In this document: positions 1 through 64,000 of the stretch, piece after piece | Position numbering within the stretch: position 1 is the stretch's first letter | How the letters are laid out: each line of letters begins with the position of its first letter | DNA from: Mesorhizobium loti | Lineage (GTDB): Bacteria > Pseudomonadota > Alphaproteobacteria > Rhizobiales > Rhizobiaceae | Length of the DNA: 64,000 nt | Reading direction: 5' to 3' | Assembly (NCBI GenBank): GCA_014189435.1 | Contig: CP050293.1 | Coordinates: forward strand, 5,337,001 to 5,401,000 | Notes under the pieces: generated by a model | The model's input: the letters and a program-made list of their open reading frames with translations, nothing else | What the model was told of the DNA's origin: nothing | Databases searched by the model: none | Made by a program: the position numbers and the translations under genes

Positions 1-536
1 GCATCATGGGTCTGGGCAGTCTCGGCCGCGCCGCGGCCTCGGTGTTGCTATCGCTTGGCTTTGCCGTCAATGGCTGGTCGCGCAGCGAGCGACCTATGCA
101 AGGCGTCGCGACCTATTCCGGCGAGGCCGGGCTGATCCCCTTCCTCAAGGCAACCGACATCCTGGTCGTGCTTTTGCCGCTGACGCCGGACACAAAGGGT
201 ATCATCAACTATGGCGTGCTGAAGGAATTGAGGAAGCGCAACGGCCTCGGCGGCTCGGTGCTGATCAATGCCGGGCGCGGCCGCCTGCAGAAGGACGCCG
301 ACATTTTGCGGGCACTGGATGACGGCACGCTGAAGGAGGCAAGCCTCGACGTGTTCGAGGTCGAACCGCTGCCGAAGACCAGTCCGCTGTGGGGACATCC
401 AAAAGTGTTCGTGACGCCGCACGCGGCGGCGACCTCCGACCCTGTCCATTTGGCGCCGATCATGCTGCGCCAGATGGACGCCTTCGAGCGCGGCGAAAAG
501 CTCGACAATCTGGTGGACCGCAAAGCGGGGTACTAG
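1..536 (+). CDS. 2-hydroxyacid dehydrogenase (glyoxylate/hydroxypyruvate reductase A-like), 5' end missing
   Basis: C-terminal part (about 178 residues) of a D-isomer-specific 2-hydroxyacid dehydrogenase; the frame is open to the window edge, so the true start lies upstream. The visible part begins inside the Rossmann NAD(P)-binding loop (GLGSLG). It keeps the catalytic Arg (NAGRGRL), the Glu of FEVEPLP and the His of TPHAAA, in the order seen in GhrA, which reduces glyoxylate and hydroxypyruvate in the cytoplasm. PLPKTSPLWGHP also resembles GhrA more than PGDH or formate dehydrogenase. It converges on the next gene with only 13 bp between them. Family assignment is firm; the exact substrate is inferred. 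Confidence 0.85.
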   Translation, partial: IMGLGSLGRAAASVLLSLGFAVNGWSRSERPMQGVATYSGEAGLIPFLKATDILVVLLPLTPDTKGIINYGVLKELRKRNGLGGSVLINAGRGRLQKDADILRALDDGTLKEASLDVFEVEPLPKTSPLWGHPKVFVTPHAAATSDPVHLAPIMLRQMDAFERGEKLDNLVDRKAGY

Positions 537-549
537 CCAGGACAAGGCC

Positions 550-1077
550 TCATAGGGCCAGGTCCCACTCCCGGAAGCACTTCTTGATTGCCCGCAGTGA
601 CGATAACTGCACCTTTGGCAGATCGATCTGCTCGAACATAGTCCGGTACCGTTTGCGATTTTTCGGCGTGGCGACAGTGATATGGCGGATCATATCCCAT
701 TTGACGCTGTCGCGCCCGCCCTCCAAGGCACCGCGCCTCTCCCGCTCCAGCAACGTCCGGCGAAAATAGCGCAACAAACTTGCGGGCGTGGAAATGTCCA
801 GCAGGATCAATCCCGTCGCCCGCCGAAAACGTTGCGGCATACCTACCGAATAATTCCCATCCATCACCCAACGCTCGCCGGCGATTGCGGCGTCGTGCAA
901 GGCAATGAATTCGTCTCTTGGGCGTGCTTCCCAATCCGTGTTCGGGAGATGGAAGAGCTGATCGAGGTGAACAGTCGCCAGATCACGCTTGCGGGCAATC
1001 GCGTCGGCGAGGGTCGACTTGCCACTGTTGGACGGCCCCAAGATACATATGCGGTCCCCGAGCTCCGAGAGATGCAT
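550..1077 (-). CDS. P-loop kinase-like ATPase (FlaR/adenylate-kinase-like)
   Basis: A 175-residue P-loop NTPase. The Walker A motif GPSNSGKST is at residues 14-22, and the protein is rich in Arg pairs in its second half, as in small nucleoside/shikimate-kinase-like folds. Relatives are often annotated as DNA topology modulation protein FlaR or simply AAA family ATPase; none of these names establishes a substrate. The segment DQLFHLPNTDWEARP resembles the acceptor-side region of that family. It stands alone on the minus strand, with a lipoprotein gene upstream. The fold is clear and the function unknown. Confidence 0.75.
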   Translation of the reverse strand: MHLSELGDRICILGPSNSGKSTLADAIARKRDLATVHLDQLFHLPNTDWEARPRDEFIALHDAAIAGERWVMDGNYSVGMPQRFRRATGLILLDISTPASLLRYFRRTLLERERRGALEGGRDSVKWDMIRHITVATPKNRKRYRTMFEQIDLPKVQLSSLRAIKKCFREWDLAL

Positions 1078-1140
1078 CCGATCGTGCCCTGCAAAATGGT
1101 TTGCTGCCTGCGATTCTCGACCCGTGGCGGTCGCGGATCT

Positions 1141-1503
1141 TTAACCAGGCAGGGCGAGCTTCTTCTGCTTGTCCGGCTGGCCGCATTCGCGGCGATCGAT
1201 CGACCGGTTCATGGCATCGATCTCGCCGCTCGCCTGGTCGGTATCGCGCTTGGCCTTGGAGCGCATGTCCGGCGTGAACGGGCCGAAGCCCATCGCCGGA
1301 TTGGAGAAGGTCGGCTTGGCCTTCGCCGAAAGGTTGTATTGCTGCGCCAAGCCGTTGCGCTGCGCCAGCAACTGGTCGCACGGCACGCTGTCATACTGCA
1401 GGGAGGACTGTATGTTGGCGTCCTGGCGTTCGGACACCGAGGTGCCGCCAACGCAGCCGGCGGTCAGCAGGCAAGATGCCAAGATCATCATGTTCCAGCG
1501 CAT
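1141..1503 (-). CDS. small putative lipoprotein of unknown function
   Basis: A 120-residue protein with a lipoprotein signal: a short basic start, a hydrophobic stretch and the lipobox LTAGC with the lipidated Cys at about residue 17. The mature part is polar, with a paired region around IDAMNRSIDRRECG, and no domain that I recognise. It is expected to be anchored in the outer or inner membrane. It was read as one gene because the signal peptide begins at its ATG and no competing frame has such a feature. Function unknown. Confidence 0.6.
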   Translation of the reverse strand: MRWNMMILASCLLTAGCVGGTSVSERQDANIQSSLQYDSVPCDQLLAQRNGLAQQYNLSAKAKPTFSNPAMGFGPFTPDMRSKAKRDTDQASGEIDAMNRSIDRRECGQPDKQKKLALPG

Positions 1504-1612
1504 GGATTATGCTCCTCCTGATATCCCGCCCAGATCGCAAATATCAGTCGCGCATGCAAATCGGACTTTTTCGCAGCATGGATGTCTGCGGGGCCGCCAA
1601 GAGATCGCAGCC

Positions 1613-2530
1613 TCAAGCCGCCGGCAGCCTGCCTGCCACAACGACCAGCCCGTTGACGGGTTCCCGCCGGTCCTGCCGGATCACGGTCGTTTCCAGCGAC
1701 AGGGCCGAAAATCCGTTGGCAGCAAGGACGTCGCGCACATAGTGTTGCGCATGTGCGTAGCGGCGCGATGGCTGCAAGACAAAATCGCCATCGCCGGCCA
1801 GCTTCTCGACGGAAAACGCGAACAGGCCATCGCTCGCCAGCAAGCCGGCAATCGTCTTCACAATGCCGCCCAGCGCGCCGACATAGATGAAGACATCGGC
1901 CACCGTCACCAGATCGGCTTTCGGGCCGGCATGGACAAAATCCCGCAGATCGGCCTTGCCGAGGAAATCATAGGCGCCCTTGGCGCGCGCCTTTCTCAGC
2001 ATCCTGGCCGAGATGTCATAGCCCTCCAGCCGATCGACAATCGGCCGCAGCCTCTGCCCCATCAGGCCGGTGCCGCAGCCGAGATCCAGCGCCAGCGGGA
2101 AGCGGCCCGGCCTTGCCGTTCGAATGGCCTGATCGAGCAACTCAGGCAGCCGGTAACCCAGTCTGTCGACCAGGGATTCATCGAAGCTCTCGGCATAGTG
2201 GTCGAACAGTGTCTCGACGAAAGCACTGGGGAGCGCATCGACCGCCGGCGCCTTGCCGATCAATTGCAGGTTCAGTGCAGCGCCTTGATGATCGGATGGG
2301 TCGAGTTGCAGCGACATCGTCCAGGCCTGCGCAGCCAGATCCACCGCGCCCGCCGCCTGCTGCATCTCGCCAAGGCGAAACCAGCCCATCGCCCATTGCG
2401 GCGTCATTTCCAGCGCACCGAGCAGCAATTCCGCCGCTGCCGCATGATCGCCTTCCGCATGAAGCATCTCGGCATAATCGGCACGGCGATCGGCGTTCAA
2501 GTCGCCGGACGAGGCCTGAAGCGGTTTCAT
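1613..2530 (-). CDS. TPR-containing class I methyltransferase
   Basis: A predicted TPR-methyltransferase of 305 residues. The N-terminal 80 residues contain helical tetratricopeptide-like repeats (AEMLHAEGDHAAAAELLL, then MGWFRLGEMQQAAG). The C-terminal part has SAM motif I, LDLGCGTGLMG, and a following acidic motif (LEGYDISARM). The frame stays open to a GTG at 2590, but the ATG at 2530 has AGGA nine bases upstream and starts MKPLQASSG, so I prefer it. It is divergent from the exonuclease gene. The methyl acceptor cannot be read from the sequence. Confidence 0.75.
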   Translation of the reverse strand: MKPLQASSGDLNADRRADYAEMLHAEGDHAAAAELLLGALEMTPQWAMGWFRLGEMQQAAGAVDLAAQAWTMSLQLDPSDHQGAALNLQLIGKAPAVDALPSAFVETLFDHYAESFDESLVDRLGYRLPELLDQAIRTARPGRFPLALDLGCGTGLMGQRLRPIVDRLEGYDISARMLRKARAKGAYDFLGKADLRDFVHAGPKADLVTVADVFIYVGALGGIVKTIAGLLASDGLFAFSVEKLAGDGDFVLQPSRRYAHAQHYVRDVLAANGFSALSLETTVIRQDRREPVNGLVVVAGRLPAA

Positions 2531-2635
2531 GGCGATGAGTCCTGTCGGCGGATCGAGCCGGCGGTGCTGTATGCGGGAGTCAGCAGTCACTTACAACAGG
2601 CTTCCCGCAGCGGAATTATATCCTATCTTGGGATC

Positions 2636-3643
2636 ATGCGCGCCAGCGACCTGCTTCACCCCCGGCCCGAGGGCCTTTATTGCCCGCCGGGCGATTTCTT
2701 CATCGACCCGGTGCGGCCGGTCGACCGGGCGCTGATCACGCATGGCCATTCCGACCATGCGCGTTCCGGCCACCGCTCGGTGCTGGCGACGCAACAGACG
2801 CTGGACATCATGGGCCTGCGCTATGGCGAGGATTTCGCGGGAACTACGCAAGCGGCACAGTTGGGTGAGACAATTGTCCTCAACGGTGTCAGCGTCAGCT
2901 TCCATCCAGCCGGTCATGTGCTGGGCTCGGCGCAGATATCAGTCGAGCATCAGGGCACACGTATCGTCGCTTCCGGCGACTACAAGCGGCGCAAGGACGC
3001 GACCTGCGCGCCATTCGAACCGATCCAATGCGATGTGTTCATCACCGAAGCGACCTTCGGCCTGCCGGTGTTTCGCCATCCACCCGATACGGAAGAGATC
3101 GCCCGCCTGCTGAAATCGGCGGCGCAGTTTCCCGAGCGCTCGCATCTGGTCGGCGCCTATGCGCTGGGCAAGGCGCAACGGGTGATGCGGCTGTTGCGCG
3201 ATGCCGGCTACGACAAGCCGCTCTACATCCATGGCGCGCTGGCCAAACTCAGCGAGTATTACCAGAGCCAGGGCATCGACCTGGGCACTCTCGAACCGGC
3301 AACGGTGGAGAGTGGCAAGGAAGACTTCGCGGGCGCCATCGTCGTCGGCCCGCCTTCGGCCTTCGCCGACCGCTGGGCGCGGCGTTTTCCCGATCCGATC
3401 TCGTGCTTTGCCTCCGGCTGGATGCGCATTCGCCAGCGTGCCAAGCAGGGCGGTGTCGAACTGCCGCTGATCATCTCGGACCATGCCGACTGGGACGAAC
3501 TGACCGCCACCATCAAGGAGACCGGAGCCGAGGAGATCTGGGTGACGCATGGCCGCGAGGAAGCGCTGGTGCGCTGGTGCGAACTCGAAGGCATCGCGGC
3601 GCGACCGCTGCATCTGGTTGGTTACGAGGACGAGGGCGATTGA
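2636..3643 (+). CDS. ligase-associated DNA exonuclease (metallo-beta-lactamase fold)
   Basis: A 335-residue metallo-beta-lactamase/beta-CASP nuclease. The metal motif HGHSDH is at residues 36-41, with further ligand candidates in GHVLGSAQ, SGDYKRR and SDHADW. It begins MRASDLLHPRPEGLYCP, typical of the exonuclease found beside bacterial ATP-dependent DNA ligases. The gene is followed after four bases by the ligase gene, so the pair should be co-transcribed. Related clusters in other bacteria also hold an Lhr-type helicase and a phosphoesterase; neither is here. The longer open frame upstream runs antisense to the methyltransferase and is not coding. Role in DNA repair is inferred from family and neighbour. 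Confidence 0.88.
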   Translation: MRASDLLHPRPEGLYCPPGDFFIDPVRPVDRALITHGHSDHARSGHRSVLATQQTLDIMGLRYGEDFAGTTQAAQLGETIVLNGVSVSFHPAGHVLGSAQISVEHQGTRIVASGDYKRRKDATCAPFEPIQCDVFITEATFGLPVFRHPPDTEEIARLLKSAAQFPERSHLVGAYALGKAQRVMRLLRDAGYDKPLYIHGALAKLSEYYQSQGIDLGTLEPATVESGKEDFAGAIVVGPPSAFADRWARRFPDPISCFASGWMRIRQRAKQGGVELPLIISDHADWDELTATIKETGAEEIWVTHGREEALVRWCELEGIAARPLHLVGYEDEGD

Positions 3644-3647
3644 TGGC

Positions 3648-5249
3648 ATGAACCGCTTCGCCGAACTTCTCGACCGTCTTGTCCTGACGCCGTCGCGCAA
3701 CGGCAAGCTGACCTTGTTGACCGACTATTTCCGCAGCGTCGAGGATCCCGATCGCGGCCTGGCGCTGGCCGCCATCACCGGCGATCTCAACATCGCCGCG
3801 GTCAAGCCGGCGATGCTGCGCACGCTGGTCACCGAGCGCATGGATCCGGTGCTGTTCGGCTATTCCTACGACTATGTCGGCGATTTGGCAGAGACAGTCT
3901 CGCTGGTCTGGCCGCAAACATCAGGAAATATCCCGAACCGGGAGCCGACACTTGGCGAGGTCGTCGCAAGACTGCAGGCGGCAAGCCGGTCCGACGGGCC
4001 GAAGGTGCTGACAGGGCTGCTCGACAGCGCCGGCATCTCGGCGCGCTTTGCCATCATCAAGCTGGTCACCGGCGGCCTGCGCATCGGCGTGTCGGCGCGG
4101 CTGGCCAAACAAGCGCTGGCGGATTTCGGCACCGTCGATGTCGCCGAGATCGAGGAACTCTGGCACGGGCTGTCGCCGCCTTACACGGCGCTGTTCGCGT
4201 GGCTGGAAGGCAAGGCCGAAAAGCCACAAAGCACGGCGCTGGCGTTGTTTCGTCCGGTGATGCTGTCGAACCCGGTTGGCGACGGCGATCTCGAAAAGCT
4301 CGATCCGGCGGATTATGCGGCCGAATGGAAATGGGACGGCATTCGCGTCCAGGCGGTGGCTGAAGGCGGCATCCGCCGGCTCTATTCGCGCACCGGCGAC
4401 GATGTCTCCGGCGCCTTTCCCGACCTCGCCGGCGCCATGCATTTTTCCGCGACGCTGGACGGCGAGCTGCTGGTCGGCGATCCCCGGGAGGCAACGGGAA
4501 CGTTCTCGGATCTGCAGCAGCGGCTGAACCGCAAGACGGTGACACCGAAGATGCAGCAGCAGTACCCGGCCTTCATGCGCTGCTACGATCTGCTGCAGAT
4601 CGGCGACGAGGATTTGCGCGCTCTGTCGTTTCGCGAGCGGCGCGGCCGCCTCGAAAGCTTCGCCGGGACGCTCGACCCGAGCCGCTTCGATCTGTCGCCA
4701 TTCGTCGAATTCACGGACTGGCAAGCGCTGGAGGAGCTGCGGCGGGCGCCGCCGCATCCGATCATCGAAGGCGTCATGCTGAAGCGCTGGGACTCAGCCT
4801 ACGTCGCCGGCAGGCCGAAAGGCCCATGGTTCAAGTGGAAACGCGATCCGCACACGGTGGATGCGGTGCTGATGTATGCGCAACGCGGCCATGGCAAGCG
4901 TTCCAGCTTCTATTCGGACTACACGTTCGGCGTCTGGTCCGGTGCCGAAGGCGAGGAGGAGCTGGTGCCGGTCGGCAAGGCCTATTTCGGCTTTACCGAC
5001 GAGGAGCTGAAGCAGATCGACAAATATGTCCGCGACAACACGGTCGAGCGTTTCGGCCCAGTGCGCTCGGTAAGGGCGGACCGCGACAACGGCCTGGTGC
5101 TGGAAGTGGCCTTCGAAGGGCTCAACCGCTCGACCCGGCACAAATCCGGCGTCGCCATGCGCTTTCCCCGGATTTCACGGCTGCGCTGGGACAAGCCGGC
5201 CAACGAGGCCGACCGCATCGAGACGCTGCAGGCGCTGCTCGATCGCTAG
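3648..5249 (+). CDS. ATP-dependent DNA ligase
   Basis: A 533-residue ATP-dependent DNA ligase of the bacterial LigC/cisplatin-response type. The adenylation motif EWKWDGIR contains the nucleotidyl Lys at residue 228. It is preceded by an N-terminal DNA-binding domain (RLVLTPSRNGK) and followed by motifs LDGELLV, EGVMLKRWDS and the C-terminal OB fold. It seals nicks with AMP transfer and acts in repair, separately from NAD-dependent LigA. It sits four bases behind the exonuclease gene, supporting end-processing and joining as one unit. Start is the ATG after GATTGATGGC. Confidence 0.92.
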   Translation: MNRFAELLDRLVLTPSRNGKLTLLTDYFRSVEDPDRGLALAAITGDLNIAAVKPAMLRTLVTERMDPVLFGYSYDYVGDLAETVSLVWPQTSGNIPNREPTLGEVVARLQAASRSDGPKVLTGLLDSAGISARFAIIKLVTGGLRIGVSARLAKQALADFGTVDVAEIEELWHGLSPPYTALFAWLEGKAEKPQSTALALFRPVMLSNPVGDGDLEKLDPADYAAEWKWDGIRVQAVAEGGIRRLYSRTGDDVSGAFPDLAGAMHFSATLDGELLVGDPREATGTFSDLQQRLNRKTVTPKMQQQYPAFMRCYDLLQIGDEDLRALSFRERRGRLESFAGTLDPSRFDLSPFVEFTDWQALEELRRAPPHPIIEGVMLKRWDSAYVAGRPKGPWFKWKRDPHTVDAVLMYAQRGHGKRSSFYSDYTFGVWSGAEGEEELVPVGKAYFGFTDEELKQIDKYVRDNTVERFGPVRSVRADRDNGLVLEVAFEGLNRSTRHKSGVAMRFPRISRLRWDKPANEADRIETLQALLDR

Positions 5250-5350
5250 AGCATTCACCGTTTCACGGAAACGGCGAAGCGCTCTAGCTCTTTGTTTTGA
5301 CGCAATTCCGGATGGAAAACCGTTTCACACTTTTCCTGGAATTGCTCTAG
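5250..5350. repeat. rhizobial intergenic palindromic repeat
   Basis: Two adjacent imperfect stem-loops. The first is bounded by CTAGAGC and GCTCTAG; the second pairs GCAATTCC with GGAATTGC around ACCGTTTCACACTTTTCC. Elements of this wording are common between genes in Mesorhizobium. It separates the ends of the ligase gene and the convergent membrane-protein gene, and could serve as a transcription stop for both, though no long T-run is present. Confidence 0.7.
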
Positions 5351-5365
5351 ACCTGTCCGGCGCTC

Positions 5366-6505
5366 TTACGGCTCGACCGAAACCCGGATCTCGTAGATGT
5401 CGGCGGCCTTGCCCTGCTTGTCGAAGTCGGAATTGATGGCGATCGTGCCGGCCGAGCCGGGATGCTTGTCGGGAAACTGCACGTCGAACAGATATTCGTT
5501 CTGCTGCTGGCCGACCGCATAGCGCTTGCGGCCGCAATCGCCCAGTTCGCCGAAATTGCAGTCGACGGAAATCTGCGTCTCCTTGCCTTCTTCGGAGCGG
5601 GCAATGATGTCGAACACGGCATGTTTGCCGGCGAGCTTCTCCAGCACGCCTTGCCCGACATCGAAGCTGATCGCCGAACCGGAGGCGCCGGAACGGATGC
5701 GCAGGAACGACCCGGTATCGTCCTTCATCACCTCGGCCTTGGCGTCCGACGGGGCGCTGACATGCGACGCATCGGTCGGCGAAAACACGTTGATCCAGTC
5801 GCGCGCCTGATCCGCGGCGCCGGGCTTTGCCGGGCCGCTGTCGGCCGGTGTGAAATCGTCGTCATCGACGGTCGGCGGCGCTTGCGGCGGGGCGGTATCG
5901 AGCTGCGCCTGTGTCTTGAACACGCCGGTCTGCACGGCGAAAAACAGGCCGATGCCGACAGCGGCGAGCAGCGTCACGGTCAGGAAGATGGCGGTCAGTG
6001 GCAGACGGCGCCCTCGAATGCGCCGTTCATCGCGATCGGGCGCCACTTCCGTCGCCGCGCCGGCCGAGGCCGGCGCCGACATGTCGATGGCCGGAGCGTG
6101 GGGAAGGGCGGCGTCCGGCATGATGTCGGGAACGACGGGCAGCACGCGCGAGCGCGGCGCATCGGAAGCGGATTGCGCAGGCCCATCGACGACGACAGCG
6201 GGCGACGGTGCCTGTTGGCCAGTTTCGACAGCGGGCGCCGAGTCTGCACCAAGCTCGACCGCCGGAGCATCGCCTTGCGAGCCGACATCGGGCACCGCCG
6301 GCAGGAACTCGGATTCGATTTCGGTGATTTTCGCCTGGATCGCCTTGCGGCGCTTGATGGCGACCTCGACGGTCACGCTGGGATTGGCCTGGAGCGCGCG
6401 GTCAAGCGCGGCAAACGCCGATCGATAGACCCGTTCGCGGAACGCGCGGTCCTCGGCATTGCCTCTCTCCAAGGCGTTCCGGATCGCTTTTTCGATCGCG
6501 TCCAA
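5366..6505 (-). CDS. single-pass membrane protein of unknown function
   Basis: A 379-residue protein with a clear three-part layout. Residues about 1-60 are charged and helical (RNALERGNAEDRAFRERV), residues about 65-150 are Pro/Ala-rich and look disordered, then one membrane helix follows (LPLTAIFLTVTLLAAVGIGL). The C-terminal 150 residues have beta-strand character and two Cys (DCNFGELGDC), suggesting a periplasmic beta-sandwich. The start is TTG, which has GAGGG six bases upstream and lies at the end of the conserved-looking N-terminus (DAIEKAIRNAL). Function is unknown; a cytoplasm-to-periplasm anchoring role is only a guess. Confidence 0.65.
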   Translation of the reverse strand: MDAIEKAIRNALERGNAEDRAFRERVYRSAFAALDRALQANPSVTVEVAIKRRKAIQAKITEIESEFLPAVPDVGSQGDAPAVELGADSAPAVETGQQAPSPAVVVDGPAQSASDAPRSRVLPVVPDIMPDAALPHAPAIDMSAPASAGAATEVAPDRDERRIRGRRLPLTAIFLTVTLLAAVGIGLFFAVQTGVFKTQAQLDTAPPQAPPTVDDDDFTPADSGPAKPGAADQARDWINVFSPTDASHVSAPSDAKAEVMKDDTGSFLRIRSGASGSAISFDVGQGVLEKLAGKHAVFDIIARSEEGKETQISVDCNFGELGDCGRKRYAVGQQQNEYLFDVQFPDKHPGSAGTIAINSDFDKQGKAADIYEIRVSVEP

Positions 6506-6830
6506 GCGGGTCCCTCTGTCCGTTCGCCAACCTTGCCGTGATCGTTAGCCGCAGGCGGCCAATCAATCAACGGGCGAGCGGCGCATTCTGCCTTGGAGAG
6601 GTGTCCAAAGTCCATGCCGGCGCTGTTCCGGCAACAAAATCAGCATGTTTCACCGATTTTCAAGCGCAGGAAGGTGCGCGCCGTGCGGAGCACGACTTGG
6701 CAACGGTTGGCAAACAACGCGGCGGCCGGCTTTCGACGACGGCACGACGCATGAATTGCCAAGTCCCATCTTGAATTCGCGGCCGGTTGCGTCTATCACC
6801 CTGCCCATCCTGGAGGTCTCGGCCTCCTGG
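6506..6830. other. gene-free spacer before tRNA-Thr
   Basis: About 325 bases with no convincing coding frame. Open frames here lack ribosome sites and coding-like composition. The segment should carry the promoter of the tRNA, but I cannot point to clear -35 and -10 boxes. Confidence 0.5.
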
Positions 6831-6906
6831 GCCGCTTTAGCTCAGTTGGTAGAGCACCGCATTCGTAATGCGGGGGTCAGGTGTTCGAGTCACCTAAGCG
6901 GCACCA
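6831..6906 (+). tRNA. tRNA-Thr (anticodon CGU)
   Basis: A normal 76-base cloverleaf with encoded CCA. The acceptor stem pairs GCCGCTT with AAGCGGC. The D-arm reads GCTCAGTTGGTAGAGC, the anticodon stem CCGCA/TGCGG encloses TTCGTAA with anticodon CGT, and the T-arm loop is TTCGAGT. It reads the Thr codon ACG. U33 is present, unlike in the Cys-like gene nearby on the other strand. Confidence 0.97.
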
Positions 6907-7073
6907 CTTCCCTCCAAAAGAACAGGTAATAGCGCCCTCACTGGGCTGAGCCTCTTGCGTCCGGGGCCAAGCCTCTTGTGCCCGGCCTCTCGCTTCTTGT
7001 CGATTGTCTCTGCTGAACGCATTGCCGGACAGGATTGGTGTCTCCTGACGGTCCGGCAGCATCTTGGAAAGTT

Positions 7074-7149
7074 TGGAGGCCTCGCCTCGGGATCGAACCG
7101 AGGCTTCAGAGATTTGCCGTCTCCAGCGTAGCCGCTCCGCCACGAGGCC
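7074..7149 (-). tRNA. divergent tRNA-Cys-like gene (anticodon GCA, G33, 13-bp acceptor/T branch)
   Basis: A 76-base cloverleaf with encoded CCA. The acceptor is GGCCTCG/CGAGGCC, the discriminator base is U73 and the anticodon is GCA: the main identity elements for cysteinyl-tRNA synthetase. The D-arm (GCGGAGCGGCTACGC) also looks like tRNA-Cys. Two features are odd. The anticodon loop is CGGCAAA, so position 33 is G where U is nearly universal. The T-stem is six pairs (CCTCGG/CCGAGG around TTCGATC), or the acceptor is eight with a U-G pair, giving 13 stacked pairs instead of 12. All stems pair, which argues against simple decay. It may be a second, specialised tRNA-Cys or an early pseudogene. 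Confidence 0.75.
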
Positions 7150-7295
7150 ATGAGCATCCAAGTAGCGACCAAGTATTTACGAAAGCGTTAACGCCGCGTT
7201 TGTTGTCGTGGATTGCGACGCCGGTGAAGCACATCTGCCATTGTCGAGACCCCGGTTTGATGTGAAACTCGTGGCCTCAGCATGGGAGGTAAAAA

Positions 7296-7484
7296 ATGCC
7301 CAACAATTTCAAGACCGGAGACGTCGTCAAGCTGAAATCCGGGGGCCCCAGGATGACGGTCAGCGATGGCGCGGCCTCGGGCATGTATATGTGCCACTGG
7401 TTCAATCGCGAGGGTGAGGTGTGGACCCCGCAACATGCCGGGTTCAAGCCTGAGCAACTGGTTGCGGCCGACCAATCCGACTAG
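7296..7484 (+). CDS. YodC family (DUF2158) small protein
   Basis: A 62-residue protein matching the YodC/DUF2158 pattern: GDVVKLKSGGPRMTV near the start, then CHWFNREG and a closing FKPEQLV. Members form a small beta-barrel and are of unknown function. The ATG has GGGAGG about eight bases upstream (CATGGGAGGTAAAAA), which fixes the start. The gene stands alone between the tRNA-like gene and the EF-hand gene. Confidence 0.88.
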   Translation: MPNNFKTGDVVKLKSGGPRMTVSDGAASGMYMCHWFNREGEVWTPQHAGFKPEQLVAADQSD

Positions 7485-7647
7485 GGACTGTTCCATCCCT
7501 ATGGATTCGGGATGGGCTCTATTTGTCTGTTCGAGCACGAACGGATCGGCATGCGCGACCGACGGATTTTTCGGGTCGCGGCGTTTAACGGTTGAAGCGT
7601 GATGGCGGCACAGGCCGTCGGCAACGCGCCAACCGGAGACGCAAAGT

Positions 7648-8076
7648 ATGATCAGCCGTTCGATTTTAGTCGTTGCCTTGAGTTTGCAGGCCGTTGCGGC
7701 TCTCGCCCAGACAACGACACCGCCCCCCGCCACCACGCCGCCAACCGTCGCCCCCGCCACACCAAAGGCCGGGTCCGACATCACGCTGGCCAAATTCCAG
7801 AAGCGGCGCGAAAAGGCGATCATGGCGGCCGACACGGATGGCGACGGCAAGATCAGCCTGCTGGAATGGGAGGCCTTTCAGGCGAAGCGCAACGTCAAGG
7901 GCGACGCCGCCAAATCCTTTGCGCGGATCGATTCCAATCATGACGGCTTCATCAACCGCGCCGAACTCGATGCCTTCTTCGCCAAGCGCTTTGCCCGGTT
8001 GGACAAGAATGCCGACGGCATTTTGACGGCCGACGAATTGCCGGGCCACAAAACCGCTCCCAAGCAGGAGCAATGA
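7648..8076 (+). CDS. secreted EF-hand calcium-binding protein
   Basis: A 142-residue protein with an N-terminal signal peptide ending near ALAQ, a Thr/Pro-rich linker and three EF-hand loops of the DxDxDG type: DTDGDGKISLLE, DSNHDGFINRAE and DKNADGILTADE. It is expected in the periplasm, binding calcium. It lies just ahead of the ECF sigma gene (45 bases), so it may belong to the same unit. What the calcium signal controls cannot be told from the sequence. Confidence 0.85.
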   Translation: MISRSILVVALSLQAVAALAQTTTPPPATTPPTVAPATPKAGSDITLAKFQKRREKAIMAADTDGDGKISLLEWEAFQAKRNVKGDAAKSFARIDSNHDGFINRAELDAFFAKRFARLDKNADGILTADELPGHKTAPKQEQ

Positions 8077-8121
8077 CCAAGAGGCAATGACGCGCGATGA
8101 ACATCGGGAGTGCGCCGACTG

Positions 8122-8664
8122 ATGGCTGCGGATCCAGACGAGGAGCTGGTTCGCCGTGTCGGCGCCGGCGATCCGGCAGCCGTGCAAGCCCTGGTCGCGC
8201 GCAAGCTGCCGCGCATCCTGGCGCTTGCCGTGCGCATGCTCGGCGACGCGGCGGAGGCCGAGGATGTCGCACAGGAAACTTTTGTCCGGATCTGGCGTCA
8301 TGCCGCGGGCTGGCGACACGGCAATGCGCGCTTCGACAGCTGGGTCCACCGGGTGACGCTGAACCTGTGCTACGACCGGCTGCGCCGGCGCCGCGAATGG
8401 GTGACAGACGAGGTGCCGGAGGTCGCCGATCCTGCGCCGCTTCCCGATGCTCATCCTGGGGAAGAAGCTCGTCGGGTCGAACAGGCGCTGCAACGCATCG
8501 CGCCGCGCCAACGCGAGGCGATCATCCTGGTCTATTATCAGGAGATGTCCAACATAGAGGCGGCTGCGACCTTGGAGATCAGCGTCGATGCCTTGGAAAG
8601 CTTACTCGCGCGCGGCCGGCGGTCGCTGCAGACGATCCTGGCCAGGGATGGCGCCGATGCGTGA
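8122..8664 (+). CDS. ECF-type RNA polymerase sigma factor
   Basis: A 180-residue group 4 sigma factor. Region 2 is recognisable in AEDVAQETFVRIWR and the following FDSWVHRVTLNLCYDRLRRR; region 4 in QREAIILVYYQEMSNIEAA and VDALESLLARGRRSL. An in-frame GTG at 8110 is possible, but GGGAG touches it directly, so the ATG at 8122 is preferred. It directs RNA polymerase to a small set of promoters. The two downstream genes encode a membrane protein and a periplasmic sensor-like protein, an order that recalls CnrH/CnrY/CnrX-type systems. Confidence 0.9.
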   Translation: MAADPDEELVRRVGAGDPAAVQALVARKLPRILALAVRMLGDAAEAEDVAQETFVRIWRHAAGWRHGNARFDSWVHRVTLNLCYDRLRRRREWVTDEVPEVADPAPLPDAHPGEEARRVEQALQRIAPRQREAIILVYYQEMSNIEAAATLEISVDALESLLARGRRSLQTILARDGADA

Positions 8665-8783
8665 GAACCGGGCCGGCACCAACGCGCAACGGCCATCGCG
8701 CCTTGCAGGCGCCGCCAGGTGGCCGGTTGTTGTCGTTCCGACACCGCGCCGGCACGCGGTACTGACGGGCAAGGGGAAGACAC

Positions 8784-9236
8784 GTGGCTGAAGGGTCCAG
8801 GAACGAACCGGCAATGGATGCCGAGCACTTTGCCGCCCTGGCGGCGGCCTATGGCGGTGACTTGCGGCGATGGCCCGAGGCTGAGCGGATGGCCGGCACG
8901 GTCTTTGCCGCAAGCGAAGCGGGCAAGGCCATTTTGAAGCATGCCGGGACGCTGGACGCGCTGCTTGACGGCTACCGCGTCGACGCTCCCGGCAGAGCCC
9001 TGCACGGCAGCATCCTGCAGGCCGCCCGCCGGCACCTCGTCCAGCGCCGGCGTCAGCGGTTCTGGTGGCTGGGGCTGGGACTTGCCGGCATTGGCCTGGC
9101 CGGCGCCGTGGCAGGACTGGCCCTGGTGGCCATCGTCACGCCCGAGGTCCAGCCGGACCACACTGTGCTGGATGCCAATGTGACGGCATTTGGCGATGCC
9201 AGCCCCGACCGCGACACGATCGAGGAAGACCTATGA
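8784..9236 (+). CDS. single-pass membrane protein, possible anti-sigma factor
   Basis: A 150-residue protein with a cytoplasmic N-terminus (about 90 residues; FAALAAAYGGDLRRWP), a basic segment (RRHLVQRRRQR), one membrane helix (residues about 93-117) and a short periplasmic tail. There is no zinc-type anti-sigma motif. The position, directly after an ECF sigma gene and overlapping a sensor-like gene by four bases (ATGA), suggests it holds the sigma factor at the membrane. Start is GTG with AGGGGA six bases upstream; an ATG ten codons in is the alternative. The anti-sigma role is inferred from context only. Confidence 0.6.
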   Translation: MAEGSRNEPAMDAEHFAALAAAYGGDLRRWPEAERMAGTVFAASEAGKAILKHAGTLDALLDGYRVDAPGRALHGSILQAARRHLVQRRRQRFWWLGLGLAGIGLAGAVAGLALVAIVTPEVQPDHTVLDANVTAFGDASPDRDTIEEDL

Positions 9237-9673
9237 CCATGAGCCGCAACCTTGTCATCGCGTCGGTGGTGCTCAACGTCTTCCTGGCCGGAGCGCTTGC
9301 CGGCGGAGCCGTGTGGATAAGAAACGGCAAAAACCAGGGCTATTCGCTGGAGGCGGCCGGTGACCGGCTTCCCGAGCAGGATCGCACCGTCTTCCGCAAG
9401 GCGTTGCGTGACGTTCGCCGTGAATCCCGTCAGGTCATCCTCGACGGCCAGCAAGCCAGGCGTGAGGCAGCGGACCTGCTGCAACAGCCGGTTCTGGACA
9501 CGACTGCACTGTCGGCGGCGCTGGAGCGGGCCCGCAATGCCGACGTCACCGTGCGCACGCGGCTGGAGCAGCGCATCGTCGAGTTCGCGGCGGCAAGTTC
9601 CGCTGAGGGGCGCGGCGTGCTGGCGCAAGGGCTGATGAAACGCAGCGGGGCAACGCCAAAAAAATCACAGTGA
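9233..9673 (+). CDS. periplasmic metal-sensor/Spy-like protein
   Basis: A 146-residue membrane-anchored protein. One N-terminal helix (VIASVVLNVFLAGALAGGAV) is followed by a long helical, charged domain with the LPEQDRTVFRKALRD and RREAADLL patterns of the Metal_resist/CnrX/Spy family. These proteins sense metals or act as periplasmic chaperones. It lacks His-rich metal clusters, so a metal ligand cannot be assigned. The start ATG overlaps the stop of the preceding gene, showing translational coupling with the candidate anti-sigma factor. Confidence 0.7.
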   Translation: MTMSRNLVIASVVLNVFLAGALAGGAVWIRNGKNQGYSLEAAGDRLPEQDRTVFRKALRDVRRESRQVILDGQQARREAADLLQQPVLDTTALSAALERARNADVTVRTRLEQRIVEFAAASSAEGRGVLAQGLMKRSGATPKKSQ

Positions 9674-9781
9674 TGACCGACGGAAAACGCTGACGGCGCC
9701 GTTTAACGAAGCGAAGGGCAGTCCTGCCGGATCCGTGTGGTGCGGCAAGTTTTCAACCTCGGAAACATTCGGAGCATCGTC

Positions 9782-10060
9782 ATGAACCATCTGACAAGAT
9801 ACGCGATCACCGCCGCTCTTGCCGTAGCCGGAACGGTTGCGACCGCTGCGGCATCCCTAGCGATGCCATTGGCGCCCCTTGCCACGCCGGCGCTGGTCGA
9901 GCATGTCGCCTGGGGTTGTGGACCGGGCTGGCATCCCAATCATTGGGGCCGCTGCGTCCCTAATCGTGTGGTCGTCTATCCTCGTTACCACCGTTGGCAT
10001 GGCCCGGCCTTCTATGTCGGGCATCCGCACCATCGCTGGCACCGTTGGCACCGCTGGTAG
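9782..10060 (+). CDS. GCG_CRPN family exported protein
   Basis: A 92-residue exported protein with a signal peptide (TRYAITAALAVAGTVATAAA) and the family signature WGCGPGWHPNHWGRCVPN, followed by a His/Trp/Arg-rich tail ending HHRWHRWHRW. The GCG_CRPN family is widespread in Rhizobiales and has no known function. The repeated HRW could bind metals or polyanions. The ATG is set by the signal peptide. It stands alone before the DUF1800 gene. Confidence 0.85.
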   Translation: MNHLTRYAITAALAVAGTVATAAASLAMPLAPLATPALVEHVAWGCGPGWHPNHWGRCVPNRVVVYPRYHRWHGPAFYVGHPHHRWHRWHRW

Positions 10061-10182
10061 AAACACAAGGGGGTCGGCCGCTCCACCGCGTGCCGGCCCC
10101 CGACCCAGGTTGAACAGGTACGAAACGGCTCGAACGGACATCCTGCGCCAGGCGCGGGAGACTCAAGCAATGGAGAGCTGAC

Positions 10183-11646
10183 TTGGCTATCCCGGCCTCC
10201 AATTCCCCTGATCCCGCCCTCGTCGCGTTCAACCGCTTCGGGCTCGGAGCACGGCCCGGCGACCGCGACAGCATAGCCGGCGATCCACGCGGTTATCTCA
10301 AGGCGGAGTTGCGGCAAGCCGACATCGCCATGATCTCACTTGATGACCCCGCCTATGCCGGCCTGCTGGGCAGCACGACTGCCATCGAGGCCAGCATGGC
10401 GGCAAATTTCCAGCGCAAGTTGGAGCGCGAGCGCATGGCCGCGGCAGCGCAGCCGGCGGCGGCGAGCGCTCAAGCCGTGCCCGCCCAAATCGTGCCGACC
10501 TCCCTGCCTCCCGGCAAACCCACCGTGCCGCCGGTCGAGGCGGCGTTGTTCCGGGCGGAAGCGCAGGCGCGCTTCGACAAGGCTGTTCGGGCCAAGGCTG
10601 GCTTTGTCGAACGCCTTGTCTGCTTCTGGTCGAACCATTTCTGTGTTTCGGTGGCAAAGGACACCGTCGTTCGCGCCAGCGCCGGCGCCTTCGAGCGGGA
10701 AGCCATCCGCCCCTTCGTGCTCGGCCGTTTCGCCGACATGCTTCTGGCGGTGGAGCGTCATCCGGCGATGCTGTTCTATCTCGACAACCAGCAGTCGATC
10801 GGCCCGGAATCGCGCGCAGGCAAGAACCGCAAGCGCGGCCTCAACGAAAACCTGGCTCGTGAAATCCTGGAATTGCACACGCTCGGCGTCGGCGGCGGCT
10901 ATAGCCAAGCCGATGTCACCAGTTTCGCGCGCATCCTCACCGGCTGGACGATGGCCGGTCGCGATGGACGACTGGGCGAGCCCGGCAATTTTGTCTTCAA
11001 CGCAAATGCGCATGAGCCGGGCGACGCAATGCTGCTCGGCAAGACCTATCCCGCCGGCGGCATGGGACAGGCCGAGGCCGCGCTCAACGATATCGCCCGC
11101 CATCCGGCAACGGCCCTGCACATCGCCACCAAACTGGCCCGCCATTTCATCGCCGATACGCCCCCGCCGGCTACAATCGCCCGCCTCGCCAGGGTTTTCA
11201 CCAAGACCGACGGCAATCTGCGGGCACTGGCGGTCGCCCTCATCGACATGCCGGAGGCATGGTCGACGCCTTTGGCGAAGATGCGCTCGCCCTTCGACTA
11301 TATCGCCGCCATCCGAAGGGCGGCCGGCCCCGGCCCGGCGAACGATCCCGGCCAGTCGCTCAACTGGCTCAACGCACTGGGCGAGCCACTCTGGCAGCCA
11401 CCGGGACCCAACGGCTTTTCCGACGGGGCCGACGGCTGGGCGTCGGCCGAGGGCATGAAGATCCGCCTCGATATCGCCTGGCAAGCGGCACGCCAGGCTA
11501 GAGATATCGGCAATCCCAACGACATGCTCGACGCGCTGATCGGCCCTGCCGCCTCACCGGAAACGAGGCAAGCGATCGCCCGTGCCGAATCCAAGCAGCA
11601 AGGGCTGGCGCTGTTGCTGATGGCCCCCGAATTTCAGCGAAGGTGA
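10183..11646 (+). CDS. DUF1800 domain protein
   Basis: A 487-residue DUF1800 protein. Family hallmarks are the opening AFNRFGLGARPGD, the central RLVCFWSNHFCVS, the LNENLAREILELHTLGVGGGY segment and ILTGWT. The gene starts with TTG, which has GGAGAG seven bases upstream; no ATG fits the conserved N-terminus. It lies 49 bases ahead of the DUF1501 gene, its usual partner, and the two are likely co-transcribed. Biochemical function of DUF1800 is not established; the pair is often found near export or polymer-related genes. Confidence 0.92.
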   Translation: MAIPASNSPDPALVAFNRFGLGARPGDRDSIAGDPRGYLKAELRQADIAMISLDDPAYAGLLGSTTAIEASMAANFQRKLERERMAAAAQPAAASAQAVPAQIVPTSLPPGKPTVPPVEAALFRAEAQARFDKAVRAKAGFVERLVCFWSNHFCVSVAKDTVVRASAGAFEREAIRPFVLGRFADMLLAVERHPAMLFYLDNQQSIGPESRAGKNRKRGLNENLAREILELHTLGVGGGYSQADVTSFARILTGWTMAGRDGRLGEPGNFVFNANAHEPGDAMLLGKTYPAGGMGQAEAALNDIARHPATALHIATKLARHFIADTPPPATIARLARVFTKTDGNLRALAVALIDMPEAWSTPLAKMRSPFDYIAAIRRAAGPGPANDPGQSLNWLNALGEPLWQPPGPNGFSDGADGWASAEGMKIRLDIAWQAARQARDIGNPNDMLDALIGPAASPETRQAIARAESKQQGLALLLMAPEFQRR

Positions 11647-11695
11647 TTTCAGCGCAGATAGTTCCAGCGCAGACAACTCCCGTGGAGACGAATTC

Positions 11696-12955
11696 ATGAG
11701 CCTGCTGTGCGAAGTTCCCGACCCCTCCCGCCGCGCAATGTTGATGACCGGTGGCGCGCTGTTTGCCTGGGCCTACATGCCGCGCTTTGCCCGCGCCGCC
11801 GACAATCGCGACCCGCGTCTGATCGTCATCGTGCTGCGCGGCGCGCTTGACGGCCTGTCGGCGGTCGGTCCGGTCGGCGATCCCGACTATGCCGGCCTGC
11901 ATGGCGACATCGCCTTGTCGCTGACCGGCCCGCATGCGGCGCTGCCGCTCGACGGCTTCTTCGCGCTCAACCCGGCGATGCCGGTGTTTGCGCGACTGTT
12001 CAGGAACAGCCAGGCGGCGGTCGTGCATGCGGCCGCAACCGGCTATCGCGACCGCTCACATTTCGATGGTCAGGATGTGCTGGAAAGCGGCTTTGCCGGC
12101 CCCGGCCATGTCGCCACCGGCTGGCTCAACCGGGCGATTGAAAACCTGCCATCGGGCGACCGCGTTGCAAGGCTTGGCGGGCTGGCCGTCGGGCCGTCGA
12201 CGCCGCTGGTGATCCGCGGGGCCGCACCCGTACTTGGCTGGGCGCCGCAATCGCTGCCGGCACCCAGCGATGGTTTCGCGGCCCGCGTTCTCGACCTTTA
12301 CCAGCACCGCGACCCGGTTCTGGCGGTGGCCCTGCAAAAAGGGCTCGACGCCGACCGCATGGCGCTGGACGACCAGATGGGCGGCAACGCGATGACGCCG
12401 AAGGGCGGGGCGATGAAGCCGAAGGGCGGTCTCGACAGCGCCGCCGGCATGCGGCAGGCCGCACAGGGTGCGGCCAAGCTGATGGCGGCCGATGACGGGC
12501 CGCGCGTTGCGGCCCTCGCCTTCGATGGCTGGGACACGCATGTCAATGAAGGCGGTGCGACCGGCCGGCTCGCCACCTTGCTCGGCGGTCTCGACGGCGC
12601 CTTCGAGGCGTTCGAAAAGGGTCTTGGCGAACGCTGGGAGGACACGGCGATCGTCGTCATCACCGAGTTCGGACGCACGGCCCAGATCAACGGCACTGTC
12701 GGCACAGATCACGGCACCGGCACCTTGGTGCTGCTGGCCGGCGGCGCCATCAAGGGTGGGCGCGTCATCGCCGACTGGCCTGGATTGAAGCCGGCTCAGC
12801 TTTACCAACAACGCGATCTGGCGCCGACCAGCGATGTCAGGGCGGTGCTGAAAGGGCTGCTCGCCGATCAGTTCGGATTGTCGGCGGCTGCCCTCGGCGA
12901 CAAGGTGTTTCCGGAGTCTGCCGCAGTGAAGCCAATGCAGGGACTCATCACCTGA
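11696..12955 (+). CDS. DUF1501 domain protein, Tat-exported
   Basis: A 419-residue DUF1501 protein, a distant sulfatase/alkaline-phosphatase-fold family. The N-terminus has a twin-arginine-like signal (PSRRAMLMTGGALFAWAY) cleaved near ARAAD. Family motifs include VLRGALDGLSAV, HFDGQDVLESG, DGWDTHVNEG, ITEFGRTAQ and TDHGTG. It is expected in the periplasm. Residues 225-245 hold a short internal duplication (MTPKGGAMKPKGGL). Partner of the upstream DUF1800 gene; substrate unknown. Confidence 0.92.
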   Translation: MSLLCEVPDPSRRAMLMTGGALFAWAYMPRFARAADNRDPRLIVIVLRGALDGLSAVGPVGDPDYAGLHGDIALSLTGPHAALPLDGFFALNPAMPVFARLFRNSQAAVVHAAATGYRDRSHFDGQDVLESGFAGPGHVATGWLNRAIENLPSGDRVARLGGLAVGPSTPLVIRGAAPVLGWAPQSLPAPSDGFAARVLDLYQHRDPVLAVALQKGLDADRMALDDQMGGNAMTPKGGAMKPKGGLDSAAGMRQAAQGAAKLMAADDGPRVAALAFDGWDTHVNEGGATGRLATLLGGLDGAFEAFEKGLGERWEDTAIVVITEFGRTAQINGTVGTDHGTGTLVLLAGGAIKGGRVIADWPGLKPAQLYQQRDLAPTSDVRAVLKGLLADQFGLSAAALGDKVFPESAAVKPMQGLIT

Positions 12956-13066
12956 ATTGGCGCACCGGGCAATCCCGCGCACCAGTCCGGAGTTAAGGTT
13001 AAATTCACTATACATTTGTTCTTAGCCCACGAATAATCGAAGAGTTTCCCGAAACTATGCTCAGGC

Positions 13067-14827
13067 ATGTTCATGGGAAAATCTGTGGTTCAGCTTCAAA
13101 TCCTTGGACGGGTGCTCTGCCATCCGCTGACGCTGGCCGTGGTCAGCCTCGCCGGCGTCTTCGCCGCCGGACGGGCCGAGCACGAATGGCTGTCGGTGCC
13201 GTTCTCGCTGGCGCTGGTGGCAGCCCTTGCCGGACTTCTGTTCCTGGCTTCGGGACGCCTGGCCTTTTCCGTCTATCTCGCCTGGATGGGCATCGCTTTC
13301 ATCACGGTGGTTTCAGCGATCAAGTTCAGGATGAAGGGGTTTTCGCTGCACTTCTACGACGCGGTCTTCGTGTCGAGGGACCCGGAAGTGTATCGCTTCC
13401 TGCTCGGATCCTACCTCCATCTGATCGCGCCCGTCGTCATTGCCCTGGGGCTCGGCATCGGGGCTGCGATCCTTCTGTTCCGGATCGATCGGAAAATTGG
13501 CTGGCCGGTGTCGGCACGCGTCCTGGTCATGGCGGCGCTTGTCGTTCTGGTGCCGGTGACCTTTCCGGCCGAGGCATCGAAGGACCGCTATTTCTACTAT
13601 ATGCAGGGCCGGCACATGTCGGCCTTCTTCGTCTCGCTGCTGGATTTGCGCAACTTGGTCGTCGAATCGGCCTTCGAGAAGCGGCTGCAAGCCGTCGCGC
13701 CACAGCCGCCTTTTGCCGACACGGTCGATTGCGGTGACCGCGCGAACCTTCCTGACATCTTCTTCGTGCTCAGCGAAAGCCAGTCCGATCCCGGCTATTT
13801 TCCGCAGCTCAGCAATGGCGCGGGCTTCTTGCAAAGGTTCGCACCCGGGGCCGGCACGCCGCATCCGATGCAGGTCGAGACGTTTGGCGGCGGCACCTGG
13901 ATCACCAATCTGTCGCTGATGACCGGTCTGTCGGCCACCGATTTCGGCTGGCGAAGCCCCTATCTGACGATCACCCTGCAGGACAAGGTCGCCGGTGCCT
14001 TGCCGGAGGTGCTGGCGCGCTGCGGCTATCGGACTGTCGTGATGACGCCAATGGACTTTTCGTTCGTCAATGAAGGGCCGTTCCTGAAGTCGATCGGTTT
14101 CGAGACCGTGCTCGACATCAAGGACATCGCCGCGCCCTTCTATCACCTGCGCGACAACTTCTACTATCGCGCAGCCGAGGCGTTCATCGCCAGGCACCGC
14201 AAGGAGGACGGCCGCCCGCTGTTCCTCGAGATCCAGACCATGTTTCCGCACTCGCCCTATGAGGGGCGGATGGAGCCTGAGGTGAAGGTCGAGGGCGAGC
14301 CTTTCTCGGATGATTTCCAGGCCAATGAATATCTACGCCGGATGGCGGTGGCGCGCGGCGATTTCCAGGACTTCCTCGACAACAGGCAAGCGGATGCCGG
14401 CAAACGCGGCGCCGTGGTGCTCGAATTTGGTGATCACCAGTCGTCAGCGACAAAGCCGTTCGTCGACGCCATCGCCGGCGACGACGCCTTGGCGAGCCCT
14501 GGCTCGCTTGCCTATCGCACCTTCTACACGCTCACCACCTTCAACCACCCACTGCGCCATCCGATGCCTGACATGACGCCACTCGATGTCGGCTTCCTCA
14601 GCGCAAGCCTGCTCGAAGCGGCGGGCCTGCCGATGTCGCCTGTCATGGCCGATCTCGTGCGCCTGCGCGACCATTGCGGTAGCCAGTTCCACGGCTGCAA
14701 GGATCGGGCCGAAATGGATGCGCATCTGCGCCGGCGCGTCGATTCGGGGCTCTTGCATCTCTATCCGGAGGCGGCGCCGCTGCGTGGGCTTGCGCCATCG
14801 CTCCAGTCCGCGGACGCCACCCGTTAG
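13067..14827 (+). CDS. LTA-synthase-like membrane sulfatase/phosphotransferase
   Basis: A 586-residue integral membrane enzyme. Four or five membrane helices occupy residues about 15-180, followed by an external sulfatase-fold domain with PDIFFVLSESQSDPG, the candidate nucleophile region TWITNLSLMTGLS, FPHSPYEG and the metal site EFGDHQ. Relatives include lipoteichoic-acid synthase and phosphoglycerol transferases such as OpgB. In a Gram-negative the likely product is a phosphoglycerol- or phosphoethanolamine-decorated glycan or lipid. Start at the first ATG of MFMGKS; a second ATG is two codons later. Single gene; donor and acceptor unknown. Confidence 0.85.
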   Translation: MFMGKSVVQLQILGRVLCHPLTLAVVSLAGVFAAGRAEHEWLSVPFSLALVAALAGLLFLASGRLAFSVYLAWMGIAFITVVSAIKFRMKGFSLHFYDAVFVSRDPEVYRFLLGSYLHLIAPVVIALGLGIGAAILLFRIDRKIGWPVSARVLVMAALVVLVPVTFPAEASKDRYFYYMQGRHMSAFFVSLLDLRNLVVESAFEKRLQAVAPQPPFADTVDCGDRANLPDIFFVLSESQSDPGYFPQLSNGAGFLQRFAPGAGTPHPMQVETFGGGTWITNLSLMTGLSATDFGWRSPYLTITLQDKVAGALPEVLARCGYRTVVMTPMDFSFVNEGPFLKSIGFETVLDIKDIAAPFYHLRDNFYYRAAEAFIARHRKEDGRPLFLEIQTMFPHSPYEGRMEPEVKVEGEPFSDDFQANEYLRRMAVARGDFQDFLDNRQADAGKRGAVVLEFGDHQSSATKPFVDAIAGDDALASPGSLAYRTFYTLTTFNHPLRHPMPDMTPLDVGFLSASLLEAAGLPMSPVMADLVRLRDHCGSQFHGCKDRAEMDAHLRRRVDSGLLHLYPEAAPLRGLAPSLQSADATR

Positions 14828-14961
14828 ATTGGATCCGGCCCTGCAATCGCTACGGTCTTCAGCCCACCGCCCGCACACAACAACCTAAGACCTTGCACGC
14901 CCGCTCAAATTGTCCCTACTTTCGAAAATCACCGATACCGAGGGGAGTGGACAAAGAAAGA

Positions 14962-15255
14962 ATGGCACATTCTGCAACACTGTTTTTGCAAGACGACGTG
15001 GAATACCGGAAGGTCTACCTCGATGTGTCGTCAGAGGGGGCACGTATCCTCGGCCACGACATGGGTCCGAAAGTTGAGAAATTCTGGGGGGATGACGATT
15101 ACGAGTTCTGGGTCGATGTACCCACAGAGGCTCTCGCCCACCTCGCATTCGCACTTTTAAGAGACAAATACACCAACGAAGAACGGGCCGTAGACAAGTT
15201 TCAAAAGTTTTGTGCAGACAACGGGGTCGAGCACACCTTTAAGTCCTTGGCATAA
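14962..15255 (+). CDS. small hypothetical protein of lower GC content
   Basis: A 97-residue acidic protein with no domain that I recognise (DVEYRKVYLDVSSEG, DDDYEFWVDVPTEA). It uses AT-ending codons and a TAA stop more than its neighbours, and its GC content is visibly lower, which suggests recent arrival. The ATG follows a purine run (AAAGAAAG); an in-frame GTG at 14947 directly abuts AGGGGA and is less likely. It is convergent with the iorB gene. Function unknown. Confidence 0.6.
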   Translation: MAHSATLFLQDDVEYRKVYLDVSSEGARILGHDMGPKVEKFWGDDDYEFWVDVPTEALAHLAFALLRDKYTNEERAVDKFQKFCADNGVEHTFKSLA

Positions 15256-15290
15256 GATACAGCCGCATAGAAGGTCCCGTTGCGGACGCG

Positions 15291-16865
15291 CTAATCGACT
15301 TCGTCCCCCAGCGTTGCCACCGTCTTCAGCGCACCGTCGAGCATGTCGCCCTTCTCGTCCTTCAGCGCCATCTCGCGCAGGCGGCGAAGCCAGTCGGCGG
15401 CGTCCGCTCGGCCCTTGAGCAGATCTAGCGCGGACAGCACCCGGTCGAATTTCGACTGCGCGCGGACGTGGGTGTCGCTATAGCCTTTGATCAGCCGGCG
15501 GCAGTTGAGGATCTCGACAGCCAGCGCATAATCCTGGGGCACATGGTCGAGTACCAGCGCGTACCAGCGATCGAGATGCGCGATCTCGACCTTGTGGCGC
15601 AGCAGGCTGCGGCGCCAGCGGCGCAGGCCGCCGATGAACCAGAGGGCGGCAAAGCCGGCAAAGCTGTCGGTGCGGATGCGGCGGCCGTGGTTGATGCGGC
15701 GATCGAGAAAGGCGGCGAACTTCGGACGGTTTTCGATGTAGCTGCCTAGGCTTGCCGGCAGCGTGCCGCAGAACTCCTCGATGCGCGGATGGAAATACTC
15801 GGTCACCTGCAGGATCGAGCCGTCCTTGACGCCGACCTCGCGGCGGACGCGTTTGTCGCGCGTCGAGCGTGTCTTCAGATCGGCGACGCGGATCATGTCG
15901 TCGTAGCACAGCGCGTTGGCCAGGTGCTTCGCGGCGGCGATGGACAGGCTGTAGCCGCGGTCCGGCCCGTCCAGCGCGACCGCCTTGTCCAGCCGATCGA
16001 GATACTCGCGCCCGTAGGCGATGTCCTGATAATCGACGACCTTTCTCAGGCCCCGGAGCGCCATGTCGCGCACGGCCACCGGCAACAGATCGATGCGCGC
16101 GGCCAAGGCCTGCCAGCCTTGCAGCAGGTTTTGCGGGCCACTCACCTGTCCGGCGCCCAGGGCCGATTCGACAATCGCCGGCTCGGCCGGCTTCGGCGCC
16201 GGTGCTGCCGTGCCGCGCGCGCGATCAAACGCAGCGCCAAAGGCGGCGAGGCTCGCCTTGACGCCCCGGCCGCCGGCACCGATCGCCTGTTCGTAGCTCT
16301 CACGAGAGAACGGCAGCGCGTCGGACCCCGCCAGCGCGCCAAGCAGGCTGGCCGAGATCATCGAGCCATTGTCGGCGGCGATCTTTTCCATGTCGAAGGC
16401 GATGAAGCGCTTCGATGCGGCTTCCGCCGTCGCATGCACCTTGGACGACGAGGCCCGGCCATCTCCCGGCTCGATTTTTTCCGACACGGCGGCGATGCGG
16501 TGCGAGGAAGCAATCAGCGTGGTGCGCTCGGGCGTGACGAAGCCGCGGATGATGGCGCGGCCGGCTTCCATCAGTTCGGCGGCGATCAGGATATCGACAT
16601 CGCCCTGCGAGGGCGACAGCGCGAAGACCGGCAGGCGGCCGGTGTCGCGGGCCATCTCGACATAATAGATGGTGGCGCCGGTGCGCTGGGCGACGCCGGC
16701 GACCGAGGTCGATTGCGCGACAAAGCCGCTACGCTCGGCAACGTCGGTGATCCAGTCGGCCAGCACGCCGCCGCCCTGGCCGCCGACCGCCAGCACGGCA
16801 AGCTTGATGACACGCTCGTTATCCTGAGCGCCGGCGTGGGCGCGAAGTGGGGGGGACGGCGTCAA
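15291..16865 (-). CDS. indolepyruvate/2-oxoacid ferredoxin oxidoreductase beta-type subunit (IorB-like)
   Basis: A 524-residue subunit of a 2-oxoacid:ferredoxin oxidoreductase. The N-terminal domain has the gamma-type motif LAVLAVGGQGGGVLADWI, and about 300 further residues (DUF6537-like) follow. The only start codon that keeps the whole domain is a TTG whose bases overlap the iorA stop (TTGA), indicating translational coupling. With IorA it would decarboxylate an aryl 2-oxoacid, load the acyl group on CoA and reduce ferredoxin. In this gene set, isatinate (2-aminophenylglyoxylate) is an attractive substrate, yielding 2-aminobenzoyl-CoA; that is inference, and indolepyruvate remains the default. 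Confidence 0.88.
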   Translation of the reverse strand: MTPSPPLRAHAGAQDNERVIKLAVLAVGGQGGGVLADWITDVAERSGFVAQSTSVAGVAQRTGATIYYVEMARDTGRLPVFALSPSQGDVDILIAAELMEAGRAIIRGFVTPERTTLIASSHRIAAVSEKIEPGDGRASSSKVHATAEAASKRFIAFDMEKIAADNGSMISASLLGALAGSDALPFSRESYEQAIGAGGRGVKASLAAFGAAFDRARGTAAPAPKPAEPAIVESALGAGQVSGPQNLLQGWQALAARIDLLPVAVRDMALRGLRKVVDYQDIAYGREYLDRLDKAVALDGPDRGYSLSIAAAKHLANALCYDDMIRVADLKTRSTRDKRVRREVGVKDGSILQVTEYFHPRIEEFCGTLPASLGSYIENRPKFAAFLDRRINHGRRIRTDSFAGFAALWFIGGLRRWRRSLLRHKVEIAHLDRWYALVLDHVPQDYALAVEILNCRRLIKGYSDTHVRAQSKFDRVLSALDLLKGRADAADWLRRLREMALKDEKGDMLDGALKTVATLGDEVD

Positions 16866-19015
16866 GCATCGGCGAAGGTCAGCCGCCGGCTTTCGCGGCG
16901 GCGCTGCAACAGGCCGATGGTGGCGCGGCGCGCGGCTTCCAGGAAACGGTCCCAGCGGCTCGGATTGTGGACGACGTCGGCGCGGTAGAAGGATGGGCAG
17001 AGCACCGCCGCATCGGCGACCTCGCCGCAATTGCCGCAGCCGACGCAGCTTTGGTCGATATGGGCGACCGGATCGTCGCGCAGGGGATCGTCTGTTGACT
17101 TCACCGACAGCGAGGGGCAGCCCGACAGCCGCATGCAGGCATGGTCGCCGGTGCAGATGTCCTCGTCGACACCAAACTTCGGCTTCACCACCCGCTCCCC
17201 GCCCTTGATCGCCTTGTCGACCAGCGGCTTTTCGCGGCGCTGACGGTTGAGCATGCATTCGGACGAGGCGACGATGACCTTCGGCCCCTTCTCCTCCGTC
17301 GTCAGCGCCTCGCGCAGCGTGTCCTGCATCTTGGTGACGTCATAGGTGCGGTCGACATGGCGAAGCCATTTGACACCCATGCCTTTCACGGCCTCGGTGA
17401 TCGGATGCTTCGTCGACTTGGTTTTGTTGCCGGCGCGCGATGACAGGATGTCCTGGCCGCCGGTCGCCGCCGAATAGAAATTATCGACGATGACGATGAC
17501 GCCGTCATTCTTGTTGAACACCGCATTGCCGATCGAGGAGGTCAGGCCGTTGTGCCAGAAGCCGCCGTCGCCGACGAAGGAGATCGAACGGCGCTTGGCA
17601 TCAGGCGAATTGAACGCGGAGGCCGAAGCCGGCCCAAGCCCATAGCCCATGGTGGTGGCGCCGAGTTCGAAAGGCGGCATGATCGAGAACAGGTGGCAGC
17701 CGATGTCGGAGGCGATGTGGTGCTTGCCGAGTTCCTGCTCGACCAGTTTGGTCGCGGCAAAGATCGGCCGCTCGGGGCAGCCGATGCAGAAGCCTGGCGG
17801 CCGGCCCGGCACGACATTGATCAGGTCTGCGGCGTCGACGCCGTCGCCGACCTTGTTGGGGGCGCGCACCTCGCCCGGCAGCAGATGCGGCGCCTCGACG
17901 CGCAGGAAGGCGCCGATGCCGTCGAGCATGACCTGGCCGGTGTATTCGCCGGCCATCGGCAAATGCTCCTTGCCGACCAGCCTGGTGCCGCGACCGGCCT
18001 TGTGCAGCATCGAAGCAAAGGCCTGCTCGATGTAGTTGGGCTGGCCTTCCTCGACGACCAGCACCGACTGCTTGCCCTCACAGAAGGACAGGAATTCGTC
18101 ATCGATCAGCGGATAGACGGCGTTGAGCACGTAGAGCGGCACATCGGTGTCGCCGTAAGTGTCGGCAAGGCCGAGCCGCTGCAGCGCGCGGATGACCGAA
18201 TTGTACATGCCGCCCTGCATGACGATGCCGACCGAACCATGATCCGAGCCGAAGAATTCATTGATCTTGTTCTTGCGGATGAAGTCCACCGCCGCCGGCC
18301 AGCGCTTCTGCACCTTCTCCTTCTCATGCAGGAAGGAAGCGGGCGGCAGCACGATGCGGCCGGTGTCGCGGCGCGGCGCGTCAAGCGCATCGGCAACCGT
18401 CATTGGCGGCCGCTTGTTGTCCTTGGCGATGAAATGGCCGTGGACATGGCAGCAGCGGATGCGGACCTGCAGCATGACCGGCGTGTTGGAAATCTCCGAC
18501 AGCTCGAAGCCATCCTCCACCGCCTTGACGATCGACGGCAGGTTCGGGCGCGGGTCGAGCAGCCAGACCTGGCTCTTCATGGCGAAGGCATGGCTGCGCT
18601 CCTGCATGATCGAGGAGCCCTCACCATAATCCTCGCCGACAATGATCAGCGCGCCGCCGGTGACGCCGCCGGAGGCGAGATTGGCCAGCGCGTCGGAGGC
18701 GACATTGGTGCCGACCGTCGACTTGAAGGTCGCCGCACCGCGGATCGGATAATGCACCGAGGCGGCCAGCATGGCGGTGGCGGTGGCTTCCGAGGCGCTG
18801 GCCTCGAAATGCACGCCGAGCTCGCCCAGAATGTCCTGCGCGTCGGCCAGCACATCCATCAGATGGCTGATCGGCGCGCCCTGATAGCCGCCGACATAGC
18901 CGACACCGCATTGCAGCAGCGCCTTGGTGATGGCGAGGATGCCTTCGCCGGCAAATTCCTCGCCGGCGCCGAGCCTGAGCTTCTCGACTTCCTTGGCAAA
19001 AGACCGTTCGGCCAT
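16862..19015 (-). CDS. indolepyruvate/2-oxoacid ferredoxin oxidoreductase alpha subunit (IorA-like)
   Basis: The 717-residue large subunit. The pyrimidine-binding domain opens the protein (GVGYVGGYQGAPISHLMD), the thiamine diphosphate motif GDGGFWHNGLTSSIGN is near residue 480, and a ferredoxin-like C-terminus from about 615 holds CTGDHACMRLSGCP and CVGCGNCGEVADAAVLCP. The second is a usual 4Fe-4S motif; the first has altered Cys spacing, as in alphaproteobacterial IorA. The enzyme is cytoplasmic and acts with IorB. The gene is first in the iorA-iorB pair, with an intergenic palindrome and a MarR gene upstream on the same strand. Confidence 0.92.
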   Translation of the reverse strand: MAERSFAKEVEKLRLGAGEEFAGEGILAITKALLQCGVGYVGGYQGAPISHLMDVLADAQDILGELGVHFEASASEATATAMLAASVHYPIRGAATFKSTVGTNVASDALANLASGGVTGGALIIVGEDYGEGSSIMQERSHAFAMKSQVWLLDPRPNLPSIVKAVEDGFELSEISNTPVMLQVRIRCCHVHGHFIAKDNKRPPMTVADALDAPRRDTGRIVLPPASFLHEKEKVQKRWPAAVDFIRKNKINEFFGSDHGSVGIVMQGGMYNSVIRALQRLGLADTYGDTDVPLYVLNAVYPLIDDEFLSFCEGKQSVLVVEEGQPNYIEQAFASMLHKAGRGTRLVGKEHLPMAGEYTGQVMLDGIGAFLRVEAPHLLPGEVRAPNKVGDGVDAADLINVVPGRPPGFCIGCPERPIFAATKLVEQELGKHHIASDIGCHLFSIMPPFELGATTMGYGLGPASASAFNSPDAKRRSISFVGDGGFWHNGLTSSIGNAVFNKNDGVIVIVDNFYSAATGGQDILSSRAGNKTKSTKHPITEAVKGMGVKWLRHVDRTYDVTKMQDTLREALTTEEKGPKVIVASSECMLNRQRREKPLVDKAIKGGERVVKPKFGVDEDICTGDHACMRLSGCPSLSVKSTDDPLRDDPVAHIDQSCVGCGNCGEVADAAVLCPSFYRADVVHNPSRWDRFLEAARRATIGLLQRRRESRRLTFADA

Positions 19016-19071
19016 TTTTTCAATCCTTCCGTTACCGCCTGAGGCTGGCGGCGCGTAGGTCTATCTGCTTG

Positions 19072-19118
19072 AGCATGACCTCTTCCGAGAACCGGTATCC
19101 ACTCTTCGGGGTCATGCT
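19072..19118. repeat. short rhizobial intergenic palindrome
   Basis: AGCATGAC at the left pairs with GTCATGCT at the right, with partly paired bases between (CTTCCGAGAACCGG). This wording is a frequent Rhizobiales intergenic element. It lies between the MarR stop and the iorA start and may be a stop or processing site for the MarR transcript. Confidence 0.65.
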
Positions 19119-19599
19119 AGATGTCGTGCTTGCGAATGTTTTTCAGCATCTTCAAAAGCGTCGCGATGAGTGCGGAATATTCAGCGTCGTCGATATCGTC
19201 GAACATCGCCTCGAACGCGTCATGCATGGCAGGCCAGGCGCGGGTGAATTCGGCGCGGCCCTCGTCGGTCAGGAACACGTGGCGGATGCGGCTGTCGGTG
19301 ACACCTTGCTCGCGCCGTACCAGGCCCTGGCCCTCCAGCGAGTCGAGCGTCCGGCTCAAGGTCGACTGCTCGATCACAGTGTAGACCGACAGGTCGTTGA
19401 CGGTGATGCCGTCGGTGACCGACAGCACGGCGAGCGTGCGTACCTGCGGAATGGTCAGCCCCTGCTTGCGGAAATCGTCGCGCAAGGTGGCGTTGTAGCG
19501 GCCCATGATGCGGTTCATCAGATAGGGCGCGAATTGCTGCAGGCCGATCTGCCCCAGGGTCGAGATGCGCTGGCGCTTTTCGGCAACCTTCTGTTCCAT
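19117..19599 (-). CDS. MarR family transcriptional regulator
   Basis: A 160-residue MarR protein with the winged-helix core: FRKQGLTIPQVRTLAVLS, then the recognition helix NDLSVYTVIEQSTLSRTLDSLE, and the wing DSRIRHVFLTDEGRA. MarR dimers bind palindromes and usually release them on binding an aromatic ligand. Its ATG overlaps the stop of the FAD oxidoreductase gene (TGATG), so it is translated from the same message. It is one of two MarR genes in this catabolic region and a candidate for the TTTnAAGCwTnAAA sites at 22.3, 30.1, 37.9 and 38.8 kb. Confidence 0.9.
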   Translation of the reverse strand: MEQKVAEKRQRISTLGQIGLQQFAPYLMNRIMGRYNATLRDDFRKQGLTIPQVRTLAVLSVTDGITVNDLSVYTVIEQSTLSRTLDSLEGQGLVRREQGVTDSRIRHVFLTDEGRAEFTRAWPAMHDAFEAMFDDIDDAEYSALIATLLKMLKNIRKHDI

Positions 19600-21170
19600 C
19601 ACAGCCTCCCCGCCAGGAGAAAGCCGGAGCCGCCGCCAAGGCCGGCACCGGGATGGGTGGAGGCGCCGATATGGTAGAGGTTCTTGATGCCGGTCTGGTG
19701 GTTGCGGCTGGTCTTGAACGGCCGCCACAGGAACGATTGGTCGATGGTCGAGGAGCCACCATAGGGATCGCCACCGACAAGATTGATGTTCATCGCTTCG
19801 AGATCGGCCGGCGAATAGGCGCGGCGCGCGATGACGCTGTCCTTGAAGCCGTCGATATGGCTGGCAAGGATCGCTTCGGCGCGATCGGCATAAGCTTCCC
19901 GCAACGCGTCGGTCCATTGCCCGTCAGCCGGCGCCTGCAGCTTGCCTGCGGCATCGCCCTCGATGTGACGTGGTACCTCGGGCAGTTGCAGCCACAGGAT
20001 CGCCTTGCCCTCCGGACAGCGCGACGGATCGAGCGCGTGCGGCTGGCCGACACAGATGGTCGGCACCTCAGGCAGCATGCCGCGCGCCGCCTCGTTGCAG
20101 GCCTTCGAGACGCCATCCAGTCCCGGTGTCAGGTGCAGCAGCGCCACTTTGTCCAGGCCTTCGCCCCGCCATGAGGGCGGTTTGTCCAACGCGTAGTGGA
20201 TCTGGAAATTGCCTTTGCCGTAGCGGTATTTTTGCGTCGCCTCGACATCGGCTTTGGGTGCATCCGCGCCAAGCAGCCTGCCATAGAGCTGCGTTGGCGT
20301 GACCGAGCATATGACGCTCTTCTTCGCATGGACCGTTTCGCCCGAGGCCAGCCGCACGCCGGTGGCGCGACCTCCAGCCAGGATGATGGAAGCAACGTCC
20401 GCTTCGGTAGAGATGACGCCGCCACGCTCGGTGATCAATGCCTCGAAGGCGGCCAGCAGGTTCTGCGCGCCGCCCTTGACGATCGGTGCCCCGGCCGCCT
20501 CCAGCGCGAAGGCGATCACCTTGGCGATTTGGCCGGAGAATGCATCTTCCGGTCCGAGCCCGGCATGCAGCACCCAGGGCGCCCACAGCGCACGGATGGT
20601 TTCGGACTGGTAGGTGCTTTCCAGCCAGCTGCGCGCCGGCACGAGTGCTTCGCCGAGAAAGGCGGCAAGGCCACGCGAGCCGCGCCGCCAGGCATCGCCG
20701 GCCAAAAGCTTCGCGGTCGGATAGGACCACAGGCTGCCGCCGAGCAGGCCGAACAGCAGGCCGGCATTGCGCTCGATGCCGCCGACATCGTTCGCGTGCC
20801 GGTCGCCGTCGCCTGCCGCGATTGCGTTGAGGGCAGCGACATTGGCGGCGCGGTCGGTGGTGAGCACGGCATAGCTGCCGTCCGGCCGCAGCACGCCGGT
20901 CGGCTTGGCCGTATGGCAGAATTCAAGCCCGTGCCGCGCAAGGTCGGCGCCGAGTACCGCAAAGGCCGGCGAGGTGATGAACAGCACGAAGGTCGTCGCC
21001 ATCACGTCATGGATGAAGCCGGGCGCGGTGATCTCCTCGGTGCGCATGCAGCCGCCAATGCGGTCGTTGCGCTCCAGGACAAGCACCTTGGCGCCCTTGC
21101 CGCCGAGCATCGCCGCGCAGACCAGCGCGTTGATGCCGCTGCCGACGATGATGTGATCGGGGGCGTTCAT
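19599..21170 (-). CDS. NAD(P)/FAD-dependent oxidoreductase, phytoene-desaturase-like (copy 1)
   Basis: A 523-residue flavoprotein. The N-terminal FAD motif is VGSGINALVCAAMLGGKG with the acid at VLERND, followed by RIGGCMRTEE. The C-terminal FAD-contact motif is GASTHPGAGLGGGSG. The fold is that of phytoene desaturases and amine oxidases, yet no carotenoid genes are nearby. A second copy of the same type (22367-23941) lies beyond the isatin-hydrolase-like gene. Both likely oxidise a C-N or C-C bond of the pathway substrate. It is co-transcribed with the MarR gene. The substrate is unknown. Confidence 0.85.
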   Translation of the reverse strand: MNAPDHIIVGSGINALVCAAMLGGKGAKVLVLERNDRIGGCMRTEEITAPGFIHDVMATTFVLFITSPAFAVLGADLARHGLEFCHTAKPTGVLRPDGSYAVLTTDRAANVAALNAIAAGDGDRHANDVGGIERNAGLLFGLLGGSLWSYPTAKLLAGDAWRRGSRGLAAFLGEALVPARSWLESTYQSETIRALWAPWVLHAGLGPEDAFSGQIAKVIAFALEAAGAPIVKGGAQNLLAAFEALITERGGVISTEADVASIILAGGRATGVRLASGETVHAKKSVICSVTPTQLYGRLLGADAPKADVEATQKYRYGKGNFQIHYALDKPPSWRGEGLDKVALLHLTPGLDGVSKACNEAARGMLPEVPTICVGQPHALDPSRCPEGKAILWLQLPEVPRHIEGDAAGKLQAPADGQWTDALREAYADRAEAILASHIDGFKDSVIARRAYSPADLEAMNINLVGGDPYGGSSTIDQSFLWRPFKTSRNHQTGIKNLYHIGASTHPGAGLGGGSGFLLAGRL

Positions 21171-21221
21171 TGGGCGTTTCCTGTGGGCAGCGGATGGGCA
21201 TGGGAGGGCGGCCCTCTACGA

Positions 21222-21379
21222 CGCCCCCCTCTGTCCTGCCGGACATCTCCCCCACAAGGGGGGAGATCGGCTATCATCTCGGCTTTCGCCAATTTTCTAC
21301 GTTGCAAGATGGGAGCCGTCGCGGAAGCCGCCAATCTCCCCCCTTGTGGGGGAGATGCCCGGCAGGGCAGAGGGGGGCG
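21222..21379. repeat. long palindromic repeat, family A, copy 1
   Basis: A near-perfect long inverted repeat: GCCCCCCTCTGTCCTGCCG at the left pairs with CGGCAGGGCAGAGGGGGGC at the right, and a second inner pair is built around CTCCCCCACAAGGGGGGAG. The same element recurs at 34922-35080. It fills the space between the cyclase gene end and the start of the FAD oxidoreductase gene. Confidence 0.85.
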
Positions 21380-21454
21380 CCGTAAGGCGCGAGCGCCGTC
21401 AACCTGCCTCCCTATCGCTTCGCCAACCTGCATGACCTTCTCCCGAAGATCTCC

Positions 21455-22246
21455 TTACTGCCCAGACACAAGCGCCAGCGCGCGGATCGGACTGCCGGTG
21501 CCGTGTTCGATCTTGAGCGGCGCCGCGATCAGGATGGCACCCTTCGGCGGCAGCTGGTCGAGGTTGCAGAGGCTGGCTAGACCGTAGCGGTTGGCCTTGT
21601 GCATCAGCGTGTGCGCCGGGAACGGCGGCTCCATGCCACCGGCCTTGCCGGCATCCGTGCCGATCGTCTCCGAGCCCCAGCCCTTGATGTCCTTGCTGAT
21701 CAGAAACTGGATGGCTTCGGCCGTCGGGCCGGGCGTGTGCGGGCCGGTCTCGTTGGCGTTGAGGAACTCGGCTTCGGAGCCGTTGCGCTTGTACCAGTCG
21801 GTGCGCATCACCACCCACTCGCCGGCGTTGATCGCGCCATGCTTGGCTTCCCATGCCTTAATGTGGTCGACGGTGAGCAGGAAATCATGGTCGGCGGCGG
21901 CTTCCTTCGAGCAGTCGATGACATTGACCGGGCCGACGAAGTTCTGCGCCGGAATGGTGTCGGTGGCGCCGTCCGGATAATCCTTGCCAGAGATCCAGTG
22001 CTGCGGCGCATCGAAATGCGTGCCCGAATGTTCGCCAAGCTTCAGCCAGTTCCAGGCCCACCAGGGACCGTTCTTGTCATAGCGGGAGATGTTGTGGATC
22101 TCGACCTTGGGTGTGTCGACGGCGAGCTCCGGCGGCAGCTTGATCAACGGCGTGTCGGGTCCGAGCGGCGCCGACAGGTCGACCACCTTGATGGCGCCTG
22201 AAAGAAGCTGGCCGGCGACTTCGCCGAGGAGTTTTTGGGTGTCCAT
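21455..22246 (-). CDS. isatin hydrolase-like cyclase-family metalloenzyme
   Basis: A 263-residue member of the cyclase/kynurenine-formamidase superfamily. The metal motif HSGTHFDAPQH places ligands at H73, H77 and D79. Segments WWAWNWLKLGEHSG, DCSKEAAADHDFLL, GGMEPPFPAH and GTGSPIRALAL closely match what I recall of isatin hydrolase, which opens the lactam of isatin to give isatinate with Mn2+. Kynurenine formamidase (KynB) is the main alternative; it has other residues around these motifs. The gene is divergent from the second FAD oxidoreductase and shares its operator region. Confidence 0.82.
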   Translation of the reverse strand: MDTQKLLGEVAGQLLSGAIKVVDLSAPLGPDTPLIKLPPELAVDTPKVEIHNISRYDKNGPWWAWNWLKLGEHSGTHFDAPQHWISGKDYPDGATDTIPAQNFVGPVNVIDCSKEAAADHDFLLTVDHIKAWEAKHGAINAGEWVVMRTDWYKRNGSEAEFLNANETGPHTPGPTAEAIQFLISKDIKGWGSETIGTDAGKAGGMEPPFPAHTLMHKANRYGLASLCNLDQLPPKGAILIAAPLKIEHGTGSPIRALALVSGQ

Positions 22247-22334
22247 GGTCTGAAGTTCCCTCTTTCGTGATGATGATCAAGGCTCGTCTCGGCCCTTAAT
22301 ATCCTACTAGACGAAAACATATGCATCTGCAATT

Positions 22335-22352
22335 ATCTTTAAGCATAAAGGA
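22335..22352. promoter_or_regulatory. putative MarR operator 1
   Basis: CTTTAAGCATAAAG: five-base arms CTTTA/TAAAG around AGCA. It lies about 15 bases before the GTG of the second FAD oxidoreductase and about 90 bases from the start of the divergent isatin-hydrolase-like gene. It has the same core as the sites at 30.1, 37.9 and 38.8 kb. Confidence 0.6.
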
Positions 22353-22366
22353 AATGGGAACGGGGC

Positions 22367-23941
22367 GTGAGCGAGTTTGACGCCATCTTTGTCGGGGCGG
22401 GCCACAACAGTCTGGCATGCGCCGCGCATTTGGCGCTCAAAGGCTGGAAAATCGGGATTTTCGAGCGCAGCGCAGCAATCGGCGGCGCTGTCCAGACGCG
22501 CGAATTCACCCTTCCCGGCTTCCGTCACGATTTCGGCGCGATGAATCTCAGCCTGTTCGCCGGCTCCGCCTTCCACCGGAAATATGCAAATGAATTGAAA
22601 GCGCAGGGGCTGGAATTCGCGCCCGTCGCCGATTGTTTCGCCAGCGCCTTTCCGGACGGACGCTGGTTCGGCGTCAGCAACGACCTGGAAAAGACCGCCG
22701 CGCGGATGGCCGCCTTTTCCGCCACTGACGCCGCGACATGGCGCAGATTGGTCGCCGCCTTCCCGGCGGAGGCCGAGCATCTGTTCCGGCTGCTGGGTTC
22801 GCCGATGAGCGCCCGCGCGCTTGTCGGCACGGCGTGGAACCTGTGGCGCAAGAAGGGCACTGCCGGCGCGCTCGATACGGGACGGCTGCTGTTGTCTTCG
22901 CCACGCGCCTGGCTGGAGGAGAACTTCGAGTCGCCTCATATCAGGGCAACGCTCGCCACCTGGGGCATGCATCTCGACTTCGCGCCCGACATCGCCGGCG
23001 GCGCCGTGTTCCCCTATCTGGAATCGATGGCCAACCAGAGTTTCGGCATGGTGCTGGGCAAGGGTGGCGCCGACACCATCATCCGTGCTCTGTCTGGCAT
23101 GGTGACTTCCGCCGGCGGCAAGATCTTCACCGGCGCCGACGTGGCCGAGATCACGGTTTCGGCCGGCAAGGCGACCGGCGTGCGGCTTGCTTCCGGTGAG
23201 ACCCATACCGCCAACAGGGCGGTGATTGCCGGCGTCGCGCCCAAGGCGCTGACCGGCAAACTGCTGCCCAATGGTTCTAGCGACACCGGCTTCGACAAGG
23301 CGATGCAAAAATTCCGATACGCGCCGGGCACGATGATGATCCATCTGGCGCTCGACGATCTGCCGGACTGGCGCGCCAGCGCTGAGCTTCAGAAGTTTGC
23401 TTATGTCCATCTGTCGCCGTCGCTCGACGCCATGTCGCGCACCTATCAGCAGGCGATGGCGGGCATACTGCCGGACGAGCCGGTGCTGGTCGTCGGTCAG
23501 CCGACGGCGATCGACCCGTCGCGGGCGCCTCAGGGCAAGCATGTGCTGTGGGTGCAGGTGCGCATGCTGCCCGCCGAAATCCTTGGCGATGCGGCAGGCA
23601 AGATCGCGCCAGCGCATTGGGACAAGGTCAAGGAGGTCTACGCCGACCGTGTCCTCGACATCATCGAGACCTATGCGCCCGGCCTGCGAAACAAGATCCT
23701 CGGCCAGGCGGTGTTCTCGCCCATCGATCTCGAGCGCGAGAACCCGAACCTCGTCGGCGGCGATCAGGTCTGCGGCAGCCATCATCTGGCGCAGAATTTC
23801 CTGTTTCGCCCGGTGCGCGGCTATGCCGGCTGGAACACGCCGGTCGGCAACCTGCATCTCACCGGTGCTGCAACGTGGCCGGGCGCCGGGACCGGTGCGG
23901 CTTCCGGATACATGCTCGCGCAACAGCTTGGCGGGAGGTAG
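22367..23941 (+). CDS. NAD(P)/FAD-dependent oxidoreductase, phytoene-desaturase-like (copy 2)
   Basis: A 524-residue flavoprotein with the FAD motif VGAGHNSLACAAHLALKG, the acid at IFERS, IGGAVQTREF, and the C-terminal contact GAATWPGAGTGAASG. It is similar in design to the 19599-21170 protein, so the two probably arose by duplication and act on successive or related intermediates. GTG start, with a purine-rich stretch (AAAGGAAATGGGAACGGG) in front. It heads a transcript that probably continues into the ABC importer genes. Substrate unknown. Confidence 0.85.
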   Translation: MSEFDAIFVGAGHNSLACAAHLALKGWKIGIFERSAAIGGAVQTREFTLPGFRHDFGAMNLSLFAGSAFHRKYANELKAQGLEFAPVADCFASAFPDGRWFGVSNDLEKTAARMAAFSATDAATWRRLVAAFPAEAEHLFRLLGSPMSARALVGTAWNLWRKKGTAGALDTGRLLLSSPRAWLEENFESPHIRATLATWGMHLDFAPDIAGGAVFPYLESMANQSFGMVLGKGGADTIIRALSGMVTSAGGKIFTGADVAEITVSAGKATGVRLASGETHTANRAVIAGVAPKALTGKLLPNGSSDTGFDKAMQKFRYAPGTMMIHLALDDLPDWRASAELQKFAYVHLSPSLDAMSRTYQQAMAGILPDEPVLVVGQPTAIDPSRAPQGKHVLWVQVRMLPAEILGDAAGKIAPAHWDKVKEVYADRVLDIIETYAPGLRNKILGQAVFSPIDLERENPNLVGGDQVCGSHHLAQNFLFRPVRGYAGWNTPVGNLHLTGAATWPGAGTGAASGYMLAQQLGGR

Positions 23942-24052
23942 GAGCCGAAGATTTCACACAGGCGAAAGAGGGCAACTGCTGCCCAAGAAGCCTGAACCAA
24001 TGAACTGAAGACGACGCGCGCAGAAAACAGAAAACCAACAAGGGGAACGACC

Positions 24053-25582
24053 ATGACAATCAACAGACGCGAATTGCTGGGATACAGTGCCGCGGCACTC
24101 GGGGTGGCCGCCGTCGGCCTGCCGCAGATCGCCAAGGCGGCTGCCGGCGAACTGACCATCGCCTATAATGTCAACTTGCCGTCCTGGGATCCGACCACCG
24201 GCCCCTCGGCCGTCAACCCGACGATCCAGGGTCTCTACCAGTCGGTGTTCGATCAATTCATTCCCCAAAAGCCAGACCTGTCCTTCGCGCCGGGCCTGCT
24301 CACCGAATGGGGCTGGAACGACGACCGCACCAAGATCACGATGACGGTGCGCGAAGGCGTGACCTGGCATGACGGCTCGCCGTTCACGGCCGAGGACGTG
24401 GTCTGGTCGCTGCAGCGGGCGGGTGACGAAAAGACTGGCAACCCGATCCAGTTCGTCTGGAAGAACGTCAACAACTTCAAGATCGACGGCAACAAGATCA
24501 CCGGTGATGTCGTGCAGTTCGACCCGGTCTATTTCAAATGGATGTCGTTCCTGACCGGCTACATCATGCCGAAGGCCTATTACGAGAAGGTCGGCGCCGA
24601 AGGCTTCGAGAAAGCGCCGATCGGCACCGGCCCCTACATGGTCGAAAAATTCGAGCGCAACGCCTTCCTGCGGCTCAAGGCCAACCCGAACTACTGGGGC
24701 GGCAAGCCGGCCTTCGAGAATGTGACGATCAAGTTCGTCGCTGACGCGGCAAGCCGCGTCGCCGAGATCGAATCCGGTTCCTCGCAGGTGACGCTCGAAA
24801 TTCCCTATGAGGAGTATGACCGGCTGATCGCCAAGGACGGATTGGCCGGCTCGTGCAAGAACGTTTCCGACATCGGCATGATCTTCTTCAACGACATCGA
24901 GGCGATGCTGGACAAGAACGTGCGCCAGGCAGCCGTCATGTCGATCGACAAGAAGCTGTTGGTCGATCGCCTGCTGCGCGGCTATGGCCAGCCGATCGAC
25001 ACGCTGGAGACGCCGGAATACACGGCCTACGATGCGTCGATCAAGGTCGAGCACAATCCGGAGAAAGCCAAGGAACTGCTGGCTGCCTCCGGCTATTCGC
25101 CGGAAAAGCCGGTCAAGTTCACCATCCAGACGACCAAGGGCTTCAAGCCCAAGGACTATGAGATGATTCAGGCGATCGTCGGCATGTGGCGCAAGGTCGG
25201 TATCGAGGCGACAATCGAAGTCTACGAGATCGCCAAGCACTATGAGCTGCGCGCCGCCGACAAGCTGGCGCCGGCCGCCTTCTACAACTGGGGCAACGCC
25301 ATCGGCGATCCGACCACCTCGACCGGCTTTGCCATGTACGGCCCGAGCCCGCATTCGGTGTGGGACAGCCAGGATCTGATCGACATGATCAACCCGCTGT
25401 GGGGCGAGAAGGACGAGGCCAAGCGCATTGCCGGCTGGAAGGCTGTCGACAAATACATCGCCGAGCAGGCCTATGTGCTGCCGTTGATGCAGTATGCGCA
25501 GCCGATCGTGCATGCCAAGAGCGTTAATGTGGTGCAACATGTGTCCGGCGCGCTGCTGCCAGCCCTGATGACCCCGGCCTGA
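24053..25582 (+). CDS. ABC transporter substrate-binding protein, family 5 (peptide/opine type)
   Basis: A 509-residue periplasmic binding protein of the DppA/OppA/NikA family. The signal peptide has a twin-arginine-like start (NRRELLGYSAAALGVAAVG) and is cleaved near AKAA. Family features are PGLLTEWGWN, GVTWHDGSPFTAEDVVWSL and IGTGPYMVEKF. It delivers ligand to the two permeases encoded just downstream. Given the catabolic genes around it, an aromatic or N-containing small molecule is as likely as a peptide. GGGGAA precedes the ATG. A hairpin follows the stop. Confidence 0.9.
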   Translation: MTINRRELLGYSAAALGVAAVGLPQIAKAAAGELTIAYNVNLPSWDPTTGPSAVNPTIQGLYQSVFDQFIPQKPDLSFAPGLLTEWGWNDDRTKITMTVREGVTWHDGSPFTAEDVVWSLQRAGDEKTGNPIQFVWKNVNNFKIDGNKITGDVVQFDPVYFKWMSFLTGYIMPKAYYEKVGAEGFEKAPIGTGPYMVEKFERNAFLRLKANPNYWGGKPAFENVTIKFVADAASRVAEIESGSSQVTLEIPYEEYDRLIAKDGLAGSCKNVSDIGMIFFNDIEAMLDKNVRQAAVMSIDKKLLVDRLLRGYGQPIDTLETPEYTAYDASIKVEHNPEKAKELLAASGYSPEKPVKFTIQTTKGFKPKDYEMIQAIVGMWRKVGIEATIEVYEIAKHYELRAADKLAPAAFYNWGNAIGDPTTSTGFAMYGPSPHSVWDSQDLIDMINPLWGEKDEAKRIAGWKAVDKYIAEQAYVLPLMQYAQPIVHAKSVNVVQHVSGALLPALMTPA

Positions 25583-25591
25583 CCAATATGG

Positions 25592-25623
25592 GAAGGCACG
25601 CTGTCGCGAGACGGCGTGCCTTC
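25592..25623 (+). terminator. hairpin after binding-protein gene
   Basis: GAAGGCACGC pairs with GCGTGCCTTC, with an inner GTC/GAC pair in the loop; TTTAA follows. It could stop part of the transcription or protect the binding-protein message, so that the protein is made in excess over the permeases. Confidence 0.65.
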
Positions 25624-25638
25624 TTTAACGACGCAGGC

Positions 25639-25756
25639 CCCCTCATCCGGCCCTTCGGGCCACCTTCTCCCCGCTGGGGAGAAGAGACCGGCTCAGCTGT
25701 CAGCGACCTCGTCTCCCCTCGGGGAGAAGGTGGCCGCGAAGCGGCCGGATGAGGGG
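25639..25756. repeat. palindromic repeat, family B
   Basis: CCCCTCATCCGGC at the left pairs with GCCGGATGAGGGG at the right; inside, CCACCTTCTCCCCG pairs with CGGGGAGAAGGTGG. It lies between the binding-protein and permease genes of the same importer. The outer sequence resembles the ends of the elements at 32.5 and 63.5 kb. Confidence 0.8.
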
Positions 25757-25798
25757 ATTTTCGTTCCAGCCACCAAAACGCAGTAGGCTTACGCCGGA

Positions 25799-26806
25799 AT
25801 GCTCCTGCAACGATTCCTGATCCGTCTTCTGACGATGCTGATCACGCTGTTCGGCGTGGCCGTCGTCGTCTTTGTCGTGATCCGCGTCGCGCCCGGCGAT
25901 CCGATCGCCATGATGCTGCCGCCCGGTGCGACGGATGCCGACATCGCCCGGCTGCGCGCGCTCTACGGGCTCGACAAGACCATCGTCCAACAATTCTTCA
26001 TCTGGTTGTCCGGCGTGGCCAGGGGTGATTTCGGTACCTCGATCTCGCTGCGGCAAGAGGTGCTCGGCCTCGTCTTCAACCGGCTGCCGGCGACGCTGGA
26101 GCTTGCGATCGTCGCGCTTGTGATGGCAGTGGCGCTCGGCGGCACCACGGCGATCATCGGCGCGCGCGAGCGTGGCACGGCGGTCGAGGCGGGCATCGAC
26201 ATCGCCAGCGGCGCGGCACTCTCCATTCCCGACTTCCTGTGGGGCCTGGTGCTGATCCTTCTGTTCGGCGTGCTGGTGCCGATCTTCGACATTTCCGGCC
26301 GGGTGTCGCCGCAGCTCGACCTGCCCTTCGTCACCCAGTTCTATCTGTTCGAGAGCCTGCTTCGGCTGCGCCTCGACCTCACCTGGGATCTCCTGAAGCA
26401 CATGCTGATGCCGGCCGTGGCGCTGGCGCTGCCGCTGGCGGCGATCATCTCGCAGCTGCTGAAACAGTCGCTGAAGGAAATTCTCGACCTCGACTATGTC
26501 GTGCTGGCGCGGGTGAAGGGGTTTTCGGAAACGCAGGTCATCCTGCGCGAAGCATTGAAGAATGCCGCTTTGCCGACGCTGACGCTGGTCGGCGTGCAGT
26601 TCACCTTCCTCATCGGCGGCACGGTCATCGTCGAGCGGCTGTTTTCCTATGAAGGCCTCGGCAATATGGCGATCGATGCCGTCATCAACCGCGACCTGCC
26701 GCTGATCCAGGGCATCGTGCTGGTCTTCGCGCTGCTGTTCGTGCTGATCAACCTCAGCGTCGACATGATGTATGCGCTGCTCAATCCGAGGCTGCGCCAT
26801 GGATGA
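25799..26806 (+). CDS. ABC transporter permease, DppB type
   Basis: A 335-residue inner-membrane permease with six predicted helices. The N-terminal LLTMLITLFGVAVVVFVVIR and the DppB-type RVAPGDPIAMMLPPGA are typical. The cytoplasmic EAA loop is VVLARVKGFSETQVILREAL. Start is the ATG 42 bases behind the family B repeat. It overlaps the next permease gene by eight bases. Forms the channel with the following DppC-type subunit. Confidence 0.92.
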   Translation: MLLQRFLIRLLTMLITLFGVAVVVFVVIRVAPGDPIAMMLPPGATDADIARLRALYGLDKTIVQQFFIWLSGVARGDFGTSISLRQEVLGLVFNRLPATLELAIVALVMAVALGGTTAIIGARERGTAVEAGIDIASGAALSIPDFLWGLVLILLFGVLVPIFDISGRVSPQLDLPFVTQFYLFESLLRLRLDLTWDLLKHMLMPAVALALPLAAIISQLLKQSLKEILDLDYVVLARVKGFSETQVILREALKNAALPTLTLVGVQFTFLIGGTVIVERLFSYEGLGNMAIDAVINRDLPLIQGIVLVFALLFVLINLSVDMMYALLNPRLRHG

Positions 26807-27647
26807 GGGACGCGCGAGAAGGCGAGGCGTGTCGCCGCGCTTGTGGCTGGCCGGCGGCTGGCTGCTGCTGGCGCTTCTGGCGGCGATCTTCGCGCCACTG
26901 GTCGCGCCACAGGATCCGCTGGCGCAGGATCTGATGCTGGAACGGTTGCCGCCATTCTGGATGAATGGAGCCGAACCCGGCTATTGGCTCGGCACCGACA
27001 GCCTCGGCCGCGACCTGCTCTCCCGGCTGATCTTCGGCGGCCGCATCGCTTTCATCGTCGCGTTTGCCGCGGCCATCGCCGCCTGCCTGGTCGGCTCGAC
27101 GCTCGGGCTGATCGCAGGCTATTTCGGCGGCTGGGCCGACCGCATCATTTCGCGCATCGTCGATGTCTGGATGGCGTTTCCGCCAGTGCTGTTCGCCATC
27201 CTTCTGGTTGCCGTGCTCGGCACCGGCCTAAGCTCCGTGATCCTCGCCATCGCGATCATCGACTGGACGCGTTTCTGCCGGGTGATCCGCGCCGAGGCGA
27301 TGGGCCAGTCGCGCATGGACTATGTCGAGAATGCCCGCATCGCCGGCTATGGCCGCATCGGCATCATGCTGCGCGAAGTGTTGCCCAATGTGGTGCCGTC
27401 GATCGTGGCGCTGCTGTCGCTGGAAATGGGCATCGCCGTCATCGTCGAGGCAATCCTGTCCTTCGTCAATCTGTCGATCTCGACCGACGACCCGACCTGG
27501 GGCGGCATCATCGCCGAGGGCCGGCTGTCGATCCATCAGGCCTGGTGGGTGCTGGTGTTCCCATTGATCACGCTGATCCTGACAGTGCTGTCGTTCAGCC
27601 AGTTCGGCGAGGCGCTGAAGACGCGCTTCGATCCGGTGCTGCGATGA
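26799..27647 (+). CDS. ABC transporter permease, DppC type
   Basis: A 282-residue inner-membrane permease. Features are the first helix (LWLAGGWLLLALLAAIFAPL), the LGTDSLGRDLLSRLIFGGR periplasmic signature of DppC proteins, and the EAA loop ENARIAGYGRIGIMLREVLP. The ATG inside the end of the DppB-type gene (ATGGATGA) gives tight coupling. The gene ends in an ATGA overlap with the first ATPase gene. Confidence 0.92.
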   Translation: MDEGRARRRGVSPRLWLAGGWLLLALLAAIFAPLVAPQDPLAQDLMLERLPPFWMNGAEPGYWLGTDSLGRDLLSRLIFGGRIAFIVAFAAAIAACLVGSTLGLIAGYFGGWADRIISRIVDVWMAFPPVLFAILLVAVLGTGLSSVILAIAIIDWTRFCRVIRAEAMGQSRMDYVENARIAGYGRIGIMLREVLPNVVPSIVALLSLEMGIAVIVEAILSFVNLSISTDDPTWGGIIAEGRLSIHQAWWVLVFPLITLILTVLSFSQFGEALKTRFDPVLR

Positions 27648-28522
27648 GCGCCTGCCTCGAGATCAGAGATCTGAGCGCCGTGCTGCCCAGCGGCCAGCGC
27701 GTGCTGCGTTCGGTGTCGCTCTCCGTCCAGCCCGGCGAGGTCCGCGCGCTGGTCGGCGAAAGCGGTGCCGGCAAGACGATGATCGGCAAGGCGGTGCTCG
27801 GTGTGCTGCCGTCAAGCGTGCGAATTGTCGAAGGCGACATGCTGCTCGAGGGCGAAGACCTCGGCAGGCTGCAGCCGAAGGCACGGCGCACGCTGATCGG
27901 CGCGCGCACCGCGCTGATCCCGCAGGACCCGTTGACCGCGCTCAACCCGTCGCGGCGCATCGGCTCGCAGATGACCGACCGGCTGGTGCGCATCCTCGGC
28001 TGGAGTGGCGAGAAGGCCGATACGCGCATCCGGCAATTGCTGGACGAGGTGCAGATCCGCGACCCCGACCGCGTGCTGAAAAGCTACCCGCACGAATTGT
28101 CCGGCGGCATGCGCCAGCGCGTGCTGATCGCCGCCGCTTTCGCCGCCGAGCCACGGCTGATCGTCGCCGACGAGCCGACGACGGCGCTCGATGTCACCGT
28201 GCAGAAGCAGATCCTGCGGCTGATCGTGCAATTGCAGCGCGAGCACGGCACGGCGATCCTGTTCGTCACGCATGATCTCGGCGTCGTCGCCAAGATCAGC
28301 CAGAAGGTGTCGGTGCTCTATGCCGGCAAGGTGGTGGAGGAGGCCGAGACCGCAGCACTGTTTGCCGCGCCGCAGCACCCCTACACACGCGCGCTGATGG
28401 CGGCGACGCCACGCTACACCGATCCTTTCGCCTCGCTAAAACCAGTGGACGACCAAGTACTCGCCGGGCTTGCTTCAGAGATCGCTGCCGCAGACCAGGC
28501 TTGGAGGCGGCCGCATGGTTGA
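27644..28522 (+). CDS. ABC transporter ATP-binding protein, DppD type
   Basis: A 292-residue ATPase: Walker A GESGAGKTM, signature LSGGMRQRV, Walker B LIVADEPTTALD, switch His in THDLG. The C-terminal extension QHPYTRALMAATP is the oligopeptide-family signature. The ATG overlaps the previous stop. It pairs with the next ATPase to drive import through the two permeases. A longer open frame upstream runs over the permease gene in another frame and is not coding. Confidence 0.93.
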   Translation: MSACLEIRDLSAVLPSGQRVLRSVSLSVQPGEVRALVGESGAGKTMIGKAVLGVLPSSVRIVEGDMLLEGEDLGRLQPKARRTLIGARTALIPQDPLTALNPSRRIGSQMTDRLVRILGWSGEKADTRIRQLLDEVQIRDPDRVLKSYPHELSGGMRQRVLIAAAFAAEPRLIVADEPTTALDVTVQKQILRLIVQLQREHGTAILFVTHDLGVVAKISQKVSVLYAGKVVEEAETAALFAAPQHPYTRALMAATPRYTDPFASLKPVDDQVLAGLASEIAAADQAWRRPHG

Positions 28523-29351
28523 ACCGTTGTTCTCCGTGCGCGGGCTGAAGGTCGCGCTGCCCGATATGACGCGCAAGCCGCTGATCGGCCGCGCGCCATT
28601 GGCCGAGATCCTGAAAGGGCTGGATTTCGATCTCCCCAAGGGCTCGGTGACCGGCATCGTCGGCGAATCCGGATCGGGAAAATCAACGCTCGGCCGCGCT
28701 CTGGTGCGCCTCTTGGAGCCCAGCGCCGGCAGCATCACTTTCGACGGCCGCGACATTACCCGTCTGCCGGAAGCGGAGCTGCGGCCATTGCGCCGCAATC
28801 TTCAGATGATTTTTCAAGATCCGATGTCGTCGCTCAACCCGCGCCGCACCATTGCCAGCATCATCGCCGCACCGCTGAAGCAGAATGGCCTCGGCGACGA
28901 TCTGAAGGCGCGCGTCGCCGAGGCCTTGCAACGCGTCGGCCTGCCGCAGAGTTTTGCCAGCCGCTATCGCCATGAACTGTCGGGCGGACAGCGTCAGCGC
29001 GTCGGCATTGCGCGCGCTCTGGCGCTGTCGCCGAAATTCGTGCTGGCCGACGAGATCGTCTCTGGTCTCGACGTGTCGACGCAGGCGCAGATCCTGACCC
29101 TGCTGGAGAAGCTCGCGGCGGAGATGGGCCTGACCGTCGCTTTCATCAGCCACGATCTGTCGGTCATTCGGCGGCTGTGCCGGCAAGTCATCGTCATGCG
29201 CGAAGGCGTGATCGTCGAGGCCAGCGCCACCGACGCCTTGTTCGACAAGCCGCGGCAAGCCTACACGCGCGACCTGATCGCAGCCATTCCACTGCCTGAA
29301 ATCGACGCCGGCTGGCTGGACATCCCTGCCGCGGCCAAGCCGCCGACTTGA
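28515..29351 (+). CDS. ABC transporter ATP-binding protein, DppF type
   Basis: A 278-residue ATPase: Walker A GESGSGKST, the DppF-type MIFQDPMSSLNPR, signature LSGGQRQRVGIARAL, D-loop region ADEIVSGLDVS and switch SHDLS. The Walker B run VLADEIVSGLD has Ile-Val-Ser where Pro-Thr is usual, which is common in DppF proteins. The ATG lies eight bases inside the end of the previous gene. It completes a five-gene importer. Confidence 0.92.
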   Translation: MVEPLFSVRGLKVALPDMTRKPLIGRAPLAEILKGLDFDLPKGSVTGIVGESGSGKSTLGRALVRLLEPSAGSITFDGRDITRLPEAELRPLRRNLQMIFQDPMSSLNPRRTIASIIAAPLKQNGLGDDLKARVAEALQRVGLPQSFASRYRHELSGGQRQRVGIARALALSPKFVLADEIVSGLDVSTQAQILTLLEKLAAEMGLTVAFISHDLSVIRRLCRQVIVMREGVIVEASATDALFDKPRQAYTRDLIAAIPLPEIDAGWLDIPAAAKPPT

Positions 29352-29428
29352 ATGCATACGCACGCCGAAAAGCGGGGTTCGGACATGCGACCGCAAAGAC
29401 CCAGGTCCCGCCAATGGAGAGGACGGAC

Positions 29429-30028
29429 ATGAAGACGATACTTCGAAATGCAACGCTCGCCGCGGCAATTCTTGGCAGCGCCGGCATGGCCTCGGCGGAT
29501 TCGATCCCAGGCATGCGCGGCCACGACCACACGGGCATCACCGTGCCCGACATGAAGCAGGCGGTCGACTTCTTCACCGAGGTGGTCGGCTGCAAGAAGG
29601 CGATGTCGTTCGGCCCGTTCGCCGACGACAAGGGCACGTTCATGCAGGATCTGCTGGGTGTCGATCCGAAGGCGGTGATCGAAGAGGTCACCATGGTGCG
29701 CTGCGGCTATGGATCGAACATCGAGCTCTTCAAATACACAGCACCTGACCAGAAGGACCTGACGCCGAAGAACAGCGACATTGGCGGCTTCCACATTGCC
29801 CTCTATGTCGACGATGTCACTGCGGCCAAAGCCTATCTCGACGGCAAGGGCGTCAAGACACGCATGGGACCGCTGCCAGTCAAGGAAGGGCCTGCCGCCG
29901 GCCAGACCATTCTCTACTTCCAGGCGCCTTGGGGACTGCAACTGGAAGCGATCAGCTATCCCGATGGGATGGCCTATGAGAAGGGCGCCGAGACGGTGCT
30001 GTGGAGCCCGAAGAGCCCGGAAAAATGA
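29429..30028 (+). CDS. exported VOC (glyoxalase-fold) protein
   Basis: A 199-residue protein with a signal peptide (ILRNATLAAAILGSAGMASA) and a vicinal-oxygen-chelate fold. The four expected metal ligands can be seen in order: His in DHTGITV, Glu in NIELFKY, His in GGFHIALYV and Glu in LQLEAISY. An exported VOC enzyme is unusual. GGAGAGG lies eight bases before the ATG; a longer frame starting at 29348 would bury the signal peptide. It follows the importer genes and precedes the hairpin at 30035, so it probably ends that operon. Reaction unknown; a periplasmic dioxygenase or isomerase is possible. Confidence 0.8.
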   Translation: MKTILRNATLAAAILGSAGMASADSIPGMRGHDHTGITVPDMKQAVDFFTEVVGCKKAMSFGPFADDKGTFMQDLLGVDPKAVIEEVTMVRCGYGSNIELFKYTAPDQKDLTPKNSDIGGFHIALYVDDVTAAKAYLDGKGVKTRMGPLPVKEGPAAGQTILYFQAPWGLQLEAISYPDGMAYEKGAETVLWSPKSPEK

Positions 30029-30034
30029 TCCGGC

Positions 30035-30068
30035 AGCGCGCTTGCGCGATGACACGCAAGCGCGCTTT
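30035..30068 (+). terminator. terminator hairpin after VOC gene
   Basis: AGCGCGCTTGCG pairs perfectly with CGCAAGCGCGCT around an eight-base loop and is followed by TT. It lies seven bases after the VOC stop and probably ends the importer operon. Confidence 0.75.
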
Positions 30069-30097
30069 CGCCATATCAGGACAATCGTTTCGATATA

Positions 30098-30117
30098 AAA
30101 CTTTAAGCTTGAAATAT
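30098..30117. promoter_or_regulatory. putative MarR operator 2
   Basis: CTTTAAGCTTGAAAT: the AAGCTT core with outer TTT/AAA arms. It lies about 55 bases before the fused monooxygenase/reductase gene and matches the core of the sites at 22.3, 37.9 and 38.8 kb. Confidence 0.6.
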
Positions 30118-30169
30118 CTTGCCGCCGGCGCGATACTGAACTCCAGCAAGCGAAGAGGAGATCGCACAG

Positions 30170-32464
30170 ATGAAGGTTGCGGTTCTCGGCGGCGGACCAG
30201 CCGGCCTCTACTTTGCCATTTCGATGAAGCTGAGGGACGCCGCGCACGATGTGACGGTGTTCGAGCGCAACCACGCCGACGACACGTTCGGCTGGGGCGT
30301 CGTGCTGTCGGCCGAGACGCTCGACAATTTGTCGAAAAACGATCCGGTCAGCGCCGTCTGGATCAAGAAGCATTTTGCCTACTGGGACGACATCGCCGTC
30401 ATCCATGACGGCGTGCGCACGGTCTCGTCAGGACACGGCTTCTGCGGCATCGGCCGCAAGCGTCTGCTGGTCCTGCTGCAGCGCCGGGCGCGCGAACTCG
30501 GCGTCAAGCTGATGTTCGAGACCGATATCGCCGATCCCAAGCCCTATATGGAGACGCATGATCTGGTCGTCGCCGCCGACGGCCTGAACTCCAGGGCGCG
30601 CAACAGCTTCGTCGACATCTTCAAGCCCGACATCGACACCCGCAAATGCAAGTTCGTCTGGCTCGGCACCCAACAGAAATTCGACGACGCTTTCACCTTC
30701 ATCTTCGAGAAGACCGAGCATGGCTGGGTGTGGGCGCACGCCTACCAGTTCGACAGCGACACCGCGACGTTCATCGTCGAGTGCAGCGAACAAACCTGGA
30801 CTGCCTTCGGCTTCGGCGCGATGTCGCAGCAGGAATCGATCGCCGTCTGCGAGCGTATCTTCGAAAGACATCTCGGCGGCCACGCGCTGATGACCAATGC
30901 CAACCACATCCGAGGTTCGGCATGGATCAATTTTCCGCGCGTGCTATGCGAGCGCTGGTCCTACAAGAACCTCGCGCTGATGGGCGATGCGGCGGCGTCG
31001 GCGCATTTCTCGATCGGCTCCGGCACCAAACTCGCATTGGAAAGCGCCGTAGCGCTGGCCGAGTATGTCGAAACCGAGCCGGACCTCGAGGCTGCCTTCC
31101 GCAAATATGAGGACGCCCGCCGCACCGAGGTGCTGAAGTTGCAATCGGCGGCGCGCAATTCGCTCGAATGGTTCGAGGAGGTCGAGCGCTATCTCGGCCT
31201 CGATCCGGTGCAGTTCAACTATTCGCTTTTGACCCGCTCGCAGCGCATCAGCCACGAGAATCTGCGGCTGCGCGATGCCGAATGGCTGGGCGGCGCGGAG
31301 GAGTGGTTCCAGCGCCAGGCGGGCGCCGGCGGCAACAGCCTGCGCCGCGCGCCGATGTTCGCGCCGTTCAAGCTGCGCGACATGAAGCTGCAGAACCGCG
31401 TCGTCGTCTCGCCGATGGCGCAGTACAAGGCCGTCGACGGCTGTCCGACCGACTGGCATTTCACCCATTACGCGGAACGGGCCAAGGGCGGCGCCGGGCT
31501 CATCTATATCGAGATGACCTGCGTCAGCCCGGAAGGGCGGATCACGCCCGGTTGTCCGGGATTCTACGCGCCCGAGCATGAGGTGGCGTGGAAGCGGCTG
31601 GTCGATTTCGTCCACACCGAAACCGAAGCCAAGATCTGCGCCCAGATCGGCCATTCCGGCGCCAAGGGCTCAACCCGGCTCGGCTGGGAGGGCACGGACG
31701 TGCCGCTGACCTCGGGCAACTGGCCTGTGATAGCGGCCTCGGCCGTTGCCTGGTCACCGCAGAATCAGGTGCCGAAGGCGATGGACCGCGCCGACATGGA
31801 CCGCGTGCGCGACGAATTCGTGGCCTCGGCCGAGATGGCCGATCGCTGCGGCTTCGACATGCTCGAGATCCACGCCGCGCACGGCTATCTCTTGTCGTCC
31901 TTCATCACGCCGGTCACCAACCGGCGCACGGATGACTATGGCGGTTCGCTTGACAATCGCATGCGCTATCCTCTCGAAATCTTCCGCGCGGTGCGCGCCG
32001 CCTGGCCGGCGGAGAAGCCGATCTCGATGCGCATTTCGGCCAATGACTGGGTCGGCATCGAAGGCGTGACGCCTGCCGATGCGGTCGAGATCGCACGGCT
32101 GCTGCATGAGGCCGGCGTCGATATTTGCGACGTCTCGGCCGGCCAGACCTCGGCCCTGGCAAAGCCTGTCTATGGCCGCATGTTCCAAACGCCGTTTTCC
32201 GACCGCATCCGCAACGAGGTCGGCATGGCGACGATGGCGGTCGGCAACATCTACGAACCGGACCATGTCAATTCGATCCTGATGGCTGGCCGCGCCGACC
32301 TGGTGGCGCTGGCACGGCCGCATCTCGCCGATCCCTACTGGACGCTGCATGCCGCCGTCACGCTCGGCGACCGTGGTGTCAGATGGCCGGATCCCTATCT
32401 GCCCGGACGCGACCAGCTCTACCGGCTGGCCGAGCGCGACGCCGCAGCGGGGCTGAAAGTATGA
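30170..32464 (+). CDS. fused aryl-CoA monooxygenase / OYE-type reductase (2-aminobenzoyl-CoA or salicylyl-CoA type)
   Basis: A 764-residue bifunctional enzyme. Residues 1-390 form a flavoprotein monooxygenase (GGGPAG at 7-12, [20 protein letters not shown]). Residues about 395-764 are an old-yellow-enzyme reductase ([35 protein letters not shown]). The fusion is characteristic of 2-aminobenzoyl-CoA monooxygenase/reductase, which hydroxylates and dearomatises the CoA ester, and of proteins annotated salicylyl-CoA 5-hydroxylase. The neighbouring hydratase, dehydrogenase, SDR, RidA and MarR genes match the anthranilate cluster described in Azoarcus evansii. Good AGAGGAG ribosome site. Whether the substrate carries an amino or a hydroxyl group cannot be read directly. 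Confidence 0.9.
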
Positions 32465-32490
32465 GCGCTTTTCGTTTGCCACATCAGCGC

Positions 32491-32735
32491 CGCCCCTCAT
32501 CCGCCAGCCGGCACCTTCTCGCCGTAATAGTACGCAGGGCAGCTTGGCGCATTCATTGTCTCGCGCTGCGCTGGTCGACCCCCACTCCGTCGCTGCTCCG
32601 CAGCGCCACCTCTCCCCGATCGACGGGGGAGAGGAAGGGCGCGAGCCCTTTGCCGCCGATGCTCGTCCCATGAGGCTCCCTTCCTTTCCCTCCGGAGGGG
32701 GAAGGTGGCGCTGCGAAGCAGCGACGGATTGGGGG
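32491..32735. repeat. composite palindromic repeat, family C
   Basis: The gap between the fused enzyme and the SDR gene (32465-32855) is mostly repeat. GTCGCTGCTCCGCAGCGCCAC at its centre pairs with GTGGCGCTGCGAAGCAGCGAC further right, with inner CTCTCCCC/GGGGGAGAG. To the left is half of a second element (CCCCTCATCCGCCAGCCGGC) like the ends of the one at 63.5 kb. No gene is seen here. The last 120 bases should hold the SDR promoter. Confidence 0.75.
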
Positions 32736-32855
32736 AACCACTTGGCAACCAGGCATCGGGCTAATCACTCATGCTAGTCACAGAAGACCTGTGCATGCCA
32801 TGGCGTCGATCTTGCGTGAGGGCGAGGGGCAGCGCCATGTTTCGAGGATACGCGC

Positions 32856-33614
32856 ATGATTGCGGGTAAACATGCGTTGGTCACCGGCGGCGGCTCCGGT
32901 GTCGGCCGGGCCATTGCGCTGGCCTTGGCTGGCGCCGGTATCGATGTGACCATCTGCGGCCGGCGCGACACCGAGCTTGCCAAAGTGGCTGGCGAAAGCA
33001 AAGGCATTTTCGGCATCGCCGCCGACGTCACCGATGAGGCGGCAATGGCGTCGCTCTACGAAAGGGCGCAAGCCGCGCGCGGACCCTTCGACATCGTCGT
33101 CGCCAATGCCGGCATGTCCGGCAGCGCGCCGGCGCACAAAACCGCGCTCAGCGACTGGCAGCGGACGCTCGACGTCAATTTGACCGGCGCCTTCCTGACG
33201 GTGAAGCCGGCGCTGGCCGGGATGGCCGCGCGCAAGGCGGGGCGGATCGTCTTCATCGCCTCCACGGCCGGGCTGAAAGGCTACGCCTATGTCGCACCTT
33301 ACGTCGCCGCCAAACATGGCGTCGTCGGCCTGATGCGGGCGCTGGCGGTCGAGACGGCGAAATCCGGCGTGACCGTCAACGCCGTGTGCCCGGGCTTTGT
33401 GGAAACCGAAATGCTGGAAGAAACCATCCAGCGCATCATCGAGAAGACCGGCCGCTCGGCCGAGCAGGCACGGTCGAGCCTTGCCTCGACCAATCCGCAA
33501 GGCCGCTTCATCCAACCGGATGAGATTGCCGCCGCCGTGCTGTGGCTCTGTGGCGACGCCGCCCAGTCGATCACCGGACAGGCGATTTCCATTTCAGGAG
33601 GCGAAACATGGTAG
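32856..33614 (+). CDS. short-chain dehydrogenase/reductase
   Basis: A 252-residue SDR: NAD(P) motif TGGGSGVG at residues 10-17, NAG in ANAGMSG, catalytic Ser in FIASTAG and YxxxK in YVAAK. The C-terminal [13 protein letters not shown] is typical. It fits a 3-hydroxyacyl-CoA dehydrogenase step in the breakdown of the dearomatised ring. It overlaps the MarR gene by seven bases and starts the second operon of the cluster (SDR-MarR-ECH-ACAD-RidA). Confidence 0.9.
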   Translation: MIAGKHALVTGGGSGVGRAIALALAGAGIDVTICGRRDTELAKVAGESKGIFGIAADVTDEAAMASLYERAQAARGPFDIVVANAGMSGSAPAHKTALSDWQRTLDVNLTGAFLTVKPALAGMAARKAGRIVFIASTAGLKGYAYVAPYVAAKHGVVGLMRALAVETAKSGVTVNAVCPGFVETEMLEETIQRIIEKTGRSAEQARSSLASTNPQGRFIQPDEIAAAVLWLCGDAAQSITGQAISISGGETW

Positions 33615-34078
33615 CCGGCCCCCTGCCCGCGCCGTCGGGACCCGGCAAGGACCGCTTGCGTCTGTGGATCAGGCTGCTGCGTGCCTCGCGCACGATCGAG
33701 GCCGAGCTGCGCGAGCGCCTGAAGAAGGACTTCAACACGACGCTGCCGCGCTTCGATGTGATGGCAGCCCTTTATCGGGTGCCGGAAGGCATGCTGATGA
33801 GCGACCTGTCGCGCTTCCTGCTGGTTTCCAACGGCAATGTCACGGGCATCATCGACCGGCTGGTTTCGGAAGGCCTTGTTGCGCGCGCGCGGCGCAATGG
33901 CGACCGCCGCACATCGATGGTGCGGCTGACAGAGGAAGGCACGCAGGCCTTCGCCACGATCGCCGCGGCGCATGAAGGCTGGATCGGTGAACTACTGGGC
34001 AAGGTCAGCGAGGACGACGCGCGCCGGCTGACCGGCATGCTGACCTCGTTCCGCAGCAACTGGGAGGGACGCGAATGA
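33608..34078 (+). CDS. MarR family transcriptional regulator (second)
   Basis: A 156-residue MarR protein. The winged helix is visible in [18 protein letters not shown], the recognition helix [21 protein letters not shown], and the wing [16 protein letters not shown]. The position inside the aryl-CoA operon, like that of the MarR gene in the Azoarcus anthranilate cluster, suggests that it senses an aryl-CoA or free aromatic acid. Its start overlaps the SDR stop and its stop overlaps the hydratase start (ATGA). It is the other candidate for the TTTnAAGCwTnAAA operators. Confidence 0.9.
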
Positions 34079-34887
34079 CCGCGATGGCCGGGCGCAAGCC
34101 GAAGCATTTCCTGTGGGAGGTCGAGGGCAGGATCGCCAAGGTCCGGCTCGACCGGCCGGAGCGCAAGAACCCGCTGACCTTCGACAGCTATGCCGAGCTG
34201 CGCGACACATTCCGCGACCTCGTCTATGCCGACGATGTCGACGCCGTGGTGTTCCTCTCCAATGGCGGCAATTTCTGCTCCGGCGGCGATGTCCACGACA
34301 TCATTGGCCCGCTGGTCAAGATGGACATGAAAGAGCTTCTCGCCTTCACCCGCATGACTGGCGATTTCGTGAAGGCGATGCTGAATTGCGGCAAGCCGAT
34401 CATTGCGGCGGTCGACGGTGTCGCGGTCGGCGCCGGCGCCATCATTGCGATGAGCTCCGACATCCGCATCGCCACGCCGGAAGCCAAGACCGCCTTCCTG
34501 TTCACCCGCGTCGGCCTCGCCGGTTGCGACATGGGCGCCTGTGCGATCCTGCCGCGCATCATCGGCCAGGGCCGCGCCGCCGAACTGCTCTACACCGGCC
34601 GCACCATGACGGCGGCGGAAGGCGAGCGCTGGGGTTTTTACAACCGGCTGGTCGATGCCGCCTCGCTGGAGGCCGACGCACTCGACATGGCGGCGCGCAT
34701 CGTCTCCGGCCCGACCTTCGCCCACGGCATCACCAAGACGCAGCTCAACCAGGAATGGTCGATGGGTCTCGACCAGGCGATCGAAGCGGAAGCGCAGGCG
34801 CAAGCGATCTGCATGCAGACCCGCGACTTCGAGCGCGCCTACAAGGCGTTCGTGGCCAAGGAAAAGCCGGTGTTCGAGGGGGATTGA
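34075..34887 (+). CDS. enoyl-CoA hydratase/isomerase family protein
   Basis: A 270-residue crotonase-fold enzyme. The oxyanion-hole segments are [10 protein letters not shown] and [19 protein letters not shown]. At the usual catalytic loop it has [15 protein letters not shown], without the paired Glu residues of classic hydratases, so it may be a hydrolase or a ring-opening variant, as expected for alicyclic CoA esters. Coupled by ATGA to the MarR gene. The following space holds a palindromic repeat that lies between it and the acyl-CoA dehydrogenase. Confidence 0.88.
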
Positions 34888-34921
34888 GGATGAGCGTTTC
34901 AATGGAGACGTTGGCGGGACA

Positions 34922-35080
34922 GCGCCCCCCTCTGTCCTGCCGGACATCTCCCCCACGAGGGGGGAGATCGGCTATCCGCTTTGGTTTCGCCATTATCAAA
35001 CGTAGCAGAATTGGCGGGACGGCCGTGCCAGCCAATCTCCCCCTCGTGGGGGAGATGTCCGGCAGGACAGAGGGGGGCGC
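34922..35080. repeat. long palindromic repeat, family A, copy 2
   Basis: GCGCCCCCCTCTGTCCTGCC at the left pairs with GGCAGGACAGAGGGGGGCGC at the right, with the inner CTCCCCCACGAGGGGGGAG. It is the second copy of the element at 21.2 kb. It sits inside an operon, and an open frame from ATG 34890 runs through the whole element in the frame of the acyl-CoA dehydrogenase. Confidence 0.85.
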
Positions 35081-35114
35081 CGTAGAGCGCAAGGCCCGAG
35101 TACCGGAGGCACCA

Positions 35115-36263
35115 ATGCCTGACCGCTCCTTCCTGAACTGGCCGTTCTTCGAAGACCGCCATCGCGAGTGGGCCGAACGCCTGGAGACATGGTGCGCGGA
35201 AAACCTGCCAGTCGATCACCATGATGTCGACGCCGCCTGCCGCGAGCTGGTGGGCAAGCTCGGCAGAGACGGCTGGCTGAAGCCGACGGCACTCGACACC
35301 GACAATCCTGGACCACTCGATGTGCGCACACTGTGCATCACGCGCGAGACGCTCGCGCGCCATGACGGGTTGGCCGATTTCGCCTTCGCCATGCAGGGGC
35401 TGGGCACCGGCGCGCTCAGCCTGTTCGGCACGCCGCAACAGCAGCAATGGCTTTCGAAGACGCGCGCCGGCAAGGCGATTTCCGCTTTTGCCCTGTCGGA
35501 ACCGCGCTCGGGATCGGATGTGGCCAACACCGAAATGACGGCGACCCGCGACGGCGACAGCTATGTTTTGTCGGGTGAAAAGACCTGGATCTCCAATGGC
35601 GGCATCGCCGACCTCTATGTCGTCTTTGCCCGCACCGGCGAGGCGCCGGGCGCCAGGGGGCTCTCGGCCTTCCTCGTGCCTGGCGACGCCAAGGGCCTCG
35701 GCATTGCCGAGCGGCTGGAAGTGATTGCGCCGCATCCGCTGGCGCGCCTGTCGTTCGACCAGGTCCGCCTGCCCGCCTCGTCACTGATTGGCAAGCCCGG
35801 CGACGGCTTCCGCATCGCCATGTCGGTGCTCGACGTGTTCCGCTCAACCGTAGGGGCGGCAGCACTCGGCTTTGCCCGCCGCGCGCTGGATGAAAGCATC
35901 AAACGCGTGGCCGAGCGCAAACTGTTCGGCGCGCCGATGGCCGAACTGCAGATGGTGCAGGGTCATATCGCCGACATGGCGCTCGATGTCGACGCGGCCG
36001 CCCTGCTGGTCTACCGCGCCGCATGGACGAAGGATATGGGTGCGCCCCGCGTCACGCGCGAGGCCGCGATGGCCAAGCTGTTTGCCACCGACAAGGCGCA
36101 AGAGGTGATCGACAAGGCGGTGCAGCTGCATGGCGGCGACGGCGTCCGCAAAGGCCATATCGTCGAAAGCCTGTATCGCGAGATCCGCGCGCTGCGCATC
36201 TACGAGGGTGCCTCCGACGTGCAGAAGGTGGTGATCGCGCGGCAAGTGATGGGCGCGGCCTGA
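35115..36263 (+). CDS. acyl-CoA dehydrogenase
   Basis: A 382-residue flavoprotein dehydrogenase. Motifs are [66 protein letters not shown] and [16 protein letters not shown], which carries the catalytic Glu. The ATG has GGAGG eight bases upstream. In the aryl-CoA cluster it would oxidise the alicyclic CoA ester. An ATG at 34890 is in the same frame through the palindromic repeat and would add 75 residues; I consider the shorter form real because it fits the family length and has the better ribosome site. Confidence 0.9.
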
Positions 36264-36326
36264 CGGCAGAGATTTGACGGGCATTCGATTTTGAAAATTG
36301 GTTTTTGGAATACCGGGAGGTTTTGA

Positions 36327-36722
36327 ATGCACACTATTCTGCAGCCGGAAGGCTGGGCGAAACCTGTCGGCTACGCCAACGGCGTCGCGGCGCGCGGGCA
36401 GCTCGTCTTCGTCGGCGGACAGGTCGGCTGGAACGGGCAATGCCAGTTCGAAACCGACGACTTCGTCGGCCAGGTGAAGCAGACGCTCGAGAACGTCGTC
36501 GCGGTGCTGGCCGAGGCCGGTGCGGGGCCGCAGCACATCACCTCGATGACCTGGTATTTCACCGATAAGGCCGAATACCTCGCCAACCTTAGGGGTATCG
36601 GCGAGGCCTATCGCGAGGTGATCGGCCGGCATTTTCCAGCAATGGCCGCCATGCAGGTGATGGCGCTGGTCGAGGACCGCGCCAAGGTGGAGATTCAGGC
36701 CACGGCAGTTATACCGGAATAA
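36327..36722 (+). CDS. RidA family protein lacking the catalytic arginine
   Basis: A 131-residue RidA/YjgF protein (VAARGQLVFVGGQVGW, then QVKQTLENVVAVLAEAGAG). Active RidA enamine/imine deaminases have Arg in the motif PxRS. Here the same place reads FPAMAAMQV, so the Arg is replaced. Similar loss occurs in other Rid subgroups. In an anthranilate-type pathway a RidA protein would handle the enamine left after ring reduction, but this copy may bind rather than hydrolyse. The ribosome site is GGGAGG. It converges on the LLM gene. Confidence 0.88.
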   Translation: MHTILQPEGWAKPVGYANGVAARGQLVFVGGQVGWNGQCQFETDDFVGQVKQTLENVVAVLAEAGAGPQHITSMTWYFTDKAEYLANLRGIGEAYREVIGRHFPAMAAMQVMALVEDRAKVEIQATAVIPE

Positions 36723-36756
36723 CCAATCACCGGAATAACTGCCCGCGCAGAATAAA

Positions 36757-37848
36757 TTATTCGCGTAGTCCCGCCTGTCTCAAAATCGGCAGCACGTGAT
36801 CGCAGAAATAAGGCAGCTCCTGCGTGTAGTTGACGAAGGACAGCGCGATGCCCTGATAGCCGTGCCCGGCAATGGCGGCCATGTCGGCGGCGATCGTTTC
36901 CGGCGTTCCGATCAGCGGATAGGTCCCGGCGCCACCGGCGAAACGTTGCCGGTAGCGGTCATAGGCATGCGGGTCGTGCGATTGCGAGAATTCCTTCTTG
37001 CCGGCCATATGGGCATCAACCGCGTCGTGGTCGGCCATATCAACGGCATAGCGCGTGTAATAGGCCTGCGCCTCCTCCATCGTCGGGCGGCAGACAACAT
37101 GTGCAACCGTGTAGACACCGACGTCGCGGCCCGCCTTGTCGGCCCGTTCGCTGATATCGGCGACATGCTTGCCGGCATCGCCCATCTCGGAAAAGGTCGT
37201 GAACAGATAGTCGCATCGGGCGGCGGCGAAATCGCGGCCCGGCCCGCCGAAAGCGGCGTTCATGGTCACGGGGCGCGGAACCTGCAGGCTGGCTGGCCGG
37301 CTGACGGCTTCCTTGAGGCGGTAGTAGGTGTCTTCGTAATCGAGCGGCTCGGGCGAGGCATACAGCTTTTCGAGGATCTCGATCCATTCGGCTGCCTGAT
37401 CGTAGCCCTTCTCGACCAGAGGCGTGCCGAACATGCCGAATTCCTTCGGGTTCCAGCCGCAGACGATGTTCAAGCCCGCGCGACCCTGGCTGATATGGTC
37501 GACCGTCGCCAGCGCCTTGGCGGCATAGAGCGGATGCACCAGCGGCACATGAACGGTCATGAACAGGCCGATCTGCTCGGTGGCCATAGCAAGGGCCGCC
37601 GCCCATGTGAAGGTCTCGAACGACCATTCGCGCACCTTGTTGCGGCCGCCAAAACCGCGCCAGCGCGCGATCGGCAGCATGAACTCCAGCCCGGCGCGGT
37701 CGGCGATCTGCGCCGCGGTCAGATTGTCCTGCCAATTTGCCGTCCAGCGTTCCGGCACATCGGTGATGGCAAGCCCGCCGTCGGCATTGGTCGAGAAGAC
37801 GCCAAGCTTCAGTCTGTTCGGGCCGTGCAAGGGATGTGGTTTGTTCAT
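36757..37848 (-). CDS. LLM-class flavin-dependent monooxygenase, RutA-like
   Basis: A 363-residue luciferase-like monooxygenase. The features are MLPIARWRGFGG, FETFTWAAALA, DHISQGRAGLNIVCGWNP and a C-terminal LSFVNYTQELPYF. In length and in the RWRGFGG/INIVCGW arrangement it resembles RutA (pyrimidine oxygenase) and dimethyl sulfone monooxygenase, both FMNH2-dependent. RutA-type enzymes open ring amides, so an isatin- or oxindole-like amide is a possible substrate. GGGAGG seven bases before the ATG. It is divergent from the aldolase gene and shares an operator with it. Confidence 0.86.
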   Translation of the reverse strand: MNKPHPLHGPNRLKLGVFSTNADGGLAITDVPERWTANWQDNLTAAQIADRAGLEFMLPIARWRGFGGRNKVREWSFETFTWAAALAMATEQIGLFMTVHVPLVHPLYAAKALATVDHISQGRAGLNIVCGWNPKEFGMFGTPLVEKGYDQAAEWIEILEKLYASPEPLDYEDTYYRLKEAVSRPASLQVPRPVTMNAAFGGPGRDFAAARCDYLFTTFSEMGDAGKHVADISERADKAGRDVGVYTVAHVVCRPTMEEAQAYYTRYAVDMADHDAVDAHMAGKKEFSQSHDPHAYDRYRQRFAGGAGTYPLIGTPETIAADMAAIAGHGYQGIALSFVNYTQELPYFCDHVLPILRQAGLRE

Positions 37849-37892
37849 GTCGCGACCTCCCGGCGAAGATCGCACGCTACGGCTCCGCAAAA

Positions 37893-37912
37893 ATATTTCA
37901 AGCATGAAATAG
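37893..37912. promoter_or_regulatory. putative MarR operator 3
   Basis: ATTTCAAGCATGAAAT: perfect six-base arms around AGCA. It lies between the divergent LLM monooxygenase and aldolase genes, about 45 and 60 bases from their starts, so it can control both. Confidence 0.7.
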
Positions 37913-37971
37913 CTTCGCCTCGCCATGGTTTGCGGATATGGATTCCGGCAGAGACAAAAAAGGGGATCGGC

Positions 37972-38733
37972 ATGAGCGAGTTCCGCCAGAAATGCATCGG
38001 CAAGACGAGCCTCGTCGGTTCCTTTGCGGCCATTCCCCATCCCGTCGCGGTCGAAGTGATGGCGCAGTCCGGCCTCGATTTCCTCTGCATCGACTGGGAG
38101 CATGCGCAAATCTCGCGCGACATGATCGAGAGCATGGTGCGGGCGGCCGACGTGCATCGCGTGCCGGCCATGGTGCGTGTTCCCGGCCATGCGCCGGAAG
38201 CCATCCAGGCGGCTTTGGATAGTGGCGCGCAAGGCGTGCTGGTGCCGCGCATATCGACCGCCGCCCAGGCCGCAGCAGCAGTCAAAGCCTCGCGCTATCC
38301 GCCAAAAGGCGAGCGCGGCGTCGGACCGGGCCGGGCCGCCGGCTACGGCTATCGCATTCCCGAATATCTGGCCGGCGCCAATGACAGGATCGTCGTCGCG
38401 ATCCAGGTCGAGACATCGGAAGGGCTGGCCAACATCGAAGCGATCGCGGCCGTCGACGGTATCGACGTGATCTTCGTCGGCCCTGGCGATCTTTCGGTGT
38501 CGATCGACGCGATCGGGCCGAACGGCGCCGACAGGCTCAATGCAGCGATCCGCACGATCGTCGGCGTGACGATCGCGCACGGCAAGGCAGCCGGCATATT
38601 TTGCGCCAGCCCGCAGCCCGTCGGGCAATGGGCGGCCATCGGCGCCAGCTTCTTCATCCTGGCCAGCGACACGATGTTTCTCGGCGCCGGCGCCGCGGCC
38701 AACTGTGCCGCGGCACGCGACGAACTGGCCTGA
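37972..38733 (+). CDS. HpcH/HpaI family aldolase
   Basis: A 253-residue class II aldolase (HpaI type). FLCIDWEHAQ, QVETSEGLANIEAI and FVGPGDLSVSI contain the metal ligands Glu and Asp and the base. Such enzymes cleave 4-hydroxy-2-oxoacids to pyruvate and an aldehyde. It would fit a late step of ring-fragment breakdown. Ribosome site AGGGGAT eight bases upstream. A much longer frame upstream is antisense to the LLM gene and not coding. Confidence 0.9.
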   Translation: MSEFRQKCIGKTSLVGSFAAIPHPVAVEVMAQSGLDFLCIDWEHAQISRDMIESMVRAADVHRVPAMVRVPGHAPEAIQAALDSGAQGVLVPRISTAAQAAAAVKASRYPPKGERGVGPGRAAGYGYRIPEYLAGANDRIVVAIQVETSEGLANIEAIAAVDGIDVIFVGPGDLSVSIDAIGPNGADRLNAAIRTIVGVTIAHGKAAGIFCASPQPVGQWAAIGASFFILASDTMFLGAGAAANCAAARDELA

Positions 38734-38785
38734 GACGCGCGGCAAGGCGAAAAAGGCGTATCGGCAATGCAACAGGCCGGTCAAA

Positions 38786-38803
38786 CTTTTTAAGCTTAAA
38801 ACT
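38786..38803. promoter_or_regulatory. putative MarR operator 4
   Basis: TTTTAAGCTTAAAA: a perfect 14-base palindrome. It lies after the aldolase gene and about 120 bases before the aminotransferase start, and shares the AAGCwT core and T/A arms of the other three sites. Confidence 0.65.
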
Positions 38804-38921
38804 TTCGCCTTGAAAAGTGCCGCACTTTGGATAAGCATTCCAGGATCGATGGCGACGGCCGTATCGGGCGGGCTTCCCGGCCAGTCCATCGTTGTGCTCC
38901 GGGTGGGAGGGGTTTCAGTCC

Positions 38922-40121
38922 TTGTCGTTCGTACTGCCCCAGTCATCGTCCAGCGCGCGCTATGCCTTCGATGGCGTGCGCGCCCAGATTCGCGATCTGC
39001 ACACAGAAAACATCGCCAACCTTGCCGTGCGGGCGCGTGAACTGGGCGATGTGATCGCGCTCTGGTACGGCGAAGGCGACATGGTGACACCGGCTTTCAT
39101 CCGCGACGCCGCCAAGGCAGCCTTCGATGAAGGCCTGACCTTCTACGTTCCCAACATGCGCGGCCACGGCCCGCTGAATGAAGCGCTGTCGGAGTACCAG
39201 ACGCGCATCCATGGCCGGCCGATCCCGATCGCACGCACCACCGTCACGCCGGGCGGCATGCAGGCGCTGTACCTGGCGCTGGAACTGCTGGTCGATACCG
39301 GCACCAACGTCGTCTATGTCGCGCCGCAATGGCCCAACATCCACAACGCCATCCATTTGATCGGCGGTGAGCCACGGCCGTTTTCGCTCGACTACAGAGG
39401 TGACTGGCATCTCGACCTCGACCGGCTGTTTGCGATCTGCGATGCACGCACCCGCGCCATCTTCCTGTCGACGCCATCCAACCCAACCGGCTGGACCGCG
39501 TCGCGCGAGGAGATGCAGGCGCTGCTCGATTTCAGCCGGCGCACCGGCATCTGGATCATCTCCGACGAGGTCTATAGCAGGCTCTATTTCAACGGCGACG
39601 TTGCCCCCTCCATCCTGCAGATCGCCGAGGATGGCGACCGGGTGCTGTCGGTCAACAGCTTCTCGAAGGCCTGGGCGATGACCGGCTGGCGCATCGGCTG
39701 GCTGACGCATCCATCAGGGGTGGCCGACCAGCTCGGCGCCATGACGCAATATGTCAACAGCGGCACGGCGGCGCCGATCCAGGCTGGCGCTGTCGCGGCG
39801 ATCCGCCAGGGCGAGCCGTTGGTCGAGGAGATCCGGCAGCGGATCAGGACCGGTCTCGACCTTGCCTATGACAGGCTGGCGCAGATTCCGGGCATCATCC
39901 TGCCTGCGAAACCGCGCGGCGGCATGTATGCCTTCTTCGCCATGGAAGGCGAAAGCGACGCCCGCCACGCCTGCGCCAGGATATTGGAGACGGCACGTGT
40001 CGGGCTGGCGCCCGGCCATCTGTTCGGGAGTTCGGCAACGGCCTTCCTGCGGATGTGCGTGTGCCGGGAACGTGACCAGATAGCGACCGCGCTCGATCGC
40101 ATGGTCGCTGCCATGAATTGA
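38922..40121 (+). CDS. PLP-dependent aminotransferase, class I/II
   Basis: A 399-residue fold-type I aminotransferase. The Schiff-base Lys is in VNSFSKAWAMTGWRIGW. Other motifs are TVTPGGMQALYLA, STPSNPTGWT and ISDEVYSRLYF. The start is TTG at 38922, nine bases after GGGAGGGG; it gives the N-terminus SFVLPQSSSSARYAFDGV. It heads a set with an amino-acid importer and a second PLP enzyme. It probably transaminates an imported amino acid; the substrate is unknown. Confidence 0.88.
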   Translation: MSFVLPQSSSSARYAFDGVRAQIRDLHTENIANLAVRARELGDVIALWYGEGDMVTPAFIRDAAKAAFDEGLTFYVPNMRGHGPLNEALSEYQTRIHGRPIPIARTTVTPGGMQALYLALELLVDTGTNVVYVAPQWPNIHNAIHLIGGEPRPFSLDYRGDWHLDLDRLFAICDARTRAIFLSTPSNPTGWTASREEMQALLDFSRRTGIWIISDEVYSRLYFNGDVAPSILQIAEDGDRVLSVNSFSKAWAMTGWRIGWLTHPSGVADQLGAMTQYVNSGTAAPIQAGAVAAIRQGEPLVEEIRQRIRTGLDLAYDRLAQIPGIILPAKPRGGMYAFFAMEGESDARHACARILETARVGLAPGHLFGSSATAFLRMCVCRERDQIATALDRMVAAMN

Positions 40122-40194
40122 CGCCCTGCCTGAAGCGGGGCGGCAAAAAACCGTGCGGGAGCAACCCGCCCGATCAACAACAGAGGGAACACAC

Positions 40195-40992
40195 ATGAGC
40201 TTCACTCGTCGCAGACTGCTTCTTCTCGCTGCCGCCATCGGCATCGCCGCCGGCCCCGCCACCGCCTATGCCGCCGACGTGCTCAATGTCGGCGCCTACC
40301 CGACCAATCCGCCGTTCGAATACAAGAACGAGAGCGGCACCTTCGAGGGCTTTGAAGTCGACATCGTCAACGAAGCGGCCAAGCGCATCGGCATGACCAC
40401 CGACATTGCCGATCTCGGCTTCCAGGCGCTGTTCGCCGCCACCACCTCGAAGCGTATCGACGTCGCCATCTCGTCGATCACCATCACGGCGGAGCGGCTG
40501 AAATCGCAGTCGTTCACGCAGCCCTATTATGATTCCGACATGGGCATCGCCACCAAGACCGACAGCGCGATCAAGGCCGAAGCCGACCTCAAGGGCAAGA
40601 TCGTCGGCGTGCTGTCCGGCTCGACCGGCGAGACCTGGGTCAAGGCGCATCAGGAGGCCGACGGCTTCAGTGACGTGAAGGGTTACGACACGCAGCAGAA
40701 CCTGCTGCTCGACCTCAGCGCAGGACGCGTCGATGCGGCTGTCAGCGACATTCCGGGCATGGAATATTCCTTCACCAAGATGAAGGACCTGGTCGTCAAG
40801 GAGCGCATCAAGACCGGCGAACAGTACGGCCTGATGATGACCAAGGACCATCCGCTGCTCGGCAAGCTGAACGACGCGCTGAGCGCTATGAAGAAGGACG
40901 GCACGCTGGCCGCGATCCACAAGAAGTGGTTCGGCAGCGACGCACCCGCCGACTCTTCGACCATGAAGGAAATGCCGCTGCCGAAGGCCTGA
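40195..40992 (+). CDS. amino-acid ABC transporter substrate-binding protein, family 3
   Basis: A 265-residue periplasmic binding protein. The signal peptide RRRLLLLAAAIGIAAG ends near AYAAD. Family 3 features are NPPFEYKNESGTFEGFEVDI, ITITAERLKSQSFTQPYY and GVLSGSTGE. It probably binds a polar or aromatic amino acid. GAGGGA precedes the ATG. A strong hairpin follows the stop, ahead of the permease gene. Confidence 0.92.
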   Translation: MSFTRRRLLLLAAAIGIAAGPATAYAADVLNVGAYPTNPPFEYKNESGTFEGFEVDIVNEAAKRIGMTTDIADLGFQALFAATTSKRIDVAISSITITAERLKSQSFTQPYYDSDMGIATKTDSAIKAEADLKGKIVGVLSGSTGETWVKAHQEADGFSDVKGYDTQQNLLLDLSAGRVDAAVSDIPGMEYSFTKMKDLVVKERIKTGEQYGLMMTKDHPLLGKLNDALSAMKKDGTLAAIHKKWFGSDAPADSSTMKEMPLPKA

Positions 40993-41010
40993 GCTGAAAG
41001 CTGCGCTGAC

Positions 41011-41039
41011 ATCGTGCCGGCTTTCCAGGCCGGCACGAT
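41011..41039 (+). terminator. hairpin between binding-protein and permease genes
   Basis: ATCGTGCCGGC pairs perfectly with GCCGGCACGAT around seven bases. There is no T-run, so partial termination or message protection is more likely than a full stop. The binding-protein genes at 24.1 and 47.3 kb are followed by similar hairpins. Confidence 0.75.
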
Positions 41040-41144
41040 TCATTTCATGCGCCAGCGCCGGCTTCCGCGCAGACCGTCTCGCCATTGGCGAGGTCGATTG
41101 GTTTTAACCTGAGCATCCTTGCTCTCGGGTTCGGGAACGCTCCC

Positions 41145-41819
41145 ATGTCGCTGCTGGATACCTTCTTCAACCCCGATGTCATCATGTCCAGCCTGCCAGC
41201 GCTGCTGCGCGGCTTCCTGAACACGCTGCTGCTCGGCATATTGAGCATCGGCATCGGCATCCCCATCGGCCTGGTGATCAGCCTGGTCCGACTCTATGCG
41301 CCAAAGCCGCTGCGGTGGCTGGCGGTCGGCTACACCGACATCTTCCGCGCCCTGCCGGTGCTGGTCGTGCTGATCCTGATCTACTACGCGCTGCCCTTCC
41401 TCGGCATACGCCTGTCGTCCTGGGCTTCGGCGGTGACGGCCTTCGCCTTCATCATGTCGGCCTACTCGGCCGAGGTGTTCCGCTCCGGCATCGAAAGCAT
41501 TCCGCGTGGCCAGTTCGAGGCGTCGCAGGCGCTTGGCCTGCCGTTCCTCCTGACCTTGCGCAAGGTGGTGCTGCCGCAAGCGATCCGCGTGGTCATCCCG
41601 CCGATGACCAGCAACTGCGTCTCGATGTTCAAGGACACTTCGCTCGCCTCCACCGTGGCGCTGCCCGAGCTCCTGAAGGAGGCGACCAACGCGCAATCGC
41701 TCTACGCCAATCCATCGCCGCTGATCGGCGCAGCGCTTGTCTATCTCATCTTCCTCTGGCCGATGGTGCGCCTCGTCAGCCTGCTTGAAGACCGCTTCAA
41801 GACCGAAAAGAAGCGCTGA
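41145..41819 (+). CDS. amino-acid ABC transporter permease (HisM/GltK type)
   Basis: A 224-residue permease with five or six helices. The signature segments are [37 protein letters not shown] and the EAA loop [22 protein letters not shown]. Start at MSLLDTFF. It should work with the preceding binding protein. The operon has only this one permease and no ATPase gene, so an ATPase from elsewhere must be borrowed. Confidence 0.92.
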
Positions 41820-41865
41820 CCTCGCCAACCGATCCCCCCGCCCAAGTCCTCTGCAGGAGCCTGCC

Positions 41866-43140
41866 GTGAACAAGCACCAGACCGACAATGCGAACGCAAG
41901 CGCGTTCCCCGTCGACACCATCCGCGCCATGTTTCCAGCCTTGCAGCGGGCCGGGGATTTCATCTTTTTGGACAACGCCGCCGGCGCGCAGATCCCGCAG
42001 AGCGTGCTCGACGCGGTGACCAACCATCTGGTTTCGCACAATGTGCAGCGCGGCGGCCGCTATGGCCGCAGCGTCGCCGTCGACCAGTCGGTTGCCGATG
42101 CTCGGACAAGCGTCGCGCTGCTCATCAATGCCTATAGCCCGGCGGAAATCTGCTTCGGCATGAACGCCACCTCGTTCATTCGCCTGGTCAGCCTCGGCAT
42201 CGGCCAGATGCTGCAAGAGCGTGACGAGATCGTCATCACCGACATGGACCACGACGCCAACATCGCGACCTGGCTGGCGCTGGAGTCCGCCGGCGTCAAG
42301 TTCAAATGGTGGCGCATGCGCGAGGACGGCAATCTGCATGTCGACGATCTGCGCCCGCTGGTTTCCGACCGCACCCGTCTCGTCGCCTGCACGGTCACCG
42401 CGCATTCGATCGGCTCGATCGTCGATGTCGCATCGGTGGCTGGGATCGCGCACGCGGCCGGCGCCGAAGTCTTCCTCGATTGCGTGCATTACGGGCCGCA
42501 TGGGCTGATCGACGTGCAGGCCTGGGATTGCGACTATCTCGTCTGCTCCGGCTACAAAAATTTCTCGCCGCATATGGGCTTCCTGTGGGGCCGTTTCGAA
42601 ACGCTGAAGCGGCTGCCGACTTTCCGCGAGGATTTCATCCCCGACGAACCGCCCTACAAGGTCGAGGCCGGCACCTTCATCTACGAGAATGTCTCGGGCA
42701 TGGACGCCGCCGTGCAGTATCTCGAACTGATCGGCCGCAATCTGGCTCCATCCAACAACCGCTCGCGGCGCGACAACATCGTCGCCGGCATGGGCGCCAT
42801 CCGCGATTATGAGCTGGTGCTGGCGCGCGAGATGCTTGCCGTGCTGAAGGATTGCGGCGCAACGATCTACGGCGTTGCCGACGAGGCCCGCATCAATGAG
42901 CGCGTGCCGACCTTCTGTTTCAACATCGGCACACTGTCGCCGCAGCGGATCGTCGAGGAGATGGCCGAGATGCAGATCGGCATCCGCGACGGCCACATGT
43001 ACGCGCCGCGGCTGATGAAGCGCCTCAACCTCTCGATGGACAGCGGCGCCATCCGCGCCTCGCTGGTCCACTACAACACGATCGAGGAAGTCCGGCGCTT
43101 CGGTGAGGCGCTGCGCGCCATCATCGCCAAGCTGTCGTGA
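41866..43140 (+). CDS. aminotransferase class V-fold PLP enzyme
   Basis: A 424-residue enzyme of the cysteine-desulfurase/class V fold. The typical opening is [16 protein letters not shown]; the PLP Lys is in [12 protein letters not shown] and the PLP-ring Asp/His region in [14 protein letters not shown]. Family members act as lyases or desulfurases; there is no conserved Cys loop that would prove desulfurase activity. GTG start with AGGAG seven bases upstream. It follows the permease gene and is followed after one base by a GNAT gene. Confidence 0.85.
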
Positions 43141-43141
43141 C

Positions 43142-43618
43142 ATGACTGGTCCCGGCGGCTCCGATGATCCAAGCGCCGACGAGGCGACGTCTCTTGTTGT
43201 TCTCAGTGAACCCACGCCAGAGGACATTGTCGCGCTCGAGGATCGCCTCTACGGCTTCAACGTCGCCGTCACCGGCGTCGATGACGGCCGTTATTTATCG
43301 ATCTTCCTGAAGAGGGACGACGGGACGATCTATGCCGGTCTCCACGGGCACAGTTGGGCGGGCGTGTGCGAAATCAAGACGCTATGGATCGCTGACAGCG
43401 AGCGCGGCAAAGGCCTCGGCTCGCGCCTCCTCGCCGAAGCCGAACAGGAAGCGCGTCGGCGCGGGTGCCATGTCATCCATCTCTCGTCCTTCACCTTCCA
43501 GGCGCCGGACTTCTACGAGAAGCATGGATTTCAGCGGCTCGTACAACTCGAGGACTTCCCGCGCGGTCACGCTAACGTCCTGCTCGCAAAGATGTTGGTG
43601 CCGGTGCCACCAATTTAG
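43142..43618 (+). CDS. GNAT family N-acetyltransferase
   Basis: A 158-residue acetyltransferase with the acetyl-CoA loop SERGKGLGSRLLAEAE and a C-terminal FYEKHGFQRL. It modifies an amine with acetyl-CoA. It starts one base after the class V enzyme stop, so it is in the same operon and may act on the same amino compound. The stop codon lies inside a perfect 24-base palindrome shared with the convergent dppF gene. Confidence 0.86.
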   Translation: MTGPGGSDDPSADEATSLVVLSEPTPEDIVALEDRLYGFNVAVTGVDDGRYLSIFLKRDDGTIYAGLHGHSWAGVCEIKTLWIADSERGKGLGSRLLAEAEQEARRRGCHVIHLSSFTFQAPDFYEKHGFQRLVQLEDFPRGHANVLLAKMLVPVPPI

Positions 43619-43640
43619 CTGACACTGGCCAGTGTCAGCT
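43617..43640. terminator. bidirectional terminator palindrome
   Basis: AGCTGACACTGG pairs with CCAGTGTCAGCT without a spacer, a perfect 24-base palindrome. It overlaps the GNAT stop and ends four bases before the dppF stop, so it can end transcription from both sides. Confidence 0.75.
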
Positions 43641-43644
43641 GATC

Positions 43645-44475
43645 TCAGGCGGCCTTCTTCTTCGCCAGCCTCGCCTTGATCGAGGCGACGTCGGCACGCG
43701 GCGTGGCGGCAAACAGCGTCTTGGTGTAGGCGTGCTTGGGGTCCGAAAAAACCTCGTCGCGCGAGCCGTATTCGACCGCTTCGCCGAAATACATCACCAT
43801 CACATCGTCGGCGATGTAACGCACGACGGACAAATCGTGGCTGATGAAGACATAGGTCAGCTGGAATTCGTCCTGCAGGTCGGCGAGCAGGTTGAGCACC
43901 TGCGCCTGTACCGAAAGGTCGAGCGCCGAGACCGGTTCGTCAAGCACCAGCAGGCTTGGGTTGAGCATCAGCGCGCGGGCAATGGCGATGCGCTGGCGCT
44001 GGCCGCCCGAGAACATGTGCGGATAGCGGTTGTAGTGCTCGTGGCCGAGGCCGACCTTCTTCAGCATCTTCATCGCCAGGTCGCGCCGTTCGGCGGCCGA
44101 CTTGTCGGTGTTGATCAGCAGAGGCTCGCCCAGCACGTCGCCGATCTTCTGGCGCGGATTGAGCGATCCATAGGGGTTCTGGAAGACGATCTGCACCTTG
44201 CGGCGCATCTCCTTCGTCAAGGGGTTCCTGGCGATGTCGACCTTGTTGCCGTCGATGAACAGGTCACCTGATGTCGCCGGATCGATCAGCGTGATGATGC
44301 GGGCAAGCGTTGACTTGCCGCAGCCGCTTTCGCCGACGATGGCCAGAGTCTTGCCCTTGTCCACCTTGAAGGAGACACCCTTGACCGCATGCACGGTGCG
44401 CGGTCCGGTGAACAGGCCGCCGCCGATGTGATAGTCGCGGACGATATTCTTGCCTTCGAGAACCGTGGTGCTCAT
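43645..44475 (-). CDS. dppF: dipeptide ABC transporter ATP-binding protein
   Basis: A 276-residue ATPase, last gene of dppABCDF. Walker A GESGCGKST, VFQNPYGSLNPRQKIG, signature FSGGQRQRI, Walker B LLVLDEPVSALD and switch SHDLS. The C-terminus HAYTKTLFAATP is the peptide-transporter extension. Its ATG overlaps the dppD stop (ATGA). It drives dipeptide uptake together with DppD. Confidence 0.93.
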   Translation of the reverse strand: MSTTVLEGKNIVRDYHIGGGLFTGPRTVHAVKGVSFKVDKGKTLAIVGESGCGKSTLARIITLIDPATSGDLFIDGNKVDIARNPLTKEMRRKVQIVFQNPYGSLNPRQKIGDVLGEPLLINTDKSAAERRDLAMKMLKKVGLGHEHYNRYPHMFSGGQRQRIAIARALMLNPSLLVLDEPVSALDLSVQAQVLNLLADLQDEFQLTYVFISHDLSVVRYIADDVMVMYFGEAVEYGSRDEVFSDPKHAYTKTLFAATPRADVASIKARLAKKKAA

Positions 44476-45329
44476 GAGGCGGCTCCCGCGGCAGAGGGGG
44501 CCGGTTCGAACATCATGTCGGACACGGTCGGCAGCCGGTCGCCGACGGCATTCTCCGGCAGCGCCGAGAGCAGAGCCCGCGTGTAATTGCTCTTCGGTGA
44601 TTCAAACAGCGACAGCACGTCGGCCTCTTCCATCTTGCGGCCCTTGTACTGGACGATGACGCGGTCGGCGGTCTCGGCCACCACGCCCATGTTATGGGTG
44701 ATCATGATCAGGCCCATGCCGTATTTGGCCTGCAGCGAAACCAGGAGATCGAGGATCTGTTTCTGGATGGTGACGTCGAGCGCAGTTGTCGGCTCGTCGG
44801 CGATCAGCAGTTTCGGATTGCAGGCGATGGCGATGGCGATCATGACGCGCTGGCACTGGCCGCCGGACATCTGGTGCGGAAACGAGCTCAGCCGTTCTTC
44901 CGGGTCGGCGATGCCGACCAGCTTCATCAACTCGATGGCGCGGGCCCGGCGCTGGGCACGGTCCATGCCCATGTGGAAGCGCAGCACTTCCTCGATCTGG
45001 AAGCCGACGTTGAAGCACGGGTTGAGGCTGGCGACCGGCTCCTGAAAGATCATCGAGATGTCCTTGCCGACGATCTTGCGGCGTTCGGACGGGCTGAGTT
45101 CCAGGAGGTCGACGCCGTCGAAGGCCATGCGGTCGGCTTTGACCGTTGCCGTGTTGGGCAACAGCCCCATCACCGCCAGCATCGACACCGACTTGCCGGA
45201 ACCGGACTCGCCGACGATCGCCAGCACTTCGCGCGGCTCGACCGACAGGTCGATGCCTTGCACGGCCATGAACGGTCCGGCCGCGGTGTCGAAAGAGACG
45301 GTGAGGTTCTTGATCTCGAGCAGAGGCAT
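44472..45329 (-). CDS. dppD: dipeptide ABC transporter ATP-binding protein
   Basis: A 285-residue ATPase. Walker A GESGSGKSV, MIFQEPVASLNPCFNVG, signature MSGGQCQRVMIA (Met and Cys in place of the usual Leu and Arg, both tolerated), Walker B LLIADEPTTALD and switch THNMG. The extension SNYTRALLSALP identifies the peptide family. The start ATG is two bases after the dppC stop. Confidence 0.93.
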   Translation of the reverse strand: MPLLEIKNLTVSFDTAAGPFMAVQGIDLSVEPREVLAIVGESGSGKSVSMLAVMGLLPNTATVKADRMAFDGVDLLELSPSERRKIVGKDISMIFQEPVASLNPCFNVGFQIEEVLRFHMGMDRAQRRARAIELMKLVGIADPEERLSSFPHQMSGGQCQRVMIAIAIACNPKLLIADEPTTALDVTIQKQILDLLVSLQAKYGMGLIMITHNMGVVAETADRVIVQYKGRKMEEADVLSLFESPKSNYTRALLSALPENAVGDRLPTVSDMMFEPAPSAAGAAS

Positions 45330-45331
45330 GC

Positions 45332-46255
45332 TCACGACCTCTTCAGCTTGGGGTCGAGCGCGTCGCGCAGGCCGTCGCCGATCAGGTTGATGGCGAAGAC
45401 GGTGATCAGGATGGCGAGGCCGGGAAAGGTCACGACCCACCAGGCGCGCAGGATGAACTCGCGCGCCTCGGCCAGCATGGTGCCCCATTCGGGCGTCGGC
45501 GGCTGCGCGCCCATGCCGAGGAAGCCAAGGGCCGCCGCCTCGAGAATGGCATTGGAGAAGGACAGCGTCGCCTGCACGATCAGCGGCGCGATGCAGTTGG
45601 GCAGGATGGTGACCAGCATCAGCCTGAGATGGCTGGCGCCGGCGACCTTGGCCGAGACGACATATTCGCGGGTCTTCTCGGCCATCACGGCAGCGCGGGT
45701 GAGCCGGGCGAAATGCGGCTGCAGCACGAAGGCGATGGCGATCATGGCGTTGACGAGGCCGGGCCCGAGCACCGCGACCAGCACCAGGGCCAAGAGCAGC
45801 GACGGGAAGGCCAGGATGATGTCCATGATGCGCATGATCAGCGTGTCGACCCAACCGCGGCAGTAGCCGGCGAGCAGGCCGAGGATGACGCCGGAAATCA
45901 GCGCTGACGTGACGACGACGAAGCCGATGGCGAGCGAGAAACGCGAGCCATAGATCAGGCGCGACAGCATATCGCGACCGACGGCGTCGGTGCCGAGCAG
46001 GAACTGCGCGTTGCCGCCCTCCTGCCAGGCCGGCGGCGTCAGGAAGAAGTCGCGGAACTGGTCGTCCGGCGAATGCGGCGCCAGCAGCGGCGCGAAAATG
46101 GCGATCAGGATCAGCAGCGCAAAGACGAAGAGCCCGATCACCGCGCCCTTGTTGACCGAGAAGTAATGCCAGAACTCGCCGAACATCTGCAGCCTTGCGT
46201 CCTGCTGCTTGACGACGGTCGCGGCTTCGACTGTGGCTGGGCCTTCGTTGCTCAT
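45332..46255 (-). CDS. dppC: dipeptide ABC transporter permease
   Basis: A 307-residue inner-membrane permease with a long cytoplasmic N-terminus. Typical DppC features are AIFAPLLAPHSPDDQ, LLGTDAVGRDMLSRLIYGSR and the EAA loop VSAKVAGASHLRLMLVTILPN. It lies one base after dppB. It forms the channel with DppB. Confidence 0.93.
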   Translation of the reverse strand: MSNEGPATVEAATVVKQQDARLQMFGEFWHYFSVNKGAVIGLFVFALLILIAIFAPLLAPHSPDDQFRDFFLTPPAWQEGGNAQFLLGTDAVGRDMLSRLIYGSRFSLAIGFVVVTSALISGVILGLLAGYCRGWVDTLIMRIMDIILAFPSLLLALVLVAVLGPGLVNAMIAIAFVLQPHFARLTRAAVMAEKTREYVVSAKVAGASHLRLMLVTILPNCIAPLIVQATLSFSNAILEAAALGFLGMGAQPPTPEWGTMLAEAREFILRAWWVVTFPGLAILITVFAINLIGDGLRDALDPKLKRS

Positions 46256-46256
46256 G

Positions 46257-47264
46257 TCAGTTGGCCCGGATGCGTGGGTTGATGACGGCGTAGAGCACGT
46301 CGACGATCAGGTTCACCGACATGACGATCAGCGCAATCAAAAGCAACCCGCCCTGCACGGTGAAATAATCGCGCTTGGAAATGGCGTCGATCATCCATTT
46401 GCCGATGCCGGGCCAGGAGAAGATGCTCTCGGTCAGGATGGCGCCGGTCAAAAGCGTGCCGACCTGCAGGCCGATGGTGGTGACGACCGGGATCAGCGCG
46501 TTGCGGAAGGCATGCAGGCCGACGACCCGGAACGGGGTCAGGCCCTTGGCGCGCGCGGTGCGCACATAGTCTTCGCCGAGCACTTCGAGCATGGCCGAAC
46601 GCGTCTGCCTGGCGATGACGGCGAGCGGTATGGTGCCGAGCACGATTGTCGGAAGGATGAGGTGCGACAGCGCCGAACGGAAGGCGCCCTTCTGCCCCGA
46701 GATCAGGGAATCGATGGTCATGAAGCCGGTCACCGGCTTGAAGAAATAGAGAAGGTCTATGCGGCCGGAAACCGGCGTCCAGTGCAGCGTGCCTGAGAAC
46801 ACGATGATCAGCAGCAGACCCCACCAGAAGATCGGCATGGAATAGCCTGCCAGCGCCGTGCCCATGGTCAGCTGATCGAACCAGGAGCCGCGCCGAATGG
46901 CGGCAAAGATGCCGGCGGCGACACCCAGGAGGACGGCAAAGATCATGGCGCAGATGGCGAGCTCGACCGTTGCCGGGAAGCGCACCAGGAAATCCTTGAG
47001 CACCGGCGTCTTGGTGGAAAACGAGGTGCCGAAATCACCGCTGAGGATGTTGGTCAGATAGGTCAAATATTGTTGCCAGATCGGCAGGTCGAAACCGAAC
47101 TGGTGCATCAGCGCCGTGTGACGTTCGGGCGACAGGCCGCGTTCGCCCGCAAGCACCAGCACGGGATCACCGGGCAGGATGCGCACGAAGCCAAAGGCGA
47201 GGATGGTTATCCCGATGAAGGTCGGGATGATGAGGGCGAGCTTGCCGAGGATATAACGCAGCAT
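46257..47264 (-). CDS. dppB: dipeptide ABC transporter permease
   Basis: A 335-residue inner-membrane permease. DppB features are LALIIPTFIGITILAFGFVR, LPGDPVLVLAGERG, GTSFSTKTPVL and the EAA loop RTARAKGLTPFRVVGLHAFRN. A hairpin separates it from dppA. Order and spacing match the standard dpp operon. Confidence 0.93.
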   Translation of the reverse strand: MLRYILGKLALIIPTFIGITILAFGFVRILPGDPVLVLAGERGLSPERHTALMHQFGFDLPIWQQYLTYLTNILSGDFGTSFSTKTPVLKDFLVRFPATVELAICAMIFAVLLGVAAGIFAAIRRGSWFDQLTMGTALAGYSMPIFWWGLLLIIVFSGTLHWTPVSGRIDLLYFFKPVTGFMTIDSLISGQKGAFRSALSHLILPTIVLGTIPLAVIARQTRSAMLEVLGEDYVRTARAKGLTPFRVVGLHAFRNALIPVVTTIGLQVGTLLTGAILTESIFSWPGIGKWMIDAISKRDYFTVQGGLLLIALIVMSVNLIVDVLYAVINPRIRAN

Positions 47265-47275
47265 GGCGGGCGAGT

Positions 47276-47303
47276 GGGGGCGTCACCACATGGCGACGCC
47301 CCC
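47276..47303 (-). terminator. hairpin between dppA and dppB
   Basis: GGGGGCGTC pairs with GACGCCCCC around ten bases. There is no T-run, so it probably lowers read-through or protects dppA message, giving more binding protein than permease. It is the third such hairpin behind a binding-protein gene in this window. Confidence 0.7.
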
Positions 47304-47314
47304 GTTTCGCAACC

Positions 47315-48907
47315 TTATTCGGCGATATCGACGCCGTCGAAGCGATGGATACCGAGCGGATCCATCGCAAAGCCGGTGACGGTCTTCTGCATCGGCATGA
47401 ACACCTTGGAGTGAGCGAGCGTCGCCCAGGGTGCCTGTTCCTTGAAGATGACCTGTGCCTGTTCATAGAGCTTGGTGCGCTCGGCCTGATCCGAAACGGT
47501 CTTGGCCTTGTTGATGAGCGCGTCGAAGTCCTTGTTGCACCATTCCGCGCGGTTGTTCGAACCGACGGAAGCGCAGCTCAGGAGCACGCCGAGGAAGTTG
47601 TCCGGATCGCCATTGTCGCCGGTCCAGCCGACGATGACGGCGCCGTCGTGATCGACCGCGGAAGCGCGCTTGAGGTATTCACCCCAATCGTAGCTGACGA
47701 TGTTGACGGTGACGCCGACCTTGGCGAAGTCCGCCTGGATCAGTTCGGCGGTGCGGCGCGCGTTCGGCATGTACGGGCGCGACACCGGCATGGCCCAGAC
47801 GTTCATCTTGAGGTCCTTGACGCCGGCTTCTTCAAGCAGCTTCTTGGATGCATCCGGATCGTACGGATCGTCCTTCACTTCCTTGTTGTAGGACCACATG
47901 GTCGGCGGGATCGGATTGACCGCCACCTGGCCGGCACCCTGGAAGACGGCATCGATGATGGCCTTCTTGTTGATGGCCATGTTGAGCGCCTTGCGGACGC
48001 GCACGTCGTCGAACGGCTTCTGCTGCGTGTTGTACATCAGCGCACCGACATTGAGGCCTTCCTGCTCGTCGACCTTCAGGCTGGCTTCAGCCTGCAGGCC
48101 GGCGATGTCGGCCGGTGCCGGATACGACATGATGTTGCATTCGCCAGCCTTGAGCTTCTGCGCGCGCACCGCCGGATCGGTGGTGATGGCGAAGACCAGG
48201 TCGTCGATCTTCTGCTTGCCGCCCCAATAGTCCGGGTTGGCCTTGTAGCGGATGGCCGCGTCGGTCTGGTAGTCGACGAAGATGAACGGGCCGGTGCCGA
48301 TCGGCTTCTGGTTGAACAGTTCAGGCGTCTTGTCGGCCTGCAGCTTGTCGGCATATTCCTTGGAGACGACCGAGGCGAAGTCCATGCCCAGCGTCGGAAT
48401 GAAGGTGATTGCCGGATCCTTGAGGGTGAACTTCACCGTCAGGTCATCGACCTTTTCGACCTTGGTGATGTTGTCGCCGAACTGGTCATTGTAATACTGG
48501 TAGGCAATGCCCGGGATGTACTGGAACCACGGGCCGGCCTTGTCGACCTGACGCGTGAACGAGAACACCACGTCGTCGGCGTTGAAGTCGCGCGTCGGGG
48601 TGAAATAGTCGGTGGCGGCGAACTTGACGCCCTTGCGCAGCTTGAAGACGTATTCCTTGCCATCGTCGGAGATCGTCCAGCTTTCAGCCAGGCCCGGCGA
48701 GATCGTTGTCTTGCCGTGATCGAATTCGACAAGGCGGTTGAAGACGGTACGCGAGGACGCGTCGAACGTCTGGCCGGCGGTATACGGCGCCGGGTCGAAA
48801 CCCTCCGGCGAAGCTTCCGCACAATAGACCAGAGTTTTCGCGTTGGCCACGCCGCCCAGGACGCTTGCAGCCAGCAACGCGGCTGCAAAAGTCAGTTTCT
48901 TCTTCAT
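47315..48907 (-). CDS. dppA: dipeptide/heme ABC transporter substrate-binding protein
   Basis: A 530-residue periplasmic protein. It follows E. coli DppA closely from the first mature residues (KTLVYCAEASPEGFDP) through RLVEFDHGKTTISPGLAE, PIGTGPFIFVDYQ, IPPTMWSYN and GWTGDNGDPDNF, which gives confidence in the gene name. Signal peptide KKKLTFAAALLAASVLGG ends near ANA. AGGGAG precedes the ATG. First gene of the operon; dipeptides and possibly heme are the ligands. Confidence 0.93.
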   Translation of the reverse strand: MKKKLTFAAALLAASVLGGVANAKTLVYCAEASPEGFDPAPYTAGQTFDASSRTVFNRLVEFDHGKTTISPGLAESWTISDDGKEYVFKLRKGVKFAATDYFTPTRDFNADDVVFSFTRQVDKAGPWFQYIPGIAYQYYNDQFGDNITKVEKVDDLTVKFTLKDPAITFIPTLGMDFASVVSKEYADKLQADKTPELFNQKPIGTGPFIFVDYQTDAAIRYKANPDYWGGKQKIDDLVFAITTDPAVRAQKLKAGECNIMSYPAPADIAGLQAEASLKVDEQEGLNVGALMYNTQQKPFDDVRVRKALNMAINKKAIIDAVFQGAGQVAVNPIPPTMWSYNKEVKDDPYDPDASKKLLEEAGVKDLKMNVWAMPVSRPYMPNARRTAELIQADFAKVGVTVNIVSYDWGEYLKRASAVDHDGAVIVGWTGDNGDPDNFLGVLLSCASVGSNNRAEWCNKDFDALINKAKTVSDQAERTKLYEQAQVIFKEQAPWATLAHSKVFMPMQKTVTGFAMDPLGIHRFDGVDIAE

Positions 48908-49155
48908 TGAGCACTCCCTGATGTTCTTCCAAGCCCCTCTATCAGGCTCGCGAAGCGCGCATATAAGCACCGTTTTTCCGGCTTTGGAACACCCCGTTTG
49001 CTTACCCCGCGGGAAGCAGGAAAAAAATCCGCGATTTTGCTAAATGGCAGAAAAAATTAGCAGTTTTTTTCCATTCACGCTATTGTTAACGACCGCATTT
49101 TTTTATTGATCGCCGATCTGACGATATCGATGTCGCGCGCGCTTGCGAGTGGCCG
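48908..49155. other. dppA upstream region, AT-rich, no gene seen
   Basis: Divergent space between dppA and the acyl-CoA ligase gene. It is AT-rich for this genome (49020-49105). TGCTAA and TTAGCA form a weak stem before seven T residues at about 49064-49070, which could be a small terminator or chance. The dppA promoter should lie here; clear boxes are not visible. Confidence 0.45.
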
Positions 49156-49208
49156 AGGGTGCGCCGGGACACAGGGGGAGGGTGTGCCGGGACACAGGGG
49201 GAGGGTGT
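49156..49208. repeat. 23-bp tandem direct repeat, 2.3 copies
   Basis: The unit reads AGGGTGYGCCGGGACACAG followed by GGGG. Two copies are adjacent, differing at one base, and the first seven bases of a third follow. They lie in the leader region about 180 bases before the acyl-CoA ligase start. Function unknown; a copy-number-variable regulatory stretch is possible. Confidence 0.8.
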
Positions 49209-49386
49209 CGGCGGCAGGAAACATTTTCGGCGGCAAATCTTTCGCCGCCTTGCCGCAAGGGCAACACTTGCACCGTCACCAATGGAGGCAATACATAGAT
49301 GATATAGCGGCAGCAGCGGAGGGCGTCTCTGTCAATTCAGGGGCGAGCGCGGCGCGGGCGAGCAAGAATTGTCGAGGGAGGAACGG

Positions 49387-51378
49387 GTGGCAAAAGCATC
49401 AAGGACGACGGCGCCGGTGAAAGCGGGAGCCAAGGCGGCTGCCAAAGCAGCTGCTGCCACGGCCAAGCCGAAAGCGTCAGTTGCCAAAGCCGCCGCAGCC
49501 CAGCCGAAGGCGGCCAGCGTGCCAGCAAAGGCAAGCGCAAAGCCGGCGGCCAAAGCCCCGGCCAAGCCCGTGACCGGAAAGACGGCCACCGCAAAGGCAG
49601 TCGCTGTCAAGCCGGCAGCGAAGACTGCAACGGCGAAGGCACCACCGGCAGCGAAGCCCGCCCCAGCCAAGGGGTTGCCGAAAGCGCTCACGGCTCTCGC
49701 CGCGGGACTGCCGGAAAAGCCGTGGCTCAAGAGCTATCCAAAAAACGTGCCAGCCGAAATCGGCGCCCTGCCCTACAGCTCGATCGGCGATTTCCTCGTG
49801 GCCGCCTGCAAGCAATTTTCCGCGCAGCCGGCCTTCACCTGCATGGACAAGTCCATCAGCTACACCGATGTCGAGCGGCTGTCGGCGGCCTTCGGCGCCT
49901 ACCTGCAATCGAAAGGCCTTCAGAAAGGCGCTCGCGTCGCGCTGATGATGCCGAACGTGCTGCAATATCCCGTGGCGATGATGGCCGTCTTGCGCGCCGG
50001 CTATGTCGTGGTGAACATCAATCCGCTCTACACCCCACGCGAGCTCGAACATCAGCTGAAGGATTCCGGTGCGCAGGCCATCGTCATCCTGGAGAACTTT
50101 GCCAACACCTTGCAGGCGGTGATCGCCAGGACCGCGGTCAAGCATGTGGTGGTCGCCGCGATGGGCGACATGCTCGGCGGGCTGAAGGGCACGATCGTCA
50201 ATTTCGTCGTGCGCCGCGTGAAGAAGATGGTGCCGGCCTGGTCGCTGCCCGGCCATGTCAAGTTCAACGCGGCCTTGAAGGCCGGCGCCGGCGCGACCTT
50301 CAAGCCGGCCAAGGTGGCAGCCGACGATGTCGCCTTCCTGCAGTACACCGGCGGCACCACGGGCGTCTCAAAGGGTGCCACGCTGCTGCACAGCAACGTG
50401 CTCGCCAATGTCGTGCAGAACGCGCAGTGGATGGAGGACGCCTATACGATCAAGCCGAAACCGGCGCACCCCAACTTCATCTGCGCACTGCCGCTCTATC
50501 ATATCTTCGCGCTGACGGTGAACGCGCTGATGGGCATGCAGCAGGGCGCCCGCAATGTGCTCATTCCCAACCCGCGCGACATTCCCGGCTTCGTCAAGGA
50601 ACTGCAGAAATATCCGGTGCACATCTTTCCGGGCCTCAACACGCTGTTCAACGCGCTGCTCAACAATGAGGATTTCCGCAAGCTCGACTTCAAGCCGCTG
50701 ATCCTGACGCTGGGCGGCGGCATGGCGGTGCAGAAAGGCGTCGCCGAACGCTGGAAGGCGCTGACCGGTTGTCCGGTCACCGAAGGCTACGGCCTCTCGG
50801 AAACCTCGCCGGTGGCCACCGCCAACAAGTTCACCGCCGGTGACTTCACAGGCACGATCGGCCTGCCGCTGCCCTCGACCGAGATCGCCATTCGCGACGA
50901 TGACGGCAACAATCTGCCGCTCGGCGAGGTCGGCGAAATCTGCATCCGGGGACCGCAAGTGATGGCGGGCTACTGGAACCGGCCGGATGAGACCGCCAAG
51001 GTGATGACCAAGGACGGCTACTTCAAATCCGGCGACATGGGCTTCATGGACGAGCGCGGCTACACCAAGATCGTCGACCGCAAGAAGGACATGATCCTGG
51101 TCTCGGGCTTCAACGTCTACCCGAACGAGCTCGAGGAAGTCGTGGCGATGCATCCGGGCGTGCTCGAAGTGGCGGCGATCGGCGTGCCGGACGAGCATTC
51201 GGGCGAAGTGCCGAAGCTGTTCATCGTCAAGAAGGATCCGGCCCTGACCGCTGAAGCGATCACCGCCTTTTGCCGCGAGAACCTGACTGGCTACAAGCGG
51301 CCCAAATACATCGAATTCCGCACCGAGCTGCCGAAGACACCGGTCGGCAAGATCCTGCGGCGAGCGTTGCGCGAATGA
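49387..51378 (+). CDS. long-chain fatty acid-CoA ligase with histone H1-like N-terminal tail
   Basis: A 663-residue AMP-binding ligase. Residues about 1-95 are almost only Ala, Lys, Pro, Thr and Val (KAAAKAAAATAKPKAS), like a histone H1 tail. The enzyme part follows: YTGGTTGVSKGATLLH (P-loop), GYGLSETSP, GDMGFMDERGY and KTPVGKILRR with the catalytic Lys. FadD-type proteins activate fatty acids with ATP and CoA at the inner membrane. GTG at 49387 follows GGGAGGA; a TTG six codons upstream is less likely. Its stop overlaps the next start (ATGA). Confidence 0.9.
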   Translation: MAKASRTTAPVKAGAKAAAKAAAATAKPKASVAKAAAAQPKAASVPAKASAKPAAKAPAKPVTGKTATAKAVAVKPAAKTATAKAPPAAKPAPAKGLPKALTALAAGLPEKPWLKSYPKNVPAEIGALPYSSIGDFLVAACKQFSAQPAFTCMDKSISYTDVERLSAAFGAYLQSKGLQKGARVALMMPNVLQYPVAMMAVLRAGYVVVNINPLYTPRELEHQLKDSGAQAIVILENFANTLQAVIARTAVKHVVVAAMGDMLGGLKGTIVNFVVRRVKKMVPAWSLPGHVKFNAALKAGAGATFKPAKVAADDVAFLQYTGGTTGVSKGATLLHSNVLANVVQNAQWMEDAYTIKPKPAHPNFICALPLYHIFALTVNALMGMQQGARNVLIPNPRDIPGFVKELQKYPVHIFPGLNTLFNALLNNEDFRKLDFKPLILTLGGGMAVQKGVAERWKALTGCPVTEGYGLSETSPVATANKFTAGDFTGTIGLPLPSTEIAIRDDDGNNLPLGEVGEICIRGPQVMAGYWNRPDETAKVMTKDGYFKSGDMGFMDERGYTKIVDRKKDMILVSGFNVYPNELEEVVAMHPGVLEVAAIGVPDEHSGEVPKLFIVKKDPALTAEAITAFCRENLTGYKRPKYIEFRTELPKTPVGKILRRALRE

Positions 51379-52094
51379 TCGCAGCCGACGGCACGCAGGC
51401 CGAGGACACGCTTTGCCGTCCTGATCCGACAGAGTTCATCAGGGCGAACACGCGCATCGCCCCGGTGCCGTCGCTCCCCGAGATCCGCCTCTATACGCCG
51501 CATCCGGCCAGTGGCCTGCGGCGGCTTACCGATCCGCACCAAAGCATCGACGTCGATGAAGAGACGGACGATGATGGACCTGAGCCGCAGGCGCCCTATT
51601 GGGCCTATGTGTGGGCCGGCGGCGCCGTGCTTGCGCGCCACATACTGGACCATCCGGAAATCGTGGCCGGTCGCCGCGTGCTCGACCTCGGCGCCGGTTC
51701 CGGCCTTGTCGGCATTGCCGCCGCCAAGGCGGGGGCGCGCGAGGTGATTGCCGCCGAGATCGACCGCAACGGCGTTGCAGCACTCGGCCTCAACGCCGCG
51801 GCGAACGGCGTCGTGATCACGGTGATCGCAGACGATATCACCGGGGGTTCGCCACCAATGGTCGACCTCGTGCTTGCCGGCGATGTCTTCTACAGCCAGG
51901 ACGTCGGCGACCGCGTCATGCCCTTTTTCGAACGCTGCCTGAATGCCGGCATCGAGGTCCTGGTCGGCGACCCCGGCCGCGCCTATCTGCCGCTGTCACG
52001 GCTGCGGTTGCTCGCCGAATATCAGGTGCCGGATTTCGGCCAGGCGAAAAACAGCGCGCTGCAGCCAAGCGGTGTCTTTCGTTTTGAAGGCTGA
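51375..52094 (+). CDS. class I methyltransferase, ETF-beta lysine methyltransferase-like
   Basis: A 239-residue SAM-dependent methyltransferase with motif I VLDLGAGSGLVGIAAAKAG. PYWAYVWAGGAVLAR before it and VLAGDVFYS after it are the pattern of METTL20-type enzymes, which methylate lysines of the electron transfer flavoprotein beta subunit. ETF takes electrons from acyl-CoA dehydrogenases, so the ATGA coupling with a fatty acid-CoA ligase makes biological sense. Family assignment is from memory of the motifs; nicotinamide/PrmA-like methyltransferases are the alternative. Confidence 0.72.
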   Translation: MIAADGTQAEDTLCRPDPTEFIRANTRIAPVPSLPEIRLYTPHPASGLRRLTDPHQSIDVDEETDDDGPEPQAPYWAYVWAGGAVLARHILDHPEIVAGRRVLDLGAGSGLVGIAAAKAGAREVIAAEIDRNGVAALGLNAAANGVVITVIADDITGGSPPMVDLVLAGDVFYSQDVGDRVMPFFERCLNAGIEVLVGDPGRAYLPLSRLRLLAEYQVPDFGQAKNSALQPSGVFRFEG

Positions 52095-52120
52095 CGAGGC
52101 GACTGCATCCACCGACGGGA

Positions 52121-52852
52121 TCAGATCGTCTCCTTGACCCGTGCCGAAAGAAAGTCCGGCAGGTCGGCTACGGAATCCAGGACAACATCGGCAATCCCGG
52201 CCAGCGATTCGCGGGTGCCGGTGCCGGAGAGCACGCCAACCGCCAGCCCGCAGCCGCCGGCGCGCGCCATTTCAAGGTCGTGCCTGTTGTCGCCGACCAT
52301 GGCGATCTCCGCCGGCCTGAGGCCGGTGAGATCGCTGAAGGCCAGGATGGTGTCGGGCGCCGGCTTCGGATTGGCCACCGCGTCGTAGCCATAGGCCGCG
52401 TCGAACAATTGGGCGACGCCGAGCGTGACCAGCGTCTTTTCCGCACCGCTGGTCGAGTCGTTGGTGGCGACGCCAAGCCGGTAGGACTTCCTGTGCAGTG
52501 CCGTCAGCGTGTCGACGATGCCGGGCAACGCCACAGCCATTGCCGAGCCCTGCACCGAGGTGATCTCGTTGAAGCGGGCGACCGCAAGCATCTGGTCCTC
52601 GTTGGACAGGCGCGGGAACCACAATTCGACGACGTCGAGATTGGTGCCGGACGCAAAGATCGAGTCCGGTTTGAAACGCTTGTTGGCGAAATCGAAGCCG
52701 GCAGCCGCAAGCAGCCTGTCGGCTTTCCAGCGGTCGCCTTCCGAGGCATCCATGGCCATGAAGTCGGCGACGCCGAGCCAGGTCGCGTTGAAGTCGACAA
52801 GTGTCCCGTCCTTGTCGAACAATATTCCCTTGATGTCTGCCAAGCTTTTCAC
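52121..52852 (-). CDS. HAD family phosphatase, phosphoglycolate-phosphatase-like
   Basis: A 243-residue HAD hydrolase. The nucleophile motif is [14 protein letters not shown], the Ser/Thr motif is [11 protein letters not shown], the Lys is in NPKPAPDT and the Mg motif is [12 protein letters not shown] helical cap domain lies between. It resembles Gph. GTG start that overlaps the pgi stop (GTGA). Phosphoglycolate is the likely but unproven substrate. Confidence 0.85.
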
Positions 52853-54492
52853 TCCGAGCCACGCAAATGGTGGATGAATCCCACAAGGCCAGCGGTCGAT
52901 GCATCTCGCTTCGCGGCACTTTCCTTGCCCTCCACGACAGGCAAAAGGCCGGTGGCCAGTTCCTTGCCGAGCTCGACGCCCCACTGGTCGAAGGAGTTGA
53001 TGTTGAACAGCGTGCCCTCGACGAAGACGCGATGCTCGTAGAGCGCGATCAGCCGGCCGAAGGTGCGCGGGTCGAGTTTGCGGTAGAGGATGGTCACTGA
53101 GGGCCGGTTGCCGGAGAAGACGCGGTGCGGGGCGATCTTGTCGACATCGGCCGGCTTCATGCCCTTGGCCAGCATCTGGGCGCGGGCCTCCTCCAGCGTG
53201 CGGCCCTTCATCAGCGCTTCCGACTGCGCCAGGCAGTTGGCAAGCAGCAGGTCATGCTGGTGCTTGAGATCGGGCTCGTGGCCGACGGCCGCGGCGAGGA
53301 ATTCGACCGGAATGAAATCGGTGCCCTGGTGCAGCAGCTGGAAGAAGGCATGCTGGCCATTGGTGCCGGGCTCACCCCAGACCAACGGTCCGGTCGGCGT
53401 CGTCACCTGAGTGCCTTCGAGGGTGACGCTCTTGCCGTTCGATTCCATGTCAAGCTGCTGCAGATAGGCCGGCAGCCTGGACAGGCGCTGGTCATAAGGG
53501 ATGACGGCGCGCGCCGGGTAACCGCAGATCACGCGATGCCACCAGCCGACCAGACCCAGCAGCGCCGGCAGGTTCTCCTGCACCGGCGCGGTGCGGAAAT
53601 GCTCGTCCATCTCATGCGCGCCATCGAGGAAGGCGCGAAAGTTTCTCGGGCCGATAGCGATCATCACCGGCAGGCCGATCGCGCCCCAGAGCGAATAGCG
53701 GCCGCCGACCCAGTCCCAGAAGCCGAAGACGCGATCGGGCGCGATGCCGAACTTGGCCACCAGGTCGAGCGCGGTCGAGACGGCGGCGAAATGCTTGCCG
53801 ACGGCTTCCTTGCCAAGCGCCTTCTGCACCCAGTCGCGCGCCGTCTGCGCATTGGTCATCGTCTCGACGGTGGTGAAGGTCTTGGAGGCGATGATGAACA
53901 GCGTGGTTTCGGCGGACAGGCCCTTCAGCGTGTCGTGGATATGGGCGCCGTCGATGTTGGAGACGTAATGCGCGCGCGGCCCGTCATGATAGGGCGCCAG
54001 CGCCAGCGTCGCCATGGCCGGGCCGAGATCGGAACCGCCGATACCGATGTTGACGATGTCGGTGATCTTCTTGCCGGTGGCGCCGGGCGCCTTGCCGGAA
54101 CGCACGGCGTCGGCAAAGGCGCTCATGGCGTCGAGCACGGCGATGACGTCCGCCTTGACGTCCTGGCCATCCACCGTGACGCCCTTGCCGGTCAGGTTGC
54201 GCAGTGCCGTGTGCAGCACGGCGCGGTCCTCGGTGACGTTGATCTTCTTGCCGGCGAACATGGCGGCGCGGCGGCCTTCGAGATCGGCCGCCCTGGCGAG
54301 CTTTTCCAGCAGATCCATGGTGGTCGCGTCGACCGCGCATTTCGACCAGTCGAGCAGAAGGTCGCCGTCAGTGGCGGAGAATGTCACGAACCGCTTGGGG
54401 TCGGCGGCGAAGGCCTGGCGCATGCTGGCGGGCGCCGCGGCGCGATGATCGCGCAACGCGGCGAGCTGTTTTTGAAAGGACGATTGATCCAC
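52849..54492 (-). CDS. pgi: glucose-6-phosphate isomerase
   Basis: A 547-residue phosphoglucose isomerase. Signatures are [15 protein letters not shown], the PGI motif [29 protein letters not shown] and [14 protein letters not shown]. It interconverts glucose-6-phosphate and fructose-6-phosphate. The start is GTG giving [15 protein letters not shown], which matches the usual N-terminus; the longer open frame adds a tail unlike the family. Overlaps the HAD phosphatase gene. Confidence 0.95.
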
Positions 54493-54769
54493 TGCCAAAC
54501 TCCGAAACCTCGAGCCATCATTACGGACCGGATGTTTCCGGCGCGTGTCGTCGCGACAATCTATTGAGCCGAATTCCGCTCGTTTCAATGCGCAGCGATG
54601 ACGCACGGAGTCACGCAGCGAGGTCGCAGCGCAGCATCAAAATGGCGTGAAGGATCACTGGCATAAATCCCAACGATCAGAAAAATTGATTGGCGCAACC
54701 CCTTGTGCCACGGTTACGTTCGGCTGGTCCAGCCAAGCGAAAAAGGTTGGCCATCGAGGAACATCTCCC

Positions 54770-56263
54770 ATGCCACAGCGAAACGACACGGCGATCTGGT
54801 CCGGCCTGTTCCGGATTTCGGCTGAATCCGGCCAAACCCTGCAGGCGCAGATCCGCCAGGCCATCGTGGCCGCCATTCTCGACCGCCAGATCGCCGCCTC
54901 GATGCCGCTTCCTTCGTGCCGGATCCTGGCCGAAAAACTCGGCGTGGCGCGCGGAACCGTCGTGCTGGCGTTCCAGCAGCTCGTCGACCAGGGCTTCCTG
55001 GTGGCACGCGAGCGGCGTGGCCATTTCGTCAATCCCGATGTGCTGGCGACGCCGGCCAAGCCGCACCAGAAGGCGCCCGACCAGGCCAACGAGATCGACT
55101 GGAAGGCACGCCGCAAGATCGCCGCCAGCGACATGCCGCCGCCGGCCAAGCACGAGAACTGGATCAAGTCGTCCTACCCCTTCGTCTACGGCCAGTTCGA
55201 TCCGGCGCTGTTCCCGACCGCCGAGTGGCGCGAGTGCAACCGCATGGCGCTTGCCGTGCTCGAGATCCGCAACTGGGCGTCCGACATGGTCGACCGCGAC
55301 GATCCGCTGCTGATCGAGCAGATCCAGGCGCGGCTCTTGCCCCGGCGCGGCATCTTCGCCAATCCCGACGAGATCATCGTCACGCTGGGCGCCCAGAACG
55401 CGCTGTACATGCTGGCGACGCTGCTGATGTCCAAGGGCTCGAAGGTGGCGATGGAGGACCCCGGCTACCCCGACGCACGCTCGATCTTCCGTCTCGCTGG
55501 TGCCGAGATACAGCCGGTGCCGGTCGACCAGTCCGGCATCGTAACCGCTTCTATTCCCAATGATTCCGGGTTCGTCTTCGTCACCCCAAGCCATCATTGC
55601 CCGACCATGGTGCCGCTGTCGGCGGAACGGCGGCAGGACCTTCTGGCGCGGGCGAACCGCTATAACCAGATCATCATCGAGGACGGCTACGACAGCCAGC
55701 TTCTCGACGAAGCCCCGCAGCAGGCGCTGAAGAGCCTCGACCGCTCCGGCCGCGTCGTCTATGTCGGCTCGATGTCGAAGACGCTGGCTCCGGGGCTGCG
55801 GCTCGGCTACATCGTCGCTTCCGCTGGCCTGATCTCCGAGCTCAGGGCGTTGCGCCGCTTCATGCTGCGTCATCCGCCGGCCAACAACCAGCGCGCCGTC
55901 GCGCTGTTCCTGTCGCTCGGCCATCACGAGGCACTGGTGCGGCGGCTGTCGTCGGCCTTCGACGAGCGGCGCAAGCGGCTGGTCCATGCGATTTCCGCTT
56001 TCCTGCCGGAGTGGCGCTCGACCGATTCGGCCGGTGGCACGTCGCTGTGGCTCGAAGGGCCGCGCGGCACCGATGCGCGCGGGCTGGCCGAGGCGGCAGC
56101 CTCGCGCAGTGTCATCATCGAACCGGGCGACCGTTTCTTCGATCGCACTGAAAAACCTTCGCGTTTCATGCGGCTGGGCATCTCGTCGATCGCGCTGCAG
56201 CACATCGAGCCAGGCATCCGCGAACTGGCCACCGCTGCTGGACGCAGGCCCGCGGCCGCCTGA
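54770..56263 (+). CDS. MocR-type regulator (GntR HTH fused to aminotransferase domain)
   Basis: A 497-residue MocR protein. The N-terminal GntR winged helix is at residues about 25-95 (LPSCRILAEKLGVARGTVVLAF). The aminotransferase-like domain follows, with GAQNALYMLATLLM, EDPGYPDARSIFRLAG and the PLP Lys in YVGSMSKTLAPGLRLGY. MocR proteins sense PLP adducts or amino compounds and usually control an adjacent gene. The adjacent gene is an MttB-family methyltransferase 190 bases downstream. GAGGA lies nine bases before the ATG. Confidence 0.92.
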   Translation: MPQRNDTAIWSGLFRISAESGQTLQAQIRQAIVAAILDRQIAASMPLPSCRILAEKLGVARGTVVLAFQQLVDQGFLVARERRGHFVNPDVLATPAKPHQKAPDQANEIDWKARRKIAASDMPPPAKHENWIKSSYPFVYGQFDPALFPTAEWRECNRMALAVLEIRNWASDMVDRDDPLLIEQIQARLLPRRGIFANPDEIIVTLGAQNALYMLATLLMSKGSKVAMEDPGYPDARSIFRLAGAEIQPVPVDQSGIVTASIPNDSGFVFVTPSHHCPTMVPLSAERRQDLLARANRYNQIIIEDGYDSQLLDEAPQQALKSLDRSGRVVYVGSMSKTLAPGLRLGYIVASAGLISELRALRRFMLRHPPANNQRAVALFLSLGHHEALVRRLSSAFDERRKRLVHAISAFLPEWRSTDSAGGTSLWLEGPRGTDARGLAEAAASRSVIIEPGDRFFDRTEKPSRFMRLGISSIALQHIEPGIRELATAAGRRPAAA

Positions 56264-56454
56264 TCCATCGCCTGCCCCTTGGACGGAGCCGCGCCAACGT
56301 GGTTCCGTCCTTTAGCCCTCTGGCATATGCAACCGGACCGGCTGGCCCATAGGCTGTGCCAATGCCGGCGGCATAGTCGAGGGCATAAGGGGAAGAAGCA
56401 GCCGATGGTGGACCAACCGCCGCGCTCTGTTTCTCAGAAAGGTGGAGTGCCTCC

Positions 56455-58041
56455 ATGTCAGTTCTTGAAAAGCAGGAAGCGGCGGCGGATCAGCGTTCGC
56501 GCCGCTCCGGCGGGCGCGAAGCGCGCCGCGCCATGCGGGCAGCACCGTTGGCCGACGACATCAAGCCGGTACGTGCCGGCCTCGAAGGCGGCAGCTACGG
56601 ACCGCTGACCCGGAACGACCAGGAACGCATCCACGAAGCGGTGCTGACGCTGCTGGAAACGGTCGGCTTCGCCAACGCCATTCCCTCCTGCATCGAGGCC
56701 CTGACAGAGGCCGGCGCCAGCTATGGCGACGATGGCCGCATCCGTTTCCCGCGCGCACTCGTGCTCGACACGATAAGACGAGCGGCGCGGCATTTCACGC
56801 TGCACGGCCAGGACCCCAAGCACGACATGCTGATCAAGGGCAAACGCGTGCATTACGGCACGGCGGGCGCTGCCGTGCATCTGGTCGATGTCGAAAAGCG
56901 CGAATACCGCGAATCGCTGCTGCAGGACATCTATGACGCCGCCCGCCTCGTCGAAGGGCTCGACAACATCCATTTCTTCCAGCGGCCGATGGTGCCGCGC
57001 GACATTCCCGACCCGCTCGAAATGGACTTCAACACGCTCTATGCCTGCGTGATGGGCACGTCCAAGCATGTCGGCACCTCATTCACGGTGCGCGAGAACG
57101 TGCAGCCGGCGCTCGAAATGCTTTATGCCATTGCCGGCGGCGAGGAGAATTTCCGCGCCCGGCCGTTCGTGTCGAATTCCAACTGCTTCGTCGTGCCGCC
57201 GATGAAGTTCGCCGAGGACGCCTGCGGCGTGCTCGAAGCCTGCGTCGAGGGCGGCATCCCGATCCTGTTGCTCTCGGCCGGACAAGCCGGCGCCACGGCG
57301 CCGGCGGCGATTGCCGGTGCGGTGGTGCAGGCGGTGGCCGAAGTGCTGGCCGGCCTCGTCTACGTCAACGCCATCAAGCCGGGCCATCCGGCGATCTTCG
57401 GCACCTGGCCGTTCGTGTCGGATCTGCGCACCGGCGCCATGTCCGGCGGTTCGGCCGAGCAGGCAGTGCTGACCTCGGCCTGCGCGCAGATGGCGCAATT
57501 CTACGATCTGCCGGGCGGCTCGGCCGCAGGCATGACGGATTCAAAATTGCCGGACATCCAGTCCGGCTACGAAAAGGGCATCACCGATGTGATGGCCGGC
57601 CTTGCCGGGCTTAATCTTGTCTACGAATCGGCCGGCATGCACGCCTCGCTGCTCGGCTTCTGCCTGGAAAGCCTGATTATCGACAATGACATGCTCGGCC
57701 ACTGCCTGCGCTGCGTGCGCGGCATCGAGGTGACGGACGAGGCGCTGTCGATCGACACCATCGCCGATGTCTGCCTGAAGGGACCGGGGCACTATCTCGG
57801 CAATGAGCAGACGCTGCGGCTGATGCAGACCGAGTATTTTTACCCCGCAGTCGGCGATCGCTTTTCGCCCAAGGAATGGAACGAAAAGGGCCGGCCCGAC
57901 ATCTTGCAGCGGGCGATCATCGAGAAGAAACGCGTGCTCGCCGAGCGCTTTCCGCGCCATGTGCCGAAGCTGATCGACGACAAACTGCGCGCCCGCTTTG
58001 GCGAAATGATCAAACTGCCGCGCGGCAGCATGGGCGGCTAA
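56455..58041 (+). CDS. MttB-family methyltransferase (non-pyrrolysine)
   Basis: A 528-residue member of the trimethylamine methyltransferase MttB superfamily: ERIHEAVLTLLETVGF near the start, then GTSKHVGTSFT, PAFV-like SNSNCFVVPP, LLSAGQAGATAPA, NAIKPGHPAIFGTWPF and GGSAEQAVLTSA. There is no in-frame UAG, so it is of the non-pyrrolysine type, whose known members demethylate glycine betaine or related quaternary amines onto a corrinoid protein. No corrinoid protein gene is nearby. The N-terminal 35 residues are basic. Probably controlled by the upstream MocR. Confidence 0.88.
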   Translation: MSVLEKQEAAADQRSRRSGGREARRAMRAAPLADDIKPVRAGLEGGSYGPLTRNDQERIHEAVLTLLETVGFANAIPSCIEALTEAGASYGDDGRIRFPRALVLDTIRRAARHFTLHGQDPKHDMLIKGKRVHYGTAGAAVHLVDVEKREYRESLLQDIYDAARLVEGLDNIHFFQRPMVPRDIPDPLEMDFNTLYACVMGTSKHVGTSFTVRENVQPALEMLYAIAGGEENFRARPFVSNSNCFVVPPMKFAEDACGVLEACVEGGIPILLLSAGQAGATAPAAIAGAVVQAVAEVLAGLVYVNAIKPGHPAIFGTWPFVSDLRTGAMSGGSAEQAVLTSACAQMAQFYDLPGGSAAGMTDSKLPDIQSGYEKGITDVMAGLAGLNLVYESAGMHASLLGFCLESLIIDNDMLGHCLRCVRGIEVTDEALSIDTIADVCLKGPGHYLGNEQTLRLMQTEYFYPAVGDRFSPKEWNEKGRPDILQRAIIEKKRVLAERFPRHVPKLIDDKLRARFGEMIKLPRGSMGG

Positions 58042-58060
58042 AGAACGCTCGCCGGAACAG

Positions 58061-58459
58061 TTATTCGGCACTCAGCCCGTAGCGCTCGACGACCTCGGCA
58101 TTGATCAGTTTGGCGTGCAGCGCCATCAGCACGATTTGCGCATCGAAACTGTCGCCAGCCTGCACCGCGGCCTCGACCCGGCGCTCCACCTCCTGCCGCT
58201 GCTGCAAGCCATGCGAGCTTTCGAAGGTTTCAGGCCCGGCGATGCAATAGCTGAACAGCCGCGCCACTTCCGCATAAGCTTGGCTGGGCGGCTCGTCGGG
58301 CCAATGATCCTTCATCAGATTGACGATGGTGAGTTTCACGCCCTCCGGCACGAGGGCGGGGTGAAGGTCGGCGCCACGCAACGCGGCGTCGAGCTGCCTC
58401 AAGTCGCCCGAGCGGCCGAATAGTCCGAGGAAGCCGAGAGAAGAGCGTCGTCCCGCCAT
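58061..58459 (-). CDS. conserved hypothetical protein
   Basis: A 132-residue protein with no domain that I recognise. It contains SLGFLGLFGRSGDLRQLDAALR, VPEGVKLTIVNLMKDHWPDE and a Leu-rich helical C-terminus. The sequence looks like a conserved soluble rhizobial family. The ATG at 58459 is preferred over an upstream GTG. It converges on the MttB gene end with 19 bases between. Function unknown. Confidence 0.6.
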   Translation of the reverse strand: MAGRRSSLGFLGLFGRSGDLRQLDAALRGADLHPALVPEGVKLTIVNLMKDHWPDEPPSQAYAEVARLFSYCIAGPETFESSHGLQQRQEVERRVEAAVQAGDSFDAQIVLMALHAKLINAEVVERYGLSAE

Positions 58460-58520
58460 GAGTCCCAATCCGTTTCCAACCACTTAGGTGGTTAGCAATC
58501 GGAATACAAAGGAAGGCGGC

Positions 58521-58566
58521 ATCTAAAGCGCGTCGTCTGAATGAATTCAGACGACGCGCTTTAGAT
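58521..58566. repeat. perfect 22-bp inverted repeat
   Basis: ATCTAAAGCGCGTCGTCTGA begins the left arm; the right arm is its exact reverse complement over 22 bases, with GA between. No T-run follows on the minus strand side. It lies between the end of chrA and the small hypothetical gene and may be a terminator, a processing site or one copy of a dispersed element. Confidence 0.8.
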
Positions 58567-58622
58567 CTTTTCTTCATGCATGTCGTTCTCCCAAAACCGG
58601 GGCCACTTTTGGGCGACAGGCA

Positions 58623-60014
58623 TTAGCCACCCGCCGCCAACAGCAAGACACCGGCAAGGGCGGATCCGGCAAGCGTTGGCAGCATGCCGATTTTCAGCTT
58701 CAGGATGGCGATCATGGCGGCGCCGGAAAGCAGCGCCGCGCACCAGTCGATCGACGAAACCACCGGTACGTTCATGCCGAGGCCCGTCGCGTGCACCTCA
58801 CGGAAGATGACGTGCAAGGCAAACCACAGAGCGAGGTTCATGATGACGCCGACAATTGCGGCGGTGATCGCGCCAAGTGCTGCCGACAAGGCCTTGTTGC
58901 CGCGCAGGGCCTCGATGTAGGGCGCGCCGAGGAATATCCAGAAGAAGCACGGCGTGAACGTCACCCACAAAGTGAGCAACGCCCCCAGCGATCCGGCAAG
59001 CAACGGGTCCAGCGACCCGGCGTGGCGGAACGCGGCGATGAAGCCGACGAACTGCAGCACCAGGATGAGCGGACCCGGCGTCGTTTCGGCAAGCCCAAGA
59101 CCATCGACCATTTCGCCAGGCGCCAGCCAGCCGAAGGACTGGACGGCTGCCTGTGCGACATAGGCGAGGACCGCATAGGCGCCGCCGAAGGTGACGACAG
59201 CCATGAGACTGAAGAACCGGCCTATCTCGGTCCAGACGCTTGCTGAGCCGGTGAACCACCAGACCACTAGAACGGGCCCAAGCCAGATCGGCAGCCAGAT
59301 GGCGACGGTGCGCGGTGCATGCCATCTGGTCGGTTTGACATGGGCCAGTTCGCCGCGTTCGAACATCAGGTCGACCGCTCCCTTGAAGTCGGCAACATCG
59401 CCCTTGCCATGTACCGAGCCGGCAAACAGGCCGGGAGCAATGCGGTCCCCCAGCCATCCCGTCAGGCCGGCGAGCAGGACGATGAGTGGGAACGGCACAT
59501 TCAAGGCATAGATGGCGATGAAGGCCGCGACCGCTATCGACATCATGACGCGGTTCTTGAGGGCGCGCCGTCCGATCCGGATCACCGCCTCGATGACGAT
59601 GGCAAGCACCGCCGCCTTCACCCCGAAAAACAGCGCCGCGACGAGAGGCATGTCGCCATAGAGGACGTAGAGGCTGCTCAAGGCGAGCATGACGAGCGCA
59701 CCCGGCACCACGAACAGGATGCCGGCGACAAGGCCACCAATCGTCCTGTGCAGCAGCCAGCCGATGTAGATGGCGAGTTGCTGGGCTTCCGGGCCGGGCA
59801 GCAGCATGCAGTAGTTCAGCGCATGCAGGAAACGCTGCTCGCCGATCCAGCGCCGTTCCTCGACCAGTTCCTTGTGCATCAAGGCGATCTGCCCGGCCGG
59901 TCCGCCGAAACTGAGCAGTCCGATCTTCGCCCAGACCTTCGTGGCCTCGGTAAAGGTCGGTGCAGCCGGCGCCTCGACGCTCGTAACCTTATCTGCCGGG
60001 GAAAGAGCACTCAT
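58623..60014 (-). CDS. chrA: chromate transporter
   Basis: A 463-residue two-domain CHR transporter. The first domain has LLSFGGPAGQIALMHKELVE and NYCMLLPGPEAQQLAIYIG; the second repeats the pattern as VTFGGAYAVLAYVAQ and GLAETTPGPLILVLQFVGF. About ten membrane helices. It exports chromate from the cytoplasm. Its ATG overlaps the chrB stop (ATGA). Confidence 0.93.
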   Translation of the reverse strand: MSALSPADKVTSVEAPAAPTFTEATKVWAKIGLLSFGGPAGQIALMHKELVEERRWIGEQRFLHALNYCMLLPGPEAQQLAIYIGWLLHRTIGGLVAGILFVVPGALVMLALSSLYVLYGDMPLVAALFFGVKAAVLAIVIEAVIRIGRRALKNRVMMSIAVAAFIAIYALNVPFPLIVLLAGLTGWLGDRIAPGLFAGSVHGKGDVADFKGAVDLMFERGELAHVKPTRWHAPRTVAIWLPIWLGPVLVVWWFTGSASVWTEIGRFFSLMAVVTFGGAYAVLAYVAQAAVQSFGWLAPGEMVDGLGLAETTPGPLILVLQFVGFIAAFRHAGSLDPLLAGSLGALLTLWVTFTPCFFWIFLGAPYIEALRGNKALSAALGAITAAIVGVIMNLALWFALHVIFREVHATGLGMNVPVVSSIDWCAALLSGAAMIAILKLKIGMLPTLAGSALAGVLLLAAGG

Positions 60015-60829
60015 GTCGATTTACCCGCGGCCGGCCAGTTGTGCGTTTCTTCGGTGGCGTCGCGACACCAGCGGAAGAACGCATCGTAGAGCAGCATGCC
60101 TGCTTCCAGTTGTTCCAGATCGTCGCGGAACATCCGCGACAGGCCAAGCGAGGCAGCCAGAAAGCCCGCCGCCTGGGGCACCAGGTCGAGGCTTGCGGTG
60201 TCGGCCGCGCGCACGATTGCGGCGAGACGATCGAGCGCCTCGGATCCCAGCCCGAACTCCTCGATCATCGTGTCGAAGGTGCAGCGTTCGCCGCGATGGC
60301 TCCAGAACACATTGTCGATGTCGAAAGGCGCGGCCTGAAAGCGGTCGGCCACAGCCGATACTTCAGCGGGTTCGACAAACAGGAACACCGCGTCGGGGTC
60401 GAGGAAACGCCGGATCAGCCATGGGCAAGCGATGCGGTCGACCTTCGGGCGTGCCCGCGTCACCCAGACGGTAGCGCCCTTTTCATTGCGTGGCGGCATC
60501 TTGTCGGTGCGGACCAGAAGTCCCCCGGCATCGCGCCAGGCCTCAAAGCCGCCTTCAAGGGATTCGGCTGATATCCCCTCATGGCGCAGCCATGCGGCGA
60601 CGCCTTGCGAGAGCTTTTGCCCCTTCTGGCAGACGACGGCCACCGGCTTGCCGGCGAACCCGGCGGCCCAGGCCGAAACGGTTTTGAAATCGCGCCGGCA
60701 CGAGGCCGGCAACAGGCGCGGATCGGCCTCGAAATCGTCATCGACGCGGACATCGATGATGACAGGCGCACCCGGCAGGCCGATCAGACGGGACAGTTGC
60801 GATACAGTGATAGCAGTTGTTGACGGCAT
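60011..60829 (-). CDS. chrB: chromate resistance protein ChrB with N-terminal rhodanese domain
   Basis: A 272-residue protein. Residues about 5-115 are rhodanese-like (VIIDVRVDDDFEAD, active-site Cys in VVCQKGQKLSQG, GGFEAWRDAGG). Residues about 125-265 are the ChrB C-terminal domain (RPKVDRIACPWLIRRFLDP). ChrB proteins regulate or support ChrA-mediated chromate efflux. The ATG has AGGAGG eight bases upstream; a GTG three codons earlier lies inside that ribosome site. Sulfur transfer by the rhodanese part is possible, since chromate uptake uses sulfate pathways. Confidence 0.88.
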   Translation of the reverse strand: MPSTTAITVSQLSRLIGLPGAPVIIDVRVDDDFEADPRLLPASCRRDFKTVSAWAAGFAGKPVAVVCQKGQKLSQGVAAWLRHEGISAESLEGGFEAWRDAGGLLVRTDKMPPRNEKGATVWVTRARPKVDRIACPWLIRRFLDPDAVFLFVEPAEVSAVADRFQAAPFDIDNVFWSHRGERCTFDTMIEEFGLGSEALDRLAAIVRAADTASLDLVPQAAGFLAASLGLSRMFRDDLEQLEAGMLLYDAFFRWCRDATEETHNWPAAGKST

Positions 60830-61015
60830 GGCGTCCACCTCCTGGAAGAGAAGCTTGGACGCGAACGTTGGGCTGACGCCTCACGGGGTCGTCGCGATGC
60901 ACCCCTTGTCATCATGGTGGATACAACGCGCGGGCTTGTCAAGGATGGTGACGGGCTCGACCTATTGGTCGGGACTGGCGACCCGATTGATCAAGCCGCC
61001 AGTTGTCGATGCGTG

Positions 61016-62821
61016 TCAGTGATTGTCCCTGGGGACGCCGCTGGTGTGGGCGACATCCTGGTATTTCACCGCCGGCTTCAGCACCATTCCCTCTGAGAAC
61101 TGCGCGACCATGCCGCGCTGGATCTCCTGCCAGGGCGTCTGGTGCTTGGGATAGTGATAGCCGCCATTGTTCTGCAGTTCGGCACGGCGCCGGGTGATCT
61201 CGTCGTCGGTGACGAGGATATCGGCCGTGCCCTTGCGCAGGTCGATGCGGACACGGTCGCCGGTCTTGAGCAGCGCCAGTCCGCCGCCGATGGCGGCTTC
61301 CGGCGAGGCGTTGAGGATCGACGGCGAACCCGACGTGCCCGACTGGCGGCCATCGCCAATGCAGGCAAGCGCGTGGATGCCCTTCTTGATGAGGTAGGCC
61401 GGCGGCTGCATGTTGACGACCTCGGCACCGCCGGGATAGCCGACCGGGCCAGCGCCGCGCATGAACAGGATGGTGTGTTCGTCGATGCCTTGCGCCGGGT
61501 CGTCGATGCGGGCGTGGTAGTCCTCCGGCCCATCGAAAACCATGGCGTTGCCTTCGAAAGCCTCTGGATCCTTGGGGTTGGATAAATAGCGCTCGCGGAA
61601 TTCCGGCGAGATGCCGCTGGTCTTCATGATCGCCGAATCGAACAGGTTGCCCCTGAGGTTGATGAAGCCGGCATTGGCCTTCAACGGCTTGGCCACGGAG
61701 CGGATGACGTCGGGGTTTTCGTTGGCGACGCCCTCGCTGTTCTCACCGATCGACTTGCCGTTGACGGTGCGCGCGCCGGGATGCGGCAACAGCCCGCCCT
61801 TCATCAGTTCGGCAATGACCGCCGGCACGCCGCCGGCATGATGGTAGTCTTCGCCCAGATATTCGCCCGTAGGCTGCAAATTGACCAGCAGCGGCACATT
61901 GAGGCCGACTGTCTGCCAGTCGTCATTGTCGAGCTTGACTCCAAGGTGACGAGCGATGGCGTTGAGATGGATCGGCGCGTTGGTCGAGCCGCCAATGGCC
62001 GAATTGACGACGATGGCGTTCTCGAAAGCCTCTCTCGTCATGATATCGGACGGCTTCAAATCCTCATGCACCATCTCGACGATGCGTTTTCCGGTCTCAT
62101 AGGAAATCTGGCCACGCTCGCGGTAGGGCGCGGGAATGGCGGCCGAGCCAGGCAGCTGCATGCCGAGCGCCTCGGCCAGCGAGTTCATGGTGGTGGCGGT
62201 GCCCATGGTGTTGCAATAGCCGGTGGACGGCGCCGACGAGGCGACGATGTCCATGAACTCGTCATAGCCGATCTCGCCGGCCGAAAGGCGCTGGCGCGAT
62301 TCCCAGACGATGGTGCCGGAGCCGGTGCGCTTGCCCTTGTGCCAGCCATTGAGCATCGGGCCGACCGACAGCGCAATGGCCGGAATGTTGACCGTGGCCG
62401 CCGCCATCAGCAGCGCCGGCGTCGTCTTGTCGCAACCGATGGTCAGCACGACGCCATCGAGCGGATAGCCGTACAGCACCTCGACCAGGCTGAGATAGGC
62501 AAGGTTGCGGTCGAGTGCCGCGGTCGGGCGCTTGCCGGTCTCCTGGATCGGATGGCAAGGGAATTCGAACGGAATGCCGCCCATCGAAACAATGCCTTCG
62601 CGCACGCGCTTGGCCAGTTCGATATGGTGGCGGTTGCAAGGTGAGAGATCGGAGCCGGTCTGGGCGATGCCGATCAGCGGTTTGCCGGACATCAGTTCGG
62701 CGCGCGTCAGGCCGTAATTCAGGTAGCGCTCGAGATAGAGCGCCGTCATGCCCGGATTGTCGGGATTGTCGAACCACTCCTGCGAGCGAAACATTTTCTT
62801 CCTGGTGGGGGCGCCTGCCAT
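61016..62821 (-). CDS. D-xylonate dehydratase-like IlvD/Edd family enzyme
   Basis: A 601-residue Fe-S dehydratase. It follows Caulobacter XylD through most of its length: [70 protein letters not shown] and the C-terminal KYQD. The Fe-S Cys are in SPCN, IGCDK and YCNTMG. It dehydrates a sugar acid, D-xylonate most likely, to a 2-keto-3-deoxy acid. GGAGA precedes the ATG. The other genes of the Weimberg or Dahms pathways are not in the window. Confidence 0.85.
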
Positions 62822-62967
62822 CGTGGTCTCCGTATTTGTAAGACAAATCGATATGGCAACGCGCGTAAGCAGGCAAGAGGGCGTGCGGTCGCAACCGGAC
62901 TTTGGTGTGATAGACACGCACCCAGCCGTGCGTTAGGGCTTCAGGCAGTCTTGTCCGGGAGGTTTTC

Positions 62968-63420
62968 ATGGCTTTGGTGATCGAAGGCGAGGAGCGCATT
63001 GCCGCACCCCTGCAAAAAGTGTGGGAAGCGCTGAACGATCCCGAGGTCTTGAAGGCGACCATCCCCGGCTGCCAGAGCCTGGAGATGAAGTCGCCGACCG
63101 AAATGGCGGCGACCGTGGTGGTCAAGATCGGGCCGATCAAGGCGACATTCAACGGCGAGGTGACGCTGAAGAACCTGAAGCCGCCGCATTCCTACACCAT
63201 CCAGGGCGAAGGCAAGGGCGGCATTGCCGGCTTCGCCAAGGGCGGCGCCGACGTGACACTGACCGAAGATGGACCGGATGCCACGGTGTTGAAATACGCC
63301 GCCAAGGCCGATGTCGGCGGCAAGATCGCCCAGCTTGGCAGCCGGCTGATCGAATCGACCTCGAAGAAACTGGCCGGACAGTTTTTTTCGTCGTTTGGCG
63401 AAAAGGTCGGCGCGGCTTAG
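62968..63420 (+). CDS. CoxG-like SRPBCC protein
   Basis: A 150-residue protein of the CO dehydrogenase subunit G family: EGEERIAAPLQKVWEALNDP, LKATIPGCQSLE and GGADVTL in the order seen in CoxG. It has an SRPBCC (START-like) fold. In CO-oxidising bacteria CoxG anchors the enzyme to the membrane; many rhizobial copies occur without cox genes, as here. GGGAGG lies seven bases before the ATG. Function here unknown. Confidence 0.86.
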   Translation: MALVIEGEERIAAPLQKVWEALNDPEVLKATIPGCQSLEMKSPTEMAATVVVKIGPIKATFNGEVTLKNLKPPHSYTIQGEGKGGIAGFAKGGADVTLTEDGPDATVLKYAAKADVGGKIAQLGSRLIESTSKKLAGQFFSSFGEKVGAA

Positions 63421-63465
63421 GTTGAGCCTCGCTTGAGCGGTGCCCGGTTTATCCAGCGCCAGCGC

Positions 63466-63636
63466 CGCCCCTCATTGTCCTGCCGGACATTTCTCCCCGT
63501 ATAGTGACGGGGAGAAAGACGCCATGTCCGACGATTTCGCCAATTTTCAGCGACGCAGGAAAAACGGCGAAGTCGCGACAGCTCCCTTCTCCCCGTCACT
63601 ATACGGGGAGAAGGTGCCGGCAGGCGGATGAGGGGC
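63466..63636. repeat. long palindromic repeat, family D
   Basis: GCCCCTCATTGTCCTGCCGG pairs loosely with CCGGCAGGCGGATGAGGGGC at the right end, and TTCTCCCCGTATAGTGACGG with CGTCACTATACGGGGAGAA inside. It fills the gap between the convergent CoxG and Mrp genes. The left end resembles the half element at 32.5 kb. Confidence 0.8.
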
Positions 63637-63655
63637 AGCGCAGACCGAACGAAGA

Positions 63656-64000
63656 TTACTCGAACACAATACTCGGGACGGCGGCTGCGGCCGCACCACG
63701 CTCTTCGTTGACCCTGTCCCAGACCTTCGAGGCAATGTCGCGGTAGATTTTCGCCTCGGGACCGTCGGGCTTCGAGACGACAACCGGCGTGCCGGCATCC
63801 GAACTTTCGCGAATGCCCATTTCGAGCGGCACCTCACCGAGGAAGGTGACGCCGAGACGCTCTGCCTCGCGGCGGGCGCCACCATGGCCGAAGATGTCAT
63901 AGCGCTTGCCGGTGTCCGGAGCGATGAAATAGCTCATGTTCTCGACGATGCCGAGCAACGGCACGTCGACCTTCTTGAACATGTTGAGGCCTTTTCGCGC
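63656..64000 (-). CDS. Mrp/ApbC-family iron-sulfur carrier ATPase, 5' end missing
   Basis: C-terminal 114 residues of an Mrp/ApbC P-loop ATPase; the frame is open to the window edge, so the Walker A part lies outside. Visible motifs are PLLGIVENMSYF, FGHGGARREAERLGVTFLGEVPL and the closing region ESSDAGTPVVVSKPDG. The CxxC found in many members is not visible here; after NMSYF comes IAPDTGKRYDIFG, without Cys. Mrp proteins deliver Fe-S clusters to apoproteins. Confidence 0.88.
   Translation of the reverse strand, partial: ARKGLNMFKKVDVPLLGIVENMSYFIAPDTGKRYDIFGHGGARREAERLGVTFLGEVPLEMGIRESSDAGTPVVVSKPDGPEAKIYRDIASKVWDRVNEERGAAAAAVPSIVFE

Follow-up and report, generated by a model that had tools for sequence, protein, structure and literature searches.

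Gene content of a divergent cluster

The window, by which we mean the whole stretch of 64,000 nucleotides that was analysed, spans positions 5337001-5401000 of contig C1 in the 8.33-Mb, three-contig genome of Mesorhizobium loti. It contains a cluster of two divergent arms, with the order IH-AO1-MarR1-IorA-IorB on the minus strand and a series of genes running from AO2 to RidA on the plus strand. The minus arm comprises an isatin hydrolase gene (IH, 21455-22246), whose product has isatin hydrolase B (4j0n) as its best solved match; AO1, encoding a CrtO/CrtI-like FAD oxidoreductase (19599-21170); the regulator gene MarR1 (19117-19599); and the genes for an IorA-like subunit with a thiamine diphosphate domain (16862-19015; NCBIfam IOR alpha family) and an IorB-like subunit that combines a POR domain with DUF6537 (about 15291-16865; NCBIfam IOR beta family). 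The probable start of iorB is a TTG at 16865, overlapping the iorA stop, and the C-terminal region of IorA, as judged by eye, is cysteine-rich and ferredoxin-like.

A gap of 120 bp between IH and AO2 (22247-22366), which is probably a shared control region, separates the two arms. The plus arm starts with AO2, a second CrtO/CrtI-like FAD oxidoreductase gene (22367-23941), and continues with a five-gene Opp/Dpp-type ABC importer consisting of a family 5 solute-binding protein (24053-25582), two permeases (25799-26806 and 26772-27647) and two ATPases (27644-28522 and 28470-29351). Searches of solved structures with AO2 and the binding protein returned only remote or broad families. Next come a VOC (glyoxalase-fold) protein (29348-30028); a fused aryl-CoA monooxygenase (VioD-like)/old-yellow-enzyme reductase, here called ACMR (30170-32464; above the cut-off of NF006101); an SDR dehydrogenase (32856-33614); a second regulator, MarR2 (about 33608-34078, from a putative start codon); an enoyl-CoA hydratase (34075-34887; above the cut-off of NF006107); an acyl-CoA dehydrogenase (35115-36263, likewise with a predicted start); and a RidA family protein (36327-36722). 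The earlier note's claim that an isatin-hydrolase-like gene, IorA/IorB, the fused monooxygenase/reductase, a hydratase, an acyl-CoA dehydrogenase, an SDR, RidA and two MarR genes lie in one region was thus confirmed, in the form of one divergent cluster, and the two FAD oxidoreductases, the Opp-type importer and the VOC protein were added to its list.

The product of the cyclase gene had been called isatin-hydrolase-like on the strength of the sequence HSGTHFDAPQH, which fits the HxG[T/A]HxDxPxH metal motif of isatin hydrolases (PMC6117287, available text). Because the same source describes this motif as common to isatin hydrolases and kynurenine formamidase, the motif alone cannot separate the two; the score does. 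The protein reached 428 bits against isatin hydrolase B and 32 bits against the best kynurenine formamidase (4cog), which upholds the original call and puts a kynurenine formamidase identity out by score. The genome holds five cyclase-family genes, and that of the cluster is the only one to match IH at E 1e-45. By sequence comparison, the cluster cyclase is a close relative of the structurally solved isatin hydrolase.

IorA belongs to a distinct clade

The window's IorA resembles indolepyruvate:ferredoxin oxidoreductases of the TIGR03336 type in aligning to almost the full IOR alpha model (positions 9-592 of 595, with TPP_enzyme_C present), but differs from them in its score of 274 bits, far below the equivalog cut-off of 651 bits, and in the extra DUF6537 region of its IorB partner, which is above the cut-off of subfamily model NF006179. 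A search with IorA against solved structures gave no match. IorA is single in the genome if two fused IOR-like proteins with 26-28% identity to it are left aside.

In a tree of 60 IorA rows, which were chosen rather than drawn at random, 32 rows formed one clade with support of 100/100, and this clade took in every IorA among the 60 that is linked to IH, to a cupin gene or to iadDE of the auxin-degradation (iad) locus. Of the 32 clade rows, 24 come from genomes or records that contain IH; among the 28 rows outside the clade, 3 do. The eight clade rows without IH at the threshold used were G059, G135, G147, G165, G238, G334, G346 and G349. In four of these genomes IorAB adjoins TRAP transporter genes (L125, L170, L177 and L179), so that another 2-oxoacid is possible there, and the clade may serve other 2-oxoacids too in some genomes. 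ACMR-linked IorA was also seen outside the clade, in two loci that both carry kynA/kynU (L128 and L133), with weak ACMR matches in L144, L146 and L171.

The ACMR operon and its empty ligase position

ACMR, the sole full-length copy in the genome, shows the feature that marks the 2-aminobenzoyl-CoA monooxygenase/reductase type, the fusion of a flavin monooxygenase to an old-yellow-enzyme reductase. NCBIfam names this family salicylyl-CoA 5-hydroxylase; RidA, together with the linkage of kynureninase and anthranilate-type ligase genes in locus L276, leads us to favour 2-aminobenzoyl-CoA over salicylyl-CoA as the candidate substrate. Aerobic breakdown of 2-aminobenzoyl-CoA by a ligase and ACMR is a pathway of the Azoarcus type. 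The operon resembles this ligase-containing route (PMC6221969, available text) in the grouping of ACMR, SDR, MarR, hydratase, acyl-CoA dehydrogenase and RidA genes; it differs in that the ligase position is empty in the window, where IorAB and IH are joined instead. In related operons the ligase, where present, is mostly the immediate neighbour of acyl-CoA dehydrogenase, and RidA often comes after it; in the window acyl-CoA dehydrogenase is directly followed by RidA.

Among 52 tabulated ACMR loci, 28 had a linked ligase but no clade IorAB, seven had the reverse (three from Mesorhizobium), two had both, and 15, some of which are on cut contigs, neither. A ligase was accordingly found in 28 of the 43 loci without clade IorAB and in two of the nine with it, namely that of Alloyangia and that of G005, where a ligase-KynU-KynA set is flanking; three of these nine are Mesorhizobium and count as one lineage. 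A quick ACMR tree placed the IorAB/IH-linked ACMRs at four places, a statement about placement that is separate from the number of events.

Linkage of IH, IorAB and ACMR in other genomes

A search of titled genome records for IH yielded a set of the best 80 of 380 relatives, 76 of them titled Mesorhizobium, with 67 loci longer than 20 kb. The order IH-AO1-MarR-IorA-IorB was kept in all 67, and ACMR lay within 10 kb in 66. The same order, with AO2-Opp nearby, was found on three Roseobacter-group plasmids, those of Tritonibacter and Alloyangia, in which the position of MarR1 is identical, and a Paracoccaceae plasmid, which has a VOC gene before iorA. It was also found in G061, G214 and G361 (L172, L173 and L175); in G046 and G049 the parts are retained, but rearranged or split over two contigs.

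Sulfitobacter indolifex and Paracoccus sp. SMMA_5_TC have a compact unit, IH-MarR-IorA-IorB. In G262, a contiguous iadD-iadE-IH-IorA-IorB series converges on an ACMR operon without a ligase, and a ligase search of this genome (92% complete) at E 1e-110 gave no match. In Azospirillum thermophilum, IorAB is followed by iadCDE, an iadF-like gene, an iadJ-like gene and an ACMR operon, with no anthranilate-type ligase in the stretch. Caballeronia has the series IorAB-thioesterase-ACMR-cupin-FAH-hydrolase-racemase, then a MarR gene, then IH. A counter-example comes from Roseibium, where IH lies within an iad operon with no IorAB nearby. The front end attached to the IH-IorAB core differs, being either auxin iad genes or FAD oxidoreductases with an importer; since the core stays constant while the front and back ends vary, the arrangement is as expected of two consecutive steps.

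Co-occurrence of iorAB, the cyclase gene and ACMR, which the earlier note had proposed as a check, gave a divided answer: the genes are linked in several lineages, but the signal at the level of whole genomes is non-specific. Over 37 Mesorhizobium genomes, counted after 36 congeners had been drawn, IorA and IH occurred in the same 30, and ACMR in those 30 and in G006 and G013; the ACMR of G005 has just 52% identity. Of 337 members of the class, sampled evenly, 51 had IorA matches, 14 of which were clade members (at least 65% identity). IH was present in 7 of these 14 genomes and in 5 of the 323 others (Fisher p 2.7e-8, or 3.8e-7 without this genome, the genomes being non-independent), and ACMR in 11 of the 12 IH genomes and 50 of the 325 others. 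Non-clade IorA was tied to ACMR as strongly (26 of 37 genomes), and genome-level co-occurrence was dropped as specific evidence. Because of this, and because the genomes are not independent, we place weight on linkage rather than on p-values.

Distribution of the CoA ligase

The earlier note had seen no benzoate- or aminobenzoate-CoA ligase and had taken this as the reason for an IorAB step. The observation is correct for the region, but not for the genome: 2.9 Mb from the cluster, a ligase gene at C1:2426339-2428234 (L270:9837-11735, minus strand) adjoins tryptophan 2,3-dioxygenase and kynureninase genes, both of which score above their cut-offs. Its product reached 371.8 bits against the benzoate-CoA-ligase family, just below the cut-off of 375.25, and has the anthranilate-CoA ligase 4wv3 as its best solved match. 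Because this kynurenine-linked ligase is present, the missing ligase fails as proof of the IorAB step in this genome. Scans of the window, which covered all but some small ORFs of its outer parts, met one AMP-binding gene (49369-51378), which was ruled out as the missing ligase because it passes the threshold for a family of long-chain-fatty-acid ligases. There are also more distant AMP-binding genes, which might act as a substitute ligase.

A first ligase search, over 80 genomes at E 1e-110, found the ligase in 66. Of the 73 ACMR genomes in this set, 18 had clade IorA together with IH, and five of these were without a ligase (G001, G004, G017, G262 and G354); among the 55 without the pair, four of which have clade IorA without IH, four were ligase-free (G085, G352, G373 and G380). 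When the comparison was confined to genomes at least 90% complete, the ligase was absent from 4 of 17 with the pair and from 1 of 49 without it (Fisher p 0.014, kinship ignored).

A second search took in 56 Mesorhizobium genomes that bear the cluster; at E 1e-60 it found the ligase in 36 and gave no match in 20. Joining these with nine genomes of the first search, and taking out repeats and five duplicates with an identical IorA stretch, left 57 distinct cluster-bearing Mesorhizobium, 38 with the ligase and 19 with no match. The ligase-free genomes include G004 and G011, each a single contig, and the record M1B.F.Ca.ET.045.04.1.1, titled as a complete genome; twelve of the 19 are genomes with G handles, eleven of them at least 99% complete and one (G007) 86%, and the other seven are titled records given without a completeness value, one of which (L232) has no ACMR within 10 kb. 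Both congeners tested that have ACMR without IorAB or IH (G006 and G013) carry the ligase. In a gene tree built from the IorA of 30 congeners, 11 of the 13 members of one group are ligase-free, as is G017 outside it, which implies that the number of independent losses is small. Together with linkage in other lineages, the 19 ligase-free genomes partly rescue the missing-ligase argument.

A candidate route from isatinate to 2-aminobenzoyl-CoA

Gene identities, gene order, the IorA clade, linkage and ligase distribution together suggest that the two arms form a catabolic divergon acting on an indolic compound brought in from outside, in which IorAB would make 2-aminobenzoyl-CoA from isatinate. 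We give this reading a probability of about 0.65; all of its reactions are predictions, the substrate of IorAB above all. The ABC importer would take up the indolic compound, and AO1 and AO2, whose individual roles we leave unassigned, would oxidise it to isatin, which IH would open to isatinate (2-aminophenylglyoxylate). IorAB, as a thiamine-diphosphate/iron-sulphur 2-oxoacid oxidoreductase, would then, by oxidative decarboxylation, convert isatinate and CoA into 2-aminobenzoyl-CoA, CO2 and reduced ferredoxin. That IorAB should act after IH fits because isatinate is a 2-oxoacid, the class of substrate that IorAB uses. Phenylglyoxylate oxidoreductase, which forms benzoyl-CoA, performs equal chemistry on an arylglyoxylate with a subunit make-up other than that of IorAB. 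ACMR, SDR, hydratase, acyl-CoA dehydrogenase and RidA would dearomatise 2-aminobenzoyl-CoA and carry out a beta-oxidation-like breakdown, and the ATP-dependent ligase would provide a second, separable entry, from tryptophan via kynurenine and anthranilate. The predicted direct conversion of isatinate by IorAB, as the earlier note proposed it, stands as the best-supported reading.

The IOR family names point elsewhere, to an enzyme that would turn indolepyruvate into indoleacetyl-CoA, from which a thioesterase would free indole-3-acetate for auxin breakdown, with the isatin genes acting later. A thioesterase gene does follow iorB in Ruegeria, Shinella, Caballeronia and Sulfitobacter THAF37; IorAB lies beside iadCDE in several loci and is named iadA/iadB (PMC9613470, available text); and the available text of one genome paper assigns the iorAB of Bradyrhizobium to auxin synthesis (PMC13068376). 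We nevertheless regard this assignment as unlikely, given the shortfall of IorA against TIGR03336, the existence of IH-MarR-IorAB units with no iad genes in the fetched stretch, and the lack of an iadC, iadD or iadE match in the window or the 80 IH loci; it also leaves ACMR without a ligase unexplained.

Isatinate might instead reach free anthranilate in another way, for example via 2-aminobenzaldehyde, and be activated by the kynurenine-linked ligase, leaving IorAB a side role. The genome does encode such a ligase. In Variovorax, formation of anthranilic acid is restored by nine iad genes, iadC to iadK2, and C7H7NO and C8H7NO3 were detected (PMC12633357, available text). The absence of a ligase match from 19 of 57 cluster-bearing Mesorhizobium speaks against it, as does a cluster with no aldehyde dehydrogenase match and no decarboxylase gene seen, and we hold it to be quite unlikely. 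That an isatin detoxification module and a kynurenine/anthranilate operon are unrelated neighbours by chance would agree with the many genomes that have ACMR operons without IH or IorAB, but appears very improbable, with linkage recurring in four parts of the ACMR tree, IH and IorA sharing the same 30 of 37 Mesorhizobium, and ACMR retained in the G-handle genomes without a ligase match.

Relation to auxin degradation

The link to auxin breakdown made in the earlier note holds in other genomes, where IorAB occurs with iadDE, but probably not for the cluster in the window. The iorA/iorB genes are the same as iadA/iadB and have been called exclusive iad markers (PMC9613470, available text); they are present in the window, but the iadD/iadE oxygenase has no match there, and iadC to iadJ gave none at E 1e-15 with 45% coverage or at E 1e-12 with 40%. 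Since iadC, iadD and iadE are without a match in both the window and the 80 IH loci, the window cluster probably acts on something other than indole-3-acetate.

The iad locus of Variovorax, Bradyrhizobium and Achromobacter resembles the cluster in having iorA/iorB, a kynurenine-formamidase-like protein (IadI) and MarR regulators, and its route passes through isatin and then isatinic acid before ending in anthranilic acid (PMC9613470 and PMC12633357, available text). The window, in contrast, has no match to iadCDE or iadFGHJ, and carries FAD oxidoreductases and an Opp importer in front and an ACMR operon behind. Anthranilic acid is the published end product of the iad route, and the available sources give no step to iadAB: the available main text of PMC12633357 mentions neither iadA, iadB and iorA nor indolepyruvate, and that of PMC10374108 mentions neither iadA nor iadB. 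The open literature available to our searches, which lay mostly outside subscription journals, contained no proposal that IorAB acts on isatinate, and within a known kind of pathway the conversion of isatinate to 2-aminobenzoyl-CoA by IorAB is a step that is likely and, to the extent of those searches, unpublished.

The balance tips, if modestly, towards the wider proposition that the whole IorA/IorB clade, iadA/iadB included, is an isatinate:ferredoxin oxidoreductase, which would give auxin, indole and other isatin-yielding pathways a common, ATP-free entry to 2-aminobenzoyl-CoA. If so, the IorAB step would link both halves of indole catabolism, reducing power would be recovered with no ATP spent, and two auxin-breakdown genes, iadA and iadB, would gain a step in a process that shapes root growth and whose published iad route stops at anthranilic acid. 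The anaerobic iaa pathway of Aromatoleum uses other enzymes and is not known to involve an oxygenase. It likewise takes auxin carbon to 2-aminobenzoyl-CoA (PMC9613470, available text).

Palindromic elements and neighbouring genes

The window holds two copies of a palindromic element, both of them intergenic, one lying between the genes for isatin hydrolase and the FAD oxidoreductase AO1 (21211-21398) and the other between those for the enoyl-CoA hydratase and the acyl-CoA dehydrogenase (34919-35098). The arms of both copies are 45-55 nt long, with a complementarity of 93-98%. An adjacent pair of DUF1800 and DUF1501 genes (10183-12955) is located to the left of the isatin cluster, and a trimethylamine methyltransferase (MTTB) family protein is encoded at 56455-58041.

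IorAB loci in other genomes

On an Alloyangia plasmid, the isatin cluster is adjoined by a gene resembling those for styrene/indole monooxygenases together with one for a flavin reductase (L118:3196-4918), a hint that indole may be a substrate at this locus. Four IorAB clusters of variant make-up (L265, L266, L267 and L114) contain thioesterase, cupin, FAH, carbon-nitrogen hydrolase and Asp/Glu racemase genes; our guess is that these perhaps serve a route via free 5-hydroxyanthranilate and ring cleavage.

The IorA match on a plasmid of Variovorax sp. WDL1 (L115) is made up of two pieces, is flanked on either side by IS1071 transposases, and is followed by no annotated IorB. Finally, in two genomes of one genus (L128 and L133), kynA, kynU and an operon for the fused aryl-CoA monooxygenase/reductase adjoin an IorAB pair that falls outside the IorA tree group containing all isatin hydrolase-linked rows; these operons have no linked anthranilate-CoA-ligase-like gene, which is found elsewhere in both genomes.
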